Origin: Chloroflexi bacterium TSY
GTDB lineage: Bacteria; Chloroflexota; Anaerolineae; Caldilineales; Caldilineaceae
Direction of reading: 5' to 3'
NCBI GenBank assembly: GCA_019217005.1
Contig: JAHBNG010000040.1
Span: forward strand, 1 to 64,000
DNA length: 64,000 nt
The notes under the pieces are model-generated. The model made no database searches, was not told the DNA's origin, and saw nothing but the letters and a program-made list of their open reading frames with translations. This document shows positions 1 through 64,000 of this stretch, one piece after another. Position 1 is the stretch's first letter; each line of letters begins with the position of its first letter. A program made the translations under genes and the position numbers.

Positions 1-785
1 ACCGTGGCAGTGCTGATGCCTTCGCGCGCCAGTTCGCCATATTTGTGGTAGCTGTAGTAGTCGTCCTCATTTGGATAGGTAAATTGTGGATTTGGTTCAT
101 CCGTAGGCGGTTGTGGTGGATTGTCACGCTCAACTTGGGTGAGCACTTCGAATAGATAGAAGTAGTCGGGATTGAAATCCTTGTTCAGCGGGTTGCCGTT
201 GGGCAGCGTGCGCTTTGCCGCGGCGTCGATGTCGAGCTGACGCTGTCCCATGGCACCGTGGCAACTCAAGCAGGTGTTGATGAGCGCCTTCTGGTTTGCC
301 TCTAAGGTCCCGCTAATCAGATTGTTCTGATCCACTGACGCGCCTGGAAAGTTCAGCTCGTTGGCATTCTTGGCCAGGATGATCATCTCGCTTTCCAGTT
401 GGGCATGGAAGATGGGGGCACGGCCAGCCAATCCCATGGGTGACCGGCGCCATTCGCCATAGGGTGCCACGCTAAAGCTGTTGCCATACGCAGAGCCGGT
501 CTTGACGAACATGGTCACTGGGTAAAGCGACCCACTCAGTCCGCCATGACAGCCAATACAAGTAACCGAGGTGATAAATTCATCGGGGGACGTATTGGTT
601 TCGCCTGGGCCATCCCGTCCAGGAAAGACATGATCTGACCATTGAACTGGCAACGCCTGTACGCTGGTGCGCGACACAGGGGGATACGAAAGTCTGGTTT
701 GACCCTCCGGTGCCGTAAATTCCCTAAATGCCGCAACAAAAGCTGGATTGATCGATATACACCGCTTAGTGTTCTCTGTTTGCAC
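1..785 (-). CDS. di-haem cytochrome c-like protein, 3' end outside window
   Basis: The reading frame starts at a GTG preceded by a perfect AGGAGG six bases upstream, and an in-frame TAA lies just before it. It runs off the left edge after about 261 codons. Two covalent haem motifs are visible: CIGCH at residues 76-80 and CLSCHG near residue 174. No clear signal peptide follows this start, which is odd for a cytochrome c, so an upstream leader may have been lost. It is the most downstream visible member of the minus-strand oxidase cluster and would be a plausible electron acceptor for the copper and quinone oxidases. That role is inferred. The sequence resembles the cytochrome at the right edge of the window in having aromatic YGxW/S stretches near the haems. 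Class I fold and redox partner are unknown. Confidence 0.72.
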   Translation of the reverse strand, partial: MQTENTKRCISINPAFVAAFREFTAPEGQTRLSYPPVSRTSVQALPVQWSDHVFPGRDGPGETNTSPDEFITSVTCIGCHGGLSGSLYPVTMFVKTGSAYGNSFSVAPYGEWRRSPMGLAGRAPIFHAQLESEMIILAKNANELNFPGASVDQNNLISGTLEANQKALINTCLSCHGAMGQRQLDIDAAAKRTLPNGNPLNKDFNPDYFYLFEVLTQVERDNPPQPPTDEPNPQFTYPNEDDYYSYHKYGELAREGISTAT

Positions 786-1009
786 GTCATGCCTCCTCGT
801 GGTTTAAAACTGGAATCCGTTGGGCAAGCAAAGCAACCGTCGTGATGTTCGGCAAGCGAGTGGATGCTAAACAAATTTTGCGTCTACACAATGGCGGTCA
901 CTACATGTCGATTCGAGGATGGTCTTGTTTTACAGCAAAGGTCGACATGGACTGGCGCTGTTTTCGTGGAATTAAGAATTCAGTATACCGCTTTTCACTG
1001 TAGAGGTGT

Positions 1010-1072
1010 GTCGAACAAAGAGTGATCCATTCGTCGAACAAAGAGTGATCTTCTTGTCATTCTTTGTTCGAC
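1010..1072. repeat. direct repeat plus hairpin downstream of the regulator
   Basis: In the 311 bases between the cytochrome start and the regulator end, an 18-base unit GTCGAACAAAGAGTGATC occurs twice (1010-1027 and 1033-1050). The second copy pairs with CATTCTTTGTTCGAC at 1058-1072 to form a stem-loop. It could act as a transcription terminator for the regulator, though no strong U tract follows. A TATACT box on the minus strand near 982-987 may be a promoter for the cytochrome. Nothing else is seen in this gap. Confidence 0.5.
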
Positions 1073-1096
1073 AGGCAACAAAGACAATACAAGGTA

Positions 1097-1661
1097 TCAA
1101 TTGATCAACCGATGCTCCACCGCATAGCGCACAATCTCTGCACTGTTCTTCAAATGGAGCTTCTCCAAAATTCGCGTGCGGTAGGTGGCGATTGTGGTCT
1201 TGCCCAATCCCAAGATCTGTGCAGTTTCTGTTGGCGTCTTGCCGGCACCGAGCAGACACATCACTTGGAATTCCCGATCGGATAAGTTGCGGTGGCGCGG
1301 TTTGTCGTCTACGTACTGCTTCGATCACCTCTTCCGGCGGACTGGCTAGCATCAGGTAGCCGGATGCCCCGGCTTTGAGGACGCGCACGCCAAACTCTTT
1401 CTCGCTACAGATTCCCAGTACGAGAATAGGCGGGCAGAATTGAGCATGATGCAGGTCGGATATGAGGTTGAGTGTAGAGGAGTCGGATAAGACGACCTCC
1501 ACAATGAGAACCTGGCAGCGAGATGAGTGGATGTCCTGTAGCAGCGTGTGTGAGGGAGCGAACCTATCAACAATACAGAAATCGTTGGTAGCGTCCAGAA
1601 TTCGCATGAGTCCATGGCGCACAATGGGGCAACTGTCGGCAATCAACACGCGTATCATCAT
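1097..1661 (-). pseudogene. NarL/FixJ-type response regulator, frameshifted
   Basis: The N-terminal part reads as a CheY-like receiver (MMIRVLIADS...) and the C-terminal part as a LuxR/NarL helix-turn-helix (LSDREFQVMCLLGAGKT, then TYRTRILEKLHLKN), but they lie in different frames. The switch is near 1310-1325, just after EEVIEAVRR, where the linker expected between the two domains is also missing, so a deletion with frameshift is likely. The receiver is unusual. The acidic pair is D-S, the phosphoacceptor position in LIVEVVLSD is Glu instead of Asp, and the conserved Lys is absent (ASGYLMLAS). A Glu can mimic a phosphorylated Asp, so the intact ancestor may have been phosphorylation-independent. 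The start at 1661 has GGAG upstream. It lies between the oxidase cluster and the edge cytochrome. Confidence 0.75.
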
Positions 1662-1732
1662 GTTTCTCCGGCACCTGCTCAAAATACAACTATCGAGTAG
1701 TTAAGTTACAAATAATGGTCTGTCAACCAATA

Positions 1733-1796
1733 TCAGTAGACCGCAATCGTATCATTCTCGAGTGAAGCGAAGAATCTAACGATTGTGGTCTACTGA
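1733..1796. repeat. hairpin with 18-bp arms and conserved core
   Basis: Arms at 1733-1750 and 1779-1796 (TCAGTAGACCGCAATCGT and its near-complement) enclose a core reading ATTCTCGAGTGAAGCGAAG followed by AATCTA. The same core, with unrelated arms, recurs at 51697-51723. Located upstream of the response-regulator pseudogene. Confidence 0.6.
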
Positions 1797-1872
1797 ATTG
1801 CCCCTCTCGCTTGGCGATGTCCCAGAGTCTGCTTCGACGACAAATTGATTCTTTCGTTGATTGACATTGTTC

Positions 1873-1940
1873 AGTATAGCAACCCAACGCTCGGAATGGA
1901 ATGCACATCACTTGATCGTTTCTTGATCAATTCTTGATCA
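1873..1940 (-). promoter_or_regulatory. promoter with three 11-bp-phased TTGATCA operators
   Basis: Heptamers TTGATCG (1912-1918), TTGATCA (1923-1929) and TTGATCA (1934-1940) repeat with an exact 11-bp period, so all lie on one face of the helix. On the minus strand a TATACT -10-like box (1873-1878) lies about 33 bases from the nearest repeat, with no good -35, as expected for an activator-dependent promoter firing leftwards into the response regulator. A homologous block with the same three repeats and the same TATACT lies at 23322-23389. Confidence 0.55.
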
Positions 1941-2108
1941 CCTACCCAAATTGCTGATGAGGGTTGTGTGCTAAGGCTATTCTAGAAGGCTTGAATGTGA
2001 CTTGACCTAGTTCATGAAGAGAGAACATCCAATCAATCTCGTCAATCTATGGTTCGTTTAAAACTTGGATTGGTCTCATCTCAATTGCGGTAGTAGAGAC
2101 GATGAATT

Positions 2109-4502
2109 TTAACGTGTGACCTGCACTAATTTCGACTCGGATGAGGCCAAGGAAGGCAGTTCGCTCAGATACTCGAAATAGCGTTTCAAAATTTGCCGCT
2201 GTCCCGCCGAGAGCGTGCGCGTCACGGGCATGTAGCGGGCCGACTCAAATATATCTTGATCGATCACCTGCTCGATTCTCCCTCGCCATTGCTGGAATTT
2301 GAGAGGGCTGTTGATGAACTCCATAACGGGATACATCAGATGGTATGTTCGATAGACTTCATCAAAGACTCGATAATTAACTTCCTGAACATCAGGTCCA
2401 GGTTGTTCGCTGAGCCACTTGTCAAATTCCACGGCCATTGCGTTATGAAACGGCAGCACCCGCGCGGCGGTGTAAAAGAAGTAGCCATGTGCAGGTCCGA
2501 TCCCAAAAACAGAGTATTTTGATTTTTTGTCATGGCTAGTATACAAAATCGGAAGCGGGAGCCCATCGCCCGTTGCATCTGGGCCAATGGGATAAAATAC
2601 CAGGTTCGGCAAGCCCTGTTGCAGTGCTTTCGCTTTGATGGTAAGCCTTCCCGAGGCGGGAACCGGAATTTTCGTTGCGTTGTCAATTCGGCATAGCGCA
2701 TTGCCGTTCTGTTCATCTACATAGAATAGGTCCAATATGCTCGTTGATTCAGCCTTGGATTCAGACACTGCAATGAGTTTATCTGAGATGTCATATTGGG
2801 CAATCATTAGATGAGTATTGGGGGGAGGTTTCTGGCCATGTTTCCAAACTTTGACGCAGAATTCCGCAAACTCTTTACTTGGATCCCAAAGTGGATTGGG
2901 CTCATCAACGTATAGACCACGCAGGTCCGTTTCGGCGGTGAATGGACTTTCAACCAAAGCGACTTTATCCTCACCGTTGCAACATTTATCCTTACTATCG
3001 CAAGATTTATCGCATGGGGGGTAACTATGGACTTGAATGACCAGAGGATGCTCTTCTATCTGAGCGGCTGTAATTGTAACACCTGGAATAAAGTTAGAAC
3101 AGTCAATATCAATTACGCCTGCGGTCTTCTCATAACTGTTCTGATCATAATCGGCGTAAGAGAGTTCCGCGAAGTATAAGTAGTCATCCTCCGATAATTT
3201 GATGCCGATTTGAAGCGTCTCAAAGTACGCTTTCTTGCCCGAAGCATCATAGCGCGGGATGGTACTGCTTAAATCAAGTGTAACGCGCTGAACCTGTTCA
3301 CCCTCTGTCTGCACTTCAACCGCTGTCGGGCCGAGCGCAACGGAAGGTAATTTATCTCCCTTATACTCTTTTGGACACTTGGGCCTTACCTGAATCGGAC
3401 AGCTAAACGTTTCGGGCTTCTGAAACGGTATTAAATATCGTCCGCCAGGCGTGCTAACCAACTCACCATCTTCCCACAAACCAATCCAGCCCACGCAACG
3501 GCTGTATGCTCGATTGATGGGTGCCTTCGGCTCTTCGGCCAATCTACCCAGTTTGTAGGCTTCTAACTGTTCTTCATATTGCTGGTAAAGAAGGGCAATA
3601 CGATTCATGTAATCTGTGCGATTATCGCCACTTATCTGAGGTGTAGGAGATTGCGGATGCAATCCGGCAAATGCTTTTCCCTGAAAATAGAGGGTGTCGT
3701 AAACCGTCATCCGCAACATGAGCCCTTTGATGTTCGCCCAGTTTTGCAGCCTATTGCATAATTGCCCACATAGACTCGTTGAATCCGCGTCTGAATCAAA
3801 AAAGTCAATATGTTCAGTTTTGAAGCACGTCTGGAAGACCGCGGAATAATGACCTGCAATCATTAGATCCTGAGTGAGGTTGTAGTTGGCAGTATAAAAC
3901 CAGCGTGTGGACATCCGTTGTTGGACTTTTGCGTTGAAGCCATGCCCAAGTTCTTCTCTGCCTAAGGTGAATGTATCAGCAAAGATTTGCGTTGCCCAAG
4001 GAAGTTGGGGGTTGACATCAACCATTTTGGCGGGGACCATCTTCAAGTTCAGCTGTAACGCTAATCCTTTCCACGGATCATCCGTATGATATCCGTGGCA
4101 GTCGGTAAAACCAGTGACTGTGGTAAATGGTCGATTTGATGGTAAGCTAAAGTCTGGATTCTGAATTTTTGGGGTAACTTTCGACGGGTCCGTACGATCA
4201 TCCTGCGTGACAAAACCACATTGGTTGCCGCCATAATAATCCCACTCGGCTGGAGGCGTAGTGTAGTCACTGCCTGATGGCTTGTAGGGATCATTGTTGT
4301 TGGCCTCTGTGGGTTGAATCGCCCATTTTTTGAAATCAGCTGGCGTTTCTACACCTTGTTGATGTAAATACGGCCAGTTGAGCTTGGCTTGAGGAATATC
4401 GTAGGTGGGTAGGGCAGGTGCATAGTCGTTATTATTGAAAGTAGTCGGATTCCAATACATTTGCCCATTGAAATAGAGTCGAGGTAGTAACAAGACACTC
4501 AT
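2109..4502 (-). CDS. VioB N-terminal-domain-like protein
   Basis: A 797-residue protein with no signal peptide. From memory of VioB (iminophenyl-pyruvate dimer synthase of the violacein pathway), several parts look homologous: the opening MSVLLLPRLYFNGQ, a middle motif VGWIGLWEDGELVSTPGGR, and the end of the domain (EVNYRVFDEVYRTYHLMYPV, then ARYMPVTRTLSAGQRQILKR). In VioB this region is followed by a ferritin-like domain in the same chain. Here that domain is a separate gene just upstream. An oddity is a cysteine-rich insertion near residues 492-508 (CDKSCDSKDKCC). The start has AGGAGA at 4508-4513, directly beside the 8-bp duplication of a MITE-A, so the element sits in the leader. The likely role is one half of an imine-dimerising or related oxidative enzyme; substrate unknown. 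Confidence 0.68.
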   Translation of the reverse strand: MSVLLLPRLYFNGQMYWNPTTFNNNDYAPALPTYDIPQAKLNWPYLHQQGVETPADFKKWAIQPTEANNNDPYKPSGSDYTTPPAEWDYYGGNQCGFVTQDDRTDPSKVTPKIQNPDFSLPSNRPFTTVTGFTDCHGYHTDDPWKGLALQLNLKMVPAKMVDVNPQLPWATQIFADTFTLGREELGHGFNAKVQQRMSTRWFYTANYNLTQDLMIAGHYSAVFQTCFKTEHIDFFDSDADSTSLCGQLCNRLQNWANIKGLMLRMTVYDTLYFQGKAFAGLHPQSPTPQISGDNRTDYMNRIALLYQQYEEQLEAYKLGRLAEEPKAPINRAYSRCVGWIGLWEDGELVSTPGGRYLIPFQKPETFSCPIQVRPKCPKEYKGDKLPSVALGPTAVEVQTEGEQVQRVTLDLSSTIPRYDASGKKAYFETLQIGIKLSEDDYLYFAELSYADYDQNSYEKTAGVIDIDCSNFIPGVTITAAQIEEHPLVIQVHSYPPCDKSCDSKDKCCNGEDKVALVESPFTAETDLRGLYVDEPNPLWDPSKEFAEFCVKVWKHGQKPPPNTHLMIAQYDISDKLIAVSESKAESTSILDLFYVDEQNGNALCRIDNATKIPVPASGRLTIKAKALQQGLPNLVFYPIGPDATGDGLPLPILYTSHDKKSKYSVFGIGPAHGYFFYTAARVLPFHNAMAVEFDKWLSEQPGPDVQEVNYRVFDEVYRTYHLMYPVMEFINSPLKFQQWRGRIEQVIDQDIFESARYMPVTRTLSAGQRQILKRYFEYLSELPSLASSESKLVQVTR

Positions 4503-4522
4503 TGATTTCTCCTATATACTTT

Positions 4523-4677
4523 GGGGTGGTTCAGAATTAGGTTTACACTTTTGATACATAGACAAAAATCTATATGAGGTCATTTTCTGCCTGAGCATGG
4601 CTCAAATTAGAAAATATAAACATCTTTTCTCTTTGCAAAAATGTAAACCTAATTGTCCGCCTAAAATGAACCACCCC
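4523..4677 (+). mobile_element. MITE-A copy 1 (subtype A1)
   Basis: 155 bp with 11-bp terminal inverted repeats GGGGTGGTTCA and a subterminal repeat around TTAGGTTTACA. Perfect 8-bp target duplication TATACTTT at 4515-4522 and 4678-4685. No coding capacity. It separates the two VioB-like genes and lies 20 bases upstream of the start codon of the downstream one. Confidence 0.92.
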
Positions 4678-4699
4678 TATACTTTCGCTGGAAAGTCGC

Positions 4700-5707
4700 T
4701 TATCGAGCGGTTGCCGGAATATATTCAAACGTCGGGCCAGGTAAAAACTCAGTCCAAGGAACATAGCCATAATTGTGACGTAACACGCCGGCCAATTGGC
4801 CTAATTCATCCATGTAGGTTGTTGCGGTCTTCTGCTGCTCTAAATGGCTATCAAACAGGGGATATTTCGGAAATACACCTGGTTGTTCGCTGGTCAATGT
4901 GGTCTGTAGACTATCCAGAAGTTCACTATAGACCAGATTAAATTGTTTGTTTGCTGCTTGCTGGTCGGGAGAATAAACAATATCCGCTGGGTTGGAAATG
5001 ACTGGATAGACATCCTGAGTTAGATGGAGAGAGCCATTCTCAATCGCTGTCTTTATCTCCATAAACTTCCAATAGTGGGCCAGTTCATGGTTGCCATCAT
5101 CATGCGTCTCTGAGGAAGTTCCCTCGCCTTGGTCTACAATCAGTTTTAGTGCCCTGATGGCATCACATTGCGACTCGACTGGAATCAAGCGACCAGCTCC
5201 AGGGTTATCAAATTCTGGTAACTGTCTACCATGGTTAAAAGGGCCTGCGTAATCGGTGATTTTTGATTCAACCGATTCATAAAACTGACCAATCGTCGCC
5301 CAGCCAGATGAAGGTGGGTCTGGGACATCTGATTCCGGCAACTCAATTTTTAGGAAAGTGTCAATGGCAGTGCTGGACAGCGGTAAGAGGCCAACCTCCA
5401 CCCCATACTTGCCGGTTGAGTGTCTTAGAAGCTGACCAGGATAACTTGGCACATAGAGAGGATCTGTAATGGTCGCACGCCCTCCCAACGCATTTAGAAT
5501 ATTGGCGACTAATCCCATGTGGAGCATCTCTTCCAGAGCCACAGACATGATTGTCCTTGCCGCTTGAACACCCGCTTGCGAATCGCCATCTTCAAGCGGC
5601 CGAATTGACCAATAGGTATAAAGATAGGGAGGCATGGTGGTTAGCTCAACCGACATAGCCGCTCGTAGATCCTCTTGCAATGATGAGAAATCATTGGGTT
5701 GACTCAT
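4700..5707 (-). CDS. ferritin-like protein, VioB C-terminal-domain type
   Basis: 335 residues from the ATG at 5707, chosen because AAAGGAG lies just upstream; the longer open frame begins in non-coding sequence. The fold is a ferritin-like bundle as in the C-terminal half of VioB/RebD. Glu21 lies in SVELTTMPPYLYTYWSI, and EEMLHMGL (residues 59-66) gives the E-x2-H motif. A later pair of likely ligands is in ELAHYWKFMEI near residue 208. Such domains bind a di-metal or single iron centre. Its neighbour downstream matches the other half of VioB, so the two probably form one complex encoded by two genes in swapped order. An ISL3 remnant sits immediately upstream and may have removed the native promoter. 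Substrate unknown. Confidence 0.72.
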   Translation of the reverse strand: MSQPNDFSSLQEDLRAAMSVELTTMPPYLYTYWSIRPLEDGDSQAGVQAARTIMSVALEEMLHMGLVANILNALGGRATITDPLYVPSYPGQLLRHSTGKYGVEVGLLPLSSTAIDTFLKIELPESDVPDPPSSGWATIGQFYESVESKITDYAGPFNHGRQLPEFDNPGAGRLIPVESQCDAIRALKLIVDQGEGTSSETHDDGNHELAHYWKFMEIKTAIENGSLHLTQDVYPVISNPADIVYSPDQQAANKQFNLVYSELLDSLQTTLTSEQPGVFPKYPLFDSHLEQQKTATTYMDELGQLAGVLRHNYGYVPWTEFLPGPTFEYIPATAR

Positions 5708-5913
5708 TCTGTGGCTCCTTTCCCCTATATAATTAATTTGTGGCATATAAATTTGGATCAATTGGATCTCATGTGGTTGACAAGCCGGCCATGAATGGAT
5801 AGTGCGAGCTAAATATCTTGTGTCAGTCGGATCATGAGGTACCGGTCGAAAATAAAATGATATAAAATAAGATGTTATCCGAAACGAAGCGATTGAAAAA
5901 GGTGACATCGAGA

Positions 5914-7188
5914 ATGACTTCATCAATAACGGTACCGCTAGATATCCCAGAAGTGGAAGTGTTAAGCAGCGAAATCACGTCTGAAAATCATTTATTGATT
6001 CGGGTAGAAAGCACCCAAAAAAACAACAGCATGTGGTGTATGCGGAGTTGAGATTGCGTGTACATTTGGCCATGGTCAAGAAATTAGCTTGCGCCATCTC
6101 CCAGTTTTTTGGGCTTGAGACCTACATCTTGATACGGCCCAAACGGGGTCAATGTTTGTCGTGTCATTGTGACCCAACAACGACTCAAATTGTGAGTTGG
6201 TATGAACAAAGAAGTCCTCATACACAAGCGTATGATGAATACCTGGTCATGCAACTAATCAACAGTACAATCGAAGATGTAAGCCTCAAAGAAGAAGTTG
6301 GGTACGATGCAGTCGTAGGCGCATTGAACCGTCTGATAGAGCCCAAAATCAACTGGGATGAAATCGACGAAATCGGTACGTTGGGGATTGACGAAATCTC
6401 CAGAAGTAAGGGGCGCAAGAAATTTAGTGCGATCATTACAGCTCGTCAACCCAAGGGCAAGGTACGGATTCTTGGAGTTCTCCCCTGATCGAAAAAAAAG
6501 ACGGTTAAGGCATTCCTAGAAGAGATTCCTGAGAGACTACGCCCCACCATCAACTATTGCACCACCGACATGTGGGAGGGCTATATCAATGCGATTGATG
6601 AATTTATCAATGAGAATGATGATGTGAATGCATCTCCTGTTGTTGACCGATTTCATGTTGCTCAGAACTATCGAGATGACTTTGACGACCTCCGAAAAAA
6701 GGAACTCAGACGCTTGAAAAAAGAACTGCCTCCTGAAACTTATGACCAAGATTGCAAAGGAATGCTCTGGATCTTACGCAAAAAATCACTCGGCTCTCAA
6801 TCCTGAAGAGCGGCAGGAGCTTAGACGTTTGTTTGCTCATTCACCAGCCCTTCATCAGGCCTATACCTTTCGAGAAGAATTGACCGCCATCTTCAACCAG
6901 GAACTCTCTGTTGCCCAAGCTGAACATCGCCTTGAGGCTTGGATTCGCAAAGTTGAACGTTCCTCCCTTGATAACTTTGATGGCTTTATCAAAACCCTGC
7001 GCAACCACTGGCAATCCATTGTCAACTATTTTGACCAACGCATCAACAGTGGTTTTGTTGAAGGTCTCAATAACAAGATTAAGGTCATCACTCGTCGATG
7101 CTATGGCATTCGCAATGTCTCTTCTCTTTTTCAACGTATTTGGCTCGATCTCCATGGCAAAGAACGTTTTTCCCTGTCAACCACATGA
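5914..7188 (+). pseudogene. ISL3-family transposase, degraded
   Basis: The protein can be read only by joining four frames. The segments are MTSSITVPLDIPEVEVL (start 5914), FGLETYILIRPKRGQC with a Cys-rich zinc-binding remnant, LGIDEISRSKGRKK (first DDE Asp), then TDMWEGYINAI and VVDRFHVAQNYR, and finally NSGFVEGLNNKIKV and RRCYGIRNVSSLFQRI near the C terminus. Breaks lie near 6040, 6486 (CTCCCCTGATCG) and 6780. The order and motifs match ISL3 transposases. The element faces opposite to the surrounding oxidase genes and is dead. Confidence 0.85.
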
Positions 7189-7339
7189 GATCCTGATCAG
7201 CCATAAATTTTTAAACGCCTTGACTTTCATTGATGTCAGTTAACCTCGCCTCGAGAGGTTATCGCAAGAACCAAAACACAGTCGCCATGACTATCACCTA
7301 CCCCAAGATCCACATTACGCTATTGAAATGAACAGCCCC
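7189..7339 (+). mobile_element. right end of the ISL3-type element
   Basis: Non-coding tail after the transposase. The outer end probably reads GAAATGAACAGCCCC (7325-7339), because the neighbouring ferritin-gene remnant stops matching exactly there. On the other strand this gives GGGGCTGTTCATTTC, close to the MITE-A end GGGGTGGTTCATTTT. A matching left end was not found between 5708 and 5913, where I see only AT-rich sequence and no gene. Confidence 0.45.
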
Positions 7340-7443
7340 ATGTGTAGCATCTCCTCTAGCGCCGCAGACAGAATGAGCCTGGCCGCGTGCGTCGGCACCC
7401 GCCAGAGAACCACCATTCTGCAGGGTTCAGTAAGTAAAACCAA
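7337..7443 (-). pseudogene. fragment of a second ferritin-like (VioB-C type) gene
   Basis: On the minus strand this stretch encodes GFTY-stop-TLQNGGSLAGA, then after a frame change PTHAARLILSAALEEMLHMGL. The second part aligns with residues 46-66 of the intact ferritin-like gene at 4700-5707, including the E-x2-H metal motif. Both ends are lost, the left one at the ISL3 junction. It shows that the cluster once held two such genes. Confidence 0.6.
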
Positions 7444-7496
7444 GGGGATTACTCTTTATAGTACCTCTTCAGTTTTGGGAAAACGCTAATAAATAC

Positions 7497-7651
7497 GGGG
7501 TGGTTCATTTTAGCTGGATAGATAGGTTTACACTTTTAGAAACAGAAAGAACGTTTATATTCTCTGATTTCGCCGGTTCTCAGAGAGAAAACGGTCTCAT
7601 ATAGATTTTTGTCTATATATCAAAAGTGTAAACCTAATTTTGAACCACCCC
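7497..7651 (+). mobile_element. MITE-A copy 2 (subtype A2)
   Basis: 155 bp with GGGGTGGTTCA ends and a distinct interior (CTGATTTCGCCGGTTCTCAG) shared with the copies at 39586 and 44651. Perfect 8-bp duplication ATAAATAC at 7489-7496 and 7652-7659. Inserted near the 3' end of the haem lipoprotein gene. Confidence 0.92.
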
Positions 7652-8337
7652 ATAAATACTTCATCCTTTCGTATGTCGTTGAGATCACCTGTGTCTTTAG
7701 GTCCACTTCTGTTTGCGGGATTATGAAAATGAGTTAATTCTACGTCATTTCCCCCATGGCAAGGTTGACAACTTTGCAGAGCTCCAGCTATCTTCGGATC
7801 TTTAGAGGAGTCCTTATTAGAAATCCAGCTACACTTTCCCTTTTTGTAATAGACCCATCCCGTTTTTGTTTTCACTTGAGCACTTAGATCGGTTGCTTTA
7901 GGACTGAATGGACTAAATTGAAATGAAGCTGGTCCAGCTTTCGATAATACCGTGAAACCATCAGACCCGTTGATATCAGCTACCGGAATTTGCGCTAAAA
8001 TGAACTTCGTTCCAACGGTAAATGAACCTGTGCTTGTAAGTGTTAGATACGAATCTGGATCCATGTAGGTTGTTCGTAAATAGATCGTTGGTGGTGGACT
8101 CACTGGTCCCGAGATTATCTCAAGTTCATATATCGTACCGAGATTGACCCATTCTGTTTCATAGTTAGCGGTTTCAGTTATAGTAAGCGTCGTCGCTTGT
8201 TTATCCGAGGCTCTCTCCATCTGGCAGTCATCGGCCGCAATTTGGTTAAAATCAGTTGGCAGATTCACACAGCTGATAAGCCCCGCTCCCAGAATGACCG
8301 GAAATAGTAAGATACTAATCCTCTTAAAGCGTGTCAT
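7597..8337 (-). CDS. mono-haem lipoprotein, C terminus replaced by MITE sequence
   Basis: The start at 8337 follows AAGGAG. A lipoprotein signal is clear: MTRFKRISILLFPVILGAG ending in the lipobox LISC, so Cys23 would be lipidated and the protein held on the outer face of the membrane. One haem motif, CQPCHGG, lies near residue 194. The rest is a beta-rich region with no recognised domain. A MITE-A insertion replaces the native end. The present protein finishes with GWFKIRFTLLIYRQKSI encoded by the element, whereas the pre-insertion frame ran on past the target site as SVFPKLKRYYKE and stopped at 7449. Its place between the multicopper oxidase and the VioB-like genes suggests an electron-transfer role in the same pathway. 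Confidence 0.7.
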   Translation of the reverse strand: MTRFKRISILLFPVILGAGLISCVNLPTDFNQIAADDCQMERASDKQATTLTITETANYETEWVNLGTIYELEIISGPVSPPPTIYLRTTYMDPDSYLTLTSTGSFTVGTKFILAQIPVADINGSDGFTVLSKAGPASFQFSPFSPKATDLSAQVKTKTGWVYYKKGKCSWISNKDSSKDPKIAGALQSCQPCHGGNDVELTHFHNPANRSGPKDTGDLNDIRKDEVFMGWFKIRFTLLIYRQKSI

Positions 8338-8543
8338 AATTTTTCTCCTTAATGATGGTGATTTCCGCCTGTTGGCCCTTTCGGATCTCAGATGGTCGCT
8401 AAGCCCGCTCCGGCGTGAATGGACGGAGCAACCAGACAACGCCTGCTCAAACAGGCTTGCGGCTCGATCAACCAGCCCTGTTTAGACTCGGGCGGACGAT
8501 GTCAACTACATGGGATCCTGTTGAACCTGCCTGTTTTAGCGGT

Positions 8544-8567
8544 AGCCGCCTGACGCGTCAGGCGGCT
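8544..8567. terminator. perfect 24-bp palindrome after the multicopper oxidase
   Basis: AGCCGCCTGACG followed by its exact complement CGTCAGGCGGCT, in the 255 bases between the multicopper oxidase stop and the lipoprotein start. GC-rich stem without loop or strong U tract; a likely terminator or processing hairpin. The same GCCGCCTG/CAGGCGGC stem occurs at 18964-18994. The rest of the gap shows nothing clear. Confidence 0.5.
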
Positions 8568-8592
8568 CTTGTATAATTTGACGCTGTCTATG

Positions 8593-11307
8593 CTAACATT
8601 TGTCGTTCCTTGACTCTGATTTGGGCATCGGTGTGCGCAGGCGCTTGAGTATAGCATCACAGATCTCTTTGTCTGTATCGCCTTTTGGAATATCCGGGAA
8701 ATCTAGTGGTGTAGTCACAACCCCCCAGTCAATTGTATAGCAATCATGCCATGATAGCTCTGGAAGTTCTTCAGAGTCATGATCATACGCAATATAATCT
8801 GCTTGTTCAGGTTCAAGCACAACCGATATCCCTTGCATCATACCGTTATCTTCATGCTGCAAGATATGGCAGTGATTGACATACTCGCCAGCATAATCCC
8901 AAAAGCGTGAGCGGAAGACGACGCGCCCCCCGTTGCGAGGCAGCCGAACAACGTCTTGCCAACGTGGCTCCAAACAATGGCCATCTGGCAAGAGTTCGTA
9001 ATTCCAATCGAGCTCCCGCCCAGACCAATCATAGATATGCGTTACCCAAACCGGATTGATATGGATATGGAAGGGATGATCTACGGCTCGGGTACTAACT
9101 TCATTTTTCTTTTGATCGGGTGAGGGGTACGCCTCTGATCCCAGATACATCTCTCTGGGGTCGTCAGTTCCTAGTTCTTCCAGCTTTGCTTTCACACTAG
9201 AAATCGGTTCACCTTCTTTTACCGTGAACTCATTTAGTGGATCACCGACCAAGTTATCCGCAGCCATTAAATCCGTCTTACCTTTATTGAAGAGAGTCAA
9301 TGAAGCATTCCAAACTGTCCACTCTTCAGCCGTATTGAGCAGCATATGGTGGAGTGAAGAGCTTAACTCATTGGGATCATCATTGAATTTCTGGCAATCA
9401 ATCATCATGGATTCAGGCGGCGTCGCCGCTGCGGGATTCTGCGGCGTTTTATTTCTCCAGTGCAAAGCATTCTCTCGCTGTGTATTACTCGTCGGGTCGG
9501 GATAAGTACCGCCCCAGCCAGAATATACGATTTGGCGGCCTCTGCGCTTACCTTGCAGCAGAGATTTACCATCCGGATCATCCGGATCTCCTGGCTGAAT
9601 CGAAACTTCTGGATCTTCAATGGGCTTCAGATAACCGGGCACATCAGGGAATTCTAACGTGTAATTTTGTAGATTGATATCGTTCCCATCCTGATCCTTG
9701 GGGGGCGTTGGTGTCCCACGCACAATAATCGTTGCAATCTTTCGATTCGGCTTGTTATTTGGAATAGGGGCTTGGCCTGTTAGCTGATGATCGGAGGCAC
9801 TTTCAGACTGTTTGGCCCAGATAGTGAAAGTTAGAGGCGTCTTACCATCTGTCAATGGTGCCTGAAATAAAAAGTCTGCGCGATTTGCGGGTGACATCAT
9901 TACCGACTTTTTCACTGGTCTAGTCGTGTACTTTCCCGATCTTGCATCAACCAGCGTAATACCATCCATCGCGAGGTGATGGAGATTGTCGTATGGGGTT
10001 CCGCTTTCATCCTCGACCGAGAATTCAATATAGCCTTGTCCATCTACACCAGCATTAAGCACTCGCCACCGTTCGACGGCTCCTGGCGCTATGACAATGA
10101 AGTTTTCGGTGACTTGACCATTGACAGCAGGAAAAACAGTCGGGGATTTTGTCTTGACTTTTTTTTCTACTGGATCGCCATCTTCAAAGTCTACGATAAA
10201 TCCTTCTTCAATATCGGTGGGTGTTGGTCCTACGATGCGCTGAATAACAAAAGGGCGTTCTCTATACGTGATCCCCTCACCTTGGGGATCCAACTGATCC
10301 TTCAGCTTATCATCAACATCGCCTTCAACAATAATCAGACCGGCCATCCCACTGGCGACCTGGGTAAAAGTGGCTCCATGCGGGTGGGGGTGATACCAGT
10401 GGGTACCAGGGGGATGAGTCTCTCTCGCCCCACTAGGTTTACCTAAGCGATACGCATAATCTGCTTGTCCTAAAAGCTCACTACCTTTCAATGGCCAGCA
10501 AATTTCATCTCTTGTTGCTTCCCGCAACTTATAATCTCCTTGGGGAATAATTCGCAGAAAAACATTATCAGAATTTTTCCCATCTACATTGAGATAGGGT
10601 TCTACGTGTAGGCCATGGGTGTGGAGGTTGGTAGTTCGGGTCTGATGCTTTCCATTAGTATGAAGGGGGCGGCACCAATCATGGATGATATTGGGATCCA
10701 ATTGATAGTTGTATCCTGTTAGATACTTATACCCCGTTTTTTGCGATGCATCTTCTACCCGCTCGAAGTTTTGAATTTGACCAATATTTGGGCCAAGCAG
10801 GTCGCGTACTTTGATGTGTAAGGTCTCATCACCTCTAACGCGAATAGTTGGACCAGGCGAGATGCCGCCGTAGCTGAACAAAAGCTGTCCAACATTAGTA
10901 TCTGCCAGGTCTCTATCAGGGTTAGGAATATGAATGTCGCCAAAAATCGCAATAGGGGCCGCATGTTCGACAACATTAAGCTCAAGCTCTTGGCCTGGCC
11001 AGTCGCGCTGTACCCATTCCCAAGGCTCAACCCAGTTGTCTTTTTGTGTAGCATAATTTTGACTAGCAGAAACCTCAAGTGGCGAGGCTGCAGCGGTATT
11101 ATCAAAAGCTTGATCCGATCCAAGCCCATTACGTTGCGATAAGTTTCGTGTCGCTGCCTCCGCACCGTTCACGCCCGGTACTGCCAACACCCCTGCACCA
11201 ACAGCGCTTGCGGCTGACGCCTTTAAGAAATTGCGGCGGCTCATGGGTTGCTTCTGTTCATCCGCATGCGGGATTCGATCGCCTTTCTGGTTTTGTTTGC
11301 GTGACAT
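8593..11307 (-). CDS. Tat-exported multicopper oxidase (laccase/CotA-like)
   Basis: 904 residues from the ATG at 11307 (GAGGAA upstream). A twin-arginine signal, SRRNFLKASAASAVGAG, lies at residues 23-39, preceded by an unusually long hydrophilic n-region. All four copper motifs are present: NLHTHGLH near 230, HWYHPHPHG near 307, HPFHIH near 747 and HCHILQHEDNGMM near 814. The type 1 copper Cys and the trinuclear centre are therefore intact, and the axial residue position is Met. Multicopper oxidases take single electrons from phenols, bilirubin-like molecules or metals and reduce O2 to water. At 904 residues it is longer than the usual 500-600; extra loops lie between the HPHPHG and HPFHIH motifs. 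It is one of the few undamaged genes of the cluster and probably oxidises a phenolic or indolic product made by its neighbours. Confidence 0.88.
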   Translation of the reverse strand: MSRKQNQKGDRIPHADEQKQPMSRRNFLKASAASAVGAGVLAVPGVNGAEAATRNLSQRNGLGSDQAFDNTAAASPLEVSASQNYATQKDNWVEPWEWVQRDWPGQELELNVVEHAAPIAIFGDIHIPNPDRDLADTNVGQLLFSYGGISPGPTIRVRGDETLHIKVRDLLGPNIGQIQNFERVEDASQKTGYKYLTGYNYQLDPNIIHDWCRPLHTNGKHQTRTTNLHTHGLHVEPYLNVDGKNSDNVFLRIIPQGDYKLREATRDEICWPLKGSELLGQADYAYRLGKPSGARETHPPGTHWYHPHPHGATFTQVASGMAGLIIVEGDVDDKLKDQLDPQGEGITYRERPFVIQRIVGPTPTDIEEGFIVDFEDGDPVEKKVKTKSPTVFPAVNGQVTENFIVIAPGAVERWRVLNAGVDGQGYIEFSVEDESGTPYDNLHHLAMDGITLVDARSGKYTTRPVKKSVMMSPANRADFLFQAPLTDGKTPLTFTIWAKQSESASDHQLTGQAPIPNNKPNRKIATIIVRGTPTPPKDQDGNDINLQNYTLEFPDVPGYLKPIEDPEVSIQPGDPDDPDGKSLLQGKRRGRQIVYSGWGGTYPDPTSNTQRENALHWRNKTPQNPAAATPPESMMIDCQKFNDDPNELSSSLHHMLLNTAEEWTVWNASLTLFNKGKTDLMAADNLVGDPLNEFTVKEGEPISSVKAKLEELGTDDPREMYLGSEAYPSPDQKKNEVSTRAVDHPFHIHINPVWVTHIYDWSGRELDWNYELLPDGHCLEPRWQDVVRLPRNGGRVVFRSRFWDYAGEYVNHCHILQHEDNGMMQGISVVLEPEQADYIAYDHDSEELPELSWHDCYTIDWGVVTTPLDFPDIPKGDTDKEICDAILKRLRTPMPKSESRNDKC

Positions 11308-11481
11308 GGTTACTTGTTCCTCTAGAAGTTGAAAAACTGCAATAAAAGAACCGAAATTTTTTTGGCAGAAATAGTTCCGCCATTGTTGCATAAACACCTC
11401 CTCCACAGCTTCTCTATAGGACGTACGCAGCCCCTCGACTTCAATACGGCAAAAAACTGCCTACTCAGCCAGCGAACTGCG

Positions 11482-12591
11482 TCATTCCTGCATATATAGC
11501 GGAACTTGATGCCGTCGGTGCCAGAAAGTAGACTGAGGCCAACGTTGTTCCTGGGAATAATAGGCTTGCCACGTTTGCAGATAGGCCAAAAACTCCTGCG
11601 TAACCACCTTTTCATACTTTGGCAATGCAATGGGGTCGCCATTTAGATGGTCGCTGATGGCATAGGCGGCAAAAACCCCCGAGCGCATAGCCTTGAAAAT
11701 CCCCTGAGATGAGAGGGGATCAAAGGTCGTGGCCGCATCCCCGACGGCGAGCCAACCGTCACCAATGACCTGTTCCAGTCGATGGGTATGAGCCGCATAA
11801 ATCTGCGGGTCTGTACCCAGTTTGGCCTCAGTTAGGCGTTTTTTTGTGTAGCGAGTCTCTTTGAGGCAATTTAACCACAGATCCAATGACTTCAAGCGAG
11901 TTGTTCGCACCAGATCAGCATCGCTCATACAAGCCACCACCATCTGCGAGTCTGGTAGCAAGGCCGAGTACCACCAGCCATCTTCCCACGCCTCCACCAT
12001 GGTAGTGGCATCTGTCGGCGGGGTCTCAAAATGAAAGAAGATGAAGAGACCCACAAGCTGGTCAAAGTGAACTCTGCGAGCCTGCTGTTGCCGCGCAAAG
12101 ATGGCGGATCGTCCTGTTGCGTCAACCACAAAGCGCGTCTGCAACTGCTGCTGACTCGCATCGTGTTGCACCGTTAGTGTCCACATGTCAGCCTTCTGCT
12201 GGTGTTCGACAACACGCGTATTCGTATAGAGCGCAACCCCACGATTTTCCGCTTGGCTTGCGAACCAACGATCAAACGCCCGCCGATCCAGATGCCATCC
12301 TTGCCCATGCATCGAGAAAATAAACTCGTTATGGTGCAGTTCTGCCTGTCCCCAGGCGGCGCAGGTGCCGTATGACGGCAAATACCCTTGTGTCAAAAAA
12401 TCCTGCCAGACCCCTAGTTGATGCAAGATGCTCCCTGCTTGCGGCACCAATGTCTCGCCAATACGCACCTGGTCATAAGTCGAGCGCTCAATCAGCACAA
12501 CAGACAGAGACGGCGCGTGCTGTTTGAGCATGAGGGCGGTAGCCGCACCTGCGACCCCACCCCCAATGATGATGACATCGAAGTGGCGCAT
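11482..12591 (-). CDS. LodB/GoxB-type FAD-dependent maturase
   Basis: 369 residues from the ATG at 12591; a GTG nine bases earlier is also possible. The Rossmann motif IIIGGGVAGAATAL is at the N terminus, and the second FAD motif DGWLAVGDAATTFDPLSSQG lies near residue 275. The fold is that of tryptophan-halogenase-like flavoproteins, but the halogenase WxWxIP motif is absent, as in LodB. LodB proteins are required to form the cysteine-tryptophylquinone cofactor of LodA oxidases and are encoded next to them. Here the partner LodA lies two genes upstream. The sequence is intact although LodA itself is interrupted. Confidence 0.8.
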   Translation of the reverse strand: MRHFDVIIIGGGVAGAATALMLKQHAPSLSVVLIERSTYDQVRIGETLVPQAGSILHQLGVWQDFLTQGYLPSYGTCAAWGQAELHHNEFIFSMHGQGWHLDRRAFDRWFASQAENRGVALYTNTRVVEHQQKADMWTLTVQHDASQQQLQTRFVVDATGRSAIFARQQQARRVHFDQLVGLFIFFHFETPPTDATTMVEAWEDGWWYSALLPDSQMVVACMSDADLVRTTRLKSLDLWLNCLKETRYTKKRLTEAKLGTDPQIYAAHTHRLEQVIGDGWLAVGDAATTFDPLSSQGIFKAMRSGVFAAYAISDHLNGDPIALPKYEKVVTQEFLAYLQTWQAYYSQEQRWPQSTFWHRRHQVPLYMQE

Positions 12592-12633
12592 TTCATTCAC
12601 AATTCATCATCCACAATTCACCATTCATCAGGG

Positions 12634-13056
12634 TTACCGTCTTTGCTTCACCGCATACCAAGAGGCAACAACGCCAGCCGGATGCACCGTCCCGTCGCCA
12701 CCGGAGTGAGGGATAACACGTACAATCGAGCCAACAATGGCGGGACGCTGATCAACACCGTTAGGCCATTCATTCACGAAGTAGCCAAGATAGGCATAGA
12801 TCCATTCTTCACCGTTGACGACACCCTTTCCTTGAAATCGGAGCGTAAAGGGATCGCCATAGTTAACAGATCCAGTGAGGGTTAATTGCCATCCTTCTCC
12901 ATAGATCAAGCCCTTTAAGGTCTGTAAGGGGGCTTCGTCAATTCGGAGATTGCCTCGTCCAAATTCGAGCTTATCAAAGTCGATATTGAGATCTGGTTGA
13001 TTATTGAAACTACGGTAAGTCCACAAACCCTGTAGAACTTCAGGCATATTATTCAT
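12634..13056 (-). CDS. small protein between LodA and LodB genes, unrecognised
   Basis: 140 residues starting at 13056, one base after the LodA stop codon (TAATATG), so the two are translationally linked. The sequence is rich in alternating Gly/aromatic residues (QGLWTYRSFNNQPD, EGWQLTLTGSV, EEWIYAYLGYFVNEWP), which suggests a small beta-barrel. I do not recognise a family. No signal peptide. Its position inside the LodA-LodB unit suggests a helper in cofactor maturation or substrate binding. That is inference only. Confidence 0.6.
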   Translation of the reverse strand: MNNMPEVLQGLWTYRSFNNQPDLNIDFDKLEFGRGNLRIDEAPLQTLKGLIYGEGWQLTLTGSVNYGDPFTLRFQGKGVVNGEEWIYAYLGYFVNEWPNGVDQRPAIVGSIVRVIPHSGGDGTVHPAGVVASWYAVKQRR

Positions 13057-13057
13057 A

Positions 13058-15466
13058 TTATGCTCCTTCTTTGGTGTTACCCAGAAGCAGGTCACCGGGC
13101 GAGACGGACGGTCCCAACGCCTGATCATTGCGTTCGACCTGAATGAAGCCCCACTTCGGATCGGAAAAGTATTTGATGAATCCCAAGTCTTTCCAGGCCG
13201 TGACCATGCGTAAGCCGCCAGCGTTGTTTTGCGGCACACCTGAATCCCAATACACTGGCGCTTTGCCAGAGGGCTTGCCATCCGGCCCTTTCAGTCCGTT
13301 ATTGACCACCAACGGACGATGAGCAGGCCACCAGATCAGATAGACCGTCTGCTCTTTGGCAGGATCGCCAACACTGTCGAGATAAATATCGTTCCAGTTT
13401 TCATACGTCACGTCAACCGGTTGGAGCGCACATTGGGTGAAGTCAGACTGCCAGGGCAAGCCCAGATACTTGGTCAAGTCACCCGGTTCAAGCCCTTCGG
13501 ACAGATCTGAAGCCGGGCTGTGATCTTGATCGGCAATGACTTTCGGCAAACTCAAGGCCCCCACTTGATAGGTGGCGTGCTTAATGCGATATGGTTCATA
13601 AAAGTTGGCTGGGTTTAACACATTCCAGGACAGTTCTGCCCCGGGGCAGAACGCGCCACCAACCACATTCCCCAATACGCCGCGATCCAGTTCCAGACCT
13701 GTTTTCGGCGGTGCCTTAAATGGGGTTTTGCAGTTCTCATCAGCTTCACCCCACTCTTGACACTCATTGACAAATTTGCCCGCTGCCCATTGTTTCAGCA
13801 GGAACAATTGGGTATCTGTCAAGCGCAGAAATTTTTGTGGTACGGTGTTGGTCAGTGGGTTATTGCCACAGAGCAAAGGCATCAAGCGAGGTCGATAATT
13901 CGGATTGTCTTCGTTAAGTACATCGCTGACAAGCTGATTTTCTTGTCCCGGGGTTTTGGGGTGGTTCATTTTAGGCGGACAATTAGGTTTACATTTTTGC
14001 AAAGAGAAAAGATGTTTATATTTTCTACTTTGAGCCATGCTCAGGCAGAAAATGACCTCATATAGATTTTTATCTATGTATCAAAAGTGTAAACCTAATT
14101 CTGAACCACCCCCCGGTTTTCGCAAAATATTGTAGATAAACGCGCGCTTTTGGCGGTTTATGTCGTCGCTTTGGCCGTGTTGCGGCGGGACAGACATCAC
14201 ATCTTCGTCCAGGTTTCCCTCGGTCCCGGTATTATGTGGCACGCCACCTTCAAATGGATCAAATCCATAGACCGCTGTATAGGTATCTGGACGCTTTAAA
14301 ACAGGCCAGATTTCTTTATAAAACTTGGGATAGTAATTCGGATTCCATTGTGCTTCTGAATGCCATAGACGCCATTCGGTCTCGGTTTTGGGTGAGTTGC
14401 TGGCATTGTCGAACGGGGGAACGCCATAGACTTGGGGATCAAAGGCAAATTTTCGTACGAATAGATCATACAACGCCTCATCCATTGTGATCATATCCAC
14501 CAATTCTGGCGCATAACGGGGATAACCGATGACAACCCAAGCAGGAACATCAATCTCCGCGTATCCCGTCCGTTTTCTGTATTGTTCTTCATCGATGGTG
14601 ATGATCTCTTCTATCTTAATATTATCAATCGTGACTTCGCCAGATATCTCTGCTTCCCCGACTTTAATCTTCTGATAATACTCATACTTGATGCGAGCAG
14701 TGATTGGCCCATCGGAAATATCGTCAAACCATCCTGCGCTATTGGCATACCCGGTAATCAGCGGTGGGTTTGTGGAGCCAGAATTGCCATGCCCACCAAG
14801 GACAATCAGGCGAATAGAGTCATCTTGACAGTTGACCTTTACTTCACCCAAGGTGGTAATCGAGTTCGGGGCGATATCTGGCGGTGGAAACGTTTGTGGG
14901 TAACCGGGATTGTCACCTTTGGCAAAGGTTTTGTGACGTGCTTCGGGCTCTGTGTAAGATACTGTTTGAGGGCCGGGGTCAATAATGAGCTGGCGACGAG
15001 CATCGGGTTGCTTGACATGAGGCTCACGTAGGGGGTGCTTCGACGGCTCTTCGTAACCATGCATCCCTTGCAATTGCATAAACTGATACCATGACGACTT
15101 CTTGTTTGCCAGATGAACCGTCCACTCTATGTCTATGACTGTGCCCTCGACATTGAACCGCCCAGTGGTCGATGTTTCGGCTTGGAAGGGAAACGTTTCA
15201 CCCACGGTAATCTCATGTCCGGCTTCATCATCTTCATCACGATAAGCGAACACCCGAAAACGTGCAGCCTGTTGCTTCACGCGCTGCGAAGAGTCCTTAA
15301 AGGTTGTATCCGCTATTTCATTTCCCTGATCATCGAGTTTTGCCCGCCCTTCGCCATCACAGGCAATGGGTAGTTGCCCTGGCTGCTCTGGGGATAGATA
15401 AAAGTCACTTTCGCTATCACCCAACCGTGCGATGCCAATGGCGGGATGAATCTTGAAAATTGCCAT
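13058..15466 (-). pseudogene. LodA-type CTQ amino-acid oxidase, split by a MITE
   Basis: The N-terminal half (15466 to 14113, start MAIFKIHPAIGIARLGDSE with AGGAG upstream) and C-terminal half (13957 to 13058) form one LodA-like quinoprotein interrupted by MITE-A. Joining LRKP to GQENQLVSDVL across the insertion gives a continuous family-like sequence. The C-terminal half keeps RLMPLLCGNNPL, then KFLRLTDTQLFLLKQW. It also keeps both expected CTQ residues: the Cys of PWQSDFTQCAL and the Trp of IWWPAHRP. LodA enzymes oxidise the amino group of lysine, glycine or other amino acids with release of ammonia and H2O2. In this strain the chain ends inside the MITE, so no quinoprotein is expected unless the two halves associate. 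The gene follows the tyrosinase gene after a strong hairpin. Confidence 0.85.
13958..14112 (-). mobile_element. MITE-A copy 3 (A1) inside the LodA gene
   Basis: 155 bp with GGGGTGGTTCA ends. The flanking 8-mers are imperfect (GGGGTTTT on the left, CCGGTTTT on the right). The reading frame suggests an original duplication of CCGGTTTT with two extra bases gained on the left side. Confidence 0.9.
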
Positions 15467-15488
15467 AATTTTCTCCTGGCTATACTCA

Positions 15489-15546
15489 CCCAGAAAAGTT
15501 TTGTCCCGTCTGAACTCAGGAAAACGAGGGACAAAACTTTTCTGGG
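15489..15546. terminator. 19-bp perfect stem between tyrosinase and LodA genes
   Basis: CCCAGAAAAGTTTTGTCCC (15489-15507) pairs perfectly with 15528-15546 around a 20-base loop. It begins 15 bases after the tyrosinase stop and ends 23 bases before the LodA start. It could lower LodA expression relative to tyrosinase, or protect processed mRNA ends. It has no U tract. Confidence 0.55.
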
Positions 15547-16394
15547 AAACTATATGTGAAATTAGTCCATGAAATTCAATGAGACGCCATCAAAATAGAG
15601 TGCTTCGTTTGTGGGTGTGCCGTCGATGTCGACAGCGACCAGATGCACGCTGATGTCATCTTCGCCCTTGGCAATCATGCGCCGGACCGCGTCAGTGGCA
15701 TCAATCCGGAAATTGCGAGGTTCATTATGGTGAAGGGGGCGCAGGTCGAAACGACGGGTACGCGGAAAGGGCACATCACAGTGTCCCGGTCCACCGATAC
15801 AGAGGCCACCAAATGTTCTTAGCTGACCGACATAATGATCATTATTGACGGTGGCTGTATCTGCATTCGCCTCTGGGGCATTGAGAAAGACGCGAATGGC
15901 AGCATTGCGCCTGGCTTTCTGAACGCAGTGCAGGCGCACTTCAACTTTACGATGCCTATCCAGAACCGCGGATCGAACTTGTGCCTTTTCGGAATTAAAG
16001 CAGATCATGGGCATGTCATTCACTGTGGGGTAGAAGTACGTATCTTTCATATATTCATAGCCCAACTTCTTAATGCTCAAGGTATCCTTAACTGACAATG
16101 GCCAAGGGGGAAGTGGGGCCTCGACATCTTCTGGATTAATTCCAGGATTCTGTTCTTGCCAAACGGCCCATAAGCGATCTACATTGCAATGGTGGGACCA
16201 GAAAATCGGATCAAAGGCGGTGACGCGGTTGTCGGTCATATCGCCCAGGCGTGGGTTATCCTTGCTTTGCTCATTACTGTCTGGAACATATTCTGGATTT
16301 TTCCCGCCGGCAAAGTTATGCATACCGTAAGGCCAATCCAAAAAATAAAATATACGCGAGAAGGTGTTAAACTAGCTCTCCAAAAGGAGCAAAA

Positions 16395-17354
16395 ATGACA
16401 ATCTCGCCAGAAATGGTTGAAGTCTTGAAAGAGACGAAGGCCATGTTAAGTGGATACGAAAGAAGGCACTTCATGGCCCAAACGGTCAAAACGATATGCG
16501 AAGGGAGTCCGACGAAAGCAGAACGAGAGTTGGGCTGGAATCGGGCGACGATAGCCAAAGCCCTGGAAGAACTAGAAGGCGGCTTCTGTTATGTCGACCA
16601 AAGCCACCGACGTGGTCGCAAAAAAGCCGAAGACCATATCCCCACTTTACTGGCCGATATGCTTGAAATCGCCGATCAATTCAGCCAGACCGATCCCACC
16701 TTTCGACCCCCCCCAATTGTACACTCGACTAACCGCCGCCGAAATGCGTACCCAGCTCATCGAGCAGAAAGGATACACAGATGAGGAATTGCCTGGCGAA
16801 GAGGCCATCCGCTTGAAGCTCAATGAGTTAGGCTATGGCTCAAACCGGGTCAAAAAAAGTCAACCAGTGAAAAAAGATCCCAGAGACCGATGCGATCTTT
16901 GATAGAATTCATCAGATCAATCAAGAAGCGGATGCAGACGAGACGGTTCTGCGCCTCTCTTGGGATGCCAAAGCGACGATTTTACTTGACCGTTTCTCGA
17001 GAGAAGGGATAAGTCGAGTGGTTGTCAAAGCGCTCGATCATGACTTTCAAGATAAGAAGACCGAGAAAGTCACTCCTTTTGGCATTTACCTCCCTTCAAC
17101 CAAGGAACTCTTTCTTTACTTGACTCAGTCGAAAGTGACGAGTGACTGTATTGTCGACTGCCTGATTGATTTTTGGGAAAGCGTACGTGAACACTTTCCT
17201 CACGTCAAGACCCTCGTGATCAATCAGGACAATGGTCCCGAAAATCATACCCGTCGGACTCAGTTTATGTATCGTCTCACTCAGTTTGTTGAGCACTATC
17301 GTCTCTCTATTCAGCTCGCCTGCTACCCTCCTTATCACAGTAAATACAACCCCG
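16395..17354 (+). pseudogene. ISAzo13-type transposase, frameshifted and truncated
   Basis: Starts MTISPEMVEVLKETKAML with an upstream GGAG, continues through LGWNRATIAKALEELEGG, and changes frame near 16720 and 16885. It ends with the DDE region LVINQDNGPENHTRRTQFM and ACYPPYHSKYNP, after which the host tyrosinase frame resumes. The normal C terminus (after KYNP) is missing. These motifs fit the ISAzo13 group. Exact element ends cannot be set; the left end is near 16345. It lies opposite to the tyrosinase gene. Confidence 0.75.
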
Positions 17355-17599
17355 AGAATGGCTGTAATATCATCTGGCGTCGGATAGTGTGTCGGTGAAT
17401 TGGCGACACCCGGCCAGCGGTTCATATGCCACAGCGGGTTGATTCGAAGCAGTTGCTCATATATTGCCTGCACTTTTTCCGAATATTTGTAATCCGGCGG
17501 GCTGCTGCGCTCAATCAGATCAACCTCATACTGAATGCTCGCGCCAGTGAGGAAACGGAGGCCAGAATTGTAGGTGATCCCGAACGTGTTTTCCAGACC

Positions 17600-17814
17600 C
17601 AGTAGATCCAAATTTGGCGTTTTTGGCGATTTTCAGTCGAGATTGCAGGGATTTTGGAGTCATTTATTCAGATTTCGGTTACAGAAAACAACCTATTTCA
17701 TATCTGAAAATCGCCCAAATCTAACGCAAAAACTAGATATCGACCGGCAAATTTGTATTTATGTCAACTGTTTAGCCAGAATTCTCTCTCAAAACCTGAA
17801 ATTTGGATCTACTG
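17600..17814. mobile_element. MITE-B copy 1 inside the tyrosinase gene
   Basis: 215 bp with perfect 16-bp terminal inverted repeats CAGTAGATCCAAATTT and a 5-bp target duplication AGACC (17595-17599, 17815-17819). Removing the element plus one duplication restores EISGLENTFG in the tyrosinase frame. Confidence 0.92.
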
Positions 17815-18963
17815 AGACCAGAAATTTCCTCATCGCTGAAAAGCGGCTGCCCATTGGCTTGTTTTTTGTCCTTCAAACAGGCCACCCCATCAGCATCAAT
17901 CCAACAGCGGAATGCTTCCGGTATGAAGCCTTGATCAAGGATGGTGGTCTCATAGGTCTGACGATTGAGGTCGGCATAGAGCGACCATTCCCAGTAGGGT
18001 AGGGTGATATGAGGGTCGTAATCCTGAAGTTGCTGTTCAAAATGATAGAGATAGAGCCGGTGCCAGGGTAAAAATTGCTCCCATCCATGCTGGCAGGAGT
18101 TGGCATGAATGCGCCCCCAATAACCGAAACTACGATCATCGAGCCAATAGTCATCATACTGATACATGCAGTGGATGGCGGCACGCAAGCGACTTAACTC
18201 CTCGTGATTCAAGCTGCTCACCTCCTTGCGCACTCTCATGCCCGAAACATCATCGCGGATGGCGTTAACGTGCTTATTTGAAGTGGTATGCAGCGCATCC
18301 CCATAAGCCCGAGCCATGATCAGATCCGTGCTGACGACAATTTGGGCCTGAGCTTCATCTGATGTTGTTTGACCACTTGCCGAGGCTGCTGGTTCATCAC
18401 TCGTTGGGCAGCCATCGTCAATCCAGGCAGCAATGAAGGCGATGTTCGAGGCAGAGACCTTTTGAGCTGTTGGCCCCCATAGCAAGGGCGGAAACATGGA
18501 ATCATCAAACGGATATTCGCCCTTTAGACCCTGAATCAAGCCGGAACGATCGCTGGGTTTTTCGCCCGATCCAGGTGAGGGACCTCGGCGCGATGTTGTG
18601 GGCCAGCAGTTTGGTTCACCGCTGCCGGTTGAGGATGCTGGTCCGCAGTGTGAGCAGTGGCTCTCGGCGCCAGATGCAGCCTTACCTGTCGTTTGATGGA
18701 GATTGGCGTCGATCATGCGCTGTCCATAAATCGTCACCATTCTAAATTCCTCAATCTCTAGCAGCCAGAACGCACGATAGCCCTGATAGTCCGGGACGTG
18801 ATCTCCTTGCGCCTCATTGAGGATTTGTTTGACACGCTCGTAGCGCGACAAGGGGATGTTTTCTTGCCTATCCGTCATCTTGTCTCCTTTCCTGAATTGT
18901 TTCAAGAGATGACACAGTTTTTGTAGCAAATTGACTTTAAATGCAGTAGGTAATCACTGTCGG

Positions 18964-18994
18964 AAAGCCGCCTGGCTAATAATCAGGCGGCTTT
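18964..18994. terminator. hairpin between cytochrome and tyrosinase genes
   Basis: AAAGCCGCCTG pairs with CAGGCGGCTTT around a 9-base loop, in the spacer after the cytochrome stop at 19101. Read leftwards it ends with TTT, fitting a weak intrinsic terminator. Confidence 0.55.
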
Positions 18995-20195
18995 ATGGTG
19001 TTTGGGCAACTCAGATATAAGATATATCCTGAGGTAAATAACGGTTAGTGAAAAATGCTCGTCTATCCAAGCCACGTTCAAACACCAGCTCGAAAAGCAC
19101 CTACTTTTTCGGCGGCATCGCCTGACAGGCATCCTCAGACGTATTACTGGGATTGTCCCAACACGCTTTTTGTTGGAGCAGCCAACTGAAATCACCACTT
19201 AGCTGGCCATTAAATACAGGTCGTTTGGTCCCATCGGTATCAATTGTAGACCCTCTGGCAATACCGGCTGAAGAGTGACAACCCATACAGCTCTCGGTGG
19301 CAAAGATAATGTTATCATCGCCTGAAATCGTCAACGTTTGCGTAGTTATCTGGCCATGGACGATGAGCGAATTCGTGCCAAAACTGAGAACGGAACTCAG
19401 TGGTGTGGTTATACCCTCTTCTTGACCATCTGCACCTTGGTTGCCCGCTTGAAAATAGGTTTCCATGGTCGAGTTTGTTAGGTAGACAGGATATGCCCGT
19501 CCCCCCGCTTTGTTATTAATACTGTCGATGGGCGGTGTGACCAACGTCGTTGTGTAAGGCAGTTGAGGAGACAGATCATCAACGCCATTGATCTGTGGTG
19601 TTGAGGGCGCAACGTTAGGTTTGGTAGGCCATTGTGTACCAATGAGTTCATAATATTGCCAAACCGAGCCCTCGGCTCCAAGTATTTCTTGCGCTATCCG
19701 GTTCAATTCAGCTGTTTGTTTGTCAATAGGAATAGGACGAGTAACTTGTGTTCTTAATTTGCTATCTGCGTCTGGCACAGGTGGAATATTGACCGGACAG
19801 TGTGGACAAACTGGATCATAAAACGAGGGAGTCAAGGAGACTTCATTTCCAAGGAAATCTGTTCCCGTAATCAAGCTATTTACCTGAAGGTTATCGACAT
19901 GCTCAAAGGTTCCCCAAATCCATTGAGGGGCGTTTTCTGTTTTATGGGCAATGTGCATACCTACCAACCCTACCGTTTCCTCAGTACATTGACCCGTAAA
20001 ATCACCATGCTTATCAAACTGTGGAAATAAGGCCTGCTCAGTAAAAAATCGTTCTGGGATGTCACCTTTGCCCATTACCTTCCATGACAGCTTGAGTTCT
20101 ATCGCCCCAATTTGGGGTTCTGTATTAGCACTCCCAACCGTACCTTCCGGAAAAGCGATAGTATTAGTAAAAGCAATTTGTCCATCTAGGTTAAA

Positions 20196-21585
20196 CTTTA
20201 CTTTCTGGTAAAAGAAAAGAGATGAGGTGAGAAATGTGACAAAAAGCGGTTAGCAGTTCATCCTAAAGGTAGAGAACCCAAAAAGGAGGAAGGAATGCTA
20301 ACCGCGCCAGAAATAACTATAGCAGTACTGATGAATGTATTGCAAGTAACGCCGATGGGAACAAACGTAAATGTAATGCGTCTGATGTGGGCAATGCTGA
20401 ATGGGTCGTTTCTGAAAAGTCGAGGAGCAATCCATAGCGCATTGAAAGAAAGCGGGTTTGAAGATGAGGAGCTCCGGCGAAGCTGGTGGAGCTTTCGATA
20501 TGGATCATGGGATATCACAAGTCTGCTGGGGTCGTGGCAAGAAGAAGTGGAAAGGGGAATGGGAGGCAAAAAAGTTAGAAGGGTACCGAGTGAAAAGCAT
20601 AGATATCACAGGGTTCTGGCGACCGAAGCTGCAAGGGAAAGTGAACCGACTCTATAACTCAACGGCTCGTCGGGCATTGCCCGCGCGCTCATCTTTGGAG
20701 TGATGATAAGCTCGGGGGGAGATAGGCGGGAAGCGAGTGCCACTGCTCAAGGCAATCATGAGATGCACGGTTGGAACAAAGGAAAGTGAGTTTCGGAAAA
20801 AGCTGCTGACAGAGACGAAGAAATCACTGGAGTCAGACGAAGTGGCGGTGGTCGATGCCGGGTTTACAATCAGAGAAATGCTAGAAAGCGGCATAGACCG
20901 ATTTGTCCTGCGGGAAGCGACTCGAGGCTACAACTCCGGACTCGTCTGGTCGCTTTCTCTATAGTGGTCGCCTGATTTGCTATCAAGCATGGCACAATCT
21001 CGTCCCCAGAACAACCAAGGTGGATACAGCCAACCGTACCTACTCGATTTACGTCATTCAGGATCCGGCCTACAACACACCTTTGGTTTTGGCGACCGTT
21101 ATGACTTTGCAGCCTGAAACCATTTATCTTGTCTACCTGGAACGCTGGCCTGTTGAACCTCCCCCCTTGGCTTCCAAGCAGATGATTGGCTTACATCGTC
21201 AATTTGTTCATGCCGATGAGGCTTGTTTCCGCTTACCTGAACTGGGGCTGCTGGCTGGCAATCTTCTTTCCCATTTAGCCGCTTCTCTTCCTCCCATACC
21301 GACTGGCTACTGGGATCGAGCCTCAATCCACTCCCGGCAGGCTGCGCCGTGTTCTCTCGAGTGCTCTTTTTCCAACTCCTGACCAACTCGACCCTGACTT
21401 TCGGAAAAAGGCCTCGGTTTCACACCATTTACCTAAAGGCGTTCTCGCTCATCGCCGCCTCAATGCCGCTGCTTAAACTAGCCGAGCACTATTTTTACAT
21501 TTTATCCCGTTTTTTCAGGGTGGATTCTTTTTTCCGCCCCTTTCGGTTTGCCCTTTGTCACTCAAGCCTTTACCAGAAAGTAAAG
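20196..21585 (+). mobile_element. DDE insertion sequence, copy 1 (internally deleted)
   Basis: Ends with inverted repeats starting CTTTACTTTCTGGTAAA. Target duplication imperfect: TTAAA on the left, TTATA on the right. The transposase reading begins MLTAPEITIAVLMNVLQV at 20295 and shows VDAGFTIREML and YLERWPVEPPPLASKQMIG as DDE-type motifs. Compared with copy 2 (40636-42141) it lacks a 5-base repeat near 20550 and about 110 bases after FVLREA near 20920. I cannot place it in a named IS family. Confidence 0.85.
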
Positions 21586-21691
21586 TTATATAACTTATTA
21601 TCAACAATATAGTCATACTCTTCTCTATTCATCAGAATTTCATAGCGTACTTCAACACCATTCTGATCCCACAATGGTCCCTTGAAAGCCT

Positions 21692-21906
21692 CAGTAGATC
21701 CAAATTTGGCGTTTTTGGCTATTTTCAGTCGAGATTGCAGGGATTTTGGAGTCATTTATTCAGATTTCGGTTACAGAAAACAACCTATTTCATATCTGAA
21801 AATCGCCCAAATCTAACGCAAAAACTAGATATCGACCGGCAAATTTGTATTTATGTCAACTGTTTAGCCAGAATTCTCTCTCAAAACCTGAAATTTGGAT
21901 CTACTG
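21692..21906. mobile_element. MITE-B copy 2 inside the cytochrome gene
   Basis: 215 bp, same 16-bp ends CAGTAGATCCAAATTT, 5-bp duplication AGCCT at 21687-21691 and 21907-21911. Confidence 0.92.
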
Positions 21907-22551
21907 AGCCTGCTTAACCTCATCTAATACATCTGCTTTATTGGCTAGATAGAGAATTCTCTGAGTGTTACTAAGCTTATTATTGTCGCAAATGTAGTTG
22001 GGAATATCAGAATGCCCCCACGGGGAAGGAACTGATCCATCTTCTTTGAACACCTCAAAACTTTCCTTCCATGTCTGCCATCGAGGTGTACCGTCAGCTG
22101 TGAGATTCGGCAAAGGATTACCGTCCTCATCTAAAGGCCAATTCATTGCGATAAACGTCAGCCAGGAGTTCGTATCAAAGGCGCGTTGCGCTGTTGCTAA
22201 TGAGTTTACTCCTGTCAAATCTACATCGTAGGGAATGGTGGAAGTAAACACTAGTGTAGCGTCTGATGTGTGGCTATCTGCATTTGGATGGAAATCATGT
22301 TCAGCATGGGTGATCGTATTGTTTTGTAATAGATAGACCCCAATCAGTGTAAGTAGAATTAACGCCAGAACCAGTTCACGTTGATAAGCTTTTTTCTTGC
22401 TCATTTCTTCAATTCTCCCATCAAGTTGCGTTGAAATATTTATCTAAGGCCATCGAAAAATAAGTACGACGTAGGAACATCCGCTTACCGATTTTCTGAT
22501 GGGCAATGGCAAGGGCATGCCCTTTCTGCCTCTGGAAAAAATTTATAAACT

Positions 22552-23211
22552 TCATCTGTTCGACACAGCAGATTGCTTGTCTTGACCAAAACTTGGCGGC
22601 CAAAAACGACCGGCGAGGAGAAAAATCCCCGCAATGAACACAGAGATACCAAACGCGAGCAGCACACTATCCCATTGGGCCGCAGTTGCCCCCGTGATGG
22701 CATACAGTAGGGCAATGGGGAACGAGCCGGAAACCGTGGCAAGCATCATCGTCTTCGATGACATAGTCGAGGCACCGGCCATGATCGAGGTGGTTTCAGC
22801 GAGCAGTGGCAATGGACGGGTCACCAGTACAGCTAGCCAACCCCATTGCTCCAGAAGCTGATTGGCGCGCTGTTGCTCATGAGGCGGCACCAGATGAGTG
22901 AGAATCGCAATGCTGTGTCGCCCGATGAGAAAGCCAACCAGACTGCTACTTGTGTAACCGATGAGTGAGAGCAGGGTCCCCAGGGCAATCCCGTAGAGCA
23001 TGCCGTTAGCAATCATGACAAAGCTTGACGGCACAGGTAGCAACACATCAGCGACCAGTAGCACAATCCCCACCAGGGCAGCCGTGGCGCTGCCCTGATT
23101 CATCATAGACTGGGGATCATCCAGAAACGCCGGGTTGAGCCACTCCACAACCAGAAACAACGTTGCGAAGAAGAAAAAGACTACGCCGACGATTGTCCAG
23201 TAACGCTTCAT
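22552..23211 (-). CDS. TVP38/TMEM64 (VTT/DedA-like) membrane protein
   Basis: 219 residues, five to six hydrophobic segments. The family core is visible: a Pro/Gly-rich re-entrant region (LLPVPSSFVMIANGMLYG, then TLLSLIGYTSSSLVGFLIGR) and a later RPLPLLAETTSIMAGAS that matches the conserved R-x-x-P segment. Proteins with the VTT domain are integral inner-membrane proteins linked to lipid scrambling and envelope homeostasis; the substrate of this one is unknown. It lies just upstream of the oxidase cluster on the same strand, and its 5' region carries the triple TTGATCA operator. It may therefore be co-regulated with the cluster. Confidence 0.82.
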   Translation of the reverse strand: MKRYWTIVGVVFFFFATLFLVVEWLNPAFLDDPQSMMNQGSATAALVGIVLLVADVLLPVPSSFVMIANGMLYGIALGTLLSLIGYTSSSLVGFLIGRHSIAILTHLVPPHEQQRANQLLEQWGWLAVLVTRPLPLLAETTSIMAGASTMSSKTMMLATVSGSFPIALLYAITGATAAQWDSVLLAFGISVFIAGIFLLAGRFWPPSFGQDKQSAVSNR

Positions 23212-23321
23212 TGGCTGTTGCTCGATTGAGTCATATGCGGCTTAACAGAACCATGATCGTAGTAGTCAATACTACCTTGCTGTGAGCCGCGCCTTACTCG
23301 GTTGTTGGGAATACGTCTATC

Positions 23322-23389
23322 AGTATAACTATCCAAGGGTCGAATTGGAATGCACAAAACTTGATCATTTCTTGATCACCACTTGATCA
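23322..23389 (-). promoter_or_regulatory. second promoter with three 11-bp-phased TTGATCA operators
   Basis: TTGATCA at 23361-23367, 23372-23378 and 23383-23389, exact 11-bp period. TATACT lies on the minus strand at 23322-23327, about 33 bases away, and points to the VTT membrane-protein gene. The whole block (GGAATGCACA next to the repeats, CAGTATA on the far side) matches the site at 1873-1940, so they share one regulator. Confidence 0.6.
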
Positions 23390-23640
23390 TCTGTCCAGGT
23401 TGCTACAACTCGAGCATGCACCGTAAAGTGGGACACCGATTATGGCCACATGAGCAACGGCTTGCGAGGCTACGCCTCAGACCAACAAGATGATTCTACT
23501 TACGAACGATGTCGTTGGAATGCACATCACCTGATCATTTGTCCAAGCTGCTACAACTCAAAACATGCACCGCCAAGTCGGACGTCTATCATGGTCGTGT
23601 GAGCAACAGCTTGCGAGGCTACACCTCAGACCGACAAGGG
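23345..23640 (+). repeat. diverged tandem duplication of the operator region
   Basis: Segments starting at 23345 and about 23515 share TTGGAATGCACA, GCTGCTACAACTC or a close variant, CATGCACCG, and GCTTGCGAGGCTACRCCTC. The second copy keeps only one CTGATCA (23531-23537) and has lost two 11-bp units. The pair fills most of the 592-base gap between the VTT gene and the NB-ARC pseudogene; no gene is seen in it. Confidence 0.6.
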
Positions 23641-23803
23641 CGGCGATTGGCTGTTCGCTGCTTGTTGTTGGCTCACCAAATTGGATGAACCGAGGACGGA
23701 AATCGGAGTCCATCCGCCTTGAATCGAGGTTGATCCAATGCTAAAATTAAGGCGACTATTTCGTACCGAATTGCTTGCAAATTAGCCAATCTCTCCACCC
23801 CAA

Positions 23804-26553
23804 ATGAACCTGCAAAAATTTGGTTATCAATTACGAACGTTACGCACAACAGCCGGATACACGCAAGACCAACTGATTGATTCTCTCCAGGCACTCGCAG
23901 CAGCCGGGCCGAGCGAAGCCTATCGCGAGCTAGATGGCCCAACGATCTCGCGCTGGGAAAGAGGCTCTACACGGAGCAAGCGACTGTGGAAACCCACCCG
24001 CGCCTATATGTTGCACTTGATCAATCACTTCAGCGATCAACTTACTGCGGAGGCGGCCAAACGGTGGGCGATATACTGTGGCTATACTCTTTCGCCTGCT
24101 GAGCTAGCTCCCTTCTTATCCCAGACAGACGCAGCCATCCAAGCAACCACCGCACAACCCCTTCGCCAACAGCCACCGCTGCCCGATGATTACGTGAACC
24201 GGGCTGGATTGGAACAGACGATTTGGGCACAGCTGATACAGCAACAGGTGGTGGCTTTGACGGGTTTAGGTGGGACAGGCAAATCGACGCTGGCCATTTG
24301 GGCAGCTCATGAACTAGCTGCCGAGCGGGGCATCAACGTGATTTGGATCGATGATTGTCGCTGTAAGGATGGTGCCTTTCACGTCTTTGAGGCCCAGGAC
24401 CGCATTGCTCGCAGCCTGGCTGTGGACTTACCCAACGGTGCCCCGGCCGAGCGGGCAGCGGCCTTACGCACTCTCTTACAGTCTCAGTAGATCCAAATTT
24501 GGCGTTTTTGGCTATTTTCAGTCGAGATTGCAGGGATTTTGGAGTCATTTATTCAGATTTCGGTTACAGAAAACAACCTATTTCATATCTGAAAATCGCC
24601 CAAATCTAACGCAAAAACTAGATATCGACCGGCAAATTTGTATTTATGTCAACTGTTTAGCCAGAATTCTCTCTCAAAACCTGAAATTTGGATCTACTGA
24701 ATCTCGACCCTTTCTGATCATCTTAGACGATGTCTGGTCCAGCGATGATCTGGAGCACTTGCGGGTGCAGAGTCCTGAATGCCGCTCATATGACGCAGCA
24801 CCACCGTTGCCCGTTTTGGTCCCATAAACCCCGTCACCATCGATGGTATGACGTCTATCCAAGGTCGAAAGCTGTTGGGCATCCTGCTGTCAATGAAAGG
24901 CGCAGGATGAACTAGAGATTTTATTGAAGCAGGTTGGCCATCTGCCCTTGGCGCTGACGCTGATCAAGGCATTGCTGCAGAGGGCTACACGATCGCCGAG
25001 TTATTGGCCTACATCCAGGCAGAGGATTCGGCACTGGCAGTCTTAGCGTTAGAGGATCAGCCCCACCGCGCCACCAATTTGGAAGCCTGTTTTGACTTGA
25101 GCTACCGTCATCTGACTTTACCCGAACATCAGCAACGCTTTGCCCAATTGGGCTGCTTTAGCGGAGCGTTTTCAATCGAAGCTGCGGCTGCGATTTGGAG
25201 ACTCTCACCAGCAGCAGCTCGCCACAAGTTGGATGGCCTGGTCCGTCTGTCCATGGTGCAGCGCGAAGAAGGAGGCTATCGTCTCCAACGCCTGCTGCGT
25301 GATTATGCTCGCCAAAAGCTGACCACAGAGTGGCCGGACCGCATCGAGCCCACCAAACGCCGCCACGCAGCCTTTTATCTACGCAATCGGCTCTATCACC
25401 CCCAAATTCTGGGCACCCAAAATTTGGGCAATGTCATCGAAGCACCACCATCGTTGGACAGATCTTGGCTCAACATTCGCGAGGCGGTTCACTGGGCCCT
25501 TGAACATGCCCCTGTGTTGGCAACCAGTGGCGCTGTCTTAGCGCACACTGAACGCGCCGCGGTGCTCGAAATGATGAGATCTCGCTTGATTGAAGCCATC
25601 CGAAGCAGTATCACCCAAGCTCCAGATCGGGCCACGGCGGCGACACTGGTCGAAATCAGCGGTGATTTATACCTGTTGTTACAGGATCAGGCTGCTGCCC
25701 TAAATTGCTTTGTCGACGCTGAATCAGCCTGGTCAACTGTCGGAAACAGGCTGGCCAGCAGTCGAGCCACATTGCGTCAAGCTGGCGTGCATCTTTTGAA
25801 TCAGGCGCTCAATGAAACAGCTGAGAAGATGCGCACGGCGCAAACGCTTTTGGCCCAGTCGCTGCCCCTGGCCGCCGATGACCTACCGGCGGCGCGGCGA
25901 CTCTTCTATTGGTTTAACCTACTCTATGCCGCGCTGGTTCGTTGGGAGGGGCTGCCCCAAGCAGATGTTGCGCATCTGGCTGAGCTGGCGGGTCAAACCG
26001 GCGACGTGCGTTTGACCGCACGGGCCTGCCACATCTATCGTTTGTGGCAGTCAGTGGGAGAGGTCGATAAGGCTGAGCAGGAAGCGCTATGGAGCGAATA
26101 TCAATTGAGTGGACGCTGTCCTCCTGATGTGGCCCATCGCTTTGCCGCACGCCTCTCAGCCGCACGCCTCAGCTCAATCCAGACCAGGTAAAAGTGCTTC
26201 CGAAGCTGGTATCCGCTGGTGGCTGCAAACTGATGACGCCGAACGCACAGCCTGGTTGAGCACCATATTGCCCCGCTACCTGCATGCCACGGATAGCCCT
26301 GAACCACCGTTAGGGGTCGACGAGCCGTGAACGGCGGTGGGTACAAGAGATCATTGGCATGAGCGGAGCTGCGCCGTGACAGTCGTCGCCTGTCCTTAGC
26401 ATCCTCTCAGCCGCCAGACGGACACTTCTTAAATCTGCCAGAGTGGCGCGTCTTCAGTGGTCAGCGGGCGTTGCCGCTGGTGGATAAAGAGAGCGCAGGC
26501 GTCGTGCAGCAGTTGTTGGCATTGCTGGATGCAGAATTGGTCGTCACAACTTA
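23804..26553 (+). pseudogene. XRE helix-turn-helix / NB-ARC regulator, broken
   Basis: Starts MNLQKFGYQLRTLRTTAGYT with a helix-turn-helix (DGPTISRWERGSTRS near residues 44-56). An NB-ARC ATPase follows: Walker A TGLGGTGKSTLAI near residue 160 and Walker B RPFLIILDDVWS. MITE-B interrupts the frame between LLQS and RPFLI; removing it restores the frame exactly. More frame changes occur at 24770-25000. From 25004 the winged-helix and helical repeat part is open (ATNLEACFDLSYRHLTLPEH) to 26191, and traces of the last part (PDGHFLNLPEWRVFSG) continue to 26553. Such STAND-type regulators sense a ligand and activate nearby genes. It sits beside the TTGATCA operator and may have been its activator. 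Confidence 0.8.
24485..24699. mobile_element. MITE-B copy 3 inside the NB-ARC gene
   Basis: 215 bp, 16-bp ends CAGTAGATCCAAATTT, near-perfect 5-bp duplication (AGTCT left, AATCT right). Located between Walker A and Walker B coding regions. Confidence 0.92.
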
Positions 26554-26596
26554 GTACAGTGTCAATGCCATTAAGTTAGTAGAGGAGGCATTCTCT

Positions 26597-26731
26597 ATTA
26601 CACGCAGTAGACATAATCCTGCACTTCTCAGTCAAAACAGACTCGAGCGTGCCAAATGGTCCGAGATTCTCTACTGCGTCTTTTTTCGCCATTTGAACGC
26701 TCTACCTCTGAGAAATCCTACTGCGTGTAAT
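26597..26731. mobile_element. hairpin MITE-like element C (single copy)
   Basis: 135 bp with 14-bp ends ATTACACGCAGTAG / CTACTGCGTGTAAT, flanked by CTCT on both sides. Inner pairs TTCTCAG/CTGAGAA and GAGCGTGCCAAATGG/CCATTTGAACGCTC nest inside, so the whole element folds as one long hairpin. No second copy in this window. Confidence 0.5.
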
Positions 26732-26739
26732 CTCTAACG

Positions 26740-27015
26740 CCGGTTGTATGGTTCGGACACTTCGTGACCCCTGTTTGTATTGTTCTATGACGTCGACACC
26801 TCTAGAAATCGGTTACATCGCGACCACCTGCGAAGTCTTCACCAGGAGAGCTACAGGCCAAATGGCGGGCGCGAACGAACAGGACAGGTGTCGATGTCAT
26901 AAAATAGTACACTGCTGTTTGGAGACATCGTGTCCCTTCCGCCTCAGGCGGTGGCTACGATGTCCTCGAGCACGGGGGGTCACGAAGTCATCGAATAATA
27001 CACCGGTCTTCGTCG
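26740..27015. repeat. imperfect nested inverted repeats
   Basis: ACTTCGTGACCCC near 26759 pairs with GGGGTCACGAAGT near 26977. TCTATGACGTCGACACCT near 26784 pairs with AGGTGTCGATGTCATAAAA near 26885. A further pair around CGATGTCC lies inside. Looks like the remains of a long palindromic element. Together with element C it fills the 530-base gap before the OmpR-type regulator; no gene is seen. Confidence 0.4.
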
Positions 27016-27086
27016 GGTCGTCACCCCATTAGAGAATACTGGCTCCACGTTATTTGAGTGGTCTTGGTTTTAGGTTACCACCGAAA

Positions 27087-27950
27087 TCATGCGTCACCGA
27101 TAAACATATATCCGATACCGGGCACATTGACAAGTAAGTTTGGTTGGTCTGGATCGCGCTCGATTTTTTTTCGGACCCGATAGATGTATGTATGAAGGCC
27201 TCTCGGTTTTCGCGTCAGTTCTTTGCCCCAGATTTCTTTGACAAGTATTTGGTTAGAGACGGGCTGGCCAGCCCGTTTCATGAGATAGTGCAGCAATTTA
27301 CACTCGAGTGGTGACAGTTGTACAGATTTTTCTCGTGTTGTTAACGTCCTTTTGTGAAGATCGAGCTCAGTATTGTTAACTGCAATGATGGGAAAATCGT
27401 GAACCGGCTTCTGTGTCCATTTGATACGTCGCAAAAGTGCGAAGATATGTGCTTCAAGCACTGAAAAATTAAACGGTTTGTAAATATAGTCGTCAGCACC
27501 TAACTTTAAGGCATGCACAATTGCTTGTGGTTCATGCTAACTTTGTGTGATGAGAATTGGCACATCACTCCAGAGCCGAATCGCCTGACAAAGGTCAACT
27601 CCGGTCATATTTGAGATGCCTAGATCTAACAAAATCAAGTCAATTGGATCTTTGTCTATGTAGAGTAGTGCGTCCTGTTTGTCGTGAACAGTAAGAACAT
27701 CATATCCTTTGGGTGTCAAAAATTGCTTTAATATGGCACATAAATTTGGATCAGCATCGACGATAAGGATGAGCGGCTGATTCTGAGGAACGTACAACGA
27801 GGAGGTTAGAACGTCCTCCTCTAATTGGGTAGAGCTTCTCTGTGGTAATGAGTTGATTAAATCTGATTTGAAAGATGATTCCATAATTGATCTAAGGGAT
27901 TTTATCATACAGTCTAATGGCGAAGAGCCATACGTTATTGGCAATTCCAC
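27087..27950 (-). pseudogene. OmpR/PhoB-type response regulator with an in-frame TAG
   Basis: Two open stretches (27950-27537 and 27518-27087) are in the same frame, separated by a single TAG at 27539-27537 and six codons (HEPQAI). The receiver has the acidic pair (LILIVDADP), phosphoacceptor Asp (LILLDLGIS) and conserved Lys (DDYIYKPF). The stop falls in the beta4 region (VPILITQS-stop-HEP). The C-terminal winged helix is complete (QLSPLECKLLHYLMK, later LHTYIYRVRKKIE). No kinase gene is adjacent. As written only a receiver fragment is made, unless the TAG is suppressed or a base-calling error. The N terminus carries about 58 extra residues before the receiver. Confidence 0.8.
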
Positions 27951-27953
27951 TTA

Positions 27954-28008
27954 ACACAGGAATAGGTTAACTCATCAACGCCAGTAAAAAGTTAACCTAT
28001 TCCTGTGT
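27954..28008. repeat. perfect 19-bp inverted repeat at the regulator start
   Basis: ACACAGGAATAGGTTAACT (27954-27972) and its exact complement (27990-28008) around a 17-base loop, three bases upstream of the regulator's GTG start. It could be an operator or a leader hairpin that masks translation initiation. Confidence 0.6.
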
Positions 28009-28125
28009 TTAATATAGCGTCAGTTTGAAGTTTGCTGTCCATCAGTTGAAACTGTGCCAATAGACCATTTGTCCTTTTGCAAAACAATGGTCGCACAATT
28101 TCGACTAATGAATATTTTAGACATT

Positions 28126-28196
28126 GTATCCCAAAGTATGTACATGGAGATCGCTTGGTCAGAGAACCTACTCCATTTACATACTTTGTGGTATAC
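28126..28196. repeat. hairpin repeat, CCCAAAGTATGTA family copy 1
   Basis: Arms GTATCCCAAAGTATGTACAT (from 28126) and ATTTACATACTTTGTGGTAT (to about 28194). A homologous hairpin with inverted loop sequence lies at 32123-32196, and a half copy (ACACTTTGTGGTACAC) near 38307. The remaining bases to 28408 contain no recognisable gene. Confidence 0.5.
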
Positions 28197-28408
28197 GCTC
28201 GTATATTATGAGGAAGTGAAAAGATTGCAACATTGATCAACATCACTCAATGTTGTGATAGATATATTTAACCGGAGGGTAGAATGAGGGGGGTATACCG
28301 TTCCGCAATGAGCCAATGCAATATTCTACTCTACACTTCATCATGCATCGCATGTTGTATCTATAATAAAGCGTCACAAACAGTTCGTCAATGGGCCATC
28401 AGTACTGT

Positions 28409-28846
28409 CTAGTCTGCAGTTGTGATGGCTAAACTTGTTACCTTTCCGATAATACGATCGACGCGAATAGCACCAAAGGTACGGCTATCTGTACCCTCTG
28501 TTGGATTGTCGCTAATGAGGAAGCATCGACCCTCTTTATCAACTGATTGTACCCGTTTGAGCATGTTCAGGTTCCGCTGATAGGGATGCCGCGCTATGAC
28601 AATATCGCGAGGAGCTGGTAGAGAATGGATATAGGCCGATTCATCGATGAACACCAGAGTTCCTGGTTTCAGTGTAGGCTGCATAGAGACACCACTGACG
28701 CGAAACAGTCTCCTCCGACGTAGCAGCCAGAGCACCCAATCACCACCTCGACTTTGTTTTAGCAGATGCGCTGAATCTCTCAATGTTGGATGTGAGACGA
28801 TCTTTTCAAAAGCAAAAATGACGAGCACGATTTTCATGCCCGTCAT
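28409..28846 (-). CDS. sodX: nickel-type superoxide dismutase maturation protease
   Basis: 145 residues, an S26-type signal-peptidase-like protease. The catalytic Ser is in RVSGVSMQPTLKPGT (near residue 54) and the Lys in NMLKRVQSVD (near 92); the C-terminal box SDNPTEGTDSRTFGAI also fits the family. It starts 23 bases after the stop of the Ni-superoxide dismutase gene and is surely co-transcribed with it. SodX cleaves the SodN propeptide so that the N-terminal His of the nickel hook is exposed. No true membrane anchor is seen apart from a weakly hydrophobic N terminus (IVLVIFAFEK). Confidence 0.88.
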   Translation of the reverse strand: MTGMKIVLVIFAFEKIVSHPTLRDSAHLLKQSRGGDWVLWLLRRRRLFRVSGVSMQPTLKPGTLVFIDESAYIHSLPAPRDIVIARHPYQRNLNMLKRVQSVDKEGRCFLISDNPTEGTDSRTFGAIRVDRIIGKVTSLAITTAD

Positions 28847-28869
28847 TTTGGTAAACCCAATAAATTCAG

Positions 28870-29346
28870 CTAGCCGGCAGTGTAGTAGGGAACGTCACTG
28901 CGTCCTTTTGTGGCCCAGAAAATGTCGTGGATCTTCTTGATTGCGGCCATCAGTTCGTTTGCATGTTCAAGACTAACTTCGACCTTGCAAGCGGAGCAGG
29001 CCTTCGCAGCATTCCAGAATATATCGTGTAGGTCTGGATAGTCCGTAAGGTGTGGTGGTTTGAAATAGTCTGTCCAGAGAACCAATAATTCTGTTTTGGC
29101 GAGATGAGCTTGTTCTTCTTTAATCGCCACGTAACGAGAAAACGTATTGTTGTATGCGATGGTCGCTTCCTTATCGCTCGGATCCGGAATTGCCAAGTCG
29201 ATCAATTTTTGCGTCATCGATAGAACCGCTTCGGCAGCAATGCGGGCTGAGGCTGGATCGTAGACCCCACACGGTCCATCACAATGGGCACTCGCCTCTT
29301 CTGCTGGTAGGAAATCGGCGAATTTGGACATTACGTTGTTCAACAT
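28870..29346 (-). CDS. sodN: nickel superoxide dismutase
   Basis: 158 residues from the ATG at 29346 (GGAAAA upstream; another ATG 18 bases earlier is possible). The nickel hook HCDGPCGVYDP begins at residue 21. His, the two Cys residues and the backbone of this loop bind Ni after the propeptide MLNNVMSKFADFLPAEEASA is removed. The rest is the four-helix bundle (ARIAAEAVLSMTQKL; later HDIFWNAAKACSACKVEV). The protein converts superoxide to O2 and H2O2 in the cytoplasm. A MITE-A lies only 34 bases upstream of the start, so the promoter or leader is altered. The gene is complete and followed by its protease gene. Confidence 0.95.
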   Translation of the reverse strand: MLNNVMSKFADFLPAEEASAHCDGPCGVYDPASARIAAEAVLSMTQKLIDLAIPDPSDKEATIAYNNTFSRYVAIKEEQAHLAKTELLVLWTDYFKPPHLTDYPDLHDIFWNAAKACSACKVEVSLEHANELMAAIKKIHDIFWATKGRSDVPYYTAG

Positions 29347-29380
29347 AGCGGGTTTTCCTTTCATTGAGTATAGATTTCCA

Positions 29381-29535
29381 GGGGTGGTTCAGAATTAGGT
29401 TTACACTTTTGATACATAGACAAAAATCTATATGAGGTCATTTTCTGCCTGAGCATGGCTCAAAGTAGAAAATATAAACATCTTTTCTCTTTGCAAAAAT
29501 GTAAACCTAATTGTCCGCCTAAAATGAACCACCCC
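29381..29535 (+). mobile_element. MITE-A copy 4 (A1) upstream of sodN
   Basis: 155 bp, GGGGTGGTTCA ends, perfect 8-bp duplication GATTTCCA (29373-29380, 29536-29543). The 215 bases between this element and the next gene hold no other recognised feature. Confidence 0.93.
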
Positions 29536-29750
29536 GATTTCCAGAAAAAAAAATTCCTCTCTTCGATCTGGAAGATGATGAAGTATGCTATAAGTATATT
29601 CTACTCGTGACTCTTTGAAAACTACAAAATCTCGGGTTTGCGCGTGTTAATGGAACAAGACAGAGCGATGTGGCGAGGAGTAAGTAATATACCACCCGCC
29701 CCTCGCCGCATCACATGTCAAGTACACTTTGTTGCGTAGAACCAAAATCT

Positions 29751-30362
29751 TTAAACTCTTTCTTGATAGTTTTCGGCATAAAAAGCATGATTTGATCCAT
29801 ATTTCCAAGCACTAAAGCGCGGTTCTGGTGCTGGTGTAGCGGAGAAATGGACGAACATCATCTTGCGATTGTGAACCTCTACATCCCATCCAGATTCGAC
29901 CAAAACCTCAATAGTGGGGCGGCTCAAATGGCAGTTGCTATGCCTCTTGCGCCAGCTGGGCGTCATGATTCGAAAGGCTTCAGATAAAAGTGGGGAGCGA
30001 GGACGCACATGCTCGACTGCATGAAGAATCCCATTGGGCTTGAGCACGCGTCGTAATTCATTTAGCACCTGATGTTGGTCGCGTACGCTACAAAGCACCA
30101 GGCTGCTGACGACAGAATCAAATTGAGCGTCTGGATAAGGGAGCTTTTCTGCTGTACCAATATCAATCGTAACGGGGATATCTAGCTGATTTGCAGCTCG
30201 ACTTGCCTCGTCGGCACACGCTTTGTCTGGCTCAATGCCATAGATATGATTCGCATTTTGATAATGAGGCAAATTCGGGCCATTGCCTATTCCAATTTCT
30301 AAGATTGTCCCTGTTAAATTTGAAACAAGCTTAGAACGCCAGTAGAAAAGATCATGAATCAT
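29751..30362 (-). CDS. class I SAM-dependent methyltransferase
   Basis: 203 residues. SAM-binding motif I is GTILEIGIGNGPNLP near residue 20, the acidic end of strand 2 is IYGIEPDK, and motif IV is FDSVVSSLVLCSV. The pattern fits the Methyltransf_11 type seen in UbiE-like and phospholipid methyltransferases. Its start overlaps the stop of the upstream phosphoesterase by four bases (ATGA), so the two genes are translationally coupled. Substrate not predictable. Confidence 0.85.
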   Translation of the reverse strand: MIHDLFYWRSKLVSNLTGTILEIGIGNGPNLPHYQNANHIYGIEPDKACADEASRAANQLDIPVTIDIGTAEKLPYPDAQFDSVVSSLVLCSVRDQHQVLNELRRVLKPNGILHAVEHVRPRSPLLSEAFRIMTPSWRKRHSNCHLSRPTIEVLVESGWDVEVHNRKMMFVHFSATPAPEPRFSAWKYGSNHAFYAENYQERV

Positions 30363-31588
30363 GATTCAGCGATGATTGTGATGAGTGTAATTTGTGGTTT
30401 GGCGCAGAATCGCAACGGAATACCCTCTCCGACGCCGCGCGTGACATAAACTTGTGTCCGGTCACGCCACATATACCCAGCCGCTTCATGGCGTTTGAGA
30501 TGAGCAGAATGCGTATGGATCGCTCCCACAATGGGGAGATTGATCTGTCCCCCGTGGGTATGACCAGACAAAATTACATCTGCCTCTCGAGATCTTCCAT
30601 CTTCCAGAACGTCTGGATTGTGGCTAAGCAGAATCTTGGTTGCGTCAGTGGGTACTTGGGCTAGGGCACTGTCAAGTTCTGGTGCCCCTTCGGTAATATC
30701 ATCGATTCCTGCCAGATGAATATTGACACCATCTGGTTGTCCAGGGTTGTGCTGTAGATGAATCGACCGATTGGTCAATAATTCAACGCCACGTGAGGCC
30801 AATATTTTCTCTAAACGGCGCGTATCATTATAGCTGGCGCGCTCCAATTCGAACGGTGTGGTCAGAAAATAGCGGACAAAGCGATAGGCATCTTGGAGAC
30901 GATCGAGTTGAGTGAATTGCTGCTCAGTAAAGACTTCGATAGGCATATAACCATTCGTTTTTGGATTCAAAGAAACCGAGCCGTTTTCAGTTATATTCCG
31001 TGCTATAGCATGAGTTAGGCCATGGCCGTCTTTAGAACCATTCTCGAACGATTCTAAATGCAATTCGTATTGAGCTTTCTTGTAATGATTCCAATTTCGA
31101 GTAAACGCGTCTCCATGACTATAACAAGCGTAGTCATGATTGCCTAACACACCATATGAGCCGAGGCGTGGTTTTGGTAGGCCATCGAGCAGAGACAGAA
31201 TGTTTGCCTCACCGGCTTCATTGTGCCAGAAATCGCCCGTATGGATTAAAAGGTCAAACTGTAAGCCAGAAACCAAACGGTGTATTTGCTTAATTTTTGC
31301 CCGTTCGCGCCATTCAAGCCCTTGAAAATGTGTGTCTGATAGATGGAGGATCCGTAGACCTCGCTGAGGGAGGCGGCCAAGTGTACCGGGTAAGCGAATG
31401 GTCAATCGATCCAGATTGATATCTAACGGTTCGCGAAAGAGCGCATAACTGGCAATACCAAGCCCCAAACCTGTAAGAAGCCCGATACCTCCGAATAACG
31501 AACGAATGCGGCCTTTGTTGGCTAAAGGACCGCCGTTATCTGAACTGGAATTCTTCCGTTTCGACCGTGATGTCGCATCAAATTGCAT
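30359..31588 (-). CDS. membrane-anchored metallophosphoesterase
   Basis: 409 residues. One N-terminal membrane segment (GGIGLLTGLGLGIASYALF) follows a basic stretch. The calcineurin-like catalytic motifs are all present: ILHLSDTHF, then IHTGDFWH, VLGNHDY, and SGHTHGGQ near the C terminus. This is the YkuE/LpxH-like arrangement of di-metal phosphoesterases; related proteins hydrolyse lipid-linked or nucleotide phosphates. An extra region of about 80 residues sits between GNHD and the last motifs. Coupled to the downstream methyltransferase by a 4-base overlap. A second, broken phosphoesterase of the same superfamily lies at 37276-38158. Confidence 0.88.
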   Translation of the reverse strand: MQFDATSRSKRKNSSSDNGGPLANKGRIRSLFGGIGLLTGLGLGIASYALFREPLDINLDRLTIRLPGTLGRLPQRGLRILHLSDTHFQGLEWRERAKIKQIHRLVSGLQFDLLIHTGDFWHNEAGEANILSLLDGLPKPRLGSYGVLGNHDYACYSHGDAFTRNWNHYKKAQYELHLESFENGSKDGHGLTHAIARNITENGSVSLNPKTNGYMPIEVFTEQQFTQLDRLQDAYRFVRYFLTTPFELERASYNDTRRLEKILASRGVELLTNRSIHLQHNPGQPDGVNIHLAGIDDITEGAPELDSALAQVPTDATKILLSHNPDVLEDGRSREADVILSGHTHGGQINLPIVGAIHTHSAHLKRHEAAGYMWRDRTQVYVTRGVGEGIPLRFCAKPQITLITIIAES

Positions 31589-31820
31589 TCTTTATCTTCT
31601 CTCTTTCTTATCAATTAAATCGTAAATCATAATTGCACGAAAACCAAATACATAGTTCTCCCAAATTCATAATATGGTCTGCTAGTTGACAAGAGACTAC
31701 GAACATTAGACAATGAAGTGTAACGAAAAAACCTTACTTTATTGATGAACCTTTCTTGATAACATTATCGAGATTCATATAAAAAATCCTGCACCAAATG
31801 GGCCAAACTCAAAACTCGCC

Positions 31821-31898
31821 GGCTCATCTAAGAAAATTGTGCAAGCCACTGTTTGCACTGGGGTCAAAATTTCAGCTGCACAATTTCGCCTGATGAGC
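31821..31898. repeat. hairpin repeat with GGCTCATCTAAGAAAATTGT arms
   Basis: Imperfect arms at 31821-31846 and 31875-31898. A half copy (CATCTAAGAAAATTG) recurs at 34356-34376, just before the DUF6391-like gene. The rest of the gap 31589-31935 shows no gene. Confidence 0.5.
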
Positions 31899-31935
31899 GA
31901 AACTCATCTATGAAACGTATATAGGCCGTTGATTG

Positions 31936-32090
31936 GGGGTGGTTCATTTTAGGCGGACAATTAGGTTTACATTTTTGCAAAGAGAAAAGATGTTTATATT
32001 TTCTACTTTGAGCCATGCTCAGGCAGAAAATGACCTCATATAGATTTTTATCTATGTATCAAAAGTGTAAACCTAATTCTGAACCACCCC
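31936..32090 (-). mobile_element. MITE-A copy 5 (A1)
   Basis: 155 bp, GGGGTGGTTCA ends, perfect 8-bp duplication GTTGATTG (31928-31935, 32091-32098). Intergenic, upstream of transketolase. Confidence 0.93.
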
Positions 32091-32122
32091 GTTGATTGAT
32101 ATATTTATGGCGGATGAAGAGA

Positions 32123-32196
32123 GTGTGTCCCAAAGTGTGTAAATGCAGCCGATTCTCTGACTGGGAGGCGTCCATTTACACACTATGTGGTACACG
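32123..32196. repeat. hairpin repeat, CCCAAAGTGTGTA family copy 2
   Basis: Arms GTGTCCCAAAGTGTGTAAAT and ATTTACACACTATGTGGTAC; homologous to the hairpin at 28126-28196 but with the loop inverted. Ends 35 bases before the transketolase start, so it may form part of its leader. Confidence 0.5.
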
Positions 32197-32230
32197 CTCC
32201 GGATAAATGAAATGCAAAAGGACAGTTTCC

Positions 32231-34282
32231 ATGACACCATCTATTCTTCGTGAGCACATTGGTCTCACATTAGATTCCACACTTGAAACCCAATTTGCAA
32301 GTACTGTTGGTCTTTTAGCTGCTGATGCGATCGAAGAAGCTCAGTCTGGTCATGCAGGGATGCCGATGGGCATGGCGCTCGCATCTGTTATACTTTGGTC
32401 ACGTTTTATGCGTTTTAACCCTGCCAATCCTGAGTGGCTGAATCGTGATCGCTTTGTTTTGAGTGCAGGGCATGGTTCCATGTTGCTCTATGCCTTGCTT
32501 CACCTGACTGGTTTCGAAGAAATGACGATGGATGAGCTCAAACAGTTCCGCCAGTGGGGAAGCCGTACAGCGGGACACCCTGAATATGCCCATGCACCTG
32601 GGATTGAGACCACAACTGGACCACTTGGACAGGGATTTGCCAATGGTGTTGGTATGGCTTTGGCCGAGCGTTGGCTTGCTGAGCGCTACAATCGACCCAA
32701 TTTCACCGTGATCGATCATTACACCTATGCGGTTGTCAGTGACGGCGATCTCATGGAAGGTATCGCAAGCGAGGCAGCTAGCTTGGTGGGGCACCTACGC
32801 TTGGGCAAGTTGATCTATCTCTATGACGATAATCGCGTCACCATTGATGGGTATACGGATTTGGCTTACAGCGAAGATTGGGCCAAACGCTTTGATGCCT
32901 ATGGTTGGCACGTGCAATCTATTGACGGTACAGACAGTAGAGCCCTCCATCAAGCGCTTGAGGCTGCTCATGCTGATTCACGCCCCAGTATTATTGGCTG
33001 CAAGACGCTCATCGGCTATGGAAGTCCATCTTTGCAAGGAACACCCGATATTCATAGCGACCCTGTTGGTGATGATGAACTGGCCCGAACCCATGAAAAC
33101 CTTGGCTTTCCACTAGACCGTTTTCATGTGCCTGATGACGTCAATGAATTGGCCGCTCGATTTGTCGAAGCAGGCAAGGCGTATGAACAGGCACACACCG
33201 AGCTGCTCTCGGCATACAAGCAACAATACCCAACAGCAGCCGCTGAACTGGAACAGATCTTCTCAAACCCGCTTCCCGATGGTTGGCAAGATGTGCTGCC
33301 CGTGTTTGAACCAGGGCAATCTATCGCAACGCGGAATGCCGGCAACAGTGTCATCAACGCACTTGCCTCCGTGATCCCAACTTTATTTGGCGGAAGCGCT
33401 GACCTCGCCGCAAGCAACAAGACAAAGATCAAGGGCGAAGCCGACATTAGCGGCGAAAGTTTTGCCGGACGCAACATCAACTTTGGTGTACGTGAGCACG
33501 GAATGGGAGGCATTCTGAACGGCATGGCGCTTCATGGGGGGCTGGTTCCTTATGGTGCTACGTTCTTCGTGTTTAGTGACTATATGCGTCCTAGCATACG
33601 GCTCGCCGCCCTCAGCGGGCTGCCTGTCATCTATGTTCTGACCCATGACGGAATTGGCGTTGGCGAAGATGGACCAACTCATCAACCCGTTGAGCAGCTA
33701 CCTTCGTTGCGCGCCATGCCAAATATGACAGTTGTGCGGCCCGCGGATGCAAATGAAGTAAGCGCCGCTTGGCGTTTGGCGTTGGAAAATCGCACGGGAC
33801 CCACACTCATGGCGCTAACGCGCCAAAACCTGCCCGTTTTTGACCGCGAGGGAGAGGGGCTGGGAGCTGCATCTGGTCTGCTTCAGGGTGCTTATGTCTT
33901 TTATGATAGTGGTGCGCAAGCTCCCTCTCTTCTGCTTCTAGCCAGTGGTAGCGAGGTAGAAATTGCTTATGAAGCAGCTAAGATACTGGCAGCAGAGCAT
34001 GTCGCCGTCCGAGTTGTGAATATGGCTTGTTGGGAAGCATTTGAACAGCAAAGCCAATCATATCGTGATAGTATATTACCTGCGGATGCCAAGAAACTGG
34101 CTGTGGAGGCTGCAACACCCTTTGGTTGGGAACGTTGGGTTGGAAACGACAAATCCAAAGGCGATATTATCGCTATTGACCGTTTTGGTGCCAGTGCCCC
34201 ATACAAGCGGGTCTATGAAGAATTAGGATTGACAATTGAAAACGTAGTCGCACATGCCAAGACGTTACTGAAATCAGACTAG
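32231..34282 (+). CDS. tkt: transketolase
   Basis: 683 residues from the ATG at 32231, chosen because AAGGACAG lies nine bases upstream; an ATG 24 bases earlier is possible. The thiamine diphosphate motif ([18 protein letters not shown] with downstream N) is complete. Substrate-binding His residues lie in SGHAGMPMG and SAGHGSML, and the catalytic region [16 protein letters not shown] is present. It transfers two-carbon ketol units between sugar phosphates in the pentose phosphate or Calvin cycle. No Calvin-cycle neighbours are visible. The gene is intact, followed by a hairpin terminator, and independent of its neighbours. Confidence 0.95.
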
Positions 34283-34300
34283 TGCGTTGTCTATGCTAAG

Positions 34301-34335
34301 AATTCGGGTCTTTCCAACTGTGAAAACCGAATTTT
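34301..34335 (+). terminator. transketolase terminator
   Basis: AATTCGG pairs with CCGAATT (34301-34307, 34327-34333), with TTTC/GAAA inside, followed by TTTT. Begins 18 bases after the transketolase stop. Confidence 0.55.
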
Positions 34336-34382
34336 AAAGCTGGATGAAGCACTAGGCATTCATCTAAGAAAATTGCGCAAAA

Positions 34383-34871
34383 ATGATAAACCTCTTAACC
34401 GAAATCGTGAGACGTACCCGACAACATCATGCAATCGAGCATGCTACGATACATTTGCTATCTGCGGCTCATCCTGACAAGAGGTTTAGCGGGATGAGTG
34501 ATCCGTTCGGATTTACGATATATGGAGAGATATCCGAAGCAGATCTGCGACAAGCCGTTGGACATGCATTGCTAAGACTGCAAGCGGGCGAGCATCATCT
34601 TGCCGTCCATCCGAATTGTGGAACCAATCTGATCACAACTGGCGTTCTTGTCACCGCAATTGCGCTGTTGCTGGGGCGAGGCAAAGGCAGTTTTATGCAG
34701 AAGTTTCCTCTGGTGCTTCCCTTTGTTGTGGTGGGATTGGTGCTTTCCAAACCATTGGGACAGCGTTTACAACTTTTTACAACATTGAGTGACGTCACGG
34801 ATCGTTGGGTACTTGAGATCCAACCGCTCGAATTGGGGACGATAGAAGGCTATCGGGTGGTTTTCGAATAA
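34383..34871 (+). CDS. DUF6391-like membrane protein
   Basis: 162 residues. The N-terminal part contains RTRQHHAIEHATIHLLS, later SDPFGFTIYGE and HLAVHPNCGTNL. This His-rich pattern is known to me from small Chloroflexota/cyanobacterial membrane proteins of DUF6391. Two hydrophobic segments follow (LITTGVLVTAIALLLG and FPLVLPFVVVGLVLS). The conserved EHA and HPNCGTN motifs suggest a metal or catalytic site, but no function is known. It ends four bases before holA and is probably co-transcribed with it. Confidence 0.7.
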   Translation: MINLLTEIVRRTRQHHAIEHATIHLLSAAHPDKRFSGMSDPFGFTIYGEISEADLRQAVGHALLRLQAGEHHLAVHPNCGTNLITTGVLVTAIALLLGRGKGSFMQKFPLVLPFVVVGLVLSKPLGQRLQLFTTLSDVTDRWVLEIQPLELGTIEGYRVVFE

Positions 34872-34875
34872 TCGA

Positions 34876-35925
34876 ATGAATTATCTGATCTTAAATGGCG
34901 ACGAATATCTTACCTATGAACATATCAGGAACTTCAAAGGGAGACTGGGTGAACCGGATCTTGCTGATTTAAATTTCACCGAGTTGGAAGGGGCATCGAC
35001 GAACGCTGGTGAAATTCTGGGCAGCGCGAGCATGATGCCGTTCCTGGCACCCAAGCGATTGTTTGTGATTCGCGGTTATCTGACGCAGTTGGATCGGAGG
35101 ATGTCCAGCAGCAAGAGTTCTGACAGTGCTGCACATCATGAAGCAGCTCAACTCGTTTGGGGGCTTGATGATTTGCCCGAAACCTCTGATCTGGTTTTCA
35201 TCGACGATATTGACAAGCGCCGTCATCTTTGGAAAGGGTTTACACAATCTGCAACAGACAAACAGCCGAAGCAAAAGGTTCCTGGTTTGGCCGAACAAAT
35301 CAAAATTCAACGGCTTGTATTGGTTGAGCTATATGCACCCGATATCAAATCGCTTGGGGGATGGATTGCCCAACGAGCGAGAACCAAGCAGATTGCTATC
35401 GATGGACGCGCTGTCCGGATGTTGTCCGATTATGTCGGTGTAAATTTACGTCAATTGGACAATGAGCTGGAGAAACTTGCAACGTATGCCGCTGGACGCC
35501 CGATTACAGTCGATGATGTCAAGCGACTGGTTAGTGATGCGAGCGAAGCTCTCATCTGGAACCTAACCGACGCCTTGAGTCAACGCAATGGACGCACTGC
35601 CATGCAGTCGCTCTATGAATTGCGCCGAGGAGATGCCAACCCTTTTTATCTGCTGACGATGATGGCGCGACAATATCGAATTATCATCAAGGTAAAGGAA
35701 GCTGCGTCGAGCGGGATGGGGGGAAACGAATATGATATTGCCCAGAAGATCAAAGAGAGCCCCTATCCCGTTAAAAAGGCTTTGCAACAGGCCCAAAAAT
35801 ATTCTGCTCAAGAGCTGGACGACATCATTCAGCGACTCCTCGAAACAGATTTTGCCATGAAGACTGGTGCCGACGCCGACGCTGAGATTGATATACTTGT
35901 GGCAGAGCTAACGCAAGGAAGATAG
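34876..35925 (+). CDS. holA: DNA polymerase III delta subunit
   Basis: 349 residues. The family layout is clear: an N-terminal AAA+-like fold without a functional Walker A (MNYLILNGDEYLTYEHIRNF), the middle region with the beta-clamp-opening part (ASMMPFLAPKRLFVIRGYL), and the helical C-terminal collar (GVNLRQLDNELEKLATYA, NPFYLLTMMARQYRIIIK). Delta opens the sliding clamp within the clamp loader during replication. It follows the DUF6391-like gene by four bases and is intact. Confidence 0.92.
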   Translation: MNYLILNGDEYLTYEHIRNFKGRLGEPDLADLNFTELEGASTNAGEILGSASMMPFLAPKRLFVIRGYLTQLDRRMSSSKSSDSAAHHEAAQLVWGLDDLPETSDLVFIDDIDKRRHLWKGFTQSATDKQPKQKVPGLAEQIKIQRLVLVELYAPDIKSLGGWIAQRARTKQIAIDGRAVRMLSDYVGVNLRQLDNELEKLATYAAGRPITVDDVKRLVSDASEALIWNLTDALSQRNGRTAMQSLYELRRGDANPFYLLTMMARQYRIIIKVKEAASSGMGGNEYDIAQKIKESPYPVKKALQQAQKYSAQELDDIIQRLLETDFAMKTGADADAEIDILVAELTQGR

Positions 35926-35988
35926 TGGATGGTTGATATCTCATCTATCTACTAAACTTCCAAGAACCTCGTAATATCAATTGCGGTT

Positions 35989-36051
35989 GTGGAGACCATG
36001 AATTTGTTCCGATTTCTTAGACGAAAAGAGCGACGAATTCATGGTCTCTAC
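35989..36051. repeat. hairpin with GAGACCATGAATT arms
   Basis: 13-bp perfect arms at 35992-36004 and 36036-36048 between holA and recF. The left half, with its leader CAATTGCGGT, recurs in diverged form at 2079-2106 next to the 3' end of the VioB-N-like gene. Confidence 0.5.
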
Positions 36052-36099
36052 AGAGCTTAAAGGCATAAACCGTGAATCTGAAATTGTAAATTCTACCGC

Positions 36100-37355
36100 A
36101 TGTATCTTTCTTGCCTCTCTCTAACCCATTTCCGCAACTATCCCCAACTTGAACTTAATTTTCATGGCCCGCTTGCTCTTTTCAAGGAGAAAATGCCCAG
36201 GGGAAGACCAATTTATTAGAAGCCATCTACTATTTGGCCACAAGCAAACCTGTCCACGCCGGTACCGAACGTGAAATTGTTGATTGGAAGGCAGACAAGG
36301 AACCGATTCCCTATTGCCGCGTGGTTGCAGAAATGAAGGCAAGTGAGGAGAGCCAGGAACGCCCGACACATATCGAAATTCTGTTAACGCAGCGCGAGGA
36401 GAGCCACAACTTCAAAAAGCAAGTCAAGATCAACGGAGTGAATCGGCGCAGTATGGATCTGATCGGGCTCATGCGAGCAGTGCTCTTTTTGCCCGAAGAT
36501 ATCAAATTAGTGTCTGGTAGCCCTGGTGAACGACGACGCTACCTTGACATTGCGCTCTGCCAAATGGACCGTGATTATACCCGTTCGCTCTCGCGCTATC
36601 AGAAAGTACTGGCCCAGCGTAACAGTCTCTTGAAAACTTTACGTGAACAGGGGGCGCGTGCAGGAGATCCTGCCATTGAAAATCAACTTGGCTTTTGGGA
36701 TGAACAACTGACGCGGGAAGGCAGCTATGTTGTGACAAGGCGCCACAACTTTGTCATGCAGCTAGAGCCGATTGCACAGCAGCGTCACGCAAGCCTGAGC
36801 GACCAACGTGAATTACTCCAGCTGCGATATGTTCCAAGCTTCAATCCTGGCTCATTTAGCGAGACACAATATCTCCAGCTCAGGGAGGCTCGTACACCAG
36901 CGGAATTACCTCATGTGGCGTTTGTTGCCTTGACGCAAGAAGAGGTAGGGAGACATTTTTTGGCCAAATTATGTGACCGTCGTAGTCGTGAACTGGCTGC
37001 CGGCAATACGCTTTACGGTCCACATCGAGACGACCTCCGCTTTCTGGACGACGGGCGCGATTTGAGAATCTATGGGAGTCGGGGCCAGCAACGTTCAGCA
37101 GCCCTTTCACTCAAACTGGCTGAAGTAGAAGCGATGACCGAAACAACGGGTGAAGCACCACTGCTTTTGCTCGATGATGTCATGAGCGAGTTGGATGCCG
37201 TGCGACGGAGTACGCTGCTGCAAGCGCTAGACGGGGTTGAACAGGCGCTCCTGACAACGACCGATTGGGACGATTTCACACCAAAATTTCGGAAACGGGC
37301 CCAACTTTTTTCGGTCGTTGGTGGAGAGGTGAGCCCTTATCGGCAACCAACGTGA
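36100..37355 (+). CDS. recF: DNA repair protein RecF, one-base frameshift near the start
   Basis: From the ATG at 36100 the frame reads MYLSCLSLTHFRNYPQLELN, then FHGPLALF, and then loses one base in TTTTCAAGGAG near 36182. Adding one C restores FQGENAQGKTNLLEAIYYL, which contains the Walker A loop. The remainder is open to 37355 with the SMC-like signature region (LYGPHRDDLRF) and Walker B LLLLDDVMSELD. RecF loads RecA at gaps with RecOR. As written the Walker A is lost. Because RecF is generally conserved and the defect is one base in a C run, a consensus error is more likely than decay. The 3' end overlaps the convergent phosphoesterase pseudogene by 80 bases. Confidence 0.88.
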
Positions 37356-38158
37356 TCTCCGTGATTTCTGGTCGGCAATTAAGGCGAATCGCTGGGCCAA
37401 TGACCCCAATCCCAGGGTTTGTATAAAGCCACAGCTCCTTGACTTGATAGAGTCCCAGATCATATTTGCGCCCATAACGCGGTAAAATGAACACTCCATA
37501 TCCTGGCAATCGCACCTGACCACCGTGGCTATGCCCGGAGAGTTGGAGCGCGACGCGACCATCCTGGGCCACCGCGTCGGCATAATCTGGCTCATGCATC
37601 AAAAGGACTGTCGGGACTGCGTTAAGTGGTGCATCCGTCATCTAGCCCAGCCAAATAGATAAGATCCTGTCCCCCGCCAATCATTACGCCGTTATTTTTC
37701 AGAACGCGAATACCGGCTGCCGTCAGCCCATGCTCGATCACGTGTACGTTGGTCCAGAGATCATGATTGCCAACAACCGCATAGATGCCATATTGAGTAT
37801 TCAAGCGTGCCAAAGCAGGGGCTAGCTCGAAGATGGACTCCGCACTCTCCAAGACAAAATCACCAGTTAATACAGCAATATCTGGCTGAAGAGAATTGGC
37901 TAGTGCAACTGCGCGTTGAATCTGTTCGATCTGCGTAAAGGGGTGCAGATGGAAATCGCTCATATGCACGATCTTGAAACCCGCTGCCGTCTCCGGTAAG
38001 TTTTGAACGGGCACCTTAACCCGCTTAATCGCGATCCACTCAGTTTCGATACGCGTTGCATAACCGTAGCCACCAAGAGCCGTCATGCCGACGACACCTG
38101 CCGAGATGAATGCTCTGCGGAGAAGATTGCGTCGAGTAATGGGCTGATTTTGGTTCAT
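37276..38158 (-). pseudogene. Tat-dependent metallophosphoesterase, frameshifted
   Basis: Starts MNQNQPITRRNLLRRAFISA, a twin-arginine signal. The calcineurin-like motifs follow in order: VHMSDFHLHP, LTGDFV, VVGNHDLW; then the frame ends at LAGLDDGCTT (37622). The missing part continues in another frame as LNAVPTVLLMHEPDYAD, SGHSHGGQ and YTNPGIGVIGPAIRLNCRPE. The expected linker between LAGLDD and the substrate loop is shortened, so this looks like a real deletion. The tail after EITLVAD overlaps the end of recF. Confidence 0.8.
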
Positions 38159-38334
38159 ATAACCTATGGGATATAAGGGAGTCTCGGTCGATCCAAATTC
38201 TTGCCGAATAGGCGTTCTCCCGCACCGGTTTCGGTCGAGTAGATCTGCATGAGAGAATGCTGCGCCATACATGGCGCGCCATGCATGGCGACTTTGCGAG
38301 CATGAGACACACTTTGTGGTACACACCCGATTCT

Positions 38335-39321
38335 TCAAGGCAGCATCGTTGTGCTTAGAGCATTCATCACTCGCTGAAGCCAACCAAGAGCAACAAAGTG
38401 GAGCCGTGTTTCATAACGCGTTGTGCCCTTTGCGAACTGGGCAATTAATTGCTCTAATCTGTGCTTAATGATTTGGAGCAAATCCTGCTGTTTATCTGTG
38501 TAGTTTACATAGAGTGCATCATAGAGCATAGAGCTGATCAGAACAAATTCAAGGAGCGTCTGGTCGGCTACTTCGGTGAACTCATTTCGTGCAGCCTCTA
38601 AGCGAGACTGAAGTGTGGGAAGATCAGAGGGGTTGATGGTCGTTAGATGTGCTTGGATTGCCTGACCATTGAGCAGCTTATCGAAGAGAGGAGAATCACG
38701 AAAGACTTGCGCGATAGTGGGCAGGTCGTGACATGCCTCCAGGCGTCGCGCTTCTTGTTCAAAGAGAGCGTCCTGGCGAGACGTTGTTCGTTGCTCTAAT
38801 TCGTTATGCAATGTCTGATAAAGTGCATCAATCGCCCGAGGATTCGACAGGTTATCCACACTTAATGCTGCATCATAATCAGCCAATTTCGCTGCATCTG
38901 TTTGAACAGGGATGAGATAGAGTGAGCCAACTTGCGTTTTCTGCCAAAGTTGGTTCGCCTCTTCAATGGCGCGTACATAGGGTGCTGCATGGAGAAGGTG
39001 TTTGGAGACGTATACGAGCAAGAAATCAGAGAGTAGCACCCGTTTTCGGTGATCGTGGTCCCAATATTGATTCTGTTCAGGACAACAGCGCAATGTCCAG
39101 ACACGGAGTCCTCTTGCCTGTAATGCATCACAAAGCGCAGCTACACCTTCGCCGTCTTCCGAAGCGTGGCAAAGACAAAGTGTTGCGCGCTGAAGCAGAT
39201 CACGAGTTGGGAGAGATTGTTGATAAACGGTTTGCGAGCCAGTACGTTTTTGACTTGGATTGCGTGATGAAAAGAAGCGATGGAGCAAAGAAAACGGACG
39301 ACTGGCATTCGTGGTAGAAGC
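38335..39321 (-). CDS. TIR-domain-like protein with helical C-terminal region
   Basis: 329 residues from the ATG at 39321 (no good ribosome site; a TTG 30 bases earlier also fits). Residues about 45-155 look like a TIR domain: strand A motif ATLCLCHASEDGEGV, BB-loop region LQARGLRVWTL, DFLLVYVSKHLL and VRAIEEANQLWQ. A Glu in the last motif sits where NAD-cleaving TIR enzymes have their catalytic Glu. The C-terminal 180 residues are predicted helical and unrecognised. TIR proteins of bacteria act in NAD cleavage or as adaptors in defence and signalling. No defence partner lies nearby, so its role is open. Confidence 0.62.
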   Translation of the reverse strand, partial: ASTTNASRPFSLLHRFFSSRNPSQKRTGSQTVYQQSLPTRDLLQRATLCLCHASEDGEGVAALCDALQARGLRVWTLRCCPEQNQYWDHDHRKRVLLSDFLLVYVSKHLLHAAPYVRAIEEANQLWQKTQVGSLYLIPVQTDAAKLADYDAALSVDNLSNPRAIDALYQTLHNELEQRTTSRQDALFEQEARRLEACHDLPTIAQVFRDSPLFDKLLNGQAIQAHLTTINPSDLPTLQSRLEAARNEFTEVADQTLLEFVLISSMLYDALYVNYTDKQQDLLQIIKHRLEQLIAQFAKGTTRYETRLHFVALGWLQRVMNALSTTMLP

Positions 39322-39461
39322 CATAACGTTGGTTGGTAGGAACGCGAACAATCGAGAGGAAAATGTACTGAATGGTTCATGTAGAGCGAGAGTGAACAGA
39401 AGACAACTGATACTCCTAAACTACTTACTGCTTGCTATCTGCTGTTCACTTTCATTAGTAT

Positions 39462-39839
39462 CAGTAGATCCAAATTTGGCGTTTTTGGCGATTTTCAGTC
39501 GAGATTGCAGGGATTTTGGAGTCATTTATTCAGATTTCGGTTACAGAAAACAACCTATTTCATATCTGAAAATCGCCCAAATCTAGGGGTGGTTCATTTT
39601 AGCTGGATAGATAGGTTTACACTTTTAGAAACAGAAAGAACGTTTATATTCTCTGATTTCGCCGGTTCTCAGAGAGAAAACGGTCTCATATAGATTTTTG
39701 TCTATATATCAAAAGTGTAAACCTAATTTTGAACCACCCCCAAATCTAACGCAAAAACTAGATATCGACCGGCAAATTTGTATTTATGTCAACTGTTTAG
39801 CCAGAATTCTCTCTCAAAACCTGAAATTTGGATCTACTG
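39462..39839. mobile_element. MITE-B copy 4, split by a nested MITE-A
   Basis: Outer MITE-B halves 39462-39585 and 39749-39839 with ends CAGTAGATCCAAATTT and 5-bp duplication AGTAT (39457-39461, 39840-39844). A complete MITE-A is inserted at CAAATCTA. Insertion order is therefore B first, then A. Confidence 0.93.
39586..39740 (+). mobile_element. MITE-A copy 6 (A2) nested in MITE-B
   Basis: 155 bp, GGGGTGGTTCA ends, perfect 8-bp duplication CAAATCTA (39578-39585, 39741-39748). Confidence 0.94.
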
Positions 39840-39930
39840 AGTATAGCAGGGATTGGGGCGAACGTTTCTTTCTGTTCGCTGACAATTGAGTAAAATCCAG
39901 AAAAAGTTCATCTATGGAAAAGGTCTTTCT

Positions 39931-39996
39931 TCCAGAAAGTGTGCAAATCGGCGATCATATTGTCTAAATTTTACAGATTTGCACACTTTTGTCTGG
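39931..39996. repeat. hairpin downstream of the P450 gene
   Basis: TCCAGAAAGTGTGCAAATC (39931-39949) pairs with 39976-39996. Lies 26 bases after the P450 stop read on the minus strand and may terminate that transcript. Confidence 0.5.
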
Positions 39997-40021
39997 TGAG
40001 CGCCAGAAAAACGGTGCTGTC

Positions 40022-42756
40022 TCATCCCCATTCGACCGGCATTCTCGCTAACCCGCGAATAATCGGCACCGTACCCCACTCCAGTTCTTCGGCCGGGACA
40101 GCCAGCCGCAGATTGGGTAGACGCCGCAACAGAGTATTGATAGCGATCTGTCCTTCCATGCGAGCAAGGGGTGCACCAACACAGTAGTGGATGCCCATCC
40201 CAAAGCCTAAATGTCGATTCTGTTTGCGCGTGATGTCGAGGGTGTCAGCGTGGTCGAAGTGCGCTGTATCTCGATTGGCGCTAGAGAGGACGACGATAAC
40301 TTCATCGCCACGTCCGATTCGATGTCCGCCCAATTCAACATCTTCGGCAGCAAAACGCGCTGTCGCACGTTCGACAGGCCCATCATAGCGCAAGAATTCT
40401 TCAATGGCACTCTCGCTGAGCGTTGGGTCTTTTTTCAAAAGTGCAAGTTGATCTGGATTCTGCAAAAGTGCGAGCGTGCCGTTGGCGATCAGGTTGACGG
40501 TGGTTTCGTGACCCGCTACAATTAATAAAATGACCATGCTAAAGAGTTCCGCCTCGCTTAGCTTGTCGCCTGCCTCTTCGGCCTGAACCAATGCTGTAAT
40601 TAAGTCGTTTTCTGGTTGACGACGACGTTCTTCAACTTTACTTTCTGGTAAAGGCTTGAGTGACAAAGGGCAAACCGAAAGGGGTGGAAAAAAGAATCCA
40701 CCCTGAAAAAACGGGATAAAATGTAAAAATAGTGCTCGGCTAGTTTAAGCAGCGGCATTGAGGCGGCGATGAGCGAGAACGCCTTTAGGGAAATGGTGTG
40801 AAACCGAGGCCTTTTTCCGAAAGTCAGGGTCGAGTTGGTCAGGAGTTGGAAAAAGAGCACTCGAGAGAACACGGCGCAGCCTGCCGGGAGTGGATTGAGG
40901 CTCTCGATCCCAGTAGCCAGTCGGTATGGGAGGAAGAGAAGCGGCTAAATGGGAAAGAAGATTGCCAGCCAGCAGCCCCAGTTCAGGTAAGCGGAAACAA
41001 GCCTCATCGGCATGAACAAATTGACGATGTAAGCCAATCATCTGCTTGGAAGCCAAGGGGGGGATGTTCAACAGGCCAGCGTTCCAGGTAGACAAGATAA
41101 ATGGTTTCAGGCTGCAAAGTCATAACGGTCGCCAAAACCAAAGGTGTGTTGTAGGCCGGATCCTGAATGACGTAAATCGAGTAGGTACGGTTGGCTGTAT
41201 CCACCTTGGTTGTTCTGGGGACGAGATTGTGCCATGCTTGATAGCAAATCAGGCGACCACTATAGAGAAAGCGACCAGACGAGTCCGGAGTTGTAGCCTC
41301 GAGTCGCTTTCCCTTATAGCTGCGAGAGAGCGGACGCACAATATCACCATATTCAGGTGGTCTGCCTTTTTCTTTGCGTTTGGGGAACTCATTGCGGCGC
41401 ACTGTGCAGTTAATGGCTTCCCGCAGGACAAATCGGTCGATGCCGCTTTCTAGCATTTCTCTGATTGTAAACCCGGCATCGACCACCGCCACTTCGTCTG
41501 ACTCCAGTGATTTCTTCGTCTCTGTCAGCAGCTTTTTCCGAAACTCACTTTCCTTTGTTCCAACCGTGCATCTCATGATTGCCTTGAGCAGTGGCACTCG
41601 CTTCCCGCCTATCTCCCCCCGAGCTTATCATCACTCCAAAGATGAGCGCGGGCAATGCCCGACGAGCCGTTGAGTTATAGAGTCGGTTCACTTTCCCTTG
41701 CAGCTTCGGTCGCCAGAACCCTGTGATATCTATGCTTTTCACTCGGTACCCTTCTAACTTTTTTGCCTCCCATTCCCCTTTCCACTCCACTTCTTCTTGC
41801 CACGACCCCAGCAGACTTGTGATATCCCATGATCCATATCGAAAGCTCCACCAGCTTCGCCGGAGCTCCTCATCTTCAAACCCGCTTTCTTTCAATGCGC
41901 TATGGATTGCTCCTCGACTTTTCAGAAACGACCCATTCAGCATTGCCCACATCAGACGCATTACATTTACGTTTGTTCCCATCGGCGTTACTTGCAATAC
42001 ATTCATCAGTACTGCTATAGTTATTTCTGGCGCGGTTAGCATTCCTTCCTCCTTTTTGGGTTCTCTACCTTTAGGATGAACTGCTAACCGCTTTTTGTCA
42101 CATTTCTCACCTCATCTCTTTTCTTTTACCAGAAAGTAAAGTTCAAAGATTTCGCGTAAATAAGCGATGAATTCCCCAAGCAACTGTCCCGCGTTTCCCA
42201 ACTCTTCTTCAGTCAGATTCGGCGCAATAAATGCATTGCTCCATACGCGAAAGCGCTGCCGATCGTTAACGGGTATACCAAGCATATCGCAGATGACCAC
42301 GATCGGCAGTGGGAAGGCATAGTCATCGATCAAATCCATAGAGCCTTGATCTTGTACTTGATCAAGCAGCTCGTCCGCGATGGTCTGCACCTGATCTTGC
42401 ATCTGGTTGATCCCCCGGACAGTAAAAGCTTTATTGACCAGCGCACGCAGCCGCGTATGATCTGGCGGATCAAAATTGAGCATGTGTCGATTGAGCAACT
42501 CTTCTTCTTCTGTAAAAACTCGAAGTTGGGCCCGTTCTTCTGGTGTGCGTGTCTTACGCCAACTTTTGACAAAACGCTTGTGGTCCCGCAGTACTTGATC
42601 GGCATATTCAAGATTTGTCACGAACCACACCATATTGTCACCCGAAATTCCAGGGTGATGGCAGATTGGTTCTTCTGTCCGCATTTGCGTATAGGTAGGA
42701 AAAGGATTTGCTTTGAAGTCGTGACCGTAGAGCGCATAACGAATTGGGTTGGACAT
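40022..42756 (-). pseudogene. cytochrome P450, interrupted by an IS
   Basis: The N-terminal half (42756 to 42147) and C-terminal half (40630 to 40022) form one bacterial class I P450 of about 405 residues. Removing the IS and one 5-bp duplication gives YLREIFEERRRQPEND in frame. The I-helix motif LLIVAGHETT carries the acid/Thr region for O2 activation. The ExxR region is AIEEFLRYDGP, and the haem loop FGMGIHYCVGAPLAR carries the Cys ligand. It needs ferredoxin partners, which are not nearby. It lies directly downstream of a paralogous P450, and both are on the minus strand. Interrupted in this genome. Confidence 0.9.
40636..42141 (-). mobile_element. DDE insertion sequence, copy 2 (fuller copy)
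   Basis: 1506 bp with ends CTTTACTTTCTGGTAAA and a perfect 5-bp duplication TTCAA (40631-40635, 42142-42146). The transposase is read leftwards from 42042 in three frames: MLTAPEITIAVLMNVL..., then VPLLKAIMRCTVGTKESEF after a G6 run, and LASKQMIGLHRQFVHADE after a C7 run. The first frame change is shared with copy 1 (20196-21585); the C7 change is private (copy 1 has C6 and stays open). Family not recognised. Confidence 0.88.
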
Positions 42757-42887
42757 GGTATTTCTATTCGATCCTTTCTCATCTAGGCATCAGTCATCGT
42801 TTTCGCCAGACGGTGCGGTTTTTCCGTTTGTAACGCTGAACAAACAAGCTATTTAGGCTCTACGCGAGATAGCGTACTTGACAACGT

Positions 42888-42956
42888 AATTCGTGGTACG
42901 TGGTGCGTACTGGATCGCTTGACGCACCACGTGTCACGTACCACGTAGCACGAATT
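42888..42956. repeat. long hairpin between the two P450 genes
   Basis: AATTCGTGGTACGTGGTGCG at 42888 onwards is complementary, with small bulges, to the end CACGTACCACGTAGCACGAA up to 42956. Lies in the 299-base spacer between the P450 genes; no gene otherwise. Confidence 0.55.
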
Positions 42957-43055
42957 CATCGCTTGTACACTTTGTCGCGAAGACCCGCTATTTATTCTAC
43001 AATTGGCTGAAGTGATGCGCAATGCCCTCATCTATGTATTGTCGGAAGTCAATCG

Positions 43056-44404
43056 TCATCTATTATTCCAAGAAACTGGCATATGGTGCATACCGCGAAT
43101 CACTGGTACTGTACGCCAGCGTAACGCCCAGGGAGAAATGGCTAGACGTAAGTTTGGCAAGCGACGAAGCAATGTATTGATGGCGATGCGACTCTCGACG
43201 CGCGCCAGCGGTGCCCCCAAGCAGAAATGAGTCCCTAGCCAAAGCCAACGTGACGATTAGGCGACCGAGTGATGTTAAAGTGGTCTGCTGCCTCATATTG
43301 GGCCGGATCTCGATTCGCCGCAGCTAGGATCAGACTCACAACGTCGCCTCTTTTGATCACGATCTGATCATTGCTGGTTCTGGTACTTGAATCATCCGTT
43401 CTATTTACGGTTTCGTTCATGTGAATGTGTGTCAACTGTGTAGATTCTCCCGCTACAATATTTTCTATGACAATGCCTTCAGCCGCAAACCGCATCATCG
43501 CTCGTTCAACAGGGCCATCGTAGCGGATCATCTCATCAATTGCTTGATCGATCAAGCATGGATTGTCACGCAGTTGTTGCATTTGTTGTGGGTTTTGTGA
43601 CAAAGCCAACATACCATTGCCGATTAAGTTGACCATTGTCTCATGGCCCGCCACAATTAACAGAATGATCATGCTGAATAGCTCTTCCTGGTTGAGTCGA
43701 TCCCCTGCCTCTTCGGCCTCTAATAGCGAGGAAATCAAGTCATCGCGCGGTTCTGCTCGCCGTTTGACAAAGATCTGTCGAAAATATTCTGTAAAATCTT
43801 CCATCAACCGTCGCGTTTTTTGAAACTTTTTCTCGCTGCGATGGATATTGGCCGAAGGGGTCACAAAGGCGCGTGACCATTGCCGAAAGCGGTTGCGGTC
43901 TTCAGACGGAACGCCTAATAGCTCAGCGATCACTGTGATCGGTAAGGGAAAAGCGTAATCATCGATGAGATCCATCTGGCCCTGATGTTGGACTTTATCG
44001 ATTAGCCTGTCTGCAATTTGCTGAATCCGAGGCTCCATTTGGTCAACCATGTTTTTGGTAAAAGCTTTGCTGACGAGTCCACGCAACCGCGTGTGATCAG
44101 GTGGATCCAGATTGAGCATATGATTGCTGAGCAGCCGCAAGAGGGGTGGTTCTAGCAATGTTGCAGCTTGTTCTTCAGTCGTTAGAGTTTGCCGCACATC
44201 TTTGACCAATCGGCGGTCACGGAGCAATGCAGTCACTTGTTCATACCCCGTGACAAACCAGATAGTCGTCTCACCATCTTGTGACGTACGACGATGAATA
44301 GGACATTGTGTCCGCATGGCGGCATAGGTAGGATAGGGATCGGCTTTGAAGGCTGGGCCAAAGATATTGAAGGTTGGGGACTGTTGAGATTTTGCGTTGG
44401 ACAT
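43056..44404 (-). pseudogene. cytochrome P450 paralogue, frameshift before the haem cysteine
   Basis: Starts MSNAKSQQSPTFNIFGPAFK at 44404. Typical P450 features: LNLDPPDHTRLRGLVSKAF (C helix), LLIVAGHETMVNL (I helix), and the ExxR region AIDEMIRYDGP. The frame ends at HVGFG-stop (43235). Inserting one base in GGCTAGGG gives [18 protein letters not shown] with the Cys ligand and a normal end at 43056. A further oddity is an extra stretch of about 35 residues between FAAEGIVI and IKRGDVV (contains STQLTHIHMNETVN), absent from the neighbouring paralogue. Without the frameshift this would be a full class I P450 of about 449 residues. The single missing base may be a sequencing error. Confidence 0.85.
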
Positions 44405-44537
44405 TTATCGTAACGAGAATGGTTGAAATGATTTCCGGTGAGTGTATCATTCTCGTTCCCCATCGTCAATGATTATGAGCGCAAGGGAAATATTTCGCTG
44501 TGGAGACCAAATTAGACATAATAGGGATTGAAAAATA

Positions 44538-44609
44538 GGACACGGATTTTCAGGATGAACACGGATTATCCCAGAGTCAATCCGTGCAATCTGTGTTCAT
44601 CCGTGTCCC
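44538..44609. repeat. dispersed repeat with GGACACGGAT arms, copy 1
   Basis: GGACACGGAT...ATGAACACGGATT pairs with AATCCGTG...TGTTCATCCGTGTCC. A second copy lies at 49486-49580; both are preceded by GACATWATAGGGRTTGAAA-like sequence. Located in the spacer after the P450 start; no gene between 44405 and 44650. Confidence 0.6.
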
Positions 44610-44650
44610 ATCTTCTGAATCCCGCTTTATCGATACTCAATCTTATCTTT

Positions 44651-44805
44651 GGGGTGGTTCATTTTAGCTGGATAGATAGGTTTACACTTTTAGAAACAGA
44701 AAGAACGTTTATATTCTCTGATTTCGCCGGTTCTCAGAGAGAAAACGGTCTCATATAGATTTTTGTCTATATATCAAAAGTGTAAACCTAATTTTGAACC
44801 ACCCC
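44651..44805 (+). mobile_element. MITE-A copy 7 (A2)
   Basis: 155 bp, GGGGTGGTTCA ends, perfect 8-bp duplication TTATCTTT (44643-44650, 44806-44813). Just beyond the 3' end of the vWA lipoprotein gene. Confidence 0.94.
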
Positions 44806-44819
44806 TTATCTTTGACTTT

Positions 44820-46586
44820 TTATCCTCCGTTCGCAATTCGCTCCGCCTGCGCAACTAAATCAACAAACTCAACTACGTCCTCTGCGCGTTCCGCATCATT
44901 GGCAAACAGAGACTTGACTTCCTGCGCAAGCGTTAAGACATCGGCGAAACTACCGTCTTGTGCCCAGTAGCTCTCGCGTAGGAGTTCAGCATATTCGACG
45001 ACGGTAGCATCAAGCTTGAACGTCGGTGAGCTGGCGGCGAATGTCCCATGTAAATCACCTAACGTCAAAACTTGACTGAGCTCCTTTACGTCTGCATTCT
45101 CTATCTCTTCATAGCGTACATAAACAGTTGCAATGGGAGTATCAGACGTAGCATCGACATCTTGTTCGAGCTTGATTTCATAGAGCGCTGTAACACTGTG
45201 ACCAGCACCAACTTCGCCGGCATCGACATGGTCATTGCGAAAATCTTCGTCAGCGACATCTCGGTTTTCATACCCCAATAATCGGTAACTGCGCACAACA
45301 TCTTGGTTAAATTCGACCTGTACCTTGGCATCTTTGGCGATCACTTGCAATAGACCAGTCAAATTCTCCACGAACACACGCTTGGCTTCATCCAGTGTAT
45401 CCACATACCTGTAATTGCCATTGCCGTCGTTGGCCAACTGCTCCATCAACACGTCGTTGTAGTTACCCATACCAAAACCGACGGTCGAGAGCGTAATACT
45501 TTGATCGACATAATCGCGTACTCGTCCAAGAATCGAATCTGGTCCCGTATTTCCTACGTTGGCAACACCATCGGAACAGAGAATCAGCCGCACAATACGA
45601 TCACCTTGCTGGGCCTGGTTGACCATGCGCACGGCCATCTGATAACCCAGGATGAGACCTTCTTCCGCGTTCGTTGAACCATCAGGTCGCAACTGATTGA
45701 TGGCGTTCAGAATGTCACCACGTTCTGTCGCACGGGTCGGCTCTAAAATTGTATATGCACGACTGCCATAGACCACGATCCCAACTTCATCTGTCGAGCG
45801 CAACTCATCGAGCAACAGACGAAGCGTCTCTTTCACCAAGCCGAGTCGGTTCTCCTGATCCATTGAGCCAGAAACATCGATGACAAAGACAAGCGAAGCA
45901 TCCTTGCGCTCAGAGTCGTCAATCACCTTACCCTGTAATCCAACTCGAACCAAGTTGTGCCGCTCTGTACCAAAGGGAGAAGGTGCTCCTTCAAGATGAA
46001 TGGCAAATGCATCCGAAGTTGGCGGCTCATATGCATGGTCGAAATAATTGATGAACTCCTCGACACGAATTGAATCGGGATCGGGCATGTAACCATCAGT
46101 CACGAATCGACGAGCCACGGCGTAAGATGCTGTGTCTACATCCATTGCAAAGGTTGAGAGATGATCATCTTCTGTATCTACAAAAGGATTGACCCCATAA
46201 TTTTCAAAGAAGGTCATATCGTAGGCAGCGTCATTGATAGATGTCTTGCCGCCCGCATTCGATTCGGCAGGTGACGCAGGCGATAGGGCGAGCTGCGTTG
46301 TTTGCGCTCGCGCATTTGCTGGTTGTGCACTGTCCATTGAAACTGCCACGCTCAAGACTTCCTGATTTGTATGCACCCTCACGTTTGCTGATTGTGTACT
46401 ATTTACTGAAACTGTCTCACTCAAAGCTTCCTCAGAAGCCCTACCATCGCTTAATTCTGGGGAGGTCACTGCCGCATCTGCTCCTCCCGACACTGACTCT
46501 GATTTTGGTGCTCCACACGCAGCCAGAAACAAGGCCATGAAGATTAATAACATCAATAAGTTCAATTTTGTTGTTTGCTTAAACAT
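44820..46586 (-). CDS. vWA-domain lipoprotein (YfbK-like)
   Basis: 588 residues from the ATG at 46586, with GGAG upstream. The lipoprotein signal ends in the lipobox LFLAAC. After a low-complexity linker (residues 25-115, Ser/Thr/Ala-rich) comes a vWA_N-type region (NYGVNPFVDTEDDHLSTFA, EEFINYFDH). The vWA domain follows with an intact MIDAS: VFVIDVSGSMDQ, DGSTNAEEG and LCSDGVANVG. The C-terminal part matches the domain that follows vWA in YfbK-like proteins (VEFNQDVVRSYRLLGYENR). Such proteins are exposed on the outer face of the membrane and bind partners through a metal-dependent site. The gene faces away from the next vWA gene, and the two may share a regulatory region. Confidence 0.88.
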   Translation of the reverse strand: MFKQTTKLNLLMLLIFMALFLAACGAPKSESVSGGADAAVTSPELSDGRASEEALSETVSVNSTQSANVRVHTNQEVLSVAVSMDSAQPANARAQTTQLALSPASPAESNAGGKTSINDAAYDMTFFENYGVNPFVDTEDDHLSTFAMDVDTASYAVARRFVTDGYMPDPDSIRVEEFINYFDHAYEPPTSDAFAIHLEGAPSPFGTERHNLVRVGLQGKVIDDSERKDASLVFVIDVSGSMDQENRLGLVKETLRLLLDELRSTDEVGIVVYGSRAYTILEPTRATERGDILNAINQLRPDGSTNAEEGLILGYQMAVRMVNQAQQGDRIVRLILCSDGVANVGNTGPDSILGRVRDYVDQSITLSTVGFGMGNYNDVLMEQLANDGNGNYRYVDTLDEAKRVFVENLTGLLQVIAKDAKVQVEFNQDVVRSYRLLGYENRDVADEDFRNDHVDAGEVGAGHSVTALYEIKLEQDVDATSDTPIATVYVRYEEIENADVKELSQVLTLGDLHGTFAASSPTFKLDATVVEYAELLRESYWAQDGSFADVLTLAQEVKSLFANDAERAEDVVEFVDLVAQAERIANGG

Positions 46587-46649
46587 TCGAATATTCTCCA
46601 TTCACTATATATAGCGTCTGCACAGTCTACATCCCCTATCCTAAGAACC

Positions 46650-46721
46650 TATCCGAAAAGTGGTCGTGAGTCCAACCAGCTTCTCGAATGAGAATGCATC
46701 GCCACGGAACTTTTCTGGATA
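46650..46721. repeat. 72-bp hairpin repeat with ATCCGAAAAGT arms, copy 1
   Basis: ATCCGAAAAGTGG at the left and ACTTTTCTGGAT at the right. Sequence between the arms (TCCAACC...TCGCCAC) is also shared with the copy at 51759-51828. It lies in the 530-base divergent gap between the two vWA genes, which contains no gene. Confidence 0.6.
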
Positions 46722-47116
46722 AGCGCTAAATCTGTGCGAATTTGCTGACGCTCATAGCATGACAGATGTTCCATACACTACAAGAGCCAGATCTGTACCA
46801 TTAGTACATAGGGTGACTTGGGAACAAAGCGGGTAGGATGCCCGTCATGAATGAGTAACTGTTGAGAAGATAGGTGAGTCATTGCATGTGGCGCGGCGCA
46901 ATAACGTAACATTTATGGCTTTTCACGACGCAATGTACTCGTCGTTTCTCCCTTTTTGACCGGGGTTGCTTCAAAACTCTGTTAGGGGGCATGTAACTGT
47001 TACACGTAGATTTGGACCAATGGTACACATCTGACTCTTGCAAAGACAAATTTTTCCATCAAACTATGGGGCAGACAAATAGATAAAATATTGTCAAGCT
47101 TTTCGGAGGACATACT

Positions 47117-49342
47117 ATGTATATTGAACCAATACAATATCTGAAACACAGAAGACGTTTCATCTATCACAGTTATCGTTTTGTATATTATCTGTTTCGC
47201 AACCATATGTTTATGACGCCACGACACGCTCTTGCCCTTGTCGCGCTTGCTGCGCTCTTAATCTTAAATGGTTGTGCTGGTCTTTACATTGCACCAGCGG
47301 ACGCACCTGCTAACGCAGAGGATAGCCAAAATCGTCCTGCCCCAACAAGGAGTGTGTCTGGGAATGATGCAGGTGAAGGAGCACTTGGTGATGTCACCGA
47401 GCAATCCTCGGCTGGCATGCCAGCCGCTGAGTCCGAAGCCTTGGATAGTGATCGCGCCGAATCGGCTGCTCCTATCGTGGCTGCTCCGTCCAGCGGCCGT
47501 ATCACGAACAGCACAGGATCTGGTCGCACAGCGCCTCCTGCCGATGCGCCAAAACGTTCCGACCGCTATGAGCCAGTGACCGCAGGCGTGGTTGATGATA
47601 ATGAACAGTGGGGTGAGTATCTTGACTACAGAGACCGCCATTATCGTTTGGATGTGAATGATCGGGACGTTAGCGAGCGCTATATCATTTTCGTGCAAGA
47701 TGAAAATGGTTTCCCAGTGCATGACGCGGCAATTGATGTCTACGTGGATGATAATTTGGTCTTTGGTGGGCGTACAGATGCTGGTGGGCGCGTTCTCTTT
47801 CACCCACTTGCATTGCAAGAAAATCCAAGGCGCGTTCAGCAGACGCGTGAATTTCAAGTTGCAGCGCAGAAAGAATGGGTGGCCGAGCGGCGTACTTTTG
47901 AGCGTTATGGTGCTGAGAATTGGGTTTTGACATTGAGCGATCTACCGGTTTCAAACACCGCACAGCTTGACCTGCTTTTTCTCGTCGATGCCACGGGATC
48001 CATGGATGATGAGATCGCCAAGTTAAAAGCCTCCATGGCCGATATTGCGACTCAAATCGATCAATTGCCTGAGCAGCCCGATGTACGTTATGGCTTGGTT
48101 CATTATCGAGATCGAGGTGACTCATATGTCGTACGGTCGAATGATTTTACCCATAACTTGAACGACTTTCAACGCTCTTTGGCAGCGCTGCGTGCGAATG
48201 GTGGCGGCGATTATCCCGAGTCGGTCAATGAAGCACTGCACAAAGCGATACACGAAATGGATTGGCGCACCCCAGAGCGAGACGGTGAGACTCTGCGTTT
48301 GATCGTGTTAGTGGCCGATGCACCACCTCATCTAGATTACCATTGGCAGCGGTTCAGCTACGATACAGACATGATTGAAGCTGTTGGTCGAGGGATCAAG
48401 ATTTTCCCAGTCGGTGCCAGCGGGTTGGACGATCCGGGTGAGTACATTTTCCGCCAAGTCGCCCAGTTTACGGGCGGGAAATTTGTTTTCTTAACGTACG
48501 AAGATGGTGACGATCCCAGCAGCGGTCCAGGGACAGAGACGAGCCATGATGTAGAGAATTACTCAGTCAATACGCTCGATCGACTGATTGTGCGTCTGGT
48601 ACGTGAAGAATTAGAAAAATTGACCCAGAAGGTAGCTGTAGAATCAGCAGTTGTTGCACCTAATGTTGCCCAGCGCAGACCGACGCCCACATCCACTCCT
48701 GCGCCAACTCGCCGTCCGCGCCCCCAACCGGCAAGCTGCGCGTTGAATCTCGACAGCGGAACCAACAATTGTGGTGGGATTGTGGCCATTCACTACATCG
48801 ATATGGAGCGTGCCAGTCGACGTCATGCGGATGGAGAGGCATTGATGATGTTGACACTGGATCCTCGTCGCACTGGCTACACACGCGTCCGTTTTGATAT
48901 TACCTATCGCGAAACTCCCAATGGGCGAAGCGTCAACATTGGCGATTCAATCTCCAATTCTGGCTATGGTGGCGATGATGGTGATCAAAGCAATGACGCT
49001 GAGATGCAGATTCTTGAGGGGGCACTCGTTGTCTATGGCAATGACCAAACCCCTAAACATCAGACCACCGATGGAAACCGTGAGTTGGCCTACTTTGAAG
49101 ATATGGTGCGCCAGGGTGAAACAATATCCCTCGAGATCTCCAACGAACGTTTGGAGATCGATTCACCCGGCGGCACCGAAACGGTGGACTCGCGTTATCT
49201 TTTCGCTTTGGCTGGTCAGCCGGATCGAGAAGGTCGCCCCAATTTCGATATCTTTGCTGCGTTCAATCGTACAATTGCGGATGATCGTGGAGGCACTGGA
49301 ATGGGTGTCAGTGAGGTGATTGTCACGGTCTATCCACGGTAG
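47117..49342 (+). CDS. vWA-domain lipoprotein with long linker
   Basis: 741 residues. The start at 47117 has GGAGG six bases upstream. That leaves about 30 polar and aromatic residues before a lipoprotein signal (TPRHALALVALAALLILNGC), which is unusual; an internal ATG at 47207 would give a normal signal. A Ser/Pro/Ala-rich linker runs to about residue 145. A beta-domain follows (YIIFVQDENGFPVHDAAIDV, like a carboxypeptidase-regulatory fold). The vWA domain has the MIDAS LLFLVDATGSMDDE and LIVLVADAPPH. A Pro/Thr linker precedes a C-terminal beta-domain. It is probably a cell-surface binding protein. Divergent from the other vWA gene. Confidence 0.85.
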   Translation: MYIEPIQYLKHRRRFIYHSYRFVYYLFRNHMFMTPRHALALVALAALLILNGCAGLYIAPADAPANAEDSQNRPAPTRSVSGNDAGEGALGDVTEQSSAGMPAAESEALDSDRAESAAPIVAAPSSGRITNSTGSGRTAPPADAPKRSDRYEPVTAGVVDDNEQWGEYLDYRDRHYRLDVNDRDVSERYIIFVQDENGFPVHDAAIDVYVDDNLVFGGRTDAGGRVLFHPLALQENPRRVQQTREFQVAAQKEWVAERRTFERYGAENWVLTLSDLPVSNTAQLDLLFLVDATGSMDDEIAKLKASMADIATQIDQLPEQPDVRYGLVHYRDRGDSYVVRSNDFTHNLNDFQRSLAALRANGGGDYPESVNEALHKAIHEMDWRTPERDGETLRLIVLVADAPPHLDYHWQRFSYDTDMIEAVGRGIKIFPVGASGLDDPGEYIFRQVAQFTGGKFVFLTYEDGDDPSSGPGTETSHDVENYSVNTLDRLIVRLVREELEKLTQKVAVESAVVAPNVAQRRPTPTSTPAPTRRPRPQPASCALNLDSGTNNCGGIVAIHYIDMERASRRHADGEALMMLTLDPRRTGYTRVRFDITYRETPNGRSVNIGDSISNSGYGGDDGDQSNDAEMQILEGALVVYGNDQTPKHQTTDGNRELAYFEDMVRQGETISLEISNERLEIDSPGGTETVDSRYLFALAGQPDREGRPNFDIFAAFNRTIADDRGGTGMGVSEVIVTVYPR

Positions 49343-49364
49343 TGTAAGCCAATTCCAGAAAATA

Positions 49365-49441
49365 AATGATCCACAGATGAACAGGATTTACAGGATTAGA
49401 AAGAGGAAAATCCAGTGAATCTCGTCCATCTGTGGATCATT
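49365..49441. terminator. 15-bp perfect inverted repeat after the vWA gene
   Basis: AATGATCCACAGATG (49365-49379) and its exact complement (49427-49441), followed by an A-rich run. Lies 22 bases after the stop at 49342. The 47-base loop is long for a terminator, so it may be another dispersed hairpin. Confidence 0.4.
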
Positions 49442-49485
49442 AAAAAATTGGATGGGCCTAAAAGACATTATAGGGGTTGAAATTA

Positions 49486-49580
49486 GGACACGGATTTTTC
49501 GGGATATCCACAAAGTGGGCGTTTCGCCAACAGGGACCAGCTCAGAATCAATCCGTGAAATCTGTGTTCATCTGTGTCCC
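49486..49580. repeat. dispersed repeat with GGACACGGAT arms, copy 2
   Basis: Same family as 44538-44609: GGACACGGATT on the left, AATCCGTG...TGTGTTCATCTGTGTCC on the right, longer centre. Confidence 0.6.
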
Positions 49581-49583
49581 ACA

Positions 49584-51480
49584 TTACTCTCGCGTCCGAA
49601 AGTACAAAACCGAAACAACCAACGCCACGGCGCCTAATCCAACAATCGTAAATAAGATGAATCCCAATAACGCAATGATGACTCGATCTGCCGTGAAGAG
49701 CCTCTCAAGCGAGACCGGATTTGAAGCAAGTTGATCGTCCGGAGTCGCTTGCTGAGGCTCGGCTGGTGCCGACAAGGGGGCGCTGTGGCGATACTTGGCT
49801 CGGTTGGTGGGATGGTCGGGGGCAACGTGGGTGTTGCCGGTACTGTGGGGACTAAGGTTGCAGTCGCCGCTAGCGTAGCTGTATCTGTTCGTGTCGGAGT
49901 CGGCGTAGGCACTGGTGTTTCTGTTGCGATAGGCTCAAACGTGTTTGTATGCGTCGGAGTCGCTAGAGGGGATTGAGATTGAGCAATCGCTTGTGTAGCA
50001 GTTGGCGTGGGTGTTTCGGTTGGGGAAACCTGTGTCGGCGTCTCCGCAATTGATACTGTCGGTAATTCTGTTGGTGCTTCCGTCACCGTTTCTGTTGCTG
50101 TTTCTGTCGGTGTCTCTGTTGGAATGAGTGTCGCTGTTGCGTCTGGTAATGGTGTTTCCGTTGGCGGCCCATCTGTGGGTGTATCAATCGGTGTCTCTGT
50201 AGGAAGGGGCGTAGGCGTAGTGGTTTCTGTTGGGATCTCTGTGGCCGTTGCCGTACTGGTAAAGGTCGGAGTTTCCGTCGCGGTCTCTGTTGGCGTTTCC
50301 GTCTCTGTCGCAGAGGCGGTGGCTGTCGCCGTTTCTGTGGCCGTCTCAGTTGGCGTCTCAGTTGGAAGTGAAGTCCATGTGGCGGTCGGTTCCGGTCGCG
50401 GCTCTGTCCCCAAGGTGGCCTGTCGAACAGAAAACGAATCATTGCCCGAAAAGACTAAATGGATCGTCTTCCCATCGTCGCTCATCCACTTTGTGGGGAA
50501 CGTGCCGGTTTCTCCTGGGCCTACATCCCACTGTTGTGTGAAATAGACAGTTGTCCAAGGACCCCACGGTTCTGGTGCATCGTAGATGCCAAAACCCCCT
50601 GCATTGCGTGTATCCACATCCGGTTCTGGAATTTGTTGCCACCAGAGGTACCGCTTCAATCCAGCATTGTAGCTGATGCTGGAGCGCAGTGCACGACCCG
50701 AATGGACAAAGACGGGCTGTCGTAAGCCTTTGTCCTGAGTCCAGATGGCATTGCCTTCAGGCTGGGCCGCCACAAAATACTCATAGGCTGACTGATCGGT
50801 TAGTTGATCCCAAAAGACACGCATCAGGATAAAGTGATCGGCTGGCTCGTATGCATTTGAACCATTTGGCGATGCGATATAAACATAATCATCGCGCGAA
50901 CCCTCATAATCTGACCCATATTGAACAAAAACACATACCCAAACTCTGGGAAGGTCCATTCGACCCATTCCCATGTTGTAGCCTCTGTGTCGGACCAGGC
51001 TAACTGACATCCATGCCCATTGCCATCAACATTGCGCACCCACATGTAAAGCCTGTCTTCGATCATTAGAAGGCTGCTCGCTTTCTTACCAGCCCGTCCA
51101 TCACCCCTCTGTTCGCCGTCGGACTCGATATTTGTGCCATAGAATTCTGACGGAGGACCATCGATTGCTGCAAAGCCCAAGCTGAGTTTCTCTGGTGCCT
51201 GTTGCTCAAACCCCTGCCCATCGCCGTAGGCTGTGTAGAGCTGATCGTCAGCGCCCCAAGTGATGGGCCAATTGTCACTCCCATTTGCCACCCGTTCAAT
51301 TTCTTCGATTGGTTCCCATGTTATGGACGTTATTTCCTGACTGAGGGGGTAGGGTGGTTCGTTCTGCTGTTGCTGGGAGCGCAGAGAGGGTGTCCAGAAT
51401 ACTCCAGTTACTTGTGTTGATAGAGTTAGTAGCAGTCCGACACTCAAACTTATGGCGAAAGTGCTTGTCAATCGTTTCAC
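49584..51480 (-). pseudogene. secreted beta protein with Thr/Pro stalk and C-terminal anchor, frameshifted twice
   Basis: Three open segments form one protein of about 630 residues. The GTG start at 51480 gives a signal sequence (MKRLTSTFAISLSVGLLLTL). The N-terminal ectodomain (EWVEWTFPEFG) switches frame in a T5 run near 50927 and continues as QYGSDYEGSRDDYVYIASP with repeats typical of sugar-binding beta-propeller/DUF4185-like folds. A stalk of about 170 residues built of PTETPTE- and TATATE-like units follows. A second frame switch in a C5 run near 49782 leads to the end, a membrane helix (VIIALLGFILFTIVGLGAVA) and YFRTRE. Both switches are single missing bases in homopolymers and may be consensus errors. 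MITE-A lies 25 bases upstream of the start. Confidence 0.75.
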
Positions 51481-51505
51481 GGAGATGATTTACTTTAGGA
51501 ATGAG

Positions 51506-51660
51506 GGGGTGGTTCATTTTAGGCGGACAATTAGGTTTACATTTTTGCAAAGAGAAAAGATGTTTATATTTTCTAATTTGAGCCATGCTCAGGCAGAAAA
51601 TGACCTCATATAGATTTTTATCTATGTATCAAAAGTGTAAACCTAATTCTGAACCACCCC
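51506..51660 (-). mobile_element. MITE-A copy 8 (A1)
   Basis: 155 bp, GGGGTGGTTCA ends, perfect 8-bp duplication GGAATGAG (51498-51505, 51661-51668), directly upstream of the stalk-protein gene. Confidence 0.94.
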
Positions 51661-51682
51661 GGAATGAGAATTAAATAAATTC

Positions 51683-51737
51683 AGTAAGTTGCGCATGTCA
51701 TTCTCGAGTGAAACGAAGAATCTATGCGTAACTTATT
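51683..51737. repeat. hairpin with the same core as 1733-1796 but different arms
   Basis: Arms AGTAAGTTGCGCAT (51683-51696) and ATGCGTAACTTATT (51724-51737) enclose TCATTCTCGAGTGAAACGAA, continuing GAATCT. The core is nearly identical to that at 1751-1778. Confidence 0.6.
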
Positions 51738-51758
51738 AAATTTTCGTTCCTTAGAAAC

Positions 51759-51828
51759 CATCCGAAAAGTGGTGCAAATCCAACCTGTTTCTCCAGCGAA
51801 AAGGTATCGTCACAGAACTTTTCGGACA
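51759..51828. repeat. hairpin repeat with ATCCGAAAAGT arms, copy 2
   Basis: Homologous to 46650-46721 (CATCCGAAAAGTGGT...ACTTTTCGGA). Arms are conserved and the centre is diverged. Confidence 0.6.
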
Positions 51829-51857
51829 GACATTTAGGAAATGATCAATGAATTTCT

Positions 51858-52012
51858 GGGGTGGTTCATTTTAGGCGGACAATTAGGTTTACATTTTTGC
51901 AAAGAGAAAAGATGTTTATATTTTCTAATTTGAGCCATGCTCAGGCAGAAAATGACCTCATATAGATTTTTGTCTATGTATCAAAAGTGTAAACCTAATT
52001 CTGAACCACCCC
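51858..52012 (-). mobile_element. MITE-A copy 9 (A1)
   Basis: 155 bp, GGGGTGGTTCA ends, perfect 8-bp duplication GAATTTCT (51850-51857, 52013-52020). Only 197 bases from copy 8, in the same orientation. Confidence 0.94.
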
Positions 52013-52174
52013 GAATTTCTTACCAACAATCCTACCTTGTCGCGCGGATTCAGGCAAGATCGAAACACGAATAGGGGTTGGCGATTGATCTGTAGTATAA
52101 TTTTGTTCGGGATATCGTACCACCCGATTGCGGTATTGATTAAAAATAGGGTTCGGAGAATAACCAGAATCATC

Positions 52175-52777
52175 ATGGAACAGCAACAACTAGACTCTGC
52201 AATTGCCGAAATCTGGGAATTGTTCAAAGAGACTGATGCCAAGTTCAAAGAGACTGATGCTAGATTGGATACTATACTCAGCGCCACGAGTGCAGAGGTA
52301 GAGAAGACGGCTCAGCAAATTCGTGCTCTAGAAGGTCTATTTGGAAGTCAGTGGGGCAGGATGTTAGAAGCATTGGTACAGCCAGGAGCCCTGGCTGTCT
52401 TTCAGGCACGGGGTATCGATGTTCATTACATTTATCCGCGGGCAAAGAGCCACCAAAATGGCTCAACCATGGAAATCGATTTGATCCTCGAAAATGACAC
52501 TGAAATAGTTGTCGTAGAAACAAAGAGCACCCTCAAAGTATCGACGGTTGATGAATTTCTTGCTGATCTTGACGAGTTCCCAAGGTACTTTCCCAAATAT
52601 GCAAATCACCGCTTATATGGTGCTGTTGCTGGTCTGAACGTTGTAGAAGAAGCCGACCGATATGCTTATCGGCGCGGTCTTTATGTCATTGGTGTATCTG
52701 GAGAAGGAGTAATACAGATTCGAAACGATACCAAGTTTCGTCCTCGAGATTTTGGTATTTCAAACCCATCACCATAG
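52175..52777 (+). CDS. PD-(D/E)XK nuclease-fold protein (DUF3782-like)
   Basis: 200 residues from the ATG at 52175, chosen because upstream codons lie in non-coding sequence. An N-terminal coiled coil (IAEIWELFKETDAKFKETDA) contains a duplicated FKETDA unit. The nuclease-fold core follows: MEIDLILENDTEIVVVETKS, giving the D...E-x-K motif, with an upstream Glu in MLEALV. The family is common in cyanobacteria and Chloroflexota, often in many copies. Its function is unknown; it is thought to derive from restriction-like nucleases. Ends two bases before the stop of gcvP on the other strand. Confidence 0.75.
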   Translation: MEQQQLDSAIAEIWELFKETDAKFKETDARLDTILSATSAEVEKTAQQIRALEGLFGSQWGRMLEALVQPGALAVFQARGIDVHYIYPRAKSHQNGSTMEIDLILENDTEIVVVETKSTLKVSTVDEFLADLDEFPRYFPKYANHRLYGAVAGLNVVEEADRYAYRRGLYVIGVSGEGVIQIRNDTKFRPRDFGISNPSP

Positions 52778-52779
52778 AA

Positions 52780-55689
52780 TCACTCTACACCATACTCCTC
52801 TACCGGTACACAAACGCAAAACAGATTCCGATCCCCATAAACATTGTCGATCCGTCCAACGTAGGGCCAGAATTTGCGTTCTTTGACCCAAGGCAGTGGA
52901 TAGGCTGCTTGCTTTCGCGAATAGGGTTGATCCCATGAATCAGATGCAATCATCTCAGCCGTATGGGGAGCACCAGTCAAGACATTCTGTTTGTCATGCA
53001 CCTGACCCTGCTCAATCTGTCGAATCTCTTCGCGAATAGCAATCATGGCTTCACAGAAGCGATCCAACTCTTCTAGAGATTCACTTTCGGTTGGCTCTAT
53101 CATGAGGGTGTTCATGACGGGAAAGTGCATGGTGGGTGCATGAAAACCATAATCGATGAGCCGCTTGGCAACGTCATCTGCGGAGACAACATCTTTGAGA
53201 TGGCTCAAATCAATGATACATTCATGGGCAACGCGGCCATTTGCACCTGTATAGAGCACCGGGTAATGTGGATCCAACCGCTTTGCAAGATAGTTGGCAC
53301 TGAGGATAGCGATTTGCGTCGCACGCGTCAGCCCCTCGGTTCCCATCATACGAATATAGGCATAGGATATGGGTAGAATACTTGCACTCCCCCACGGTGC
53401 CGCTGAGACAGATCCCATACCAGGTTGATCGGACTCGATGACCGTCTTCCTCGGCAAGAACGGGGCCAAATGCTTGGCAACACAGATCGGGCCCACGCCT
53501 GGACCACCACCACCATGTGGAATGCAAAATGTTTTGTGGAGATTCAAGTGGCAGACATCGGCACCAAAATCGCCCGGACGGCAGAGTCCAACTTGGGCGT
53601 TCATATTGGCCCCATCCAGATAGACCTGCCCCCCATGTTGGTGAACGATCTGGCAGATTTCCATAATCTCTTCTTCAAAAACGCCATGAGTTGAGGGGTA
53701 TGTGATCATGAGGGCAGATAGCGTATCGCTGTGTGCCGCGGTTTTGGCGCGCAGATCTGCAACATCGACATTGCCATCTGCATCACATTGAACGACGGCG
53801 ACTTTCATACCCGCCATCACCGCGCTGGCTGGGTTGGTGCCGTGGGCAGAGCTGGGGATAAGGCAGACGGTGCGCGCCGATTCGCCACGTGATTGATGAT
53901 ACCCGCGAATAGCCAGGAGACCAGCATATTCGCCCTGCGAACCGGCGTTCGGTTGGAGAGACGTGGCCGCAAAACCTGTAATCTCAGCCAGCCATGTTTC
54001 CAGGCGGCGGAACAATTCCTGATAACCGGCTGTCTGAGTCGTTGGGGCGAACGGATGGATTTGCCCAAACTCGGGCCATGTTATGGGGATCATCTCCGTC
54101 GTTGCGTTCAGTTTCATGGTACAAGATCCAAGCGGAATCATTGAATGAGCAAGTGAGAGATCGCGACCTTGCAAACGGGTGATATACCGTAGCATTTCGG
54201 TTTCCGAATGATGGCGATTGAAAACGGGATGGGTTAAAAAGTCGCTCTGTCGTCTTATTCCTTTCGTGTAGTCAGTTTTGGCTGTAGATGCCAACTCTTC
54301 CACGTTGAATTGATTTGAAGCAGCTCCAAATATCTCCAATAGTCCCTCGACTTCGGAGATATCTGTGATTTCGTCGAGTGAGACACCGAGTGCACCATCA
54401 GCGTAGAGCCGTAGATTTACTTGTCGCTCCAATGCTGCCCGGACGATCTCTTCTTGCCTGAGAGGTCCATCATAAATTTTGAGCGTGTCGAAGATCGGCT
54501 CTTGATTGACACGATAGCCCAACTCGCTTAACCCAGCCGCCAGCGCGCTTGTCAGTAGCCGGATGCGTTGTGCAATGTAGGTTAAGCCCACGGGACCATG
54601 ATAGACAGCGTACATGGAAGCCATGACCGCCAATAGCACTTGGGCGGTACAGATATTGCTGGTTGCTCGATCTCGACGGATGTGCTGTTCACGCGTTTGG
54701 AGCGCCAAGCGGAGTGCAGGAGCACCTGTGGAATCTTGGGACACGCCGACCAACCGTCCGGGCATGAGACGTTTGTATTGATCGCGCGTGGCAAAGAAGG
54801 CAGCATGAGGACCACCAAAACCGAGCGGCACACCAAACCGCTGCGAATTGCCGACGGCCACATCTGCGCCAAACTCTCCAGGCGGACGGAGCAGGGTCAG
54901 TGCAAGCAAATCACAGGCGACAATGACCAGGGCACCAGCCGCGTGGGCTTTGGTACAAAATTCTTCATAGTCGAATATGTCGCCTTCGCTCGTTGGATAT
55001 TGGAGTAGAGCACCAAATGTTGCCTCCTGTGCAGATGAACCATTGGTCGATGATATACTTGCAGTCCCGAACTGGTACTGCGCATAGTCACCAATAATTA
55101 ATTCGATGCCTAAGGGGTGGGCGCGCGTCCGGACGACCTCAATTGTTTGGGGATGACAACGCTGATCGACGAAGAACACATTCGCCTGAGAGCCACGTTT
55201 TCGAGCTGCAAGACAGAGCGTCATCGCCTCCGCCGCCGCGGTTGCCTCATCCAGCATGGAAGCATTGGCAATTTCCATTCCTGTGAGATCGGTCACCATG
55301 GTTTGAAAATTGAGCAGTGCTTCGAGTCGTCCTTGGGCAATTTCAGCCTGGTAGGGAGTATATTGAGTATACCAGCCTGAGTTTTCCAGAACATTCCGTT
55401 GAATGACTCCAGGAGTAAGACACGAAGAATACCCCATGCCAATTAGGGATCGAAAGAGTTGATTGCAATTCGCTAGATCGCGCAACTCTGTTAGCACCTC
55501 GGATTCGCTACAAGCTTCAGGCAGATCGAGTTGTCCTTGAAGGCGTATTGCCCTGGGGAGCGTTTCGTCCATCAAGGCATCCAAAGATGTGACATCTAAC
55601 ACCTCTCGCATACGTTTAACATCTGAGTCGGTTGGACCAAGATGACGGTTGGCAAATTGATCGAGGGGTTTTAATAAGTCTGGTTTCAT
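52780..55689 (-). CDS. gcvP: glycine dehydrogenase (decarboxylating), P protein
   Basis: 969 residues, the single-chain form of the P protein. The pyridoxal-phosphate Lys lies in [19 protein letters not shown] near residue 716. N-terminal half: [12 protein letters not shown] and [20 protein letters not shown]. It decarboxylates glycine and passes aminomethyl to the lipoyl group of the H protein, which is then handled by GcvT. The gene is downstream of gcvT with 188 bases between them. The usual gcvH is absent, so H protein must be encoded elsewhere. Regulation by glycine was probably through the riboswitch at 59034-59312. Confidence 0.95.
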
Positions 55690-55741
55690 AGTCGTGTCTC
55701 CGTATTCATGCTTGACGGTTTACTGCATGTTCTGCATGTTG

Positions 55742-55870
55742 CGTGTTGCGTGATACCAGTAGACCATCAAGTTGGGCGACAAATGACCACAAGGATGCGC
55801 GATAGATGCCCTAAGCAACTACATCCAGCCCAACCAGAGCGATAACCGGTACCACGCAATACGCAACACG
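55742..55870. repeat. inverted repeat between gcvT and gcvP
   Basis: CGTGTTGCGTGATACC near 55742 pairs with GGTACCACGCAATACGCAAC ending near 55870. It occupies the space where gcvH would be expected. Confidence 0.45.
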
Positions 55871-55877
55871 ATCTTAC

Positions 55878-56987
55878 CTATCGATAGCTTGGCTTGTAGA
55901 GTGGTCGTTTGACGACAACACCTGCCTTTGGTTTGTTGCGAATCATGACTTGGATGAGCGTGCCCACTTTTGCATACTCTGGCGCAACAAACGCATTGCC
56001 GCAATATTTGTCAACGGTTGGTGCATAAAGACCTGTAACGACCTGTCCGATCTCGATTCCTTGCTCGTTCGTAACAATATAGTTCTCCCGGGGAACACCG
56101 CGTTCGGTTAATTCGAAACTAATGAGTTTTTTGGTCAAACCAGCTTCTTTTTGTGCCAGGAGGGCATCCCGACCAATAAACTCATGATCAAAGCGGCAGG
56201 CCCAGCTAAGTCGCGCTTCCAGTGGGGTGATGTCGGCGTTAATTTCATGTCCATAAAGGGCAAATCCCGGTTCAAAGCGCAGGCTGTCGCGTGCTGCAAG
56301 CCCAATGGGGTTCACTTCAATTTGATGGTCATGTCCCATTTGTAAAATTGACTTCCAAAGGGTTGCCGCAGAATCAACCGACAAAAACAGTTCTACGCCA
56401 TCTTCACCCGTGTAGCCGGTACGCCCGATGAGTATCGTTGTATCGTTGAAGGTTGTTTCAACTACCGTAAAACGCGGCACATCTGAGAAGTCTAAATGCA
56501 TAAGCCGCTCAATCAGATTTAGGGCATTTGGACCTTGCAGCGCCATCATATAGGTTTCATCGGAAATATCTGTTAGAGTGACATCGAATTCAGCTACATG
56601 ATTCTGCATCCACACAAAGTCTTGTTCGCGATTGGCAGCATTCACGACGACAAACCAGCGGTCGGGTAGCTTGTAAATAAAGAGATCATCGACAATCCCT
56701 CCATGTTCGTAGCACATGAGCGCATAATGTGCTTCCCCTTCTTGCATCAGGCGAAGATCCCAACTCACGAGTTGATTGAGATAGCTTTCTGCATCTTTAC
56801 CTTCAACGATGATTTGCCCCATGTGATCAATATCAAAGAGGCCAGCTGACCGACGCGTAATATGATGCTCTGCAATGGGACCCGTTTGGTATTGCACAGG
56901 CATTTCCCAGCCTGCAAACGGAACCATACGTGCACCATGATCGACATGCCATTGAAAGAGTATTGTACGCTTGAGAGAGTTGCTCAT
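55878..56987 (-). CDS. gcvT: aminomethyltransferase, glycine cleavage T protein
   Basis: 369 residues. Family landmarks: HGARMVPFAGWEMPVQY, FDIDHMGQIIVEGKDA, the folate-binding GRTGYTGEDGVELF near residue 180 and the C-terminal barrel (GLTKKLISFELTERGVP). It transfers the methylene group from the H protein lipoate to tetrahydrofolate and releases ammonia. First gene of a gcvT-gcvP unit. Its native leader is separated from it by an IS110 insertion, so its present promoter is unclear. Confidence 0.95.
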   Translation of the reverse strand: MSNSLKRTILFQWHVDHGARMVPFAGWEMPVQYQTGPIAEHHITRRSAGLFDIDHMGQIIVEGKDAESYLNQLVSWDLRLMQEGEAHYALMCYEHGGIVDDLFIYKLPDRWFVVVNAANREQDFVWMQNHVAEFDVTLTDISDETYMMALQGPNALNLIERLMHLDFSDVPRFTVVETTFNDTTILIGRTGYTGEDGVELFLSVDSAATLWKSILQMGHDHQIEVNPIGLAARDSLRFEPGFALYGHEINADITPLEARLSWACRFDHEFIGRDALLAQKEAGLTKKLISFELTERGVPRENYIVTNEQGIEIGQVVTGLYAPTVDKYCGNAFVAPEYAKVGTLIQVMIRNKPKAGVVVKRPLYKPSYR

Positions 56988-57134
56988 AGTGTTTCGTTTT
57001 GAGTTCTGGGTTGTTAGATCATTTCAGAGAAATAAATTCCTAATTTGCCAAGTAGATTTTTCTGGAATGGCTTAAGCTTTTCCAGATCAATTTAGGGATT
57101 TGATTGTTGGACAAGCCTTATTCTGAATCTTCCC

Positions 57135-57184
57135 GGAAGGGGTCACAGATCGGCCCGTCTACCCTACAATATCTGACCCCTTCC
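57135..57184. repeat. stem-loop at the left edge of the IS110 region
   Basis: GGAAGGGGTCACAGAT (57135-57150) pairs with ATCTGACCCCTTCC (57171-57184), one bulge. May mark the left end of the IS110 element or an old terminator. Between gcvT and this hairpin I see no other feature. Confidence 0.45.
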
Positions 57185-57250
57185 TGTTAGGTAATATAGG
57201 AAAGGGAGATAAAATAAGGGAAGGCAAAAGCAAGGAAAGCCGAAACTTAT

Positions 57251-57434
57251 TGGACTCTCGACCTGGCAAAAAGGACCAACCTCTTCGAGCGGTGCGACCG
57301 CCCTTCCCGGACAGTCCGCCAGGTCGACGCCGTGCAACGTCGAAAGCGTGCAGCACCTCGAGTGCCATAACAGGAAAACGGAAAACAGCGTCCAAAGTTG
57401 AGGAGCTCAGGCGATACGGGAGAGGAGGTCCAAG
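57251..57434 (+). ncRNA. candidate IS110 bridge RNA region
   Basis: Non-coding, structured sequence directly upstream of the IS110 transposase, the place where IS621-type elements encode their bridge RNA. A 10-bp stem TCGACCTGGC (57258-57267) / GCCAGGTCGA (57318-57327) encloses a 50-base loop with CGAGCGGTGCGACCGC. A second stem-loop around GTGCAACG/CGTGCAGCAC follows at about 57332-57356. Target- and donor-recognition loops cannot be assigned without the exact element ends. Confidence 0.4.
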
Positions 57435-58655
57435 ATGAAAGTGAAAATGGGAATCGACTGGAGTGAAAAGAAACATGATGTGATGATGTTGGATGAGACA
57501 GGACGAGCGCTGGGCTATGCGCAGATAGAGCATAGCCAGAAGGGATTTCGCCAAATTGAAGAAATGAGAAAGAAGACAGGAGCGAGCCATGATGAAGTGA
57601 CAGTGGGACTGGAAACAGCGCATAATTTGCTGATTGATTATCTCTGGTCGAGCGGGTACAAGAATGTCTATGTGGTGCCGCCGAATGTGGTGAACAAGAG
57701 TCGGGAGCGCTATAGTCAAAGTGGTGCGCATAATGATAAGAGTGATGCCTATGTGATAGCAGATTTGTTGCGGACCGATGTCCATCGATTTTATCCTTGG
57801 TCACCTGGCAGTGAATTACTCCAGCAGATGCGAGTGGTCAGCAGTGCCACACAATACTGGACCAAAGAGACTGTGGCCTTATCCAACCGTCTGCGCGCTT
57901 GCCTGTTGCGTTACCATCCGGCGCTGCTTGAGGTCTTCAGCAACTGGCCTTCTCGGATTGCCTGCCACCTGGTTCTGACCTATCCAACGCCAGAGCATGT
58001 GCGCAACTCCACCTATGAAGGCTTCCAAGAGTTTCTCAAGCAGCACCGACATACGCAACCCCGTAAATGGGTCACTTGTTATGATAAGTTAACCGCCACT
58101 TATCCCACATCAGCTCCTGCATTTGTGCCAGCGTATCAACGAGAAGCTCTTCAGCTGGCTGAATGTCTTTTGTTTGCACTGCGCTATGAACAAGAGACCC
58201 TTGACCAGTTACAGTCACTTTTTCTGCAACATCCGGATCAGCATATCTTTGCTTCTTTACCTGGTGCTGGCCAGCTTTTAGCTCCCAGTCTTCTGGTCAA
58301 GTTTGGCGAAGACAGGAAACGCTTTCCCTCTCCCATGAGCCTTCAGTCTCTGGCGGGAACCTGTCCTGTCACCAAACAAAGTGGCAAAGTCAGAACCGTT
58401 CATTTCCGCAGAGCTTGCGATCACGACTTTCGTTATTTTACTCAGCAATTTGCTCGCTGCTCCCGCAAAGAGTCTTCTTGGGCCGCTGCTTTTTACACCG
58501 CCGCTCGCCAACGCGGTCTCAAAAAGAGTCATGCTGATCGCACTCTCGCTAATCGCTGGATTTGCATCATTTGGAAATTGTGGCAAGACAAGAAACCTTA
58601 TGATGAATCTTTCCATTTGCAGCAACGAGCCCATCGTCGCCAACCTATCGCTTAA
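57435..58655 (+). CDS. IS110-family transposase (DEDD recombinase)
   Basis: 406 residues, start with GGAGG seven bases upstream. The RuvC-like DEDD domain is intact: MGIDWSEKKHDVMML (first Asp), VGLETAHNLLIDYLW (Glu), and NDKSDAYVIADLLRTD (last Asp residues). The C-terminal domain (Transposase_20 type) reads FASLPGAGQLLAPSLLVKFG and LQSLAGTCPVTKQSGK with the proposed catalytic Ser. IS110 elements have no terminal inverted repeats and use a bridge RNA to select targets. This copy lies on the strand opposite to gcvT, between gcvT and its riboswitch. It appears full length and may be active. Confidence 0.93.
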   Translation: MKVKMGIDWSEKKHDVMMLDETGRALGYAQIEHSQKGFRQIEEMRKKTGASHDEVTVGLETAHNLLIDYLWSSGYKNVYVVPPNVVNKSRERYSQSGAHNDKSDAYVIADLLRTDVHRFYPWSPGSELLQQMRVVSSATQYWTKETVALSNRLRACLLRYHPALLEVFSNWPSRIACHLVLTYPTPEHVRNSTYEGFQEFLKQHRHTQPRKWVTCYDKLTATYPTSAPAFVPAYQREALQLAECLLFALRYEQETLDQLQSLFLQHPDQHIFASLPGAGQLLAPSLLVKFGEDRKRFPSPMSLQSLAGTCPVTKQSGKVRTVHFRRACDHDFRYFTQQFARCSRKESSWAAAFYTAARQRGLKKSHADRTLANRWICIIWKLWQDKKPYDESFHLQQRAHRRQPIA

Positions 58656-58670
58656 TTGCTTCTAATTTTT

Positions 58671-58826
58671 GGGGTGGTTCAGAATTAGGTTTACACTTTT
58701 GATACATAGATAAAAATCTATATTGAGGTCATTTTCTGCCTGAGCATGGCTCAAAGTAGAAAATATAAACATCTTTTCTCTTTGCAAAAATGTAAACCTA
58801 ATTGTCCGCCTAAAATGAACCACCCC
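58671..58826 (+). mobile_element. MITE-A copy 10 (A1, one extra base)
   Basis: 156 bp (an extra T in CTATATTGAGG), GGGGTGGTTCA ends, perfect 8-bp duplication TAATTTTT (58663-58670, 58827-58834). It lies 16 bases after the IS110 stop codon, probably inside the right end of that element. Confidence 0.94.
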
Positions 58827-59032
58827 TAATTTTTTACTATGTATCGCCTTTGGGTTCCTTGCCTTTGTCCTCATCTATATGTTGACATAACACGCTGCTG
58901 GTTCTCTCTATCAGTTCTTCTTCAACGCGCCCTTTTGGAACTGCCATTACATACAAAGCGTGTCCGGGAAGATGGGTCAGCGAAAACTATCGTTCTCTAT
59001 CAGATTTCACTATAGTGAACCGAGTAAAGGCA
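58827..59032. other. short stretch between riboswitch and mobile elements
   Basis: Contains no convincing gene. On the minus strand a 36-codon frame (58947-58837, MAVPKGRVEEELIERTSSVL...) follows the riboswitch. On the plus strand a hydrophobic stretch LLCIAFGFLAFVLIYMLT ends in TAA near 58893. Either could be a gene remnant. Confidence 0.3.
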
Positions 59033-59066
59033 ACAAAAAACGGACATGCACTTGCAATGCCCGTTT
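59033..59066 (-). terminator. riboswitch expression-platform terminator
   Basis: On the minus strand AACGGGCATTG...TGCATGTCCGTT forms a stem followed by TTTTTTG, directly after the second glycine aptamer. Confidence 0.8.
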
Positions 59067-59312
59067 TTCTCTGTCAAAAACCTGAGAGATTGACTCCAAA
59101 TCTAGATGTATGTATCTAGAAATAATTAATCGTGGAGCTTGCCCCGTCGGTGCGGTCAACAAGATTGATGATGGATCAAATGGCAGATTGACCGACTCTC
59201 CAGAGATGCTGTCGTTGCAACGATCCTTTTGCCTGAGAGTTTGAGAGAAGTCGACCGGTAGCTCGACTTCTCTTTTCACCTTCGGCGATCCGGAATGACC
59301 AGATACTCTCTC
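59034..59312 (-). promoter_or_regulatory. tandem glycine riboswitch
   Basis: Read on the minus strand, the first aptamer (about 59312-59221) shows GAGAGAGTATCTGG, GCCGAAGGTGAAA and CTCTCAGGCAAAAGGA. The second (about 59210-59060) shows CTCTGGAGAGTCGG, CACCGACGGGGCAAGCTCCA and CTCTCAGGTTTTTGACAGAG. These are the conserved elements of the two glycine-binding domains. A terminator follows, so glycine binding should allow read-through. The natural target is gcvT-gcvP, now 2 kb away beyond an IS110 and a MITE-A. Confidence 0.92.
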
Positions 59313-59393
59313 GTTGCACGTCATTCAGCGTATATCATCTTGAGTTATTTCTGAACGATACCAGAAGGTGGCATAAATGTCAATGCTCACCGC

Positions 59394-59813
59394 TGATCCG
59401 ATAGGGCAATCGCGTACTTTGCGGGCAAGGTCCCAAGCAAGTCTCAGTAGATCCAAATTTGGCGTTTTTGGCGATTTTCAGTCGAGATTGCAGGGATTTT
59501 GGAGTCATTTATTCAGATTTCGGTTACAGAAAACAACCTATTTCATATCTGAAAATCGCCCAAATCTAACGCAAAAACTAGATATCGACCGGCAAATTTG
59601 TATTTATGTCAACTGTTTAGCCAGAATTCTCTCTCAAAACCTGAAATTTGGATCTACTGAGTCTAGATGGCCATGTCCACGGGACGAGCAACCCCGGAGT
59701 GGACTACTCCATGATCCATTCAAGAGAGAGTTCTTGGTCCAACCCGGGATTGCGTGTCGCCCCTTCACCGAATCACACCGCTTTCTTAAGGTACGCGATT
59801 GCCCTACTGATCC
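59394..59813. repeat. inverted repeat element D containing MITE-B
   Basis: TGATCCGATAGGGCAATCGC at 59394 onwards pairs with GCGATTGCCCTACTGATC ending at 59812; arms about 26 bp. Without the inserted MITE-B the element would be about 200 bp. Single copy here. The remaining 200 bases up to the SDR gene hold no recognised feature. Confidence 0.45.
59445..59659. mobile_element. MITE-B copy 5
   Basis: 215 bp, 16-bp ends CAGTAGATCCAAATTT, perfect 5-bp duplication AGTCT (59440-59444, 59660-59664). Inserted inside element D. Confidence 0.93.
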
Positions 59814-60018
59814 ACATTTGTTTGCGTAGCAGTCGCTTGCGACCATGCACTTTTTGTTATGAATCAAATTTTCAAGACAACTACGGTATAGACGAATTTC
59901 TGATTTGATTGGACACTATGTTCATACCCGGCTCTGTTTGAAAATCGAAGCTTGTCTCTCTGATAGAATCATTGACTCTTCTTGATTTTTAAGACTTCCG
60001 CCACATACTAAGCCCAAT

Positions 60019-61662
60019 ATGTCTGCCAACAGCTTCCATCAATCGAACAGATTTTCATCTCACTATCCACGAATAATTCTGATCACTGGTGCGACAGATG
60101 GGATCGGTCATGCATTGGCCCGACTCTATAACGAACGAAAAGTTCATGTTTTGATGGTTGGTCGCAAGCCTCTCTTAGAACTGACCGACCCATTTTATCA
60201 TGAAGACAATTACTGCCAAGTCGATCTTGCTGGTTCGGATTGTGCCACCATCCTCTCTAATTGGTTAGAAGAAAAGGAGATTCGGCTTTTGGATCTTGTA
60301 ATTCAGAATGCGGGCATGGGCTATGTCGGTGGTTTGGCCGAACAGAGCATCGAGAACATTCAGCAGATGGTTTCAGTTAATTTGAAAGCACCAATTTCTC
60401 TGACCCATAAACTCTACCCGCGCATTCGGCCCCAAACCGGGAAGATTGTCTTTATTAGTTCAGTTGCGTCGGTTTTGCCAAGCCCAGAGTATGCCGTCTA
60501 CAGTGCGACAAAGGCCGCACTCAACGGATTTGTGCGAAATTTGCGGATTGAATTAGCCCAAAGTGGCGTTGGGCTACAGCTGATCTACCCTGGCGCAACT
60601 CGAACAGGAATGCATACCAAAAGTGGCGTCTCCCAAGAACGGATGGATTTGGAGACGTTCCCATCGGCAGAAGAGGTGGCGGGTCAGATTGTCACGGCGA
60701 TCGAGCGTGGAAATCGCGATGCAACCATTGGTTGGCGCAACAAGCCGCTCTATTGGTCTGGTTCTATATTAGGGGGAGCGCTTGATGCAACGTGGCGCAT
60801 GAAAATGCGTCGCCAAGCCGTAAGAGCATCTGAAAAAACACCATCTGGTCTAACTGATACTCCACGTTGCTTAATTACGGGAGCTGCAAAAGGGATCGGC
60901 AAGGCTATTTCGCAAGAATTTGCCAATGCGGGCTACAACATTATCGGCGTTGATCATGATACAGAAGCAGCAGTCTACACACAAGCAGAGCTAGAGATGG
61001 CGGGAGCAGATGCCGTATTTGTGACGGCGGACCTCACCAATGTTGCGGACTTGGAGCGTCTGCCAGGCCAAATCGCCGAGGGGCCATCCATTAAAGTGCT
61101 TGTTCACAACGCTGGTATTAACGCAGTCGGTCGCTTTGTTCACAGTGATATTGCAAGACAGATGAAGGTCATTGATGTAAACTTTACGGGTCCTCTCTTG
61201 ATGACGGCTGAGTTGCTGCGTTCGAACTTACTGGCTCATTCGGCGTCCTTCATTTTCATTGCATCATTATCACATTTTGTCAGCTATCCTGGTGCATCTG
61301 TTTATGCGGCCACCAAAGATGGTCTGGCATCCTACGCTCGCAGCCTTTCGATTGCACTTGCACCCAAATTACACAATATATTGACCGTTTTTCCTGGACC
61401 AACGCGTACGGAACATGCGCGTCTATACAGCCCAAACAATGAACGGGAACACTTACGTATGCCACCAGAGGAATTGGCTCGACACATCTTGCAGGCAATG
61501 AAGAATCAAAGACGGATTCTGGTCCCTGGGATTGGGAACAAACTTTTCTCCGTCGTTGGCAGAATTGCCCCATTTGTGACAGAACGAGTCATGCGCAAGA
61601 CGCTGTTGGAGAAATTTGACGAGGTTCAGATACTCGATCCGGCTGAATCAGAGCAATCATGA
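60019..61662 (+). CDS. double short-chain dehydrogenase/reductase
   Basis: 547 residues made of two complete SDR domains. Domain 1 (about 1-250) has the cofactor motif TGATDGIG, NAG in IQNAGMGYVGG and the catalytic YSATK with Ser in FISSVAS. Domain 2 (about 275-530) has TGAAKGIG, HNAGINAVG and YAATK with Ser in FIASLS. The acidic or neutral residue after the second strand (GVDHDTE in domain 2, MVGRKP in domain 1) suggests NAD preference in domain 2 and NADP in domain 1. Fused tandem SDRs are uncommon. The two active sites may catalyse successive steps or form an internal dimer. Substrate unknown. Convergent with the small membrane protein gene that follows. Confidence 0.88.
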   Translation: MSANSFHQSNRFSSHYPRIILITGATDGIGHALARLYNERKVHVLMVGRKPLLELTDPFYHEDNYCQVDLAGSDCATILSNWLEEKEIRLLDLVIQNAGMGYVGGLAEQSIENIQQMVSVNLKAPISLTHKLYPRIRPQTGKIVFISSVASVLPSPEYAVYSATKAALNGFVRNLRIELAQSGVGLQLIYPGATRTGMHTKSGVSQERMDLETFPSAEEVAGQIVTAIERGNRDATIGWRNKPLYWSGSILGGALDATWRMKMRRQAVRASEKTPSGLTDTPRCLITGAAKGIGKAISQEFANAGYNIIGVDHDTEAAVYTQAELEMAGADAVFVTADLTNVADLERLPGQIAEGPSIKVLVHNAGINAVGRFVHSDIARQMKVIDVNFTGPLLMTAELLRSNLLAHSASFIFIASLSHFVSYPGASVYAATKDGLASYARSLSIALAPKLHNILTVFPGPTRTEHARLYSPNNEREHLRMPPEELARHILQAMKNQRRILVPGIGNKLFSVVGRIAPFVTERVMRKTLLEKFDEVQILDPAESEQS

Positions 61663-61682
61663 CTCTTGAGCGCTACAATGTT

Positions 61683-62087
61683 CTAGCGACTGGAACCGCC
61701 AAAGAATGGGAGTGCGCGTCGCTTACCACGGAGCGCGTTTAATATCCCTGTGATCCAGGCAATAACGAATGCACAACCAAAAATGATCAGAAGCCCAAAA
61801 GAGGAAGCGGAGACCAAAGGCCCTGCAAAACGTACAAAAAGCACCAGCCACGTGAACAGCGCCCAAATTGATGGGATAGCAACCAGCATGATCGATAGCC
61901 TTAGAGATTGGTTGGCATGAAAGCGAGCAAATGGATCATTGCGCCGCAGCAATAGCACTAAGAGCCAACCCACGATTAACAACAGATAGGCTATCAATGC
62001 CCAAATTCGGCTGGCTTCGGCAACGGACGAGGCGAACCGCGGGGGAACTCTCTCGCCATTGGCATTTCGAGTAGCTTCGAATGTCAA
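61683..62087 (-). CDS. small membrane protein (DUF4870-like)
   Basis: 134 residues, starting at a TTG that overlaps the OppF-like stop codon; AAGGAG seven bases upstream supports this start. Three membrane segments ([58 protein letters not shown]). The [10 protein letters not shown] segment between the first two matches the conserved F-H-A-x-Q-x(1-2)-L motif of DUF4870/Tic20-like proteins. Function unknown. Translationally coupled to the transporter ATPase. Confidence 0.72.
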
Positions 62088-63115
62088 ACTTCAACTCCTT
62101 GCAGTTCTAGTTCGGCTGACAAATGACAACTCGCATAATGACCAGTCGATATCTGATGCAACTCAGGAACTTCTTCCTTGCAAATGCTCTTGGCATAGCG
62201 ACAGCGGGGATGAAAGATGCAACCAGATGGTGGATTAGCCGGACTTGGCACATCTCCTTCTAGAATGATGCGATTGGGGCGAATGTCGGGATCTGCAGGT
62301 GGTACAGCCGAAACAAGCGCTTCCGTATAGGGGTGTTTGGGATTTTTGAGCAGCTCTTCGGCATCGGCAATCTCTACCATTTTCCCCACATACATGACGG
62401 CAATTCGATCGCACATATGCTCAACGACTGAAAGATCATGCGCAATGAAAAGCAGCGTGAGTCCCAGTTCTTCTTTGAGCGATTGCAAAAGGTTGAGAAC
62501 CTGTGCTTGGATCGAAACATCTAGCGCGGAGACCGGCTCATCGGCCACAATTAAGCGTGGACTCAAGGCCAAGGTGCGCGCCAAACCGATACGCTGACGT
62601 TGGCCACCAGAGAATTCATGTGGGTAGCGACGCATATAATTTGGATCAAGCCCCACTGCCCGCATTAATTGGGCGACTCGTTCCTCCATTTCACGCCCCT
62701 TGGCGACCTTGTGAATGATAAGCGGCTCACCAATTAGGTCTTTCACCGTTAGACGTGGATTGAGTGAGCTAAAGGGATCTTGGAAGATCATGCGCATCTC
62801 GCGGCGAAGTGGCTTCATCGTCTTTTGGTCGATAGTGGCGATGTTGATGCGTGATCCATCATTTTTGCGGTACCAGATTTCGCCATCGGTCGGCTCATAA
62901 AGGCGTAGCAGCGTACGCCCCACAGTTGTCTTGCCGCAACCGCTTTCACCAACCAGACCCAATGCCTCATTTTCATGAATTGAAAATGAGATACCATCGA
63001 CCGCTTTGATATGCCCCACCACGCGTTGTAAAAAGCCTCTGTGGATGGGGAAATGCTGTTTCAAGTTTTTAACTTCGAGCAATACGCCATTTTCGGACGC
63101 TTTTTCTTCAGGCAT
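62084..63115 (-). CDS. oligopeptide/dipeptide ABC transporter ATP-binding protein (OppF/DppF type)
   Basis: 343 residues. Walker [16 protein letters not shown], signature [17 protein letters not shown] and Walker [15 protein letters not shown] are intact. The C-terminal extension with [18 protein letters not shown] is typical for OppF/DppF, where the Cys residues can bind an iron-sulphur cluster. It energises uptake of peptides, nickel or opines together with an OppD partner, two permeases and a binding protein, none of which lie in the window; they may lie to the right, beyond the cytochrome. Genes of this type are usually second of an oppD-oppF pair. Confidence 0.92.
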
Positions 63116-63160
63116 AGAATTCGTCTACTGATCTTTTGTGGTTTCGCTTGGAATATTCAT

Positions 63161-64000
63161 TCATGGAATTGGCACGTTCAGCTGCTCTTCTTCCATCAGA
63201 ATATCAGGATCGTCCCACTTCTTCCACTCCATCACCTGCTGGAATGCACGCCGGTAAATTAGCTGAACGTCGACTGTTACTGAACTTCCCTCCGGCGACT
63301 CGAATCGATACTCGGTTAAATCTGTCGCCAGGGCAGGAATTCTGGTATCGGCCTCGATGCTAACTTCACGCCAGAATGCCACGGTCGGCATCTCTTCCGT
63401 CTGATCGTCCTTCAAGAGCTTGGCATATCCTTTGCCTGCCTGTCCAGCATAATTTCCGGTCCATTCTGGCAGGACCGGCCCTTTTTGGCGTACCAGTGGG
63501 TTGCCGTCGTCGTCGGTTGCTGTGACAATGAGCATCATGTGACGCAATGGACTACCGGTTGGCACATGATGCCCCGTTTTGTCATTCGTGATGCTGACCG
63601 AAATTACGACGCTCCCATTGTCAACTTGTGCATCCGCTTTGAGCGTGACGGCATTTTGCAGCAATTCGACATCACTGCTGCCTGGCATAGTGTGGTTATG
63701 GACTTGATCTGGCTTGCGGTACACACCTTCTTTATCTGGGAAGACGAAATAGTTTTTGGTGGCCTGTTCCGATAATGTGGCCAACATGGGTGGCAAACTC
63801 ATGCCCGCTTTCTGTTCCAACCAAAGCAATGCTGGCGAAATTGTCGTCACGGCAGAAGCATCGTATCGCTCCGCAATGGGCATATGACAATCTTGGCAAG
63901 ATTGCCCTGTGTCGGCAGCACTATAGGCACTCTCCAGCCATTCACTGTAGGAACCGTAAATCAGCTCATCATTGAATACGCCATAATGACAGCTTGCACA
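63161..64000 (-). CDS. multihaem cytochrome c-like protein, N terminus outside window
   Basis: At least 280 residues. Haem motifs CASCH at the extreme right edge (63986-64000) and CQDCHMP near 63894 are visible, so this is the C-terminal part of a protein with two or more haems. After them the chain becomes a beta domain (VDNGSVVISVSITNDKTGHH, then VPTGSPLRHMMLIVTATD) like the C-terminal region of cytochrome c554/NrfA-related multihaem proteins in the database type Cytochrome_C554; the family match is tentative. It ends at 63161 (LNVPIP), 45 bases before the transporter gene. It has no visible link to the oxidase cluster at the other end of the window. Confidence 0.72.
   Translation of the reverse strand, partial: CASCHYGVFNDELIYGSYSEWLESAYSAADTGQSCQDCHMPIAERYDASAVTTISPALLWLEQKAGMSLPPMLATLSEQATKNYFVFPDKEGVYRKPDQVHNHTMPGSSDVELLQNAVTLKADAQVDNGSVVISVSITNDKTGHHVPTGSPLRHMMLIVTATDDDGNPLVRQKGPVLPEWTGNYAGQAGKGYAKLLKDDQTEEMPTVAFWREVSIEADTRIPALATDLTEYRFESPEGSSVTVDVQLIYRRAFQQVMEWKKWDDPDILMEEEQLNVPIP

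Follow-up and report, generated by a model that had tools for sequence, protein, structure and literature searches.

A minus-strand block in the window (the whole 64,000-nucleotide stretch of DNA analysed here) brings together genes for the LodA-family quinoprotein and its LodB-like maturase, a tyrosinase, a multicopper oxidase (MCO), c-type haem proteins and two proteins resembling the halves of VioB. This raises the question of whether the genes encode one pathway, in which LodA feeds VioB-type coupling, or separate modules that have come to lie next to each other. The block is probably what decay has left of two adjacent redox modules, a group-ID lodA operon with a haem protein gene (haemC) upstream, and a gene pair encoding a ferritin-like protein (FerL) and a homologue of the VioB N-terminal half (VioB-N).

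Gene content of the block

The genes named in a preliminary description of this DNA, all on the minus strand within positions 1-22404, proved to be real: LodA, LodB, tyrosinase, MCO, the VioB-like pair and the haem proteins were all identified, the last as three CxxCH proteins (haemA, haemB and haemC), the number it had claimed. The content of the block thus stood, with the correction that lodA, tyrosinase, haemC and the 3' end of haemB are broken by mobile elements. The features are:

3..785, minus strand: haemA, two CxxCH motifs, truncated by the window edge
2109..4502, minus strand: VioB-N, open, 797 aa, separate gene homologous to the N-terminal half of VioB; the Symploca gene of locus L002 is 46% identical
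4523..4682: MITE-B copy separating FerL and VioB-N, 8-bp flanking duplication
4700..5707, minus strand: FerL, PF12902 ferritin-like, VioB C-half homologue, open, conserved Glu/His set kept
6010..7260, plus strand: insertion with transposase-like open frames, approximate boundaries
7321..7437, minus strand: weak FerL match (E 0.003), perhaps left over from a second such gene
7497..7652: MITE-B copy truncating the haemB 3' end, 8-bp flanking duplication, 81% identical to the lodA copy
7653..8337, minus strand: haemB, one CxxCH, lipobox-like N-terminus, MITE-B in place of its 3' end
8593..11406, minus strand: MCO, Tat signal, open, four copper motifs
11482..12600, minus strand: LodB-like flavoprotein (CTQ maturase), open, NF038171 332.5 bits
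12634..13056, minus strand: small group-ID protein, 140 aa, open, 64% identity to the L024 small gene
13061..13952, minus strand: LodA C-terminal part, cofactor Cys and Trp kept
13953..14112: MITE-B inside lodA, 160 nt, contributing an in-frame stop
14113..15466, minus strand: LodA N-terminal part
15565..16366, minus strand: tyrosinase C-terminal part
16366..17345, plus strand: insertion inside the tyrosinase gene, approximate ends
17346..17594, minus strand: tyrosinase middle part, matching L024 tyrosinase residues 379-452
17595..17816: MITE-A inside the tyrosinase gene, 222 nt, 5-bp flanking duplication
17817..18881, minus strand: tyrosinase N-terminal part including an N-terminal extension
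19101..20216, minus strand: haemC C-terminal part with CxxCH
20205..21590, plus strand: IS-like insertion inside haemC, present again at 40634-42132 with 99% identity over two aligned stretches
21582..21692, minus strand: haemC middle part
21687..21908: MITE-A inside haemC, 222 nt, 5-bp flanking duplication
21909..22404, minus strand: haemC N-terminal part, hydrophobic N-terminus suggesting export
22552..23211, minus strand: VTT-domain membrane protein, homologues near VioB-N in L002 and L007

For haemA, no Pfam family scored above its cut-off and BLAST returned no match to haemC relatives.

Mobile elements and gene decay

The 64 kb hold ten MITE-B and five MITE-A copies; for MITE-B, searched at E 1e-5, a further seven reverse matches of ~70% overlap listed copies and were left uncounted. 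MITE- and IS-like insertions interrupt LodA, tyrosinase and haemC and haemB is cut at its end, while LodB, the small gene, MCO, FerL and VioB-N are open. Exact flanking duplications were present at four of the five MITE sites inspected, and the lodA site retains six of eight bases. Sequencing-error frameshifts were rejected as the main reason why genes are broken: the breaks fall at insertions, and the inspected MITE sites show flanking duplications. Judging from near-identical element copies elsewhere in the window, the breakage of lodA, tyrosinase and haemC is recent. The element cutting haemB is an 81% copy, and the judgement of recency does not extend to that gene. With lodA and tyrosinase broken by insertions, the organism as sequenced is therefore unable to make whole LodA or tyrosinase.

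Stable hairpins occur at 18964-18994 (after haemC) and 8544-8567 (after MCO). Their candidature as operon boundaries is weakened: neither has a run of T after it on the minus strand, and 18964-18994 appears in the scan as a plus-strand site only. Consensus terminators in the region (16 found, 19.5 expected from shuffles) are not above chance, and promoters number 29 versus 27.1 in shuffles. The odds of the readings weighed below are unaffected by this weakness because they rest on locus comparison.

The LodA module corresponds to a published operon type

Campillo-Brocal et al. (2015, PMC4417212) describe a "group ID" lodA operon consisting of lodA, a small gene (~140 aa), lodB, tyrosinase and MCO. 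The window has all five, with the tyrosinase and MCO genes adjacent on the same strand. The combination had been called undescribed, which is mostly wrong, as tyrosinase, LodA, small gene, LodB and MCO make up the published group.

Profile matches to LodA_N (PF17990, E 4e-57) and LodA_C (PF18417, E 1.6e-40) identify LodA, and the CTQ cofactor Cys and Trp, named for the family in section 7 of PMC4417212, are found in GGAFCPG and WWPAHRP in the LodA alignment (A2). The coding sequence itself is interrupted by the 160-nt element with its in-frame stop, and the two pieces, both fragments, score 202.8 and 134 bits against the lysine 6-oxidase LodA equivalog NF038172, below its cut-off of 600. The LodB-like flavoprotein likewise stays below the NF038171 cut-off of 400 with its 332.5 bits. 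PF00264 matched the tyrosinase in two pieces, and the 140 aa of the small gene between lodA and lodB fall within the group-ID span of 138-142 aa.

In a LodA tree of 27 rows, none of them a reference for the 2015 groups, the N-terminal part of the window LodA groups with L024 and L030 in a clade of 17 rows (support 99/100). LodA of L035 and L017 lies outside this clade and within the next fork (100/99), and that of L031 lies outside the group-ID clade; L035 and L031 form long branches. Gene order is tyrosinase-lodA-small gene-lodB-haemC in L024, tyrosinase-lodA-lodB in L023 and MCO-tyrosinase-lodA-small gene-lodB in both L030 and L035; locus reads detected neither small gene nor MCO in L023 and no MCO in L024. 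MCO is last in the window, whereas it comes first in L030 and L035. The window copy further differs from group ID in being broken by insertions, with haemC before it and haemB and FerL-VioB-N after it.

Ten LodA loci from eight genomes were compared (L023, L024, L025, L026, L027, L030, L031, L035, L039 and L040), the genomes of L023 and L025-L027 having first been reached through their VioB-N genes. The LodA alignment A2 (E<=1e-80) matched 1/396, 1/397, 2/369 and 1/289 genomes, and PF17990 matched 3/14, 1/198 and 1/20, the last being the L031 genome again. No LodA was found on plasmids (query P0037, E<=1e-60), and scans of viral contigs with the LodA (A2) and VioB-N (A1) alignments yielded no relative.

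One reading of the module is that it produces extracellular hydrogen peroxide and quinones for defence, biofilm or surface cross-linking, with FerL, VioB-N and the haem proteins handling peroxide or metal. The Tat signal of MCO would fit such a role, as would the antimicrobial oxidases of group IA (PMC4417212, section 9) and the existence of LodA-like proteins that carry a fused catalase-like or iron redox domain (section 7). According to section 9 of the same paper, however, oxidase activity of group ID was unreported by 2015 and lysine oxidase went undetected in Saccharophagus, and we consider this reading unlikely.

haemC as a probable recurrent partner of both modules

Aligned with the L024 haem protein, the haemC pieces fall in the same order (best E 4.6e-54), and the family has no Pfam model. 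The nearest candidate fold is that of cytochrome P460 and cytochrome c'-beta; these are roughly a quarter of its length and gave no match at the sequence level. Statements on haemC rest on an N-part query and the in-frame haemC pieces. Among the group-ID loci read, haemC was found in one of four (L024). Using the L024 protein as haemC query and the longest contig listed per homologue, 12 contig sizes were common to the best 119 of 2953 LodA and the best 120 of 385 haemC homologues, versus 0.43 by chance and a chance maximum of 4 in 2000 trials. Equal sizes may indirectly signal LodA and haemC on one contig; the comparison can miss such pairs because it considers the longest contig and the best 119/120 homologues only. 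In three other bacteria (L004, L013 and L019), haemC members lie directly upstream of VioB-N. New here are this family's agreement in contig size with close LodA homologues and its position next to VioB-N genes.

FerL and VioB-N are a native two-gene pair

FerL lies in a 408-aa frame and probably starts at the internal Met at 5707, as in its relatives. It matches PF12902 at E 8e-50 (170.2 bits, gathering cut-off 22.3) and positions 664-852 of the VioB model TIGR04492 at E 8e-7; the conserved Glu/His positions are kept in an alignment of nine proteins, and a solved relative, 3hl1, was found at E 5.5e-9. VioB-N matches TIGR04492 at positions 256-293 (E 2.4e-6), with no single stretch passing alone. 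Within its family 22 of 27 members match this model at E<=0.01 (best 1.9e-12), while five of eight further VioB-like proteins match it, the exceptions being those of L012, L013 and L019. L002 also encodes a fused VioB-like protein with whose N-half VioB-N aligns (hhalign probability 98.6), and the PF12902 domain carried by FerL lies in the C-half of such fused proteins in L002, L012 and L014. Neither a PDB sequence search with VioB-N nor a structural search with its predicted fold (pLDDT 82.6, pTM 0.86) gave a convincing match, and coverage was mostly of the Ig-like middle domain (~518-687). The TIGR04492 matches, including those of the VioB-N family, bear out the earlier proposal that two proteins correspond to the VioB halves: both are distant homologues of VioB, and the objection that they are unrelated to it therefore falls away.

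Both halves of VioB (iminophenyl-pyruvate dimer synthase) are recognisable in the window at E ~1e-6. Unlike VioB, they are encoded by two genes with the C-half first, and their scores of 25.6 and 27.2 bits are far below the equivalog cut-off of 1250 bits for one chain. The supposed splitting of VioB is thus the natural state of this gene pair. A VioB gene split by insertion was rejected, although MITE-B lies between the genes, because relatives have both genes separate with the C-half first. FerL is followed by VioB-N as separate genes in L001 (Saprospiraceae OFTM376 MAG) and L002 (Symploca sp. SIO1C2), both sharing genes and order with the window; identity to L002 is 53% (FerL) and 46% (VioB-N). 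In contrast to the window, LodA, tyrosinase and MCO are absent from the covered flanks of both, the L001 sequence being 5.3 kb. VioB-N (A1, E<=1e-40) occurred in 1 of 291 cyanobacterial-class genomes, namely that of Symploca, and on plasmids there was one match (Gloeothece).

Do the two modules occur together?

The flanks of 14 VioB-N loci, obtained from one scan of genome contigs with two peptide patterns and including short contigs (L001, 5.3 kb; L014, 6.7 kb; L008, 7.9 kb), contained no match to LodA, tyrosinase or MCO, and none of the ten LodA loci contained VioB-N. Likewise, none of 34 VioB-N contig sizes was common to the LodA or haemC lists (best 119/120 homologues). Among the loci examined, LodA stands beside the VioB N-half in the window only, where the two modules are separated by haemB and an insertion. 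Together with the ten MITE-B and five MITE-A copies, these counts favour pure neighbourhood, i.e., unrelated modules that ended up adjacent in an eroding stretch full of repeats and share no function, to which we give not quite an even chance.

Parts of both modules nevertheless combine elsewhere, since haemC accompanies LodA (L024 and the size comparison) as well as VioB-N, and PF12902 occurs directly with LodA in L031. In this bacterial locus a FerL homologue lies directly upstream of LodA-LodB, three genes in a row, with no VioB-N. LodA, LodB and a PF12902 protein are thus together in L031 and the window and also in fungi, for which LodA/LodB loci with a PF12902 ferritin-like gene are reported in the Fig. 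1C legend of PMC4417212; the main text of that paper has 0 occurrences of "viob". The idea that relatives never carry LodA and VioB-like genes together consequently holds for the VioB N-half (0/14, 0/10) and fails for the C-half homologue.

A LodA-fed, VioB-type coupling pathway is possible. As first proposed, LodA would replace VioA, FerL and VioB-N would dimerise the imine, and tyrosinase and MCO would make a pigment-like product. The homology of both halves to VioB, the oxidation of amino groups by LodA-family enzymes (PMC4417212) and the position of FerL in L031 are consistent with this, but the company of VioB-N and LodA in this window alone, among loci examined, and TIGR04492 scores near 26 bits, where the cut-off is 1250, make it quite unlikely. 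We also regard as unlikely a scheme of violacein-like logic that uses a quinoprotein instead of the flavoprotein: a LodA-family tryptophylquinone enzyme, coupled electronically to a P460-like, exported haem protein of the c type, would hand an oxidised amino substrate to FerL and VioB-N acting as a two-protein coupling enzyme of VioB type, with the last steps left to copper oxidases.

Proposed mechanism and implications

Returning to two neighbouring redox modules, family membership suggests that LodB would build the tryptophylquinone cofactor in LodA, perhaps with the help of the small protein, and that LodA would deaminate an amino compound, probably not lysine. Its electrons might pass to O2 or, judging from gene proximity only, to a haem partner. 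Tyrosinase and MCO would oxidise phenolic groups to quinones, and FerL, a probable di-metal enzyme, and VioB-N may together act on an amino-acid-like compound that has already been oxidised. MITE-A, MITE-B and IS-like insertions have broken lodA, tyrosinase and haemC and cut haemB.

In 2015 it was still an open question what group-ID LodA operons do (PMC4417212), and no later answer turned up in our literature searches. A recurrent, unnamed c-type haem partner makes this question concrete, namely whether haem protein rather than O2 receives the electrons of the quinoprotein. The link between ferritin-like proteins and LodA, reported for fungi, now extends to one bacterium. Along with the occurrence of the two-gene VioB-like pair in several phyla, it suggests that chemistry of the VioB type may reach beyond the indole pathways known so far. 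As a relic, the window is of value chiefly for pointing to relatives that are intact.

The cluster and its interruptions

The cluster lies on the minus strand, and profile searches bore out the gene assignments of the preliminary description.

22404 down to 2109, minus strand: haemC, tyrosinase, LodA, small, LodB, multicopper oxidase (MCO), haemB, FerL, VioB-N, in transcription order
beyond VioB-N, towards the window edge: response-regulator-like frame, haemA

HaemA, haemB and haemC carry CxxCH motifs; FerL is a PF12902 ferritin-like protein. The MCO is predicted to be Tat-exported and keeps its four copper motifs, and LodA keeps its cofactor residues Cys and Trp. A further protein with two CxxCH motifs (63164-64000, right window edge) had no Pfam match.

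The cluster is broken by insertions. Two short repeat families were found, MITE-A (222 nt; present in the window as four full copies and one that is split) and MITE-B (160 nt; ten copies in 64 kb, one within the MITE-A copy at 39462-39841).

MITE-B copies in the window: 4523-4682, 7497-7652, 13953-14112, 29381-29535, 31933-32090, 39586-39740, 44648-44805, 51506-51660, 51854-52012, 58671-58829

Insertions in the cluster:
7497-7652: MITE-B, cutting haemB
13953-14112: MITE-B, in lodA
17595-17816: MITE-A, in tyrosinase
21687-21908: MITE-A, in haemC
about 16366-17345: larger insertion in tyrosinase
20205-21590: larger insertion in haemC (99% copy at 40634-42132)
between haemB and FerL: a further larger insertion

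Compared with the lodA copy, seven MITE-B copies are 98-100% and three 81-82% identical. Flanking duplications (5 bp at MITE-A, 8 bp at MITE-B) are exact at four of five MITE sites inspected; at the lodA site six of eight bases match. The pieces of lodA, tyrosinase and haemC on either side of the insertions are collinear with intact homologues, and LodB, the small protein, MCO, FerL and VioB-N are still open. Elsewhere, a gene at 40025-42789 is split by the second copy of the haemC IS-like element (40634-42132), and both its parts match a P450 protein at 43238-44404.

Stable hairpins follow haemC (18964-18994; z -4.2 for the stretch folded) and MCO (8544-8567; z -3.5). On the minus strand no T run accompanies either hairpin, and there are no more terminator-like sites than chance would give. 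Between tyrosinase and lodA lies a near-perfect palindrome of 74 nt (15481-15554; z -5.7 for the stretch folded), which has no second copy within the window.

The LodA module

The preliminary description knew of no described pathway with this combination. Its core, however, is already known, because the group ID lodA operons in the available text of PMC4417212 hold the same genes: tyrosinase, MCO and, between lodA and lodB, a small gene of 138-142 aa. At 140 aa the window's small protein falls within this range, and it shares 64% identity with its counterpart in L024. Gene order is conserved in intact relatives.

L024: tyr-lodA-small-lodB-haemC
L030: MCO-tyr-lodA-small-lodB
L035: MCO-tyr-lodA-small-lodB
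L023: tyr-lodA-lodB (neither small gene nor MCO found)

In a 27-row tree the N-part of the window LodA groups with L024 and L030 in a 17-row clade (support 99/100), outside which L035 forms a long branch. A full-text literature search for LodA-like protein, tyrosinase and multicopper oxidase returned nothing beyond PMC4417212.

FerL and VioB-N

The matching of two proteins to the halves of VioB holds. VioB-N (797 aa) matches positions 256-293 of the VioB model TIGR04492, in its N-terminal part, and FerL (408 aa) matches positions 664-852, in its C-terminal part. In the 797-aa family, 22 of 27 members match the model at E<=0.01, and the family profile can be aligned to the N-half of a fused VioB-like protein from Symploca (hhalign probability 98.6). 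Since the window pair scores about 26 bits against a VioB cut-off of 1250, both proteins are distant homologues and not VioB.

Fourteen VioB-N loci came from a single scan of GTDB species genomes, made with the alignment of that family. Five of them have FerL as its own gene next to VioB-N; it comes first in L001 and L002, as in the window, and second in L005, L006 and L010. FerL is fused in frame in L012 and L014, and was not detected in seven loci. The "split VioB" of the preliminary description is indeed two genes, but judging from these relatives their separation is native.

A haemC homologue lies directly upstream of VioB-N in two of the 14 loci (L004, L013) and in L019, from a Gloeothece plasmid, and homologues of the window's VTT membrane protein lie near VioB-N in L002 and L007. 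VioB-N genes of several phyla adjoin dehydroquinate-synthase-like, TatD-like and nucleotide pyrophosphatase genes and an unnamed shared family. These neighbours resemble the ebo cluster and may be ebo genes.

L002: 6900-8111 and 13062-14429
L004: 15295-17795
L006: 2434-6083
L019: 10578-12882

A term search of the available text of PMC6282210, on the ebo cluster, found no cytochrome, VioB, ferritin, tyrosinase or violacein. In four Bacteroidota loci a divergent VioB-N gene is followed immediately by a member of a further family, about 480-490 aa long; the one member scanned had no Pfam match.

L007: 10310-11752
L008: 3487-4953
L009: 10240-11718
L011: 10242-11705

Co-location and proposed working

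Co-location of LodA with VioB-like genes was found for the C-half family and not for VioB-N. In L031, one of ten LodA loci, the gene immediately before LodA and LodB encodes a PF12902 protein (E 2.2e-36); this LodA falls outside the group ID clade. In the available text of PMC4417212, PF12902 genes are reported to adjoin lodA/lodB in fungi, and some LodA-like proteins to carry a fused catalase-like or iron redox domain. From L031 and the fungal report, the C-half family and LodA therefore do meet outside the window. LodA and VioB-N were together in none of 14 VioB-N and none of ten LodA loci; three of the 14 VioB-N genomes have a LodA gene, on other contigs. No contigs of equal size emerged between 34 VioB-N clusters and the best 119 of 2953 LodA and best 120 of 385 haemC homologues. 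Within our full-text literature search, VioB, LodA and tyrosinase were not found together; LodA with violacein gave four papers.

That the LodA module and the FerL/VioB-N pair fed one pathway is possible but somewhat doubtful, and the proposed VioB-type pathway fed by LodA is unlikely. The probable working of the two sets of enzymes is as follows. LodB would mature LodA, which would deaminate an amino compound with either O2 or haemC as electron acceptor; quinones would be made by the copper enzymes, and FerL and VioB-N would act on an oxidised amino-acid-like substrate.
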